Origin: a virus
IMG/VR virus record: IMGVR_UViG_3300031660_000039
Location: 1-27,698 of that record
Strand: one strand, 5' to 3'
DNA length: 27,698 nt
The notes beneath the pieces were generated by a model. The model saw only the letters and a list, made by a program, of their open reading frames with translations. It made no database searches and was not told where the DNA came from. A program made the position numbers and the translations under genes. Positions 1 through 27,698 of the stretch are shown here, piece by piece (the stretch's first letter is position 1; each line of letters begins with the position of its first letter).

Positions 1-518
1 AGCGCGACGAGGGCGTCGGCAGCGCGGCCGCTAGCCAGCTTATAGACATCGACGACATCATAAGTAGGATCGACGAAGACCCGACGCTCACGACCGGCGC
101 GTGGGGATGGGCTACAAGGAGGCTTGCAATTACGCCGGCGGGCAGAGTTCAAGCGCTGCTAGACAGCGTGCAGTCGACACTAGCTCTAGACAGTCTGAAG
201 GCCCTGAAGGCCACTGGGGCCACTATGGGCGCTCTGAACCAGTCCGAACTACAACTTTTAAAAGATGAATTGGTTAAAATTGATTTGTCGTCGGATCAAG
301 CATTTATAAAAAGTCAGCTCGGCAAAGTTAGAGGCAGATATCGCCGAATTATGGGCGACCTTTACAGAGGCGCAAACGCCGATGACACCGCCAGACTTAA
401 CTCATTTTTAGGCGTCGACCAGAAGCCGTCGTGGGCTGGGGGTGCGTCTAGCAGCACGCCAGAACCGCCCAGCGATGAAGATCTCGACCGTCTTTACCCG
501 CCAACAACTACCAATTAA
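1..518 (+). CDS. Internal virion-type protein, 5'-truncated
   Basis: The reading frame is open from base 3 to the TAA at 516-518 with no start in good context, so the gene begins upstream of the window. A GTG at 168 exists but lacks a ribosome site, and the frame upstream reads as normal protein. The visible 171 residues are helical and charged. They contain a segment reading LKALKATGATMGALNQSEL, of a kind I recall in phage structural proteins, where a helix is followed by Gly-rich GAxxGALxxxEL. The C-terminus is Pro/Ser rich and probably disordered. The next gene follows after 14 bases and is a large ejection-type protein, so a role in the virion interior or tail is likely. This is inferred from context and a remembered motif, not from a catalytic signature. 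Confidence 0.7.
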   Translation, partial: RDEGVGSAAASQLIDIDDIISRIDEDPTLTTGAWGWATRRLAITPAGRVQALLDSVQSTLALDSLKALKATGATMGALNQSELQLLKDELVKIDLSSDQAFIKSQLGKVRGRYRRIMGDLYRGANADDTARLNSFLGVDQKPSWAGGASSSTPEPPSDEDLDRLYPPTTTN

Positions 519-532
519 GATAGGAGCATAAT

Positions 533-2809
533 ATGGCTTCCACCGCCGAGCAGTTACGAGACCAAGCACGCCAAGCGCACGCAGCAGGAGACGCTGCGGC
601 GGCGGCGCGCTTTATGGAGCGCGCCAGAGAGGCATCTGCCTCTGCGTCCAGCATACCCGTTCCAGAGGGGTCCACGTTGCTAAAGCAATACGAGGACGGC
701 GGATACATAACACAAAATCGCAAGACGCGGCAAATGCAGTACATAAATCCGAATAACGCTTATGTGACTGCCGATCAGGGCACTGTTACCAGTATCATAC
801 GTGAGCAGGGCAACGCTGGGAAAGTTGTCAAAGGCGAAATGTCTCGCGACGTAGTCGGCGAAGGCTTTACATCGATTGCCAGCATGTTTGGCAAGGGCCT
901 GCCGTTTGCCCGAGGATATGTCGAGAAAGCTATGGCCGCCGTCAATCCCAACATAAGCGAGGAGACGATCAGGAACGCCATTGGCTCTCAAGAAGCGGAG
1001 CTGCCAGCGTTAACTGGCTTGGCTCGCACGGCGACCGGCGCGGCGGCCGTGGTCGGGTCTGGCGTAGACAGGTTGATAAGCTCGCCCAGCGCGCTAATGC
1101 GAACGCTACAAGGCGTCGGGGTCGGAACAGGATTAGGAGCCGCAGAGGGCGCCGTGGCTGGATACGGTGAGGGTGGGCTTCCAGAAGCCGCGCGCCAAGC
1201 CGAGACTGGCGCACAATTCGGAGCTGCCGGCGGACTATTGGCGCCCATAGCGGGCTCAATAGCGGGCGGAGTTGCTAGATTAAAGGCAGAAGCCCCCGTG
1301 CTGGCCGAGATAAACAAGATTGGGGCAAAGGGCGACGCACGCAGGATTATAAAAGACGCCGTAGAGGCAGACGGAGCTGGAGCTGTTTTAGCGGCATCCA
1401 GCCAAACTCCGTATGGCACAATCGCCACGCTCGGGCCAAATATGTCAAACCTGCTAGACGCCGTAGCCAACTCCCAAGGGAGAGGCGCTGCAATCGTTAG
1501 AACCAATCTCGGTGAAACCTCGCTGGGAGCTTCGCGCGATTTAACTAGGACAATAGACGAAGTCCTCGGTCTTCCGACTTCCGGCAAGACGGGGCAGAAA
1601 ATAGCCATTATGGCGGATACTCGAGAGAATAGGAAAAAACTGTACGGCAGCGCATATGACGCGTCAATCACCCCCGGAGAAGATGCATCAGACAATGTTC
1701 TTGACCTCTACACTAGAGTAATACCGGAAGACCTTACCGGCGCCAGAAACTTGATGCAGCAAGAGGGCAGCGGGTTTGACTACATGGTGCCAACCCGCGT
1801 CAGCGAGGAACAGGCCAACAAGATACTCGCCAAGAATGCCGGCGTTGAGATTACATACGACGTTGATGGAAACTACATTGCCATGCGGACGCCGACAGTG
1901 GAAACGCTGGACTACGTCACCCGGCGCCTGCACAGCCGCGCTCAAGAGCTTAAAGTGTCTGGCGACCTTGAGGGGTATCGGTCCAAAACAGCTCTAGCGA
2001 TCCAAATGCGCAACGCGCTGGACGAAGTAAGCCCAGACTATGCTGCGGCTCGGGCCGCCGGTAAGGATGCCATAGACCAAAAGATTGCCGCCGATTTGGG
2101 CACCGACTTACTTAGCACTAAAACCACCATGGAAGACGTGCAGATTGCGCTAGAGGCCATGGGGCCAGTCGAGCTAAAGCAGCTCAGAATTGCCCTACGC
2201 AATAGCATTGAAAACACTGCGGCCAACGCAAAAATCAACCCCAGAGCCACTAATTCTACGGAAGTCGTAGAGGCATTGGCTACTTTAAAATCTCTAAATA
2301 CTAGAGCCGTGGCCACAAAATTGCGCATGGTTTTGGGTGAAGTTGGCTTTGAGAAAATGTCTCAACAAATTGCCAACACCAGCGACGCAATGTTAATGGA
2401 GGCCACTGTGGTTGCCGGGTCTCGCACGGCGATTAGGCAGCTTGTGCAAAAGAGATTTGAAGAAATTATCGGCCCTAGCGTTGGCGAACAAATTGGACAG
2501 AAGGGGCTGATTGGAGCAGTCACGTCCCCAGCCGTAGACGCCGCAGTGTCTGGAGGCTCCCAAGCCTCTCGGATTACAGCGGCGCAAGAACAGCTCGCGC
2601 CAGTGCTGTCTCGACGCATGACACCAGAAGACCTGATGCGTCAGGCTCTGGCTATGGAAAACGCCGCACCGGGTATTGCGCGGGCAAGAGAGGCAGGCGA
2701 AGCGCGCAGGAGCTTAATCACCGGCGGGATACTGGGCGGCACTATTGCCCAGCAACCCGCCGGCAGAGAAGCTCCGTTCCCGGGATTGAGCCTTCTCGGC
2801 CCCCGCTAA
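533..2809 (+). CDS. Large virion protein, likely DNA-ejection (internal) protein
   Basis: This 758-aa protein starts at an ATG preceded by TAGGAG at good spacing. Residues 1-40 are Ala-rich and helical. Residues about 160-250 are rich in Gly and Ala with GxxxG spacing (GVGVGTGLGAAEGAVAGYG, then GAQFGAAGGLLAPIAG), a glycine-zipper pattern that can insert in membranes. The rest, about 250-720, is long alpha-helical sequence with no enzyme motif. The tail is Pro/Gly rich (PFPGLSLLGPR). Phage ejection or DNA-transfer proteins commonly combine such glycine zippers with long helices. It follows the truncated internal-protein gene and ends 3 bases from a convergent gene, so it closes the virion module. 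A tail or stopper protein is the main alternative. The exact role is not proven. Confidence 0.65.
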   Translation: MASTAEQLRDQARQAHAAGDAAAAARFMERAREASASASSIPVPEGSTLLKQYEDGGYITQNRKTRQMQYINPNNAYVTADQGTVTSIIREQGNAGKVVKGEMSRDVVGEGFTSIASMFGKGLPFARGYVEKAMAAVNPNISEETIRNAIGSQEAELPALTGLARTATGAAAVVGSGVDRLISSPSALMRTLQGVGVGTGLGAAEGAVAGYGEGGLPEAARQAETGAQFGAAGGLLAPIAGSIAGGVARLKAEAPVLAEINKIGAKGDARRIIKDAVEADGAGAVLAASSQTPYGTIATLGPNMSNLLDAVANSQGRGAAIVRTNLGETSLGASRDLTRTIDEVLGLPTSGKTGQKIAIMADTRENRKKLYGSAYDASITPGEDASDNVLDLYTRVIPEDLTGARNLMQQEGSGFDYMVPTRVSEEQANKILAKNAGVEITYDVDGNYIAMRTPTVETLDYVTRRLHSRAQELKVSGDLEGYRSKTALAIQMRNALDEVSPDYAAARAAGKDAIDQKIAADLGTDLLSTKTTMEDVQIALEAMGPVELKQLRIALRNSIENTAANAKINPRATNSTEVVEALATLKSLNTRAVATKLRMVLGEVGFEKMSQQIANTSDAMLMEATVVAGSRTAIRQLVQKRFEEIIGPSVGEQIGQKGLIGAVTSPAVDAAVSGGSQASRITAAQEQLAPVLSRRMTPEDLMRQALAMENAAPGIARAREAGEARRSLITGGILGGTIAQQPAGREAPFPGLSLLGPR

Positions 2810-2812
2810 CCG

Positions 2813-3013
2813 CTACTTCTTGGCAGCTTTTTTAGGCGCAGTCTTAGCGGGCTGCGCCCTTAACGTGTCTGCCGCAGCCTGATGCAGCTCCGCCGCCTGA
2901 TCTTGTATGATCGTGGCCGCCCGCTCGCAGAACTTAAAAAGCGCCATAATATTTACCACGCGGTGCGGATTGTTGAGATTTCGCACGAGCTCTTTTGTGT
3001 TGTCGTCTAACAT
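2813..3013 (-). CDS. Small protein with basic Lys/Ala tail
   Basis: I chose the ATG at 3013, giving 66 residues, because GGAGG sits 7 bases before it. A longer frame from 3046 has no ribosome site. The body (MLDDNTKELVRNLNNPHRV onward) is helical and the C-terminus is a basic low-complexity tail (KTAPKKAAKK), which might touch nucleic acid or membrane. It is convergent with the large virion gene, 3 bases away, and divergent from the 3148 gene. It therefore has its own transcript from the intergenic region. I do not recognise a family. Confidence 0.6.
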   Translation of the reverse strand: MLDDNTKELVRNLNNPHRVVNIMALFKFCERAATIIQDQAAELHQAAADTLRAQPAKTAPKKAAKK

Positions 3014-3041
3014 TGTAATTCCTCCATAGAATGTCACAAAT

Positions 3042-3070
3042 ACCATATAACATTTTTTTGCCTATGTGAA
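3042..3070 (-). promoter_or_regulatory. Candidate promoter for the 2813-3013 gene
   Basis: On the minus strand TTCACA (3065-3070; 5 of 6 to TTGACA) is followed after 17 bases by TATGGT (3042-3047; 4 of 6 to TATAAT). It lies about 29 bases upstream of the chosen start. This is a consensus match only. Confidence 0.3.
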
Positions 3071-3092
3071 CATTTAGTGCTTGCAAAGGTAT

Positions 3093-3120
3093 GATGTTAA
3101 CATTAGGGTAACTTATATAG
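3093..3120 (+). promoter_or_regulatory. Promoter with CtrA-like box, copy 1
   Basis: GATGTTAACATTAGGGTAAC at 3093-3112 is followed at once by TTATATAG, a good -10 element. TTAA-N7-GTAA within it (3097-3111) is one base off the alphaproteobacterial CtrA consensus TTAA-N7-TTAA. No good -35 hexamer lies 16-18 bases upstream of the -10, which suits an activator-dependent promoter. The same element recurs on the minus strand at 17884-17912 upstream of an unrelated gene. The downstream leader (GACACA, CAAAGG, ACGGATATG) is conserved between the two copies as well, so the whole unit seems to be under selection or recently copied. Confidence 0.65.
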
Positions 3121-3147
3121 AGAGACACAAACAAAGGGAACACGGAT

Positions 3148-3393
3148 ATGACAATGTTTAGCACATCCACAATCGCAGCCGAAGACATCACAATCCTTTG
3201 CGTATTGGACGCAGACGGCGAAACAGCGGTTGTTGAGTTTAAGACAAACGGTGCTTTCTTTATCGCTGACACATCCGACCTTGTAGAGTTTGGTGAGGTG
3301 TTTCAGATCACCAACACAAAGCGCATGAAGGCTGGCGCAACACCAGAAGAAAAAATCAACGTGGCACGCAAAGATTACTTTGGCACCGCATAA
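3148..3393 (+). CDS. Small accessory protein in cassette 1 (unknown function)
   Basis: This 81-aa protein starts with ATG after AAAGGGAACACGGAT. I do not recognise its family. The sequence alternates strand-like stretches (DITILCVLD, ETAVVEFKTNGAFFIAD), suggesting a small beta-rich fold, and ends with a basic helix (EEKINVARKDYFGTA). There is no signal peptide or membrane segment. It is flanked by its own CtrA-box promoter and its own TTCG-loop terminator, so it is an autonomous unit inserted between virion genes and the accessory operon. Its codon third positions look less GC-rich than the replication genes. Such self-contained phage genes (morons) often alter the host or block other phages. 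That role is inference from layout only. Confidence 0.7.
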   Translation: MTMFSTSTIAAEDITILCVLDADGETAVVEFKTNGAFFIADTSDLVEFGEVFQITNTKRMKAGATPEEKINVARKDYFGTA

Positions 3394-3401
3394 CGCAACA
3401 C

Positions 3402-3419
3402 GGGGAGCTTCGGCTCCCC
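3402..3419 (+). terminator. TTCG-tetraloop hairpin terminator, copy 1
   Basis: GGGGAGCTTCGGCTCCCC forms a perfect 7-bp stem with a TTCG loop, 9 bases after the stop of the 3148 gene. There is no following T-run. The identical 18 bases stand behind the gene of the second cassette on the minus strand (17437-17454). Confidence 0.65.
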
Positions 3420-3433
3420 ACAGGCGCCTGCGT

Positions 3434-3469
3434 AAAGGGGTAACGACTTCCCGAAGTTATTACCCCTTT
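3434..3469 (+). other. Long near-perfect inverted repeat
   Basis: AAAGGGGTAACGACTTC (3434-3450) pairs with GAAGTTATTACCCCTTT (3453-3469), with two adjacent imperfect positions. The hairpin is A-rich on the left and T-rich on the right, like a bidirectional terminator. It sits just before the leader of the 3504 gene, so it could be a second terminator or an RNA leader structure. A short palindrome, CAGGCGCCTG (3421-3430), separates it from the TTCG hairpin. Confidence 0.5.
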
Positions 3470-3503
3470 AAGAAGTGCCTAGAAATCAAGTTGGAGAAAT
3501 AAA

Positions 3504-4034
3504 ATGATTAAAGAAATTGAAGTAACTTTTGTGGCGGATCATTACGCGTTTGCTATTGTGCAGGACGACTACTCTCAGGCATACGTCCCAGCCTCAGTGA
3601 TGAACACCTTGAAAAAAATCCGTGTGGGTAGCCGATACAAAGCTGGTCTCGTCGAAAATAAAAACAATGACCGCAGGCACGCGACACCGTGGTTTGTGAC
3701 CTACATTCCCGAAGAAAAAGCGGACGAGGTCAACGCGTTTGAACCTCTTAAATATTTGTTTGACGAAGCTGAGGAAGTCGAAATTCGGCCGAGGAGGTAT
3801 AATAAAACAGTTTCGGAAATCGTCAGGGACGCCGTCCCCTTAATGGAGGGAAAACCTTTTATCGTTGCAGAGCTGGCCAATATTTCTGGGGTAAGTAACA
3901 GCGAGGTCAGCACAGTCCTAAATAATATGTTTACTCTGGGCCAGATGTCATGCGCTAAAATATACAAGTCAGGCGGGCAAGCTAGATCCACGCAGACCGT
4001 GTGGTGTGACGATGTAAGCGAGCTGTTAAAATGA
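3504..4034 (+). CDS. Two-domain protein with C-terminal winged helix
   Basis: The 176-aa protein starts at an ATG preceded by TTGGAGAAATAAA. Residues about 1-70 are strand-rich (IEVTFVADHYAFAIVQ, RYKAGLVENKN), suggesting a small beta-barrel that could be OB-like. Residues about 98-165 look like a winged helix: helix (TVSEIVRDAVPLM), helix-turn-helix (FIVAELANISGVSNSEVSTV), then a wing. The last helix of the HTH precedes LNNMFTLGQM, the usual dimer or wing lead-in. DNA or RNA binding is likely. It heads an operon of ATGA-coupled genes and may act on early phage or host expression. The C-terminal fold resembles that of the 4624 gene product in layout. No family name can be given. Confidence 0.65.
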   Translation: MIKEIEVTFVADHYAFAIVQDDYSQAYVPASVMNTLKKIRVGSRYKAGLVENKNNDRRHATPWFVTYIPEEKADEVNAFEPLKYLFDEAEEVEIRPRRYNKTVSEIVRDAVPLMEGKPFIVAELANISGVSNSEVSTVLNNMFTLGQMSCAKIYKSGGQARSTQTVWCDDVSELLK

Positions 4035-4174
4035 AAATAACCAAGCAAGATTACGTCATTCTCGCGACGACGCTGGCGCTGTGCGCCTTGCTGGTCGCGT
4101 GCACGCTTCCAGAAGCCTCTGAGAGCCACACAGACCGCCCTCAGGCGCGTCCAACACACTGGGAGGCACTCTGA
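4031..4174 (+). CDS. Small putative lipoprotein
   Basis: ATGA overlap with the preceding stop gives a 47-aa ORF. The N-terminus MKITKQDYVILATTLALCALLVAC is a lipoprotein-type signal: basic start, hydrophobic core, and LVAC as a lipobox with Cys24. Only 23 residues would remain after cleavage (CTLPEASESHTDRPQARPTHW plus a few), polar and with three prolines. The residue after Cys is Thr, so no inner-membrane retention signal is seen and outer-membrane sorting is possible. Rz1-type outer spanins are short Pro-containing lipoproteins, but this gene is far from the holin/endolysin cassette. A superinfection-exclusion lipoprotein is an equal candidate. The next gene overlaps by ATGA. Confidence 0.65.
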   Translation: MKITKQDYVILATTLALCALLVACTLPEASESHTDRPQARPTHWEAL

Positions 4175-4473
4175 TGCCAAAACACACTAGGGCGTCTATT
4201 TTGGATACCGCCAAGGAGTATGTGACAAAGGATCGTGCGGCGACCCACGGTTCAATGGAAGACAACTTTTCCACCATTGCCGCTTACTGGAATATTCATC
4301 TTGGGGGCGATTTTGTTGACGCCGTCGACGTTGGCCTGATGATGGTCATGGTGAAATTATCAAGAGCAAAAATGAACAAAACGCACTTAGATAATTTTGT
4401 GGATTTGGCAGGATACAGCGCGTGCGCTGGGGAATTAGCAATGAAGGGAGACGACGATGACGACGCGAATTGA
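4174..4473 (+). CDS. DUF6378-like phage protein
   Basis: This 99-aa protein overlaps the upstream stop (ATGA), with GGGAGG in front of the start. The sequence matches what I recall of the DUF6378 family: TKDRAATHGSMEDNFSTIAAYW, then VDVGLMMVMVKLSRAKMN and HLDNFVDLAGYSACAGELA. The HG..E..F and DN..DLAGY motifs are the usual conserved points. The family is common in phages of many hosts and has no firm function. The helical pattern with conserved His/Glu/Asp is reminiscent of all-alpha nucleotide pyrophosphohydrolases, which is inference. It ends in an Asp-rich tail overlapping the next start. Family assignment is from memory. Confidence 0.75.
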   Translation: MPKHTRASILDTAKEYVTKDRAATHGSMEDNFSTIAAYWNIHLGGDFVDAVDVGLMMVMVKLSRAKMNKTHLDNFVDLAGYSACAGELAMKGDDDDDAN

Positions 4474-4627
4474 ATGCCCCGAGTGTGACGGCGAGGGCAC
4501 CGTCGAGCACGACCGGTTTCTGCCGGCCAGCCACGCAAATCCGTTCGGTGATTACGAAAGTTATAACATCGAGTGCGCCAACTGTGCGGGGTACGGAACT
4601 ATTCTGGCAATGGAGGACGACGAATGA
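4457..4627 (+). CDS. Small DnaJ-type zinc-finger protein
   Basis: This 56-aa ORF starts inside the end of the 4174 gene and has GGGAG about 9 bases upstream. It holds two CxxCxGxG-type knuckles, CPECDGEG (residues 7-14) and CANCAGYG (40-47), as in the cysteine-rich domain of DnaJ. Four cysteines in two pairs would bind one zinc. The spacing between the pairs is shorter than two full DnaJ zinc modules, so it is a single mini-finger. Phages often carry such peptides next to DUF6378-like genes; a role as protein- or nucleic-acid-binding adaptor is inference. Its stop overlaps the next start by ATGA, so the two are translationally coupled. Confidence 0.75.
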   Translation: MTTRIECPECDGEGTVEHDRFLPASHANPFGDYESYNIECANCAGYGTILAMEDDE

Positions 4628-5424
4628 CCCCGGTGGCAGCATATAACCGCAAGCATGTCAAGATCTTGGCCAAGGAGGGCCTGTCGCAAAAGGAAATCGC
4701 CGACAAGCTGAAAATTGCAACGTCAACAGTCCACCGGATTAAGCATGAGCTGGGCCTGACATTGGGGAGGAAGAGGAATGAATACGGACCAAGACACGAA
4801 ATCTACCGAGAGGCTCGAAAAGATTTGCAAGAGGCTCGACAGGGTCTGCACAATAATCCTGACGGAGCCATCGACGCAGAGGAGGCCAAATTTGCAACAG
4901 AGATTACAGGAGCTGAGCTCGCTGCTCGATTTAATGAAATCCGCAATAGTCGATCTCCAGAAGCGCGACTAAAAGCAAATTTGCAATTTGCCACGACAAG
5001 GCACGAAAGAAACGAGATCATTTATGGTCACGTCTTGATGGAGTTTGAGAAGCTACAGCACAAACTAGGTAAACGCGGCCCGCTGCCGCCCAAGGAGCGC
5101 AAAGAGACGTACACGTCTGAAGTCTCGAGCCCTAAACCAAGCCTAAGCGCGCGCGTGTTAGCCGCAAAACGAAAGGAGTACGGGGCGAAGCAGGGCCTCA
5201 AGCTGCTGAGGCTGATGCCGTCGCACGACGGATATACGGCGGCGGAATTGGCGCTGCTGATCGACGAGAGCGTGCAGCGCGTGTCAAACTACCTCGACCG
5301 GCTGTTTAACGAGGGATCGCTGTATCGGGTGCGTATGCTGGTCACAATTAAAGACAAGACTAAGCGGCAGTGGCGGTGGGTCTACAGCAAGTCTCCAATC
5401 GAAACAAATTACAAGTGGGATTGA
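4624..5424 (+). CDS. DNA-binding protein with N-terminal HTH and C-terminal winged helix
   Basis: I start at the ATG overlapping the previous stop, preceded by GGAGG, giving 266 residues. Residues 8-45 form a helix-turn-helix (EGLSQKEIADKLKIATSTV, then HRIKHELGL) of the resolvase/sigma-like type. The middle, about 50-150, is charged and helical. Residues about 195-255 form a winged helix (GYTAAELALLIDESVQRVSN, then LDRLFNEGSLYRV and a basic wing KDKTKRQWRW). Two DNA-binding domains suggest a transcription or replication regulator. The frame is open throughout, but a second ORF with a good ribosome site is embedded at 4778-4972. The gene ends the accessory operon before a strong hairpin. Confidence 0.65.
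   Translation: MTPVAAYNRKHVKILAKEGLSQKEIADKLKIATSTVHRIKHELGLTLGRKRNEYGPRHEIYREARKDLQEARQGLHNNPDGAIDAEEAKFATEITGAELAARFNEIRNSRSPEARLKANLQFATTRHERNEIIYGHVLMEFEKLQHKLGKRGPLPPKERKETYTSEVSSPKPSLSARVLAAKRKEYGAKQGLKLLRLMPSHDGYTAAELALLIDESVQRVSNYLDRLFNEGSLYRVRMLVTIKDKTKRQWRWVYSKSPIETNYKWD
4778..4972 (+). CDS. Possible overprinted coiled-coil protein
   Basis: A 64-aa ORF lies in the +1 frame inside the 4624 gene. Its ATG is preceded by GGGGAGGAAGAGGA, a strong ribosome site. The product is amphipathic and helical (TERLEKICKRLDRVCTIIL, then LQQRLQELSSLLDLMKSAIV). Its third codon positions are visibly more G/C-rich than those of the enclosing frame over the same stretch, and G/C-rich third positions are the habit of confident genes such as TerL. 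Either this is a true overlapping gene or the bias is chance. Confidence 0.35.
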   Translation: MNTDQDTKSTERLEKICKRLDRVCTIILTEPSTQRRPNLQQRLQELSSLLDLMKSAIVDLQKRD

Positions 5425-5466
5425 TCGTTAAAAGATACCGGGAGATCATTTAGGTGCATTTTAAAG

Positions 5467-5496
5467 AGCCAAGTAATGCTCCGGTGTTACTTGGCT
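5467..5496. terminator. Bidirectional terminator-like hairpin
   Basis: AGCCAAGTAA (5467-5476) and TTACTTGGCT (5487-5496) form a perfect 10-bp stem with a 10-base loop. It sits between the convergent ends of the 4624 gene (+) and the lysis operon (-). There is no long T-run on either side. Confidence 0.55.
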
Positions 5497-5501
5497 ACTG
5501 A

Positions 5502-5924
5502 TCAATCGAACGACGATAAAACTTTTTCCATCGTCTTATCGCTAAACCCTTCAAAACGAATATGTGTGGATGACGCCCGGATGATTGGGTCGTCTCCACG
5601 GCACCAAAATATCTTCTCGAACTCATTCTCCAGATCTATGGAGACAAAGGCGTAGATATCCGATCTATTACGTCCATAAGCCATTTTCGTATAAAACTGA
5701 TAACAGTGGAAGCGCCGATATGTGGCCGTCTTGACCTGCAACGTCAGCAGTTTCTGTGTATACGTCTGTATATACGCGTCGTGCAGCGCAGCCTGCGCGA
5801 GCGTTGCAGTGTGGCCCGCAAGACTGAGGCGGGCCATGGCCATGTATTCTCCGGCCCGCCCCGCGCCGTTACTGGCCTTCTGGTCTTGCCTATTGGGCAA
5901 CCGCCAGCCACTTGTGCGCTTCAA
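5502..5924 (-). CDS. PD-(D/E)XK endonuclease-like protein
   Basis: This gene of up to 140 aa closes the leftward lysis operon and overlaps the endolysin end by 35 bases. The frame opens at a TTG (5924). The ATG at 5843 has a better GGAG site but would lose the GRAGEYMAMARLSLAGH segment. In the PDDEXK_5-type family I recall, an early Glu (GE), a middle Asp (here HDAYI) and an LQVKT strand (D...QxK) make the nuclease core; all three are visible. Aromatic residues after the core (YRRFHCYQFYTK) and IYAFVSIDLENEFEKIFW match the later strands. DNA cleavage or degradation is inferred. Its place after an endolysin is unusual. The start is uncertain and the family call is from motif order only. Confidence 0.55.
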   Translation of the reverse strand: MKRTSGWRLPNRQDQKASNGAGRAGEYMAMARLSLAGHTATLAQAALHDAYIQTYTQKLLTLQVKTATYRRFHCYQFYTKMAYGRNRSDIYAFVSIDLENEFEKIFWCRGDDPIIRASSTHIRFEGFSDKTMEKVLSSFD

Positions 5925-6522
5925 GCGTCTTCTCGGCCCTATGTGCCAGCCCGTGATATCCGCCGTTGACCCTCTTGCTGATCTTCTTGATCATGGGATC
6001 GGACACGCCTGCGTCCGCCATCTCGAACAATCCGTTTTGCTCGAAAAACCAAATCGCCGTATCCATGGCGTACTCGTTGGCGACTAGGTCTGGGTCTGTC
6101 ATCACGTCCGGCAGCCCCATGTCCGACGCGAATTTGCGATACGAAAATTTGCCGGTGAGCTGTAAAAATCCGCGCCCAGCAAATAGGCTGCCGTCGCCGC
6201 TCGCCTCGTCTCCATTACCCATGCGGTTGGAATAGACATTGTTGGCCAGCTTGGCCGGGTTCTTGGAGTAGGGCTTGGCGCTCTCGACCGTCGGGAAGCG
6301 AGACGGCCACACGGCCATAATCCGCTCGGGCGTGCTGTAGTAGAGCCCCTCCGTCGTTCTGGTGAAGCCCGCACTCTCGTGGGCACATTGGCCGAGCAAG
6401 TGGGCGCCGCGCTCCGGTGACAGATCGTAATATTTAGCGATCGCTCGAGCCGTGTTCGGGCCATAGGACCCGTCGGGCGATACGTTAATCTTGGATTGCA
6501 GTAATTTCATTGCGTCGCTCAT
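5890..6522 (-). CDS. Endolysin, GH19 chitinase-like muramidase
   Basis: The 210-aa protein hydrolyses peptidoglycan at the end of infection. Residues about 5-35 resemble a short peptidoglycan-binding repeat (LLQSKINVSPDGSYGPNTAR). The catalytic domain follows: LLGQCAHESAGF with Glu49, then EGLYYSTPERIMAVWPSRFP with Glu58, then FAGRGFLQLTGKFSYRKFA and the C-terminal VNGGYHGLAHR. This order of HES, two glutamates, GRG.xQLTG and NGG is characteristic of glycoside hydrolase family 19 phage lysins. There is no signal peptide, so release needs the holin. It starts within an ATGA overlap with the holin stop. Usual length for this group. Confidence 0.93.
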   Translation of the reverse strand: MSDAMKLLQSKINVSPDGSYGPNTARAIAKYYDLSPERGAHLLGQCAHESAGFTRTTEGLYYSTPERIMAVWPSRFPTVESAKPYSKNPAKLANNVYSNRMGNGDEASGDGSLFAGRGFLQLTGKFSYRKFASDMGLPDVMTDPDLVANEYAMDTAIWFFEQNGLFEMADAGVSDPMIKKISKRVNGGYHGLAHRAEKTLEAHKWLAVAQ

Positions 6523-6890
6523 ACTTTTTTCACTTTCTCAAAGCTGCGCATCCCGGCCAGACCCAACATGCCAGTCAGCACCGGCATCATAACCGACATC
6601 TCGGCCTGCGGAATTGCAAGACCAAATCCCGCCGCAATGGGCGAGATTAAAAAGTTCACGGCCAGACCCAGCACGCACACATAGCCACACAGTGGCCGCC
6701 ACGACGCCTGAAACCAGTTTCCTTGGGCCTCGACCTTGTTGACCTCTATCTGCGCGAGTAGGGCGGCCTGCGCGTGCTGGTCCGCCATCGTGCTAAGCTC
6801 GTGGCTTAACTGAGCCGCTTTGTCTTTATCTTGCACAAATTTTCCGACGAGATCAGTCGCCGGTCCGATTAAAGCGCTTAATATGTTCAT
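6519..6890 (-). CDS. Holin, 3TM type (GTA holin family)
   Basis: This 123-aa protein begins MNILSALIGPATDLVGKFV, followed by a charged amphipathic helix (about 20-55) and then WFQASWRPLCGYVCVLGLAV, the hallmark RP-x-x-GY region before the transmembrane segments (about 65-85 and 95-112). This matches PF11351-type holins found in alphaproteobacterial phages and gene-transfer agents. It would permeabilise the inner membrane to release the endolysin. Its stop overlaps the endolysin start, and its start overlaps the stop of the EF-hand protein, so all three are coupled. Confidence 0.88.
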   Translation of the reverse strand: MNILSALIGPATDLVGKFVQDKDKAAQLSHELSTMADQHAQAALLAQIEVNKVEAQGNWFQASWRPLCGYVCVLGLAVNFLISPIAAGFGLAIPQAEMSVMMPVLTGMLGLAGMRSFEKVKKV

Positions 6891-7198
6891 TTTTTCGTCT
6901 CCAGTGAAGCAAATCCAAAGAATGATCCGACAATACCCGCAACCGATACAAAGTACACACCCCCTATGGATGTGAGCGAGGAGGTGGCCTCACTGAGGCC
7001 GGCAAAAGACGTGGCGACGATTGCCGCAGGAAAAGACAAGAGGCCGCTCAAAGCAAACCAAACCATTTTGCGCTGCTGATCTCTCTTCGCGTCATCGTCC
7101 AAAATCCTCCTTCGTCTGTCGTCGTACTCGAGGGCGTCCCACTCGGACTTCTCGATTGTCCCGTTGCCGTTTCCGTCGGCCTTTTCAAATTCTGTCAT
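6887..7198 (-). CDS. EF-hand membrane protein in lysis cassette
   Basis: The 103-aa protein has one EF-hand loop near the N-terminus: DGNGNGTIEKSE (D1, N3, N5, G6, I8, E12 of the loop), which fits calcium coordination. A basic segment (DDRRRRILDDDAKRDQQRK) precedes two hydrophobic stretches (about 46-66 and 78-97). The start has GAGGAG upstream. It overlaps the holin start by ATGA. Topology suggests a membrane protein with a cytosolic calcium-binding head, perhaps a second holin or pinholin, or a holin regulator. Seen: loop and TM segments. Inferred: any lysis role. Short EF-hand plus TM proteins are known to me beside endolysins in some marine phages. Confidence 0.8.
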   Translation of the reverse strand: MTEFEKADGNGNGTIEKSEWDALEYDDRRRRILDDDAKRDQQRKMVWFALSGLLSFPAAIVATSFAGLSEATSSLTSIGGVYFVSVAGIVGSFFGFASLETKK

Positions 7199-7267
7199 CT
7201 TTTAAGCTCCTCGCATACTCGATAGCGTGCTGACGGTGGTGTGTTATTATGACTATATTATCTCCGT

Positions 7268-7284
7268 CCAATACAACATATTGG
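7268..7284. other. Small inverted repeat in lysis operon gap
   Basis: CCAATACAACATATTGG is a perfect 6-bp stem with a 5-base loop in the 92-base gap between the 7291 gene and the EF-hand gene. It is the only sizeable non-coding gap inside the operon. It may be an RNA processing or attenuation site. Nothing else is seen there except the GAGGAG ribosome site of the next gene. Confidence 0.3.
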
Positions 7285-7290
7285 CCTAAC

Positions 7291-7455
7291 CTATTCCGGT
7301 ACAACCTCAAAACATTCCACCATTATTGTCCTTGCCGTCACCAACACCATCGCGTCGTCCCGAGCCATAGCGCACTCTCCAAGAGTAGAGTGCTGAGACA
7401 ACTGGTAATACTTCAAATCGTTGTTGTAAAACTGCATCCAAATTAAAAAAAACAT
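7291..7455 (-). CDS. Tiny membrane-anchored Cys protein in lysis operon
   Basis: A 54-aa ORF begins at the ATG formed by a TAATG overlap with the upstream stop; an in-frame ATG at 7461 is also possible, but AGGGG is better spaced for 7455. The start MFFLIWMQFYNN is a short hydrophobic helix. The remainder has two cysteines (GEC and VEC) about 20 residues apart and ends EVVPE, a layout of the type Fxx..C....A.....C..V that I recall in small periplasmic phage proteins. A role with the lysis proteins, perhaps spanin-like, is inferred from position only. Confidence 0.6.
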   Translation of the reverse strand: MFFLIWMQFYNNDLKYYQLSQHSTLGECAMARDDAMVLVTARTIMVECFEVVPE

Positions 7456-7928
7456 TACCATTTCCCCTGATATTTGCCGAGATAAAACAGCGCAGTGCCG
7501 ACGCCAGCCGCAGCGATCATAAACACAACGGTCCCAATGATAAAGTTTATTGTATTGTCTAGCATTTCCTGTTTTTTGTAGGCTTCAGCCTTCCTGATTT
7601 TGCGCATCTCCCCCTCGATGGCGAGGACTTCCTCCCAAGCACTTGGCCCATAGGTCCATGATATATGGTCTTTTATTTCCTTTCTCATGGCCTGCATTTT
7701 CTTTTTCTGGGCGAAGATTTCGATCGCGTTCGCAGAATTGTCGGACATCATCTTATAAAAAGGAGGGTTCTTGGTTTTATCCTCTGCGTACTGAAAGTCT
7801 GAGAACGCAGAGCCCCACTTTGCGAGCGTGCCGCTCATTTCTTGAATGTCTTTTCCGGCGCTAATACCCTGCTTGAGGATATTAAAAGCGCTTGTGGCGA
7901 GCCCAACGGCCATGATGGGATCTATCAT
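7455..7928 (-). CDS. Conserved phage membrane protein, C-terminal TM
   Basis: This 157-aa protein starts at an ATG overlapping the upstream TGA. Residues 1-45 contain MIDPIMAVGLATSAFNILKQ and GISAGKDIQEMSGTLAKW, a helical region. The middle (about 50-125) is charged and probably coiled coil (AQKKKMQAMRKEIKDHISW, YGPSAWEEVLAIEGEMRKI). Residues about 127-150 are a strong transmembrane segment (NFIIGTVVFMIAAAGVGTAL), followed by a short basic tail. The YGP.AWEE pattern is one I recall from hypothetical proteins of marine podoviruses, often near lysis or packaging genes. Function is not established; a membrane-anchored structural or lysis-timing role is possible. Confidence 0.75.
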   Translation of the reverse strand: MIDPIMAVGLATSAFNILKQGISAGKDIQEMSGTLAKWGSAFSDFQYAEDKTKNPPFYKMMSDNSANAIEIFAQKKKMQAMRKEIKDHISWTYGPSAWEEVLAIEGEMRKIRKAEAYKKQEMLDNTINFIIGTVVFMIAAAGVGTALFYLGKYQGKW

Positions 7929-8098
7929 GCAAAAACAATCCTCGCTGGACAGTTGTAGTTTGGAGACACCCGGTACACTTTATCGTAAAAGCTCCCGTTT
8001 TTGCCACCCTCGCAATCATAATAGCAATATTTCATCAATTGGTTTGTACCGTCAGACCACGCGTGCCCCCACGACAAAAGAACCAGCGCGCAAATCAC
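7925..8098 (-). CDS. Small secreted cysteine protein
   Basis: A 57-aa ORF starts at GTG within a GTGA overlap with the stop of the upstream gene; an in-frame TAG two codons before rules out a longer form. It ends in an ATGA overlap with the next gene. The N-terminus (initiator, then ICALVLLSWGHAWS) is a signal peptide, with cleavage likely after HAWS. The mature 43 residues carry Cys25, Cys29 and Cys50 (YCYYDCEGG; NYNCPARIVFA), allowing a disulfide. Overlaps at both ends and the signal peptide make it a real gene. A periplasmic role in the lysis pathway is inferred. It has no lipobox, so it is not a classical outer spanin. Confidence 0.65.
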   Translation of the reverse strand: MICALVLLSWGHAWSDGTNQLMKYCYYDCEGGKNGSFYDKVYRVSPNYNCPARIVFA

Positions 8099-8328
8099 TT
8101 TCTAATACCGTTTTCTAATATGCGATCGATCTTGGCGTCTAGCCCATCAAGGCGGTTCATTACGCGGTCCATTTGCGCGAGGCTGTCCGACTTGGTGATG
8201 TATTCTTCGCGTGTCTTGTTGATTAATATCTGCAATCGAGTTATCTCACCGGTCCAAGATTTTACCCAGAAGCCGATCGCGGTGACAATAATAGACAGCA
8301 GGGCGCTCCACATAACATCCGGTTCCAT
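8095..8328 (-). CDS. TM plus coiled-coil protein, first gene of lysis operon
   Basis: I chose the ATG at 8328, preceded by AGAGGAATGATA, giving 77 residues. Residues 6-24 form one transmembrane helix (MWSALLSIIVTAIGFWVKSW). The rest is a charged helical segment (ITRLQILINKTREEYITK, then DRVMNRLDGLDAKIDRILE) with heptad spacing. This N-terminal anchor with a coiled coil is the layout of inner-membrane spanins and XhlA-like proteins, although it is shorter than most spanins. Its stop overlaps the GTG of the next gene. It leads the operon, transcribed away from the early region. Confidence 0.75.
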   Translation of the reverse strand: MEPDVMWSALLSIIVTAIGFWVKSWTGEITRLQILINKTREEYITKSDSLAQMDRVMNRLDGLDAKIDRILENGIRK

Positions 8329-8446
8329 TATCATTCCTCTATTAATGTCGCATTTTACCACACCATAAACAAAATTAAAACATTTGTGCAGGGGCTTGTG
8401 CCTACCCACACACGCTGTTAACACTGCGTTAGAACAGGAGGGCATC
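8329..8446. promoter_or_regulatory. Divergent intergenic control region (lysis / early)
   Basis: This 118-base gap separates the leftward lysis operon from the rightward early genes, so promoters for both must lie here or just inside the genes. It contains AT-rich sequence and TTAA-N7-TTAG (8418-8432), one base off the CtrA consensus. The right edge has AGGAGGGCATC, a strong ribosome site. The RHH protein encoded just downstream is a natural candidate regulator of this gap. I could not assign a convincing -35/-10 pair. Confidence 0.45.
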
Positions 8447-8614
8447 ATGTCACGAGAATTGAAGCAAATCGGGCCACGGATACGCGAAGACGTCGCCGTG
8501 ACGCTAAAAGAACACAGCCGAAACACGCGTATGAGCGTGTCATTGCTGGTCGAGATGGCCGTCATCGCAATGCTGGAAGAGGCGGGGCATGACATTGATC
8601 ACGATTGGAATTGA
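8447..8614 (+). CDS. Ribbon-helix-helix (Arc-like) regulator
   Basis: I start at the ATG after AGGAGGGCATC, giving 55 residues. The sequence RIREDVAVTLKEHSRNTRMS followed by VSLLVEMAVIAMLEE has the strand, helix, turn, helix pattern of Arc/MetJ-type repressors, which bind DNA as dimers through the N-terminal strand. It is the first gene of the early operon and faces the divergent control region, so autoregulation or control of the lysis promoter is likely but inferred. Its end overlaps the RuvC-like start by 26 bases. Length is typical for phage Arc-like proteins. Confidence 0.75.
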   Translation: MSRELKQIGPRIREDVAVTLKEHSRNTRMSVSLLVEMAVIAMLEEAGHDIDHDWN

Positions 8615-9053
8615 TCCCGGCTACCGCACCGGCGGCGTGGCGCTAATCGGCGAAGACTGGGCGGAGGTCCACGACATGCCAATTTATTCGGAGGGCGGCG
8701 TGGACGTGGCGGCGCTGATGGACATCATCAACAGCGCCGGTCCAGTTGGCCACATATTTATCGAGAAACAGCAGGCCATGCCGAAGCAGGGCGTCGTCTC
8801 AGTATTCAAGTTGGGCTTCGGCTACGCGCAGGCGTTGACCACCGTCGCGCTGTCTGGGCACCCGTACACCGAGGTGCGCCCCGCGCTGTGGAAGAAGTCA
8901 ATGAACTTGCCGAAGGACAAGGACAGCGCTAGGCGATTGGCGCAGCAATGGTTCCCGCAACTAAGTGAAAAGATGCGGAGAAAGAAGGACGAACACCGTG
9001 CGGAGGCGCTATTGATCGCCGCCTACGGAAGCTACGGGAAGGGTAAGATATGA
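8589..9053 (+). CDS. RuvC-like Holliday junction resolvase
   Basis: This 154-aa protein has the RNase H-fold resolvase motifs in order: TIGIDPGYRTGG with catalytic Asp9, FIEKQQAMP with Glu59, and KKDEHRAEALLIA with Asp134, Glu135 and His136. It would cut branched DNA made during phage recombination and before packaging. The start lies inside the RHH gene, preceded by GAGGCGGGG. The stop overlaps the next start (ATGA). Length and spacing fit the compact phage RuvC group. Confidence 0.9.
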   Translation: MTLITIGIDPGYRTGGVALIGEDWAEVHDMPIYSEGGVDVAALMDIINSAGPVGHIFIEKQQAMPKQGVVSVFKLGFGYAQALTTVALSGHPYTEVRPALWKKSMNLPKDKDSARRLAQQWFPQLSEKMRRKKDEHRAEALLIAAYGSYGKGKI

Positions 9054-9340
9054 GTGACATTCCACAAGCGCGACAAATACTTCAGTCGGCGATTACAATG
9101 GGCGACATCCGCGACATGCGCGTGGGCATCGAAACTGCGCTAAAATACATGACGCGCGAGCCGTTTACTCGCAAGTCGCCAGTAAGGTCTGAGCGTATTA
9201 CCAAGGAGATGGTAAATAGCGTTTTCCGGTGCGCACAGCAACACCCAAGCATGCCTATGCAGCAGATTGCAGAGCAATTTGGCGTAAACGTGGGGCGCGT
9301 GTCTGAAATTTTGCAGGGGGCACATAATGATAAACTTTGA
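9050..9340 (+). CDS. Helix-turn-helix protein
   Basis: The 96-aa protein is coupled to RuvC by ATGA. Residues about 1-45 are helical without a clear motif. Residues 49-90 form a helix-turn-helix: ITKEMVNSVFRCAQQHP, then MQQIAEQFGVNVGRVSEILQG, as in small phage DNA-binding proteins that recognise repeats. It lies between resolvase and exonuclease genes, so it may be a replication or transcription accessory factor. Its end overlaps the exonuclease start by 14 bases. Confidence 0.65.
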   Translation: MSDIPQARQILQSAITMGDIRDMRVGIETALKYMTREPFTRKSPVRSERITKEMVNSVFRCAQQHPSMPMQQIAEQFGVNVGRVSEILQGAHNDKL

Positions 9341-10121
9341 CATGACTAACGAGGAATACCACGCGCACACCGACGTGCTGTCAGCGTCGGGCACTAAGAC
9401 AATCGCGTTCGATGACTTGGCCACATTCAAGTACGCCGAGCGCAAGGAGAGCGCCACGTTCGACGTGGGCACGGCCACACACACCCTCGTGCTACAGCCG
9501 GAGCTGGCCGACACGATATGGATGGGCGCGGCGGATCGGCGCGGATTGGCGTGGAAGAAGACCAAGCTCGAGGCGGAGGAGGCGGGCGCACTACTGCTCA
9601 CCGAGGGCGACTACCTACTGGCACACGACATGGCGGAGGCCGTGCGCGCAAACCGGGCGGCGGCCGAGCTGCTCAGCGGTGACTTGGTGTGTGAGGCGTC
9701 AGTGTTTGCCAAGCACGAGCGCACCGGCATCGAGATCCGCTGCCGGCCAGACGGATGGCGCCGGGACATTGGCGCGTTGATAGACCTCAAGACAACTATC
9801 ACCAGTGACCCCGCCGGGTTCTCCAAGCAGTGCGCCAATTTTGGCTACCACGTTCAAGATCAACATTATCGTATGACAATGGAGGCAGCCGGTTTCGAGA
9901 TCGACCGCTTCGTATTTATTGCGGTGCAAAAGTCAAAGCCCCACCGCGTTGGGGTCTACGAATTGGATCACGACAGCCTCGTCGAGGGACGAGCTGCGTG
10001 CCAATACGCCTTCGAGAAATTCGCGAAGGCACAATCAACGGGTGAGTGGGGCTACAATTTTGGTGACTTGCAAACGATCCAGATCCCGCGCTATTCATTT
10101 ACATTCAGCCAAATCGGCTAG
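9327..10121 (+). CDS. RecE-like PD-(D/E)XK exonuclease
   Basis: The 264-aa protein resembles the PDDEXK exodeoxyribonuclease VIII domain found in phages. Motifs in order: LSASGTKTIAFDDLATFKY, GTATHTLVLQPE, Glu123 (CEASVF), RPDGWRRDI with Asp142, IDLKTT with Asp153 and Lys155, and FGYHVQDQHYRM with the QDxxY motif. These are the acidic and Lys residues of a two-metal nuclease. It would resect double-stranded ends to make 3' single strands for annealing. The start has AGGGGG upstream. It sits directly before the SSB-like gene, as recombination genes often do. Confidence 0.88.
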   Translation: MINFDMTNEEYHAHTDVLSASGTKTIAFDDLATFKYAERKESATFDVGTATHTLVLQPELADTIWMGAADRRGLAWKKTKLEAEEAGALLLTEGDYLLAHDMAEAVRANRAAAELLSGDLVCEASVFAKHERTGIEIRCRPDGWRRDIGALIDLKTTITSDPAGFSKQCANFGYHVQDQHYRMTMEAAGFEIDRFVFIAVQKSKPHRVGVYELDHDSLVEGRAACQYAFEKFAKAQSTGEWGYNFGDLQTIQIPRYSFTFSQIG

Positions 10122-10144
10122 GCAATCAACGTCAGGAGACACAC

Positions 10145-10714
10145 ATGCCAATATCATTCGGAAGCTCAGAGGGTTCTGGAAACTCATTGTTTATTCGTGC
10201 AAACCTACCACAGAACCGGTGGTGGGTGAAGACTGAAGCGGGAGACGAGACCATCGATATGTCTCGTGGCTTCGCAATGGACATTAAAAACGTCACATTC
10301 GGCTGGCTACATATCGACATCGGCTTGCGGGACTGGCAGCCGTGGCCGTCGCCATCCGAGCAGATTGCGCGCCCAAGTGAAAACCACAAGCAGGGCTTCG
10401 AGGTAAACTGCTGGCTCAGCGACGGCCGCGACGCGTCATTCAGTGGCAACTCGTACGGCTTGGGCCAGTTTATCGCCAAGCTGTACAACACGGCGGAGGA
10501 GGCGCCGGAGTTTGGTGACAAGCTGCCGGTGGTGCAAGTGACCACCACGACGCCGGTCGTGATCGGAAAGGGGACCAGCTACGATGTGGGTTTCAACATC
10601 CGCACTTGGATCGACAAGCCGGAGAACGGCGCCGAGCACCCCGCAGCGGCAGCGGCACCCGTAATGTCTCCAACACCAGCGGCACCAGCAGCGGACACAG
10701 AGTTCGGCTTCTAA
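10145..10714 (+). CDS. Putative single-stranded DNA-binding protein
   Basis: The 189-aa protein starts after CAGGAGACACAC. Residues about 1-150 are strand-rich with many aromatics (WLHIDIGLRDWQPW, VNCWLSDGRDASF, VGFNIRTWI), consistent with an OB-like fold binding single strands. A Pro/Ala linker (PAAAAAPVMSPTPAAPAAD) leads to TEFGF, an acidic-aromatic tip comparable to the SSB C-terminal tip. Position between exonuclease and primase-helicase supports the call. Family assignment to a named DUF is not possible by eye. An annealing protein is the alternative. Confidence 0.65.
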   Translation: MPISFGSSEGSGNSLFIRANLPQNRWWVKTEAGDETIDMSRGFAMDIKNVTFGWLHIDIGLRDWQPWPSPSEQIARPSENHKQGFEVNCWLSDGRDASFSGNSYGLGQFIAKLYNTAEEAPEFGDKLPVVQVTTTTPVVIGKGTSYDVGFNIRTWIDKPENGAEHPAAAAAPVMSPTPAAPAADTEFGF

Positions 10715-10728
10715 ACACAAAACAAGAT

Positions 10729-10750
10729 GCCGCCCGCTACGGTGGGCGGC
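10729..10750 (+). other. GC-rich hairpin before primase gene
   Basis: GCCGCCC (10729-10735) pairs with GGGCGGC (10744-10750) around an 8-base loop. It lies in the 60-base gap upstream of the primase ribosome site. Without a T-run it is more likely an attenuator or mRNA stabiliser than a terminator. Confidence 0.5.
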
Positions 10751-10774
10751 GCAACTAACAAAGGGGTGGGACCA

Positions 10775-12973
10775 ATGAGTGAGAGATATTTTGACAAGGT
10801 AGCGGAGAGCGCCGTGACCGACGTGGCCACGGCAATCAAGGGAAGCCGCAACGAGATTTTAAACAAGGCCGCGTTCAGCTTGGGGCGTCACGCCCACATG
10901 GCGCCGGCCAACTTAGACAGCGCAATTGCGCAGCTACACTCGGCAGCCAAGACGCTGGGCCTACAAGACCACGAGATCAAGGCGACGATCGGCTCCGGCT
11001 TTAAGCGCGGCGGCGACAGCCCGAAGGAGCTCGATAACGCCGACGCGATGCCCTACACGCCGTCCGAGTTTGAGCGACTAATGGGTCGACTGGCCGCCAA
11101 GGAAATGCTGGTCAGAGACGACGAAAGCCGCAACGACAAGATGAAGAAGGCCCGAGACATCTGGGACCGTGGGGTCACAATCAGCCGCGACACCATAGAC
11201 GCGGTGCGTCCCGCGCTACTCTACCTGAACAGTCGGGGCCTGAGAGCCAATACAGCGTCACACTCGGCGCGGTTTAGCCCGAATATATATGACGGGCCCG
11301 CAATTATGTTTCCGGCGCTCGATCCAGACGGGAACGTCTGCGGCGTGCAGTCGGTGCTGCTGACCCCGGAGGGCAAGAAGCGAGAGCACAACGGCATTAC
11401 AAAATACAGTAGGGGCGTCATTTCTGGAAATGTAATGCGGATTGGCAATGAGCATGAGGGCGGCGTCATCATCATTACCGAGGGCCCAGAGGACGCGCTC
11501 AGCGTCTACCAGGCCGTCGGAGACGAGGCGACAATCGTGTGCACGTTTGGCAAGGCCGGCATGTCCACATATCCCGTGCCGCGTGCGTCCGACGTGACGA
11601 TCTGCGCCGACCCAGATTTAGACGTGGAGGCGGTGGCCGAGGTGCTGAGAGGTGACGGCAGCACGGACGTGCACGTCGTGCGATTTGACTTGCAGGGCGT
11701 CGAGGGCGTCAAGGATGCCAACGACTTCCTGCGTGAGACGTCCGCCGAAAAATTGCGTGAAGTTCTGGCGTCGGCTCGGCCAGTCGCGGTCGTGCAGGCG
11801 GAGATTGCCAGCCTCGAGCGCAGCTACCCGACGCCATACGATCCAATCGACCCGGCAAGCATACCGGCGCGGCGATGGATCTATGGCCAGCACTACATCC
11901 GCTCCAACGTGTCAGTGTTGGCGTCAGCCGGCGGCGTGGGCAAGACGTCCATGCAAATCGTCGAGGCGCTGGCAATTTGCACCGGCCGGCCGCTGCTCGG
12001 TGAGATCGTGCACGAGACGTGCAACGTGTGGATCGTCAACCTAGAAGACCCGCTTGAGGAGCTACAGAGGCGTGTGGCGGCGGCCATGATGCACTACAAG
12101 GTCACGGCCGACGAAATCCGTGGCAAGTTATTCTTGGATGCGGGCCGCGACATAAACATAATATTCGCCAGACAGGACCGCGACGGCATCACCGTCGACG
12201 ACGCGCTGGTCGACTACCTGACGGCCAAGATCATCGAGAACCGCATAGGTCTGGTCTCGATTGACCCGTGGGTCGCGGCTACTGGCATCAACGAGAACGA
12301 CAACGTCGCAATGAACGCTGCAGTCGGGGCCGTGCGCGCCGTGTGTGACGTCACAGACTGTGCGGCGTCACTCGTGCACCACATCCGCAAGGGCAACGGC
12401 CAGGACGCCGACGTCGACAGCATACGTGGGGCCGGGAGCCTGCTCTCGGCAGCCCGGGCGGCGCGCGTCATCAATCGTGTATCACAGGATGATGCACTCA
12501 AGCTCGGCGTGTCCGAGACCGAGGCGTTAGGCATATTCCGGGTAGACGACGGCAAGTCGAATATGGCTCCACCGGCAGCGAAGGCGGTTTTCCGCCGAAT
12601 GGTCGGCGTGCAGCTTCCCAACGGGGAGTATGTTGGCGTGGCCACGGAGTACACGATGCCCGACTTGTTTGACGGGATCAGCGCCAAGGACGCCATGAAG
12701 GTGCAGCGTGAAGTCGGGCAGTCAGCCGAGCGTGGCGAGTTCCTGCGCCAAAATCCGCAGGCCAAGCAGTGGGTGGGCAACGTGGTCGCCAAAGTGCTAG
12801 ACTTAGACGTGGACAAGAAGCACGAGAAATCCAAGGTAAACGCCGTCGTGAAGAAGTGGATCCAAACCGACGTCCTGCGCATCGAGCGCGAGAAGGATCC
12901 GCGTCAGGGTCGCGACATACAGGTCGTGGTCGTCGGCGAGTGGATCACCGGCGACGAGGTGGGCGCAAGATGA
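10775..12973 (+). CDS. Toprim primase-helicase
   Basis: I start at MSERYFDKVAE with GGGGTGGG upstream; an in-frame ATG at 10727 lies in a hairpin. The 732-aa protein has a helical N-terminus, a Toprim domain (IITEGPEDALSVYQ at about 233-246, ADPDLD at about 278-283) and a RecA/RepA-type ATPase. Walker A is ASAGGVGKTS (383-392), then VWIVNLEDPLEEL, Walker B-like GLVSIDPW (Asp497) and HHIRKGNG with RGAGSLLSAARAARV. The C-terminus is a basic helical region. This layout fits phage proteins that prime and unwind DNA. No N-terminal zinc finger was seen, unlike T7 gp4. It overlaps the next start by ATGA. Confidence 0.88.
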   Translation: MSERYFDKVAESAVTDVATAIKGSRNEILNKAAFSLGRHAHMAPANLDSAIAQLHSAAKTLGLQDHEIKATIGSGFKRGGDSPKELDNADAMPYTPSEFERLMGRLAAKEMLVRDDESRNDKMKKARDIWDRGVTISRDTIDAVRPALLYLNSRGLRANTASHSARFSPNIYDGPAIMFPALDPDGNVCGVQSVLLTPEGKKREHNGITKYSRGVISGNVMRIGNEHEGGVIIITEGPEDALSVYQAVGDEATIVCTFGKAGMSTYPVPRASDVTICADPDLDVEAVAEVLRGDGSTDVHVVRFDLQGVEGVKDANDFLRETSAEKLREVLASARPVAVVQAEIASLERSYPTPYDPIDPASIPARRWIYGQHYIRSNVSVLASAGGVGKTSMQIVEALAICTGRPLLGEIVHETCNVWIVNLEDPLEELQRRVAAAMMHYKVTADEIRGKLFLDAGRDINIIFARQDRDGITVDDALVDYLTAKIIENRIGLVSIDPWVAATGINENDNVAMNAAVGAVRAVCDVTDCAASLVHHIRKGNGQDADVDSIRGAGSLLSAARAARVINRVSQDDALKLGVSETEALGIFRVDDGKSNMAPPAAKAVFRRMVGVQLPNGEYVGVATEYTMPDLFDGISAKDAMKVQREVGQSAERGEFLRQNPQAKQWVGNVVAKVLDLDVDKKHEKSKVNAVVKKWIQTDVLRIEREKDPRQGRDIQVVVVGEWITGDEVGAR

Positions 12974-13617
12974 TAAAGAAATGCGAATATAAGACGTGCT
13001 GCAATTTCTTTACGCTCGGTCGGAAGACTAAATTTTGCAGTGCTCGTTGCAGCCTAAACGACGGGAAAGCTGCGTGGAAGCAGCGTAACCCCAAAAAAGT
13101 TAAAAAGTCAGAGCGCGCGCGCTTGAATAAGAAGTACAAAGACAGCGTAGAATTTAGAGAGAAATGCATCGAGAGGTCGAGTATAACGTATTACAACTTG
13201 ACACAGGAACAACGCCGGCAGCGCAGCCAAAATTGCCGTGACAGAGGCGGCGTGGCTTACGCGGAATATATGCGCGAATACGCTCGAGAGCGAGCAGAGA
13301 AAAACCCACATTTCCGCGCAGCCGGAGCCTTGAGGTCCAGAGTTCGCGGCGCGATTAAGTCAAGCGGCGGGAGTAAGGCACACAAGACCATTCGGCTCGT
13401 GGGGTGCACTATAGAGAGCCTGTGCCAGCACTTAGAGGCGCAGTTCGCCGAGGGCATGTCGTGGGACAACCACGGAGACTGGCACATAGACCACATAATT
13501 CCGTGCGCGGCGTTCGACCTGACAGACGAGAGCCAGCAATTCAAGTGTTTCAATTACACGAATTTGCAGCCACTGTGGGCCAGTGACAATATGTCAAAGG
13601 GGGCGCGCATATTATGA
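12970..13617 (+). CDS. HNH endonuclease with N-terminal zinc finger
   Basis: I use the ATG overlapping the primase stop (215 aa); a frame open further upstream is a shadow of the primase. Residues 1-30 form a zinc knuckle (Cys5, Cys10/11, Cys23, Cys27; MIKKCEYKTCCNFF, KFCSARC). The middle is basic and helical (KKVKKSERARLNKKYKD). The HNH core is WHIDHIIPCAAFD (His172, Asp174, His175), FNYTNLQPLW and ASDNMSKG. Such free-standing HNH genes behave as homing endonucleases. The coupled overlap on both sides suggests stable integration into the operon rather than a recent insertion. Confidence 0.88.
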   Translation: MIKKCEYKTCCNFFTLGRKTKFCSARCSLNDGKAAWKQRNPKKVKKSERARLNKKYKDSVEFREKCIERSSITYYNLTQEQRRQRSQNCRDRGGVAYAEYMREYARERAEKNPHFRAAGALRSRVRGAIKSSGGSKAHKTIRLVGCTIESLCQHLEAQFAEGMSWDNHGDWHIDHIIPCAAFDLTDESQQFKCFNYTNLQPLWASDNMSKGARIL

Positions 13618-13865
13618 GGGACCACGAGATCGGCGAGTGGACGGAGGACGAGCATCCAGAACAAGTCGTGATGACTGTCCTGTGGTCTGACGACTTCGAC
13701 GCGTGCATGATCGAGTTCGAGCCGGACTTTCTGCATCCGCACACCGTGGAGGAGCGCAAGAGGCGGGCTCACATCCTCGTCAATGCGATGTGGACTATTG
13801 AGCACGCGCTGCTGAAAATGGATGACCAGATACTGAGGAGTGGCGATGATGACGTGTTACATTAA
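13614..13865 (+). CDS. Small acidic hypothetical protein
   Basis: This 83-aa ORF overlaps the HNH stop by ATGA. It is acidic (EIGEWTEDEHPEQV, DDFDACMIEFEPDF) with a helical middle (VEERKRRAHILVNAMWTIEH) and an Asp-rich end. No family is recognised. It is the last gene before the repeat-rich non-coding block, so it ends the early operon. Confidence 0.6.
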   Translation: MRDHEIGEWTEDEHPEQVVMTVLWSDDFDACMIEFEPDFLHPHTVEERKRRAHILVNAMWTIEHALLKMDDQILRSGDDDVLH

Positions 13866-14043
13866 TGTTACCTCACCTTCCTCACGTTGGGTGAGGTGCC
13901 GTGAGGTACGTGAGGCTATTACGCTTATTCCTCCCTCCTCCTCACCACACGCTATTGTATAGCGTGGTGAGGAGGAGGTGAGGAAACGTGCGAGAGCTGG
14001 GTGAGGTTAACAATGCAACGAAACGACGAGGGGGAGATGATAC
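13866..14043. repeat. Iteron cluster and long hairpin, candidate replication origin
   Basis: No convincing gene fits in this 178-base block. It holds nine copies of one hexamer: GTGAGG at 13891, 13901, 13910, 13967, 13978 and 14001, and its complement CCTCAC at 13871, 13880 and 13940. In the centre CCTCCTCCTCACCAC (13934-13948) plus GCTAT pairs with ATAGC plus GTGGTGAGGAGGAGG (13959-13978), leaving a 2-base bulge and a TGT loop: about 20 base pairs. A second stem, CCTCAC-GTTGG-GTGAGG, lies at 13880-13896. Repeats plus a cruciform beside the primase-helicase operon are typical of an origin. A regulatory RNA or operator array is the alternative. The 3' edge carries GGGGGAG, the ribosome site of the next gene. 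Confidence 0.55.
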
Positions 14044-14658
14044 ATGGCTAAGGTAGCTAAGCAGAAGAGCCGGCAAGCGAAGCAGGGGATCGCAAGGGCG
14101 ATGCGCGATAGAGGCACGTTTGAGACTGGCACACCGACGACGCCAATCTCGAGGCAGTGCGACGGACAGATGATGCCGCTCGACAAGAAGGCGCGGGACA
14201 TGATCAAGAAGTGGGGCGACAGTCTGCCCGAGCTCGTGTCCCCGGATTTAGCTGGCCGCTTCGAGGCTGCATACGACGCGCTGCGGGTGAAGGTGGAAGC
14301 GGACGACGTCGTGGCTGTGCACGCGATTGTAGCGCAGTTAATGCGGGCGTGGGACGTGCTGGAGGCCGAGGCTCTCGCCAATGGGCATCAGCCGGTCGGT
14401 CCGCACGCCTACTGCATCGAGATTGCCAGCGGACACATCGTCTGCATCGCGCTTCACGATACAGTGGGAATACGTCGTGCCCATCCCGAGTGGACGGTGT
14501 ATGATATGGTCGACGCCGCCGTCGTGTTGGCGAATAACTTTAGCAGCGACTTTGTCGAGAAGACGCTGCAATCGTTTCCCGAGGCCAAGGTGACGCGCGT
14601 CATCGGCACGGCGAGCGACACGTTTAACGTCGACTTGGGCGACGAGATACCGTTTTAA
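14044..14658 (+). CDS. Unknown protein with SSB-like C-terminal tip
   Basis: The 204-aa protein starts after GGGGGAGATGATAC. The N-terminus is basic (MAKVAKQKSRQAKQGIARAM). The middle is helical (LAGRFEAAYDALRVKV, VVAVHAIVAQLMRAWDVLE), then strand-rich (AYCIEIASGHIVCIALHD) and helical again (VYDMVDAAVVLANN). It ends VDLGDEIPF, very like the acidic DDDIPF tip by which bacterial SSB recruits partner proteins. It lacks an SSB-type OB domain that I can recognise. It could use the tip to dock on host SSB partners, or be an unrelated packaging accessory placed before TerS. Function is open. Confidence 0.65.
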   Translation: MAKVAKQKSRQAKQGIARAMRDRGTFETGTPTTPISRQCDGQMMPLDKKARDMIKKWGDSLPELVSPDLAGRFEAAYDALRVKVEADDVVAVHAIVAQLMRAWDVLEAEALANGHQPVGPHAYCIEIASGHIVCIALHDTVGIRRAHPEWTVYDMVDAAVVLANNFSSDFVEKTLQSFPEAKVTRVIGTASDTFNVDLGDEIPF

Positions 14659-14670
14659 GGAGCGAGAGGC

Positions 14671-15135
14671 ATGGGAACACTGGGCAAGGTTAAGCTGGCC
14701 GCGCTGGAAGCAGCCGGCGAGGACGAGATCTTCGGGCTGATTGCGGACGGGAAAAACGCGTCCGACGTGATCAAACATTACAACGTAGGCTGGAACATAT
14801 TCCACAAGTGGATCGCGGCCGGTGAGGGCAGGGCGCAGCGATACGACGAGGCCAAAGAGATGGCGGCTCACTACTACGCGTCGCAGGCGCAGAAGATTGC
14901 GGACGAGATCCACCAAATCGAGGCAAACGTGAACAGCGCGAGGCTGAGCGTTGATGTGTACAAGTGGAAGGCGTCTAAAGCGTCGCCCGAGTATGACGTG
15001 CGGCAGCGTGACGTGGCCATCAACATCAGCGTAAATGACCTGCACGCGCAGGCTGCGATGCTACTTAACAGCGTGGGTGGCGACATCATCGAGGGCGAGC
15101 TGGTCGAGGACGGCGAGGAAGCGGATGGCGATTGA
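14671..15135 (+). CDS. terS: Terminase small subunit
   Basis: The 154-aa protein has GGAGCGAGAGGC upstream. Residues about 18-55 look like a DNA-binding HTH (EIFGLIADGKNASDVIKHYN, VGWNIFHKWIAAGEGRAQ). A central helical segment (ASQAQKIADEIHQIEANVNS) would build the oligomer. VYKWKASKASPEYDVRQRDV matches the WkasrasP.ydgrq pattern of many small terminase subunits. The C-terminus is acidic. It would recognise the packaging site and load TerL. TerL starts about 315 bases later; direct adjacency is more usual. Confidence 0.8.
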   Translation: MGTLGKVKLAALEAAGEDEIFGLIADGKNASDVIKHYNVGWNIFHKWIAAGEGRAQRYDEAKEMAAHYYASQAQKIADEIHQIEANVNSARLSVDVYKWKASKASPEYDVRQRDVAINISVNDLHAQAAMLLNSVGGDIIEGELVEDGEEADGD

Positions 15136-15251
15136 CTGCGAAATCACGCATCGAGGCGCTGAAGCGCACGCGTGCGCGCGTGCCAGATCGATGCGGCGCG
15201 GTCAAGCAGGCATGGGCGAACGTCGCATTGATACCAAAAGATTTAACATAA
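15132..15251 (+). CDS. Possible 39-aa peptide coupled to TerS
   Basis: A TTG start overlaps the terS stop (TTGA) and opens a 39-codon frame reading LTAKSRIEALKRTRARV, then AVKQAWANVALIPKDLT, basic and helical. The junction and amino-acid makeup look coding, but the start is weak and no homolog is recalled. It may instead be part of the packaging-site non-coding DNA, because the palindrome at 15164-15177 lies inside it. Confidence 0.3.
   Translation: MTAKSRIEALKRTRARVPDRCGAVKQAWANVALIPKDLT
15164..15177. repeat. 14-bp perfect palindrome
   Basis: GCGCACGCGTGCGC is a perfect self-complementary sequence in the TerS-TerL gap. It may be a TerS or packaging site, or just part of the small reading frame. 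Confidence 0.45.
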
Positions 15252-15450
15252 TATCTATTATGCGTTCAATTGCGGGGGCGGTTCGGCGTCGATCCGGGCG
15301 CGTTTTGACGCCCTTCCCTGCCCTTCTCGCCTCAGAAATACGCGTTTTGACCCCCCCCTTGATCAGCGCGACCGGGTGCAAATGCTCATGACCTAATCAC
15401 GCACCCACGCCGAAAAAATTTCACACCACCACGCACAGGAGTGTTAACAA
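15252..15450. other. Non-coding TerS-TerL gap, candidate packaging site
   Basis: I see no gene in these 199 bases. At the left edge, CATAATA (15247-15253) and TATTATG (15256-15262) form a perfect inverted repeat with a 2-base spacer. CGCGTTTTGAC occurs twice as a direct repeat (15299-15309 and 15341-15351), the second followed by a run of eight C. A weak promoter, TTGATA (15228-15233) then TAATAT (15249-15254), has only 15 bases of spacing. The right edge has GGAGTG before TerL. Repeats between the terminase genes would suit pac or cos, but this is inference. Confidence 0.4.
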
Positions 15451-16872
15451 ATGAACGTCCCCAAGCAGCCTGAGAACCCGTTCCTGAAACTGATGCGGCG
15501 CTACCGCGACGACCCGGTCCGCTTCGCGCAGGAGGTGATCGGCATCGAGCCGGACGAGTGGCAGGTTGAGCTGTTGGACGCGGTCGCCGCCCCCGCGATT
15601 AGGCGGATCTCCGTTCGGTCTGGCCACGGCGTCGGCAAGTCGACTGGAGTTGCCATGGCGGCTATTTGGCATGTGCTGATGCGCTACCCGAGCAAGACGG
15701 TGGTGACGGCCCCCACCAGTGCGCAGTTGTTTGACGCGTGCTTCGCTGAGATGAAGTCGGTGGCCAAGAGGCTCAAGCCTCCGTTTAATACTTTGCTGGA
15801 GGTCAAGTCGGATCGCATTGAGTTGAAGAGCGCGCCCGAGAGCACGTTTATATCGTGTCGGACGTCTCGAGCGGAGCAGCCGGAGGCGTTGGCCGGCGTA
15901 CACTCCGAGCATGTGTTGCTGTTGGCGGACGAGGCGTCAGGCGTCCCGGAGGCCGTGTTTGAGGCTGCCTCGGGCTCGATGTCTGGCCACAGCGCCACGA
16001 CGGTGCTGACGGGGAACCCGACGCGTAATACTGGCTTCTTTTACGAGACGCACACGAGGCTCCGCGATGATTGGCACACGATGCACGTTTCGTGCGTCAC
16101 GAGCCCCCGCGTGTCTGAGGATTTCATCGAGGACATGAAGAAGCGCTACGGCGAGGACAGCCCGGCGTATCATGTGCGCGTGCTTGGAAATTTCCCGCCG
16201 TCTGAGGAGGATACGGTCATCCCGGTGTCGTTGATTGATCACGCATTTAATAACACGGTGAAGGTCCACGAGGACACGACTGCGGTGTGGGGCTTGGACG
16301 TGGCGCGACAGGGCGGCGACAGCAGCGTATTGTGCAAGCGGCAGGGGCCGCTGATACATCCTCTGACTGTGTGGCGAAACTTGGATCTGATGCAGTTGTC
16401 TGGCGCCGTTAAGGCGGAATATGACGCCATGCCGCCGTCTAGGCGCCCGGCGGAGATCATAATTGACAGCAATGGCTTTGGGGCTGGCGTGTTGGACCGC
16501 CTGCGCGAGCTGGGCTTGCCGGCGCGCGGCTTGAACGTGTCGGAGCGCGCGGTTGCGAAGCAAACGTATTTGAATTTGCGCGCGGAGCTGTGGTTTAAGT
16601 GCAAGGCGTGGTTGGAGGGGATGGACGTGTCTCTGCCGAAGGACGACGCGCTGTATGCGGAGCTGGCGGGGCCGCGTTATATGTTTACGTCGTCGGGCAA
16701 GATACAGGTGGAGAGCAAGGAGAGTATGAAGAAGCGCGGCATCCGCTCCCCGGACCGCGCTGACGCGGTGTGCTTGGCTCTGGCTAATGACCACACGACG
16801 ATGGCGTTTGGCGTGGCGGCCGCCGGATCGTGGGCCAAGCCGATCCGGCGGAATATTCGCGGGGTGGTTTAA
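15451..16872 (+). CDS. terL: Terminase large subunit
   Basis: The 473-aa packaging motor starts after CAGGAGTG. The ATPase half has an adenine-binding Trp/Gln region (EPDEWQVELLD), Walker A SGHGVGKST (57-65), a TAPTSAQLFD segment (87-96), Walker B LLLADE (156-161) and the coupling motif VLTGNP. The nuclease half has WGLDVARQGGDSS (Asp283), IIIDSNGFGAG (Asp339) and RADAVCLALAN (Asp438), the three acids of an RNase H-type terminase nuclease. Length is normal. It hydrolyses ATP to drive DNA into the prohead and cuts genome units. Its TAA overlaps the stop of the convergent minus-strand gene. Confidence 0.95.
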   Translation: MNVPKQPENPFLKLMRRYRDDPVRFAQEVIGIEPDEWQVELLDAVAAPAIRRISVRSGHGVGKSTGVAMAAIWHVLMRYPSKTVVTAPTSAQLFDACFAEMKSVAKRLKPPFNTLLEVKSDRIELKSAPESTFISCRTSRAEQPEALAGVHSEHVLLLADEASGVPEAVFEAASGSMSGHSATTVLTGNPTRNTGFFYETHTRLRDDWHTMHVSCVTSPRVSEDFIEDMKKRYGEDSPAYHVRVLGNFPPSEEDTVIPVSLIDHAFNNTVKVHEDTTAVWGLDVARQGGDSSVLCKRQGPLIHPLTVWRNLDLMQLSGAVKAEYDAMPPSRRPAEIIIDSNGFGAGVLDRLRELGLPARGLNVSERAVAKQTYLNLRAELWFKCKAWLEGMDVSLPKDDALYAELAGPRYMFTSSGKIQVESKESMKKRGIRSPDRADAVCLALANDHTTMAFGVAAAGSWAKPIRRNIRGVV

Positions 16873-17417
16873 TTTTGGAACGGCGTCCTGTCTGGAGACA
16901 CTGTGTCGATGACGTCGGACATGCCTATGCGGATCTCGACGCTTTTCACGAGCTTCTGGCCATTTTCGACCCACCGCTCGAGCGTCAGGTCTTTGAGGTT
17001 CCGGCAGATGATGCGTGATCCTACTGCTTTTGGTATGGGGCTGGTTAGCGGGTCGTGGTGTAGGTAGACAAACTTCCAGCCGGGTTTATAGCCGCTGTTT
17101 GCTTGGCAGTGCACCACGCGCTGCATTATCAAGTTCGGGTTCCCGATTTCGTTAAGTATGAGGTCGCGCGTTATGCGCTTGGTTTTTTTGGGCTTTCGGG
17201 AGTTTGATAGCAGAAGCAGAAGCCGACGCTCGACTGTCTCGTTTATGAGCGGCTCGATCATTGACAGTGGGATGGACCCCTCGGGCACGGCGGGCTCGTC
17301 TCGGAGTTTTTTAATCTGGATCGATATCCGCGCGAGCTCGTAGGCCATCTCCATCTGCTCGCTGATTAGCTCGTTGCGTTTCCTGTCTTTCCATGTTTCA
17401 GGTGTGTCGTGGTTCAT
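16869..17417 (-). CDS. Unknown helical protein behind cassette 2
   Basis: I chose the ATG at 17417 with GGGAG 7 bases upstream, giving 182 residues. A longer frame would run through the terminator hairpin. The N-terminal half is helical (ISEQMEMAYELARISIQIKK, then IEPLINETVERRLLLLL), and the second half is mixed, with a basic start (SRKPKKTKRITRDL) and strand-like WKFVYLHHD. No family or catalytic motif is recognised. It lies between TerL and the second autonomous cassette on the opposite strand, with the TTCG hairpin between it and the upstream gene. Read-through of that hairpin may supply its transcript. Confidence 0.6.
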   Translation of the reverse strand: MNHDTPETWKDRKRNELISEQMEMAYELARISIQIKKLRDEPAVPEGSIPLSMIEPLINETVERRLLLLLSNSRKPKKTKRITRDLILNEIGNPNLIMQRVVHCQANSGYKPGWKFVYLHHDPLTSPIPKAVGSRIICRNLKDLTLERWVENGQKLVKSVEIRIGMSDVIDTVSPDRTPFQN

Positions 17418-17436
17418 GTTAATTCTCCCGGTTGGT

Positions 17437-17454
17437 GGGGAGCCGAAGCTCCCC
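17437..17454 (-). terminator. TTCG-tetraloop hairpin terminator, copy 2
   Basis: On the minus strand this is GGGGAGCTTCGGCTCCCC, identical in all 18 bases to copy 1 at 3402-3419. It lies 7 bases after the stop of the 17462 gene and 19 bases before the start of the 16869 gene. Confidence 0.65.
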
Positions 17455-17461
17455 TGATTGA

Positions 17462-17863
17462 TTATGCTTGTTTTGCTGCCTTCAAGATGCCTGACTTGCA
17501 GGCTTCGCGGTTCCAGTCGGCGGTTCCGATTACAGTCCACCACCACTCTTTCTCAACTTCTGGGTGCCCAACGTGCCAAGCAACATAAAATTCGCCTGTG
17601 CAAAAGCAGATCGCGTCAACGCCAAAATCTTCTGGTTTGATTGGCGTTTCCTTTTTTTCAATTATGTTTGCGGCTTCTAAATGCCACTCCCATTTGATGC
17701 CTGCTTCCCCGCCTGCGATTGGCGCAACATTGCGAGGATTAGCCAGCTCTACCTTGAACGAGCTGCCGTTTTTCTCAACGTAACAACCGCCATGCCAGCC
17801 AGCAACTTTGATGTCGCCAAGCAGATCGCCTTTTTTGCCGTCTGTGAAATCAAAAACTTTCAT
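17462..17863 (-). CDS. Accessory protein in cassette 2 (unknown function)
   Basis: The 133-aa protein starts after AAAGGAATACGGAT, the same leader end as the 3148 gene. It is rich in Trp, Gly and Cys (VAGWHGGCYVEKNGSSF, IKWEWHLEAANIIEKK, DAICFCTGEFYVAWHV, EWWWTVIGTADWN), suggesting a compact beta-sandwich. No signal peptide or TM segment is seen. It shows no visible sequence similarity to the 81-aa protein of cassette 1, although promoter, leader and terminator are shared. As with cassette 1, a host-directed or anti-defence role is plausible but unproven. Confidence 0.7.
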   Translation of the reverse strand: MKVFDFTDGKKGDLLGDIKVAGWHGGCYVEKNGSSFKVELANPRNVAPIAGGEAGIKWEWHLEAANIIEKKETPIKPEDFGVDAICFCTGEFYVAWHVGHPEVEKEWWWTVIGTADWNREACKSGILKAAKQA

Positions 17864-17883
17864 ATCCGTATTCCTTTGTGTGT

Positions 17884-17912
17884 GTCTATACAGTTAACCT
17901 AATGTTAACATC
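17884..17912 (-). promoter_or_regulatory. Promoter with CtrA-like box, copy 2
   Basis: On the minus strand GATGTTAACATTAGGTTAAC (17893-17912) is followed by TGTATAG. TTAA-CATTAGG-TTAA is an exact match to the CtrA consensus TTAA-N7-TTAA, with TTAAC at the end. It differs from copy 1 in one base of 20. The -10 element begins a few bases downstream, so bound CtrA would lie across the spacer and could activate or repress. The conserved leader runs to the start codon at 17863. Confidence 0.68.
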
Positions 17913-17941
17913 TACAGACTTCAAGCCCTAAACCGCAAAAA

Positions 17942-17954
17942 ACTGGTATCCAGT
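17942..17954. terminator. Short bidirectional hairpin with T-run
   Basis: ACTGG-TAT-CCAGT is flanked by an A-run on the left and AGACTTTTTTG on the right. On the minus strand the stem is directly followed by TTTTTTG, a typical intrinsic terminator. It insulates the divergent units on either side. Confidence 0.5.
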
Positions 17955-18021
17955 AGACTTTTTTGTTATTCTGCCAGTGTTAGCGGCTACCCTCCCACCC
18001 GGCCGCTGAACCCTCGGGTTC

Positions 18022-18055
18022 CCCCACGCGCTTGACCTCCCTCAAGGGCGTGGGG
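18022..18055 (+). other. GC-rich hairpin upstream of the entry module
   Basis: CCCCACGC (18022-18029) pairs with GCGTGGGG (18048-18055), and TTGA with TCAA inside, around CCTCCC. Two smaller inverted repeats precede it: AGCGGC/GCCGCT at 17982-18007 and AACCC/GGGTT within 18009-18020. It could end transcription from upstream on the plus strand. The rest of the gap holds only the candidate promoter below. Confidence 0.45.
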
Positions 18056-18084
18056 TTACGCTTTTGGCTAGATTGATGTATTAT
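18056..18084 (+). promoter_or_regulatory. Candidate promoter for the entry/structural genes
   Basis: TTACGC (18056-18061), a 17-base spacer and TATTAT (18079-18084) lie 29 bases before the start at 18113. The -10 is good and the -35 is weak. Confidence 0.35.
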
Positions 18085-18112
18085 TGGTGGAAACGAAGGG
18101 CGAGGACGGCAC

Positions 18113-19006
18113 ATGGGTATTTGGGACGACATCAAAATGGGTTTCGGCGCTGAGCCTAAAACTAAAGACTTTATTGACCGCACAGCAGAGACTATGGCCA
18201 GAAACGCAAGAAGTTCTGATGACATGCGCGGTCAGAGTTCTAAGGCCAAAGCCGCTGCCGGGAAAAATGCTTACGACACATATCAGAGACAGATGGCCGC
18301 CGGCGGTCTTAGCGCTTACTTTGGAGGGTTTGGCGGCTCGGCTGGAAGAGATCCCCGCGACCGCTCCAGAAGTACGTTCAGAAATCCGGGTCCGCAACAA
18401 GGAATATTAGGCAAGCCGGGGCTCCTTTCTGGCGGCGATAATTTAGGTCTTTCGGACATAGTCCCGTTCGGCGGCCTCATAAATCTCCTTACCAAGAGGC
18501 CAGTCGACAGCGGAAAAGAGTACACATATAACACGCAGAAGGGGACTGGTCCCGGCGTCTCGCCGCCTACCCAACGTCAGATGCGCCCTCGGATGCGCCC
18601 TGATGCGTTCGCATCACGCGTAGTAGACACGACCTATTTGAACGATCAGCCTCCAGGCATGCCTATGACGTCGATGAACCCGCTCAACTTTACCAACGAC
18701 GAAGCGGCTCAAGGTTTCGACCTTTCGCAGCCCGACAGCGCATTTGCTGGCGTGCCACCGAGCCAGCGGTCAGAGCTTGATCCTTTGCTCCCGGCGTCAG
18801 TCGAAACCCCCATTGCCGGGTTCCCGCCCGCTGACGGCGTAGTTTCTGTTGAAGACGCCGCGTTCCAAGAGTGGCTGGCCACAGATGGCAATAACGCGAC
18901 GATCCAGCAGTGGGAAAAAACAAACCCCGGTTTTGCTCGTCGAATGTTTGACCGCAGTCAGTTTCTAAAGCGCGGCGGCGGCGTAAACTCTGAAGGTAAT
19001 ATGTGA
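18113..19006 (+). CDS. Putative virion-associated protein, Gly/Pro-rich
   Basis: The 297-aa protein starts after GGGCGAGGACGGCAC. The N-terminus MGIWDDIKMGFGAEPKTKDF is helical; the middle is Gly/Pro-rich and likely disordered (LSAYFGGFGGSAGRDPRD, FRNPGPQQGILGKPGLLSGG). The C-terminus contains AFQEWLATDGNNATIQQWEK and PGFARRMFDRSQFLKRGGG. No enzyme motif is seen. It is followed without a gap by a lytic transglycosylase and a large protein, a set typical of components ejected with DNA. It may be a minor structural protein. Family not recognised. Confidence 0.55.
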   Translation: MGIWDDIKMGFGAEPKTKDFIDRTAETMARNARSSDDMRGQSSKAKAAAGKNAYDTYQRQMAAGGLSAYFGGFGGSAGRDPRDRSRSTFRNPGPQQGILGKPGLLSGGDNLGLSDIVPFGGLINLLTKRPVDSGKEYTYNTQKGTGPGVSPPTQRQMRPRMRPDAFASRVVDTTYLNDQPPGMPMTSMNPLNFTNDEAAQGFDLSQPDSAFAGVPPSQRSELDPLLPASVETPIAGFPPADGVVSVEDAAFQEWLATDGNNATIQQWEKTNPGFARRMFDRSQFLKRGGGVNSEGNM

Positions 19007-19539
19007 TGCCAAATTATGATTTCGACTTCCAGTCTCTACTTGACGCGATCCAGCGCCAAGAGAGCAGCTACAACCGCGACGACCCGACAGCCCCCACGAA
19101 GCAGCTCCCACTGGTAAACCCGGACAGCGGAGCTCGAGGGCAGATGCAAGCTAAGCCGAGCAGCGCGATTGAACCGGGCTATGGCGCAAAAAGTGTGTTT
19201 GAAATCGCCGAGAGCGTATTCCCCGGAAAGAAATTTGACCGCACAGATCAGGCCGCGAGAGACTTGCTAGACATCCCCGAGGTCAACCGCGCGTGGGCCG
19301 AGAATTATATGATGGCCATGCTCGAGCGTTTTGACGGCAACGTCGATCAGGCGGTGGGCGCGTACAACGCCGGCCCCAAGAGAATGCTTGACGCGGACCG
19401 TAAATACGAAAACTTGCCGTCGCAGGCGCAGGAATACATCAACAACGTCCGACAGTATTACAACCAGAGCACAGGCGACAACTACGGCATCACAGTGGCG
19501 CCACGTCCGCCGTCGCGTCCAAAAGGGCTACTCGACTAA
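19006..19539 (+). CDS. Lytic transglycosylase (virion SLT domain)
   Basis: I use the ATG at 19006 in a TGATG overlap (177 aa); a GTG one codon before is possible. Motifs of the SLT fold appear in order: IQRQESSYN with catalytic Glu19, SGARGQMQ (41-48, the GLMQ-type motif), ENYMMAMLERFDGN, VGAYNAGP (117-124) and EYINNVRQYY. It cleaves glycan strands without water, making a local hole for DNA entry. It has no signal peptide, as expected for a virion enzyme. A Pro/Arg tail (PRPPSRPKGLLD) ends the protein. It is coupled to the next gene by TAATG. Confidence 0.9.
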   Translation: MPNYDFDFQSLLDAIQRQESSYNRDDPTAPTKQLPLVNPDSGARGQMQAKPSSAIEPGYGAKSVFEIAESVFPGKKFDRTDQAARDLLDIPEVNRAWAENYMMAMLERFDGNVDQAVGAYNAGPKRMLDADRKYENLPSQAQEYINNVRQYYNQSTGDNYGITVAPRPPSRPKGLLD

Positions 19540-21209
19540 TGGATTACAGGCAATATGTACCGCCGGGCCTGCGCGGCCCACTAGATGACTTAATGGGCAT
19601 GGGCAAGGTCGTCGGTCAGGGCGGATACGACTTGCTCCGCGCAATCCAGCAAGACCCACGCGCCGTCAATCAGGCGGTCGGCGATAGCATGGTAGGCGGG
19701 ATACAAGGCGCCGTCACTGACCCTATTGGCACCGCCAAGGGTGTGTACGATGACGTCACCGGCACTGTAGGCCGCGCGATCACCAACACGGCTGCCGACT
19801 ACCTGCCGGAAGGCGTTACAATGGCCACGGCCACTGCCGCTGACATTACGTCGGCCAACGACGCACGATACGCTGATCTTGCCTCCACGATGGCAATGTT
19901 AGTTCCTGGGGCTAAGGCATTGAAAGCAGGCGCAAAAGCTGCCGGGAATGTCGACTACGACGGCCTCGCTGCCGACGCCACATACGCTGGCCGGTCTATT
20001 GCGCAGGGGGATCCGCGCGGCCTCATCGAGGCGTTCCAGCGTGGCGGGGAAGGTAGAGATCTCAGCGCGGCGCGTGCAGGCGACAGATTTGAAGTAAAAG
20101 GCTCCGATTTTTTCGCACAGGCGCGGGCTGGTGGCAAAGGCAAAGACCCCGCACTTTATACACCATTTTCCGGCATTAAAGCCGCTACTCCGCCTGCCTT
20201 ATGGACCGCTTCTGGTGAGCGGCAGGGTGGGCTGTTAGACGCAACAATGCTCGACCCCTCTGACTTCAAAAACAAAAGAATGTATTTTGCCACCGGAGAT
20301 CGCACGACAAACCAAGATCTTGTTCAAGAGGTCAACGATTATTTGTTGAGAAACGGCGGTCAACAAACATACGGCGGCCCAAGATATATGGATCAAGTTG
20401 ACCGAGGCGTTTGGGCATCAGAGGCAAACCCAATGAAGGCAAAGTCAAACGCATGGATTGAGGCTAATAAGCGCAACGAAGATTACATCGCGGCCTATAT
20501 GCCAATGGGCGAAAGGTCTGGCGATTTTTCCAAACATATGTCTGACGTATATGGCGGTATGATTGCCACTGGGGCCAATATGGCTCGCTGGACCCGTAAC
20601 GTCGGAAAGATTGATGAAGCAATCTCCAAAAAATTTCCAAAGATTAAAGATCGACCTAGTTTTAGCTCTCCAGCGTTTCCAGAATGGCTGTCTGGTCAAA
20701 AAGGCGGCGTTCGTGCGTCTTTGATGAAATTCTTTGACAGCAGCCAGATGCAAAAACTCGGCGTACCGGAGGTTGGCCCAGCTCGCTTTGCGATTACGCA
20801 GCCCGAGCTTATGTTGTCAGACACTGCAAGTGTCGGCTATCGGTTTGGAACTCCAAAGCGCGGCGCTGTCTCTGAAAGAACAGACCTTCACCCATCATAT
20901 AACGCAGAACTCGCAATGGAGCCCGGAACGACAAGCTCAACACTTGGCTTTGATCTACCGTGGCTTATTGGCGCGCGCGACAGCGCACTCCCGAAAGCCG
21001 CATCGTTTGCTAAAGAAAAAGGCATACTCGATCTCAAGGCAAAACCAAAAGACGTCAAATCATATATGGGCAACCCGAATATAAACCAGCTAGTCGACGA
21101 CCAATGGGTTGACCAAGCTAGTTTATATAAAGAGATTTTGAACTCACAGGGTAAACCCGGCGCTGATAGATATGTAATGGGCTTACTGCAATCGTATATG
21201 GCTAAGTGA
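19539..21209 (+). CDS. Large virion or polyvalent-type protein
   Basis: The 556-aa protein starts in a TAATG overlap. Residues 1-130 are Gly/Ala-rich and helical with possible membrane affinity (MVGGIQGAVTDPIGTAKGVY, LASTMAMLVPGAKALKAGAK). The rest contains KNKRMYFATGDRTTNQDLVQ, GQQTYGGPRYMDQVDRGVWA and RFAITQPELMLSDTASVGYR, resembling domains I recall from very large polyvalent or ejected phage proteins. No catalytic residues can be named. Placed after the transglycosylase, it is probably delivered into the cell or lines the entry channel. Its end overlaps a small minus-strand gene by 8 bases. Confidence 0.6.
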   Translation: MDYRQYVPPGLRGPLDDLMGMGKVVGQGGYDLLRAIQQDPRAVNQAVGDSMVGGIQGAVTDPIGTAKGVYDDVTGTVGRAITNTAADYLPEGVTMATATAADITSANDARYADLASTMAMLVPGAKALKAGAKAAGNVDYDGLAADATYAGRSIAQGDPRGLIEAFQRGGEGRDLSAARAGDRFEVKGSDFFAQARAGGKGKDPALYTPFSGIKAATPPALWTASGERQGGLLDATMLDPSDFKNKRMYFATGDRTTNQDLVQEVNDYLLRNGGQQTYGGPRYMDQVDRGVWASEANPMKAKSNAWIEANKRNEDYIAAYMPMGERSGDFSKHMSDVYGGMIATGANMARWTRNVGKIDEAISKKFPKIKDRPSFSSPAFPEWLSGQKGGVRASLMKFFDSSQMQKLGVPEVGPARFAITQPELMLSDTASVGYRFGTPKRGAVSERTDLHPSYNAELAMEPGTTSSTLGFDLPWLIGARDSALPKAASFAKEKGILDLKAKPKDVKSYMGNPNINQLVDDQWVDQASLYKEILNSQGKPGADRYVMGLLQSYMAK

Positions 21210-21342
21210 TGATGTCTTTAACTTCATTTACCACTTCGTCAATCATCTCGACAATTTCGTCTGGAAGATCTTCTTGGCTTTCCCATAGCATCATAACAAC
21301 GGCCTCAACGCTGCGGCGTATGGCTTCTAATTCGCTTTCCAT
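21202..21342 (-). CDS. Small acidic helical protein, counter-oriented
   Basis: A 46-aa ORF begins at an ATG preceded by GGAGGGTGTGCAC, an excellent ribosome site. The product is one or two acidic amphipathic helices (ELEAIRRSVEAVVMMLWESQ, then LPDEIVEMIDEVVNEVKDI). A promoter-like TATTAT lies upstream on the minus strand at about 21365-21370. It runs against the late genes in the only gap of this region, overlapping the 3' end of the 556-aa gene. Small acidic phage proteins often inhibit host DNA-binding proteins; that is speculation here. Confidence 0.6.
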   Translation of the reverse strand: MESELEAIRRSVEAVVMMLWESQEDLPDEIVEMIDEVVNEVKDIIT

Positions 21343-21422
21343 GTGCACACCCTCCATTTTAGTGCATAATACAGATGAACTTGTTAACACAACCGCAACC
21401 GCGTTGCAAGAAGGGCCACACG

Positions 21423-23546
21423 ATGGACTATGACATGAACAATATGGCCTCTGAGCTCGAGGCAGAACTGAACCCGGCCCAGATGGATGAGGTTGAGCTC
21501 CAGGGGATTGTCGCCCGCGAGATCGAAGACGCAATCGACTACATAGACAATTACATCAGCCCCGACCGGGCGCTAGCTACGGAATACTACCGGGGCGAGC
21601 CGTTTGGAAACGAGGAAGAGGGCCGCAGCCAAGTCGTCAGCATGGACGTACGGGATACCGTACAGGCCATCATGCCGTCGCTGATGCGCGTGTTCCACGG
21701 ATCTGACGAGAGTGTGTCCTACATCCCGACCGGCCCCGAGGACGTCGAGAACGCGCAGCAAGCGACAGACTATGCTAACTTTGTGCTAAACCGCGACAAC
21801 AACGGCTTCCTAGTTATGCACAGCGCGTTCAAGGACGCGCTAATCCGCAAGGTGGGCATCATCAAGTGTTTCTGGGAGGACAAGACCGAAGTCGAAACTT
21901 TCCACATGACTGGCCTCGACGACGCGGCATTATCGGCACTCGCAGCCGAGCCTGACGCTGAAATCACTGTGCAGTCGTCTGAGACTGTCGGCGAGCCGCA
22001 GATCGATCCGCAGACTGGCCAATTTATTATGCCGCCGCTGATCCATGACGTCACAGTCGAATATGTGCGCCCAGATGGACGCGTGCAAGTTGAGGCTGTT
22101 CCGCCGGAAGAGTTTCTGATTTCGCGGAATGCCAAATCGATTTCTGATGCGTCGTATGTCGGCCACCGCCGAATTATTACGGTGTCTGAGCTTGTGGCTA
22201 TGGGCTACGCCGAAGAGGACGTGGAGGGTCTAGCATCTGCGCACGACGACATGAGTATGAACGTGGAGCGACGCACGCGAAACTCAGCTTTGACAAACGA
22301 AATGAACGCCCGGAGCGACGACGCCATGCGCAAGGTCGCATATGTCGAAAGTTACGTCCGCGTCGATCACGACGGAGACGGAATTGCTGAACTACGCAAG
22401 ATCTGCACGGCCGGCGACGGCAATAAAGTTCTGCGAAACGACGCAGTCGAAATGTCTCCTTTCTGCTCGTTTTGCCCCGAGCCCGAGGCCCATGACTTTT
22501 TTGGGCTTTCCGTTGCCGAGGTGGTAATGGATATTCAGCGCATAAAGTCAAACGTGATGCGCAACACCCTCGACAGTTTGGCAATGTCAATCCACCCGCG
22601 CATCGCCGTTACCGAGGGTATGGTGAATTTAGACGACGCAATGTCGACCGAGGTTGGATCGATCATCCGGCAGCGCAGCGCGGGGCAGATCCAAGTCTTG
22701 TCAATGCCGTTTGTTGGTCAGCAGGCGTTCCCAGTCTTGCAATATATGGACGAGATCAAGGAGGCGCGCACAGGCGTATCTAAGGCGTCAATGGGTTTAG
22801 ACGCAGCAGCGCTCCAAAGTTCCACTGCCGGCGCTGTGAACGCCACTGTGTCGGCCGCACAGCAGCACATCGAGCTGATCGCGCGCATCTTCGCCGAGAC
22901 TGGCATGAAAGACCTATTCAAGATTATGTTGCAGCTTATCACAACGCACCAAGATCAGGCCCGCATGGTCCGCCTGCGCAATAAATTTGTGCAGATCGAC
23001 CCACGCGCTTGGGACGCCAAGATGGACGTTTCCGTAAATGTCGCATTAGGCCGTGGAACTGACACCGAGCGCATGATGATGATGCGCCAGATCGGAGAGA
23101 TGCAGAAGGAAGCCATGGCGACGATGGGCCAGCAAAACCCGCTCACCGACATCGGCAAACTGTCCAACACGCTCAAGTCGATGACCGAGCTGGCGGGCTT
23201 CAAGGACACGTCGCAGTTCTGGAGCGACCCGGCCGACTTTAAACCGCCGCCACCAGACAACAAGCCAGACATCAACGAGCAATTAATCCAAGTGCAAATC
23301 CAGCAGATACAAGCGGACATGCAGAAGAAAGCAGCCGAGCTTCAATTGAAGCGCGAGGCGATGCTCATGGAGGATGACCGGAAGCGAGACGAGCTCGAGG
23401 CCGACCTATATGTCCGCGCCGAGGAGATGCAGGCTAAGCACGGCACGCAGCTCAACGTCGAAAAGATCCGCTCCGAAATGGCTATCAATCGCGAAGTATT
23501 GCGCGGGCAGGTTGACGTGATCAGGGAGGGTACGCGTGAAGACTAA
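21423..23546 (+). CDS. Portal protein
   Basis: I start at the ATG preceded by AAGGG (707 aa); the frame also has an ATG at 21375 without a ribosome site. The large, mostly soluble protein has an acidic N-terminus (ELNPAQMDEVELQG), then YYRGEPFGNEEEGRSQVVSM, DVRDTVQAIMPSLMRVFHG, and ESYVRVDHDGDGIAELRKIC. A crown/clip-like region holds ARTGVSKASMGLDAAALQ and TVSAAQQHIELIARIFAETG. The C-terminal 100 residues form a long Gln/Glu-rich helix. These match the long portals of podoviruses with SU10/P22-like heads. It forms the dodecameric DNA gate and binds TerL. Confidence 0.9.
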   Translation: MDYDMNNMASELEAELNPAQMDEVELQGIVAREIEDAIDYIDNYISPDRALATEYYRGEPFGNEEEGRSQVVSMDVRDTVQAIMPSLMRVFHGSDESVSYIPTGPEDVENAQQATDYANFVLNRDNNGFLVMHSAFKDALIRKVGIIKCFWEDKTEVETFHMTGLDDAALSALAAEPDAEITVQSSETVGEPQIDPQTGQFIMPPLIHDVTVEYVRPDGRVQVEAVPPEEFLISRNAKSISDASYVGHRRIITVSELVAMGYAEEDVEGLASAHDDMSMNVERRTRNSALTNEMNARSDDAMRKVAYVESYVRVDHDGDGIAELRKICTAGDGNKVLRNDAVEMSPFCSFCPEPEAHDFFGLSVAEVVMDIQRIKSNVMRNTLDSLAMSIHPRIAVTEGMVNLDDAMSTEVGSIIRQRSAGQIQVLSMPFVGQQAFPVLQYMDEIKEARTGVSKASMGLDAAALQSSTAGAVNATVSAAQQHIELIARIFAETGMKDLFKIMLQLITTHQDQARMVRLRNKFVQIDPRAWDAKMDVSVNVALGRGTDTERMMMMRQIGEMQKEAMATMGQQNPLTDIGKLSNTLKSMTELAGFKDTSQFWSDPADFKPPPPDNKPDINEQLIQVQIQQIQADMQKKAAELQLKREAMLMEDDRKRDELEADLYVRAEEMQAKHGTQLNVEKIRSEMAINREVLRGQVDVIREGTRED

Positions 23547-23778
23547 ACAGCAAATAATCGAGGACGGGCACCAAGCTGCCCGCCTCCTTAACGACACCGA
23601 CTTGAGCCGATTTATGGACGAGGTCGAACAGAATTGTTGGGCGGAGTTTAAGGCAACTGCGGCCAGCGACAGGGACAGTCGGGAGGCTGTTTATATGCAA
23701 CTGCGCGGCGTTGAGATGGTTCGCCAGACGCTGCGTGCAATGGTGGATAATGGCTCTATTGAAAACAAGTCAAAATAG
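23536..23778 (+). CDS. Small protein between portal and scaffold
   Basis: The 80-aa ORF uses a GTG start preceded by GGGAGGGTAC, overlapping the portal end by 11 bases. It is helical (QIIEDGHQAARLLNDTDLSR, then RGVEMVRQTLRAMVDNGSI) with no membrane segment. Small helical proteins at this site occur in related podovirus gene orders as head-assembly accessories. Function unknown. Confidence 0.7.
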   Translation: MKTKQQIIEDGHQAARLLNDTDLSRFMDEVEQNCWAEFKATAASDRDSREAVYMQLRGVEMVRQTLRAMVDNGSIENKSK

Positions 23779-23800
23779 AGGCATAATAGGAGAGTAAGCT

Positions 23801-24814
23801 ATGACGGAAAGCAACACCCCAAATGGGATTGGTTTGTCACAAGCACAAAATGCAATCAGCGCCATGATGGCACCCTCGCAAGAGGATAATGCTCCAGAGG
23901 CTGATGCGCTACAGGCTGAAGACGCGGAAATCGTGGACGAGGCCGAAATGCTGGATGACGCGGCTGAGGAACAATCCTTAGAAGCAGAGGACAGCGATCT
24001 TGACGGCGATGAATACGAGGACGAGGACCAAAACCAATCTCAAGATTTTGACATCATGGCGACTACAGTCGACGTGGATGGCGAAGAGATCACGGTCGAG
24101 GGGCTCAAAAGCGGATTTCTGAGGCAGAGAGATTACACCCGCAAGACGCAGGCGCTGTCCGAGGAGCGAAATGCTTTTACTGGGCAGGTTGCTGAGTTGG
24201 ACCGGGAACGTGCACAATACGCTGAGTTGCTGCCGCAAATCGCACAGCAGATCCAGCAATCGGTAGAGGCCGAGCCAGACTGGGATAGCCTGTATGATAC
24301 AGACCCCGCTTTGGCCGCGAAGGCTGAACGACAGTGGCGAAAGCAGTTAGGGCAGAAGCAAACGCAGATGCAAGCTGTACAGCAAGAGCAGGCGAGGATG
24401 CAGGAGTTGCAGCAACAACGTATGCAACAAGCAAAAACGCAGTTCGTGGAACAGCAGAGGGACGTGCTCCCGGATCTGATCCCCGAATGGAGAGACGCAA
24501 AGGTGGCCGCAGAGGAAGCGGGTCAAATACGCGAATTTCTACTTACATCCGGCTTTAATGAGCAGGACATTGTCGAAATGAATAGCGCAATGGTCGTTAA
24601 GATGGCCAGACTGGCAATGCTGCAATCTCGTGGAGCAACTCGAGCTGACAAGGCTAAAGCTAAGCCGAAAGCAGCGAAGGGCGGCAAGACGCTACGGGCA
24701 GGGTCACGCGGCACGCAACCGAAGCCGACGAACAGTGCACGAGAAGCGCAACAGCGCGTAAAGCAAACCGGCCGCGTCAATGACGCCGCAGCCGCCATCA
24801 AAGCCTTATTGTAG
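23801..24814 (+). CDS. Capsid scaffolding protein
   Basis: The 337-aa protein starts after TAGGAGAGTAAGCT. Residues about 25-90 are strongly acidic (EDAEIVDEAEMLDDAAEEQS). Residues about 90-125 read VDGEEITVEGLKSGFLRQRD, then YTRKTQALSEERNAF, the conserved scaffold segment of SU10-like phages. A long Gln-rich coiled coil follows (about 125-230), then a Lys/Ala/Gly tail that is basic and likely binds the capsid protein. It directs prohead assembly and is then removed. It lies just before the capsid gene, as expected. No protease motif is seen. Confidence 0.88.
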   Translation: MTESNTPNGIGLSQAQNAISAMMAPSQEDNAPEADALQAEDAEIVDEAEMLDDAAEEQSLEAEDSDLDGDEYEDEDQNQSQDFDIMATTVDVDGEEITVEGLKSGFLRQRDYTRKTQALSEERNAFTGQVAELDRERAQYAELLPQIAQQIQQSVEAEPDWDSLYDTDPALAAKAERQWRKQLGQKQTQMQAVQQEQARMQELQQQRMQQAKTQFVEQQRDVLPDLIPEWRDAKVAAEEAGQIREFLLTSGFNEQDIVEMNSAMVVKMARLAMLQSRGATRADKAKAKPKAAKGGKTLRAGSRGTQPKPTNSAREAQQRVKQTGRVNDAAAAIKALL

Positions 24815-24826
24815 GAGAATTATACA

Positions 24827-25783
24827 ATGGCAATCGTAGGCAATACATTCACTTCATTCAGCGCGAAAGGTATTCGCGAAGAATTATCGAACATAATCAG
24901 TAACATAAGTCCAGAAGACGTGCCGCTGCAATCTAACATCGGATCAGAAAATGTGTCTAACACATATTTTGAGTGGCAGACTGACAGCTTGGCAGCCGCC
25001 AGCACTACAGCCGTCCTCGACGGTGACGACGTTGCGTCTTTCGACGCCACTGCCGCCACCACGCGCGTAGGCAACTACACGCAGATCAGCCGTCGTACTC
25101 TGATCGTTGCCGATAACCTTGCAAATCAAGACCTTGCAGGCCGCAACGACGAAGTTAGCTTTCAGATGGCTAAGCGCGGTAAGGAGCTCAAGCGCGACAT
25201 CGAAGCCGTTCTGTGCGCCAACAACGCTAAAGTGGCTGGCAACACCACCACTGCACGCGAGACTGCGGGCCTTGGCGCGTGGGTCACTACCAACTCCAAC
25301 AAAGCTGGCGACGGTACAGATCCAACTGCGGCCGACGGTTCCGACGCTCGCAACGACGGCACACAGCGCGACTTGACTGAGGCAATGGTAAAAGACGCCA
25401 TGCAACAGGCATTCGTCGAAGGCGGCACCCCGTCGCTCTTGATGGTTGGTCCGTTCAACAAGACTGTTGTATCTGGTTTTGCCGGTATCGCCGCACAGCG
25501 CTACCAAGCACCATCAGACAGCCCGACCACAATCATCGGCGCGGCTGACGTCTATCTATCTGATTTTGGTACACTTTCTGTGGTGCCAAACCGCTTCCAA
25601 CGTGAAAGGGACGCCTTCTTGCTGGACCCAGAGTACGCATCAGTATGCTACCTGCGCCCAATCCAAGCGGTAGATCTTGCCAAGACAGGCGACGCAGAGA
25701 AGAAGATGATCATTGCTGAGTATGGCTTGAAAGTCTCCAACGAAGCCGCCCACGCTGGCGTGTTCGATCTGAACGTAAGCTAA
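24827..25783 (+). CDS. Major capsid protein, SU10 type
   Basis: This 318-aa protein starts after GGAGAATTATACA. It opens AIVGNTFTSFSAKGIREELS and goes on to SNIGSENVSNTYFEWQTDSL, TRVGNYTQISRRTLIVADN, FQMAKRGKELKRDIEAVLC and LLMVGPFNKTVVSGFAGI, the pattern of SU10-type (DUF5309-like) HK97-fold capsid proteins. The end (EKKMIIAEYGLKVSNEAAHA) is also typical. It assembles the icosahedral shell on the scaffold. A hairpin follows the gene, which may reduce read-through into the lower-copy tail genes. Confidence 0.92.
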   Translation: MAIVGNTFTSFSAKGIREELSNIISNISPEDVPLQSNIGSENVSNTYFEWQTDSLAAASTTAVLDGDDVASFDATAATTRVGNYTQISRRTLIVADNLANQDLAGRNDEVSFQMAKRGKELKRDIEAVLCANNAKVAGNTTTARETAGLGAWVTTNSNKAGDGTDPTAADGSDARNDGTQRDLTEAMVKDAMQQAFVEGGTPSLLMVGPFNKTVVSGFAGIAAQRYQAPSDSPTTIIGAADVYLSDFGTLSVVPNRFQRERDAFLLDPEYASVCYLRPIQAVDLAKTGDAEKKMIIAEYGLKVSNEAAHAGVFDLNVS

Positions 25784-25790
25784 TAAAGAT

Positions 25791-25810
25791 GGGGCGGCTC
25801 CGGTCGCCCC
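25791..25810 (+). terminator. Hairpin after major capsid gene
   Basis: GGGGCG (25791-25796) pairs with CGCCCC (25805-25810) around GCTCCGGT, 8 bases after the capsid stop. There is no T-run, so partial termination is more likely than full. Confidence 0.5.
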
Positions 25811-25829
25811 AACTGCCTTGGAGGGAAAC

Positions 25830-26132
25830 ATGAAAAGATTATTCAGCCACGACGAGGCCACGGGCATTACGAAATATTGGCACGTCACCGGCGAGGGGCA
25901 ATTTGTCGTTGAAACTGTGCAGCGGGCCGAAGCCATAGTGGACGCCAACAAGCGCGCGTTTAACGACGCGGACCAGCGGTGGGGCGAAAATTTGAATAGG
26001 GTGGCCTCGATCCCCCTTTCAGTGTATTATGACTTGAAGCGCAAGGGCATCGCAGACGATCCTGGCCGCATGAAAAAATGGATGAACGACCCAGACAACC
26101 GGGCGTTTAGGACAAGAGGCGGAACGCTGTGA
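25830..26132 (+). CDS. Small head or neck protein (hypothetical)
   Basis: I start at the ATG preceded by GGAGGGAAAC, giving 100 residues; the TTG 12 bases before is inside the ribosome site. The sequence reads RLFSHDEATGITKYWHVTGE, then EAIVDANKRAFNDADQRWGE and KGIADDPGRMKKWMNDPDNR, which resembles small proteins I recall between capsid and adaptor in T7-like and marine podoviruses. It is coupled to the adaptor by a GTGA overlap. Exact role unknown. Confidence 0.75.
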   Translation: MKRLFSHDEATGITKYWHVTGEGQFVVETVQRAEAIVDANKRAFNDADQRWGENLNRVASIPLSVYYDLKRKGIADDPGRMKKWMNDPDNRAFRTRGGTL

Positions 26133-26734
26133 GCATCACGACATACGCAGAGTTGAAGACGGCCATTGGCGAATTTTTAGACCGTGACGACTTAACTGCA
26201 ATTATCCCAACTTTTATATCGTTTGCCGAGGCGCGCATCGCGCGTGACTTGAGCCATTGGAAGCAGGAAAAGCGCGTTACCACAGACATCAATCAGCGCT
26301 ATGAAGATCTTCCCACTGACTGGATTAGCATCAGCCAAGTGCAGCACACTGACGGGGGCGTGATCTCGTCATCGTCATCATCCGAAATGGCGGGCTTCCG
26401 GGCTAAGAGCATCACGTCGGCAAAGCCGAGAAACTGGCGGCTGACCGCAAATCAAATGGAATTTTACCCGGCTCCAGACGCGGTGTATAATATTACGATG
26501 TTGTACAAGGCGCGCGTGCCGGCGCTTTCTGACACCGAAACAAACAACTGGCTTCTGATATACGCTCCAGATGTTGTCATGTACGCTGCGCTAATGCAGT
26601 CTGCTCCGTATCTAGGTGACGACGGGAGGCTACCTGTTTGGGGCGGGCTATATCAATCTGGCGTTGAGGCTCTAAATAGCGAGAGCGATCAGGCCAGAGT
26701 TTCCGGACCACTCAGCATGAGGATACCTAGTTAA
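26129..26734 (+). CDS. Head-tail adaptor protein
   Basis: The 201-aa protein uses a GTG start in a GTGA overlap, with GAGGCGG upstream. It reads TYAELKTAIGEFLDRDDLTA, then IIPTFISFAEARIARDLSHW, LPTDWISISQVQHTDGG and EFYPAPDAVYNITMLYKARV. This matches phage adaptor proteins that dock under the portal in podoviruses: N-terminal helices, a central strand region, and WLLIYAPDVVMYAALMQSAP near the end. It makes the ring joining head and tail. The stop overlaps the fibre start (TAATG). Confidence 0.85.
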   Translation: MSITTYAELKTAIGEFLDRDDLTAIIPTFISFAEARIARDLSHWKQEKRVTTDINQRYEDLPTDWISISQVQHTDGGVISSSSSSEMAGFRAKSITSAKPRNWRLTANQMEFYPAPDAVYNITMLYKARVPALSDTETNNWLLIYAPDVVMYAALMQSAPYLGDDGRLPVWGGLYQSGVEALNSESDQARVSGPLSMRIPS

Positions 26735-27698
26735 TGGCTGACAATACTTGGACCCAGACCGCCGGCATGACCAGCGATACCGGCACTGACAATCTCCAAA
26801 CATATTCCGAGCAGGCTCTAGCTTCTAAAAACTCCGCTGCCGATAGTGCCGCGACCGCCACAACTAAGGCCGACACCGCTACAACTAAAGCGTCTGAGGC
26901 ATCTACCTCCGAGACTAATGCTGCGACGTCTGCGTCTACCGCTACGACTAAGGCGTCTGAGGCGTCTACCTCTGCGACGAATGCCGCGACTTCTGCGTCT
27001 ACCGCTACAACTAAAGCGTCTGAGGCATCTACCTCTGCGACTAATGCCGCGACTTCTGCGTCTACCGCTACAACTAAAGCGTCTGAGGCATCTACCTCTG
27101 CGACTAATGCCGCGACTTCTGCGTCCACTTCTACGACTAAGGCGTCTGAGGCATCTACCTCTGCGTCTGGAGCGTCGACTTCCGCCTCCACTGCTACGAC
27201 TAAGGCGTCTGAGGCATCTACCTCTGCGACTAATGCTGCGACGTCTGCGTCTACCGCTACAACTAAAGCGTCTGAGGCATCTACCTCCGAGACGAATGCT
27301 GCGACGTCTGCGTCTACCGCTACGACTAAGGCGTCTGAGGCATCTACCTCTGCGACTAATGCTGCGACTTCTGCGTCTACCGCGACGACTAAGGCGTCTG
27401 AGGCATCTACTTCTGCGGCGAATGCCGCGAGTTCTGCCACCAACGCGGCGACATCAGAAACTAATGCTGCTACTGCCGAGACTAACGCACAAACCGCTGA
27501 GACGAATGCAGAAACAGCCGAGACGAATGCCGCAACTTCTGCGTCTACCGCTACGACTAAGGCGTCTGAGGCATCTACCTCTGAGACGAATGCTGCGACG
27601 TCTGCGTCTACCGCTACGACTAAGGCGTCTGAGGCGTCTACCTCTGCGACGAATGCCGCGACTTCTGCGTCTACCGCTACAACTAAAGCGTCTGAGGC
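26734..27698 (+). CDS. Repetitive tail fibre or stalk protein, 3'-truncated
   Basis: The frame starts in a TAATG overlap and is open to the window end (321 codons visible). The first 45 residues (MADNTWTQTAGMTSDTGTDN onward) are unique. After that the protein is almost entirely a 21-residue repeat with core TTKASEASTS and TNAATSAS, i.e. three heptads, rich in Ala, Ser and Thr. Between the repeat blocks, 7-residue units TNAATAE, TNAQTAE and TNAETAE occur in the same register. Heptads with this composition form long trimeric coiled-coil stalks. The receptor-binding end lies outside the window. No hydrolase motif is visible. Confidence 0.8.
   Translation, partial: MADNTWTQTAGMTSDTGTDNLQTYSEQALASKNSAADSAATATTKADTATTKASEASTSETNAATSASTATTKASEASTSATNAATSASTATTKASEASTSATNAATSASTATTKASEASTSATNAATSASTSTTKASEASTSASGASTSASTATTKASEASTSATNAATSASTATTKASEASTSETNAATSASTATTKASEASTSATNAATSASTATTKASEASTSAANAASSATNAATSETNAATAETNAQTAETNAETAETNAATSASTATTKASEASTSETNAATSASTATTKASEASTSATNAATSASTATTKASE
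26875..27698 (+). repeat. 63-bp tandem repeats in fibre gene
   Basis: Each unit begins ACCGCTACNACTAA and is 63 bases. Nine units run in tandem from 26875 to about 27441, then about 105 bases of heptad-only units, then three more at 27547, 27610 and 27673 (cut by the window). The offset between the two blocks (672 bases) is 32 x 21, so the heptad register is kept. Units differ mostly at third codon positions (acg/aca, aag/aaa, gca/gcg). Confidence 0.9.

Follow-up and report, generated by a model that had tools for sequence, protein, structure and literature searches.

The DNA analysed here (the window) is a stretch of 27,698 nucleotides, positions 1 to 27,698 of IMG/VR virus record IMGVR_UViG_3300031660_000039, and it raises the question of why two small genes on opposite strands, with dissimilar products, should be framed by nearly the same regulatory sequences. 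The sequence-only reading of the window had described a common promoter core, closely similar leaders, an identical 18-base hairpin after both stop codons and two proteins without visible similarity, and on all of these points it holds. The core GATGTTAACATTAGG(G/T)TAACT occurs at 3093-3113 (+) and 17892-17912 (-) with one mismatch in 21 positions; both leaders end in ACGGATATG and carry a ribosome-binding site (AAAGGG or AAAGGA); GGGGAGCTTCGGCTCCCC follows the stop codon on both strands; and the two proteins fall into separate BLAST families.

Two framed genes and a third operator

We refer to the two sites as slots A and B, and to the genes residing in them as cargo. The features of slot A are:

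2813..3013 (-): slot A anchor gene (MLDDNTKEL...), kept in 72 loci
3081..3109 (+): predicted promoter, -35 TTGCAA at 3081-3086, spacer of 17 nt, -10 TAGGGT at 3104-3109
3096..3112 (+): operator GTTAACATTAGGGTAAC
3113..3147 (+): leader, with ribosome-binding site AAAGGGA and ACGGAT directly before the ATG
3148..3393 (+): cargo, 81 aa, of a family also found at six other slot A loci
3402..3419 (+): UUCG hairpin GGGGAGCTTCGGCTCCCC, 3' of the cargo stop

Those of slot B are:

15451..16872 (+): terminase large subunit, the slot B anchor
16869..17417 (-): gene MNHDTPETWKD... downstream of the cassette, starting ~20 nt past the hairpin
17437..17454 (-): UUCG hairpin GGGGAGCTTCGGCTCCCC, 3' of the cargo stop
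17462..17863 (-): cargo, 133 aa, of the MKVFDFT family, which relatives carry in slot A
17893..17909 (-): operator GTTAACATTAGGTTAAC
17896..17924 (-): predicted promoter, -35 TTGAAG at 17924-17919, -10 TAGGTT at 17901-17896

The two core sites are the only exact copies of TTAACATTAGGKTAAC in the window, the additional matches being a near-palindromic self-match and one site with three mismatches; shuffled sequences gave a mean of 0.15 matches and no shuffle attained 4. For GGGGAGCTTCGGCTCCCC, the chance expectation in the window is 0.02. Chance was rejected as the source of the motif: a first scan, of 109 stretches, included many unrelated chance 16-mers, which were removed by requiring a TTG context, and the weight-matrix scan that followed gave no control hits. 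An Rfam search of the window returned no match.

The hairpin had been taken for a terminator, and this part of the sequence-only reading needs correction. A T-rich tail lies behind none of the 55 hairpins compared, so that a canonical terminator is rejected and a terminator scan misses the structure; a gene start follows in 50 of the 55, usually ~20 nt on. The element is better described as an intercistronic stem-loop, mostly of the UNCG type.

Promoter, operator and candidate regulator

The 20-base core can be resolved into a predicted sigma70-like promoter, TTGNNN-N17-TAnnnT, and an independent predicted operator, GTTAAC-N5-GTTAAC, and is thus a putative protein-binding site overlaid on a promoter. 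GTTAAC pairs occur at a spacing of 5 only, and GTTAAC-N5-GTTAAC was found at 50 sites in 21 contigs where 1.2 were expected. Among 150 cassette promoters, TAnnnT lies at TTG+23 in 93, and the position of the operator relative to TTG peaks at 5, 10, 15/16 and 21. The core resembles an SP6-like TTAGGT...TATAGA. A promoter for a phage RNA polymerase was dropped from consideration because no such polymerase was recognised in record G003, and because the N5 spacer is free to vary wherever the -10 element falls outside it.

A third copy of the operator in the window lies 5' of a small gene that is absent from the list of open reading frames, so that the slots and a putative phage regulator gene have the site in common:

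8396..8424 (+): predicted regulator promoter, -35 TTGTGC at 8396-8401, -10 TAACAC at 8419-8424
8417..8433 (+): regulator operator GTTAACACTGCGTTAGA, its second half degenerate
8447..8614 (+): 55-aa ribbon-helix-helix (Arc-like) protein, a putative autorepressor, heading a resolvase-to-primase gene run

The same operator is found upstream of this conserved gene, which stands first in the replication gene run, in 34 of 34 distinct upstream regions (~0.05 in shuffles). The gene itself is present in 18 of the 23 large records; the five in which it had no match include the 34.8-kb G011, which has the operator. The protein is predicted to fold as beta-alpha-alpha over ~45 residues, with high-confidence helices at 14-27 and 31-45, and residues K6, Q7 and G9 of its contact strand are invariant. 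Its matches among PDB structures are ribbon-helix-helix proteins at E values of 0.3 or above, its RHH_3 score of 17.2 bits lies below the curated cut-off of 21.6, and its comparison with an Arc-like PHROG gave an E value of 0.002. The likeness to P22 Arc and other ribbon-helix-helix repressors consists of a small beta-alpha-alpha protein, paired half-sites and a match of the predicted fold to Arc structures; unlike those repressors, the candidate would have GTTAAC as its half-site, and its sequence similarity to them is weak.

The main rival to a phage-encoded regulator is the host cell-cycle regulator CtrA, which would bind the operator as a TTAA-N7-TTAA site and by which the host cycle would repress or time the accessory and early genes. 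The operator does contain the exact CtrA consensus at its proper spacing (the slot A copy in the window has one mismatch), alphaproteobacteria are the hosts of several isolates whose capsid is related, CtrA binds and regulates genes of several alphaproteobacterial phages, in one of them by repression (PMC9437464), and CtrA sites that overlie a -10 element repress (PMC4287350). We nonetheless consider this explanation unlikely. In both hexamers the outer G and C are retained by 142-145 of the 150 cassette promoters, whereas just 109 retain base four of the left TTAA, the reverse of the better-kept TTAA halves expected of CtrA sites. Moreover, the right TTAA is often broken at the regulator's own site, and the occurrence of the sites follows that of a phage gene. 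Related phages of Sinorhizobium, Rhizobium and Sulfitobacter have no GTTAAC pair, nor is the host known to belong to the alphaproteobacteria. The phages under CtrA control share with the present ones TTAA-N7-TTAA sites in phage promoters, but their sites cluster within a single region or within the terminal repeats (PMC9437464), whereas here single sites with conserved flanking G and C lie 5' of two to four genes, among them the phage regulator.

Still less probable is a plain constitutive early promoter that has been copied around the genome, in which the palindrome belongs to the core promoter or marks a recombination hotspot and no regulator is involved. Such a promoter would account for TTGNNN-N17-TAnnnT, and the conserved flanks could be recombination arms only, but it would not account for a hexamer pair that is held at a spacing of 5 while it moves relative to the promoter in half-turn steps and its N5 varies.

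Cargo exchange at the slots

The sequence-only reading had proposed a plug-in format with a swappable gene, recurring in relatives with other genes inside, and comparison with related phages strongly supports it. In 60 phage contigs or loci, 18 unrelated gene families occupy slot A. The best pairs have 94-100% identity in flanks, promoter and leader (97-100% in the flanks) against 12-49% in the open reading frames, and the drop in identity coincides exactly with the start and stop codons. Slot B follows the same swapping pattern with other gene families; a number of families are found in both slots, beneath the promoter of whichever slot they occupy, and the slot of L042 is naturally empty. 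These comparisons show that the cargo is replaced from start to stop while the slot stays resident, and that this group of uncultured phages has at least two fixed slots that exchange unrelated small genes by the dozen. One point of the sequence-only reading needs correction: the gene is swapped, as had been claimed, but the promoter belongs to the genomic slot, its type tracking the slot while the gene moves. As in a moron, the cargo is present or absent among relatives at one site and has its own promoter; the element in the place of a moron's own terminator is the hairpin without a T tract. Concerted evolution of the slots within a genome was rejected, slots A and B being no more alike within a genome (identity 0.68-0.80) than between genomes (0.74).

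Many phages have hypervariable spots, and most of the cargo is short and unannotated, but an ordinary spot of this kind, with neutral open reading frames coming and going in no special format, is highly improbable here, given that cargo families are conserved across many contigs (two full-length members are 69% identical), that cargo is joined to the slot precisely at start and stop, and that the operator is conserved.

Neither cargo of the window had a relative among 50,697 phage records, and PADLOC, which covers defence-system proteins, gave no match for five cargo proteins. A single-sequence fold model of the 133-aa slot B cargo was unusable (pLDDT 35). Phages of this group have been seen in many metagenomes; a genome search for their host yielded only Opitutae and Desulfuromonadales metagenome bins, which we regard as contaminants.

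A proposed regulon and its known counterparts

The model that best fits these observations, and that we consider likely to be correct, is one of permanent slots for exchangeable accessory genes, controlled by a phage repressor that would also regulate its own gene and govern the cassettes jointly with the early operon. Each slot has a predicted sigma70-like promoter with a 17-bp operator that overlaps the -10 element or the spacer. Its leader carries a ribosome-binding site and ends in ACGGA(C/T)ATG, and a stable hairpin usually lies past the stop. Cargo would be swapped by homologous recombination in the conserved flanks. Upon infection, host RNA polymerase would transcribe the early operon and cassettes together until the accumulating ribbon-helix-helix protein binds the paired GTTAAC as adjacent dimers and shuts the promoters. 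The least certain step is that the cargo might act early against the host, in takeover or anti-defence; an anti-defence role is plausible. A more ambitious version, which might well be true but which we hold only tentatively, is that of a dedicated exchange format, in which resident promoter/operator slots with codon-exact swapping would be co-regulated with the early operon by one small ribbon-helix-helix repressor and would draw on a common pool containing dozens of anti-defence or takeover genes, most of them unknown.

Because fixed slots swap unrelated genes, and their operator is common to a repressor-like gene, new accessory genes can be catalogued from the slots: the combination of operator, leader and slot position singles out dozens of small uncharacterised phage genes, each exchanged as a unit and probably expressed early. 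These genes would form a naturally occurring library in which to screen for host takeover and counter-defence, and the predicted regulator-operator pair is concrete enough for a single gel-shift or reporter assay. That genes are replaced with start- and stop-codon precision beneath a resident promoter also bears on the trade in accessory genes among phages.

Promoter-stem-loop (PeSL) cassettes of T4-type phages, one of the two closest known counterparts, were reportedly described by Arbiol in 2010 and Comeau in 2014. They are mobile regulatory cassettes in which repeated promoter and stem-loop motifs border exchangeable small genes (PMC4503421). The present slots likewise flank exchangeable genes with a promoter and a stem-loop at several genome sites, but in unrelated phages of ~36 kb; here the promoter stays in a fixed slot and the open reading frame alone is exchanged, the promoter bears an operator common to a phage regulator gene, and the stem-loop, having no T tract and being followed by another gene, does not have the form of an intrinsic terminator. 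A fixed genomic site with variable accessory content is also seen in the antiviral hotspots of P2-like phages and P4-like satellites (PMC9122126); they hold defence systems in prophages and satellites, whereas here usually one small gene is exchanged exactly beneath a resident promoter.

The other closest counterpart is found in archaeal viruses, in which anti-defence genes lie beneath an early promoter shared with the small regulator Aca8 (PMC11065993). In both systems, a single regulatory sequence is common to many unrelated small genes and a small gene for a putative DNA-binding regulator, the motif is always present at the regulator, and it can serve as bait. The present system differs in its bacterial-type promoter, its ribbon-helix-helix regulator, its fixed slots and its codon-exact swapping, and for its cargo anti-defence is a putative role. 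If the dedicated exchange format is real, it would be the bacterial-phage counterpart of the Aca8 regulon and a bait for new counter-defence genes.

Exchange of genes within two resident slots

The core, leader and hairpin that the sequence-only reading had described as common to two cassettes of the window are real. The cores differ by a single mismatch, both leaders end 3' in ACGGATATG, and the 18-base TTCG hairpin 3' of each stop codon is identical at 18/18 bases; chance matches in shuffled sequence amount to 0.15 for the core and 0.02 for the hairpin. The encoded proteins, of 81 and 133 aa, are as dissimilar as had been supposed and fall into separate BLAST families, and neither has a match in Pfam or PHROG or a relative among 50,697 phage records.

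Features of the window
2813-3013: MLDDNTKEL gene, the anchor of slot A
3093-3113 (+): 21-base core, slot A copy, one mismatch to the slot B copy
8417-8433: third copy of the operator, upstream of the 55-aa gene
8447-8614: 55-aa ribbon-helix-helix-like gene, concealed within a longer frame in the ORF list
17.4-17.9 kb: slot B, beside the terminase
17892-17912 (-): 21-base core, slot B copy, one mismatch to the slot A copy

With the core as query, IMG/VR returned 109 stretches, including 34 distinct promoter sequences with the complete architecture. Genomic position was then held fixed instead, with the small gene MLDDNTKEL as the marker of slot A. Relatives of this gene occur at 72 loci, and the 60 analysable ones hold 18 unrelated families of exchangeable small genes, or cargo. 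Over the 1639 pairs with differing cargo, identity averages 88% in the anchor-side flank, 85% in the promoter and 83% in the leader, whereas the median for the ORF is 0.35, which is background. The contrast becomes total between the nearest pairs, as for loci L240 and L247, which share 100% of the left flank and promoter, 97% of the leader, 95% of the hairpin region and 97% of the right flank, but only 16% of the ORF. In aligned junctions, identity ends at the start codon and returns past the stop codon.

Slot B of the wider group likewise holds other families; the predicted recurrence with other genes inside is found. A C5 cytosine methylase (PF00145, at loci L366 and L368) and an HNH-like protein (L369) are the sole cargo with a recognisable enzyme class; two cysteine-containing families also occur there. 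The 193 proteins encoded downstream of a cassette promoter form 59 BLAST families, but the number of cargo families is estimated at about 50, because the 59 include the regulator, small conserved genes and chance sites.

The MTTSAIAYG, MKVFDFT and MSKLYDDK families are present in both slots, always with the promoter type of the slot in which they lie; the promoter is thus a fixture of the slot, and what moves is the gene. The claim of a cassette format with swappable genes is right, and stronger than was apparent from the window alone, although the cassette does not travel and the slot is resident. A natural empty slot exists at locus L042 (4283-4400), where the leader AAACAAA is joined straight to the hairpin GGGAGCTCCGGCTCCCC, followed by the downstream gene, with GGGA microhomology at the junction. 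At loci L300 and L302 the downstream gene lies immediately 3' of ACGGACATG.

Two families linked to the operator have conserved Cys motifs (NRFCGPAVIS and GTTGDCAVRA; loci L328, L335, L338, L330 in slot B, and record G001 at 137 and 36297); each shows weak similarity to phrog_3754 and could be cysteine-protease-like. Outside the two slots, a conserved, operator-linked family of acidic genes of ~50 residues (MDKNNTDGELDLTDPLRAGIYSLAFM and relatives) occurs at G006:131, G025:21687, G017:24111 and L371.

An operator shared with a putative phage regulator

The operator, GTTAAC-N5-GTTAAC, has a spacer that varies freely in more distant members. Terminase loci of the group contain 26 distinct GTTAAC pairs at spacing 5 and capsid loci 9, with none in either at the remaining spacings within 0-11. 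A set of 21 contigs carries 50 operator sites against ~1.2 expected, mostly upstream of the regulator or accessory genes. On the 5' side of the operator stands TTGNNN, with TAnnnT 17 nt later, and the operator starts 5, 10, 15/16 or 21 nt 3' of the TTG, whose positions peak at exactly these values. In register 15, where the -10 lies inside the spacer, TA occupies spacer positions 3-4 (ATTAG, ACTAT, CCTAT); in register 10 the spacer is free of this requirement (ATTTT, AATTT, ACTGT). The spacer is constrained only when it contains the -10, and promoter and operator are therefore two distinct elements, one superimposed on the other. Shifts by half-helical turns with the site kept would fit repression by promoter occupancy better than activation through polymerase contact.

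The slots share this operator with a putative regulator gene of the phage itself, encoding a predicted ribbon-helix-helix protein. The 55-aa protein matches RHH_3 at E 0.005, under the Pfam cut-off, and PHROG 3180 (Arc-like repressor) at E 0.002. AlphaFold2, given the aligned window protein and 17 relatives (18 members in all), yields a confident model (pLDDT 88), and its PDB matches are ribbon-helix-helix proteins, among them antitoxin CopASO, PutA, Arc and CopG (TM ~0.7, E at least 0.3, values of this size being usual for 55-residue structure matches). The gene is present in 18 of the 23 large records of the group. In a separate scan for the regulator gene, all 34 distinct upstream regions carried GTTAAC and the operator, 33 with at most two mismatches and one with three, where shuffles gave ~0.05 of 34 within two. 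In the putative DNA-contact strand, K6, Q7 and G9 never vary, even at protein identities as low as 36%. RelB is a precedent for adjacent ribbon-helix-helix dimers bound to one DNA face with strict half-site spacing (PMC2812701).

That the operator is instead a site for host CtrA seems unlikely to us, although the CtrA box, TTAA-N7-TTAA, is contained within it, and phage genes are among the known targets of CtrA, which acts by repression in one phage (PMC9437464) and represses from sites over the -10 (PMC4287350). Of 150 distinct cassette promoters, 142-145 keep the outer G and C of both hexamers, but only 109 keep base four of the left TTAA; the right TTAA is frequently lost in the regulator's own site, and related phage isolates from Sinorhizobium, Rhizobium and Sulfitobacter have no GTTAAC pair. 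CtrA and the phage regulator might both use the site. Sulfitobacter phage pCB2047-A (L391) has a single TTAA-N7-TTAA (TTAACACCAGCTTAA) at 18996, in the gap just downstream of an annotated repressor gene.

The intercistronic hairpin

The hairpin had been taken for a terminator, which it is not in any canonical form. A strong hairpin lies within 30 nt of the stop codon in 55 of the 89 distinct 3' regions. The loop is UNCG in 37 of the 55, a T-rich tail occurs in none, and in 50 the hairpin is followed, at a median of 20 nt, by a start codon that has a ribosome-binding site. The hairpin is an intercistronic stem-loop, perhaps one that protects the 3' end of the mRNA, terminates weakly or does no more than form the right-hand flank for recombination. 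A long, strong inverted repeat just 3' of the slot A cassette (AAAGGGGTAACGACTTC / GAAGTTATTACCCCTTT, 3428-3475) is a likelier candidate for a terminator than the UUCG hairpin.

Known systems and the phage group

The reading of the cassettes is accordingly revised on three points: the slot is resident, its terminator is not a canonical one, and its operator recurs at the gene of a putative phage regulator. In archaeal viruses, anti-defence genes are marked by a common early promoter and the small regulator Aca8 (PMC11065993), and by analogy the cargo could plausibly act in anti-defence or host takeover. The phage slots are near in kind to both the T4 PeSL cassettes and the Aca-linked anti-defence genes, yet distinct from each.

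The 27.7-kb virus record encodes an SU10-type major capsid protein (PF17236), a portal, a terminase, a RuvC-like resolvase and a primase/helicase. Its 36.4-kb relative G003 is near complete, since its two ends both fall within the primase gene; its ORFs, judged by eye rather than by gene-by-gene search, include no recognisable integrase, CI-like repressor or phage RNA polymerase. The closest annotated capsid (58% identity) is from an uncultured record, and of the isolates with more distant capsids several infect alphaproteobacteria and others do not. Genomes of 84,980 species yielded only two close matches, the group contigs L397 and L398 in metagenome bins; they were binned into Opitutae and Desulfuromonadales assemblies, of unrelated phyla, and are probably binning contamination. 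Tandem 63-nt coding repeats, fibre-like and of low complexity, occupy 26764-27698 of the window, and the record stops within them.
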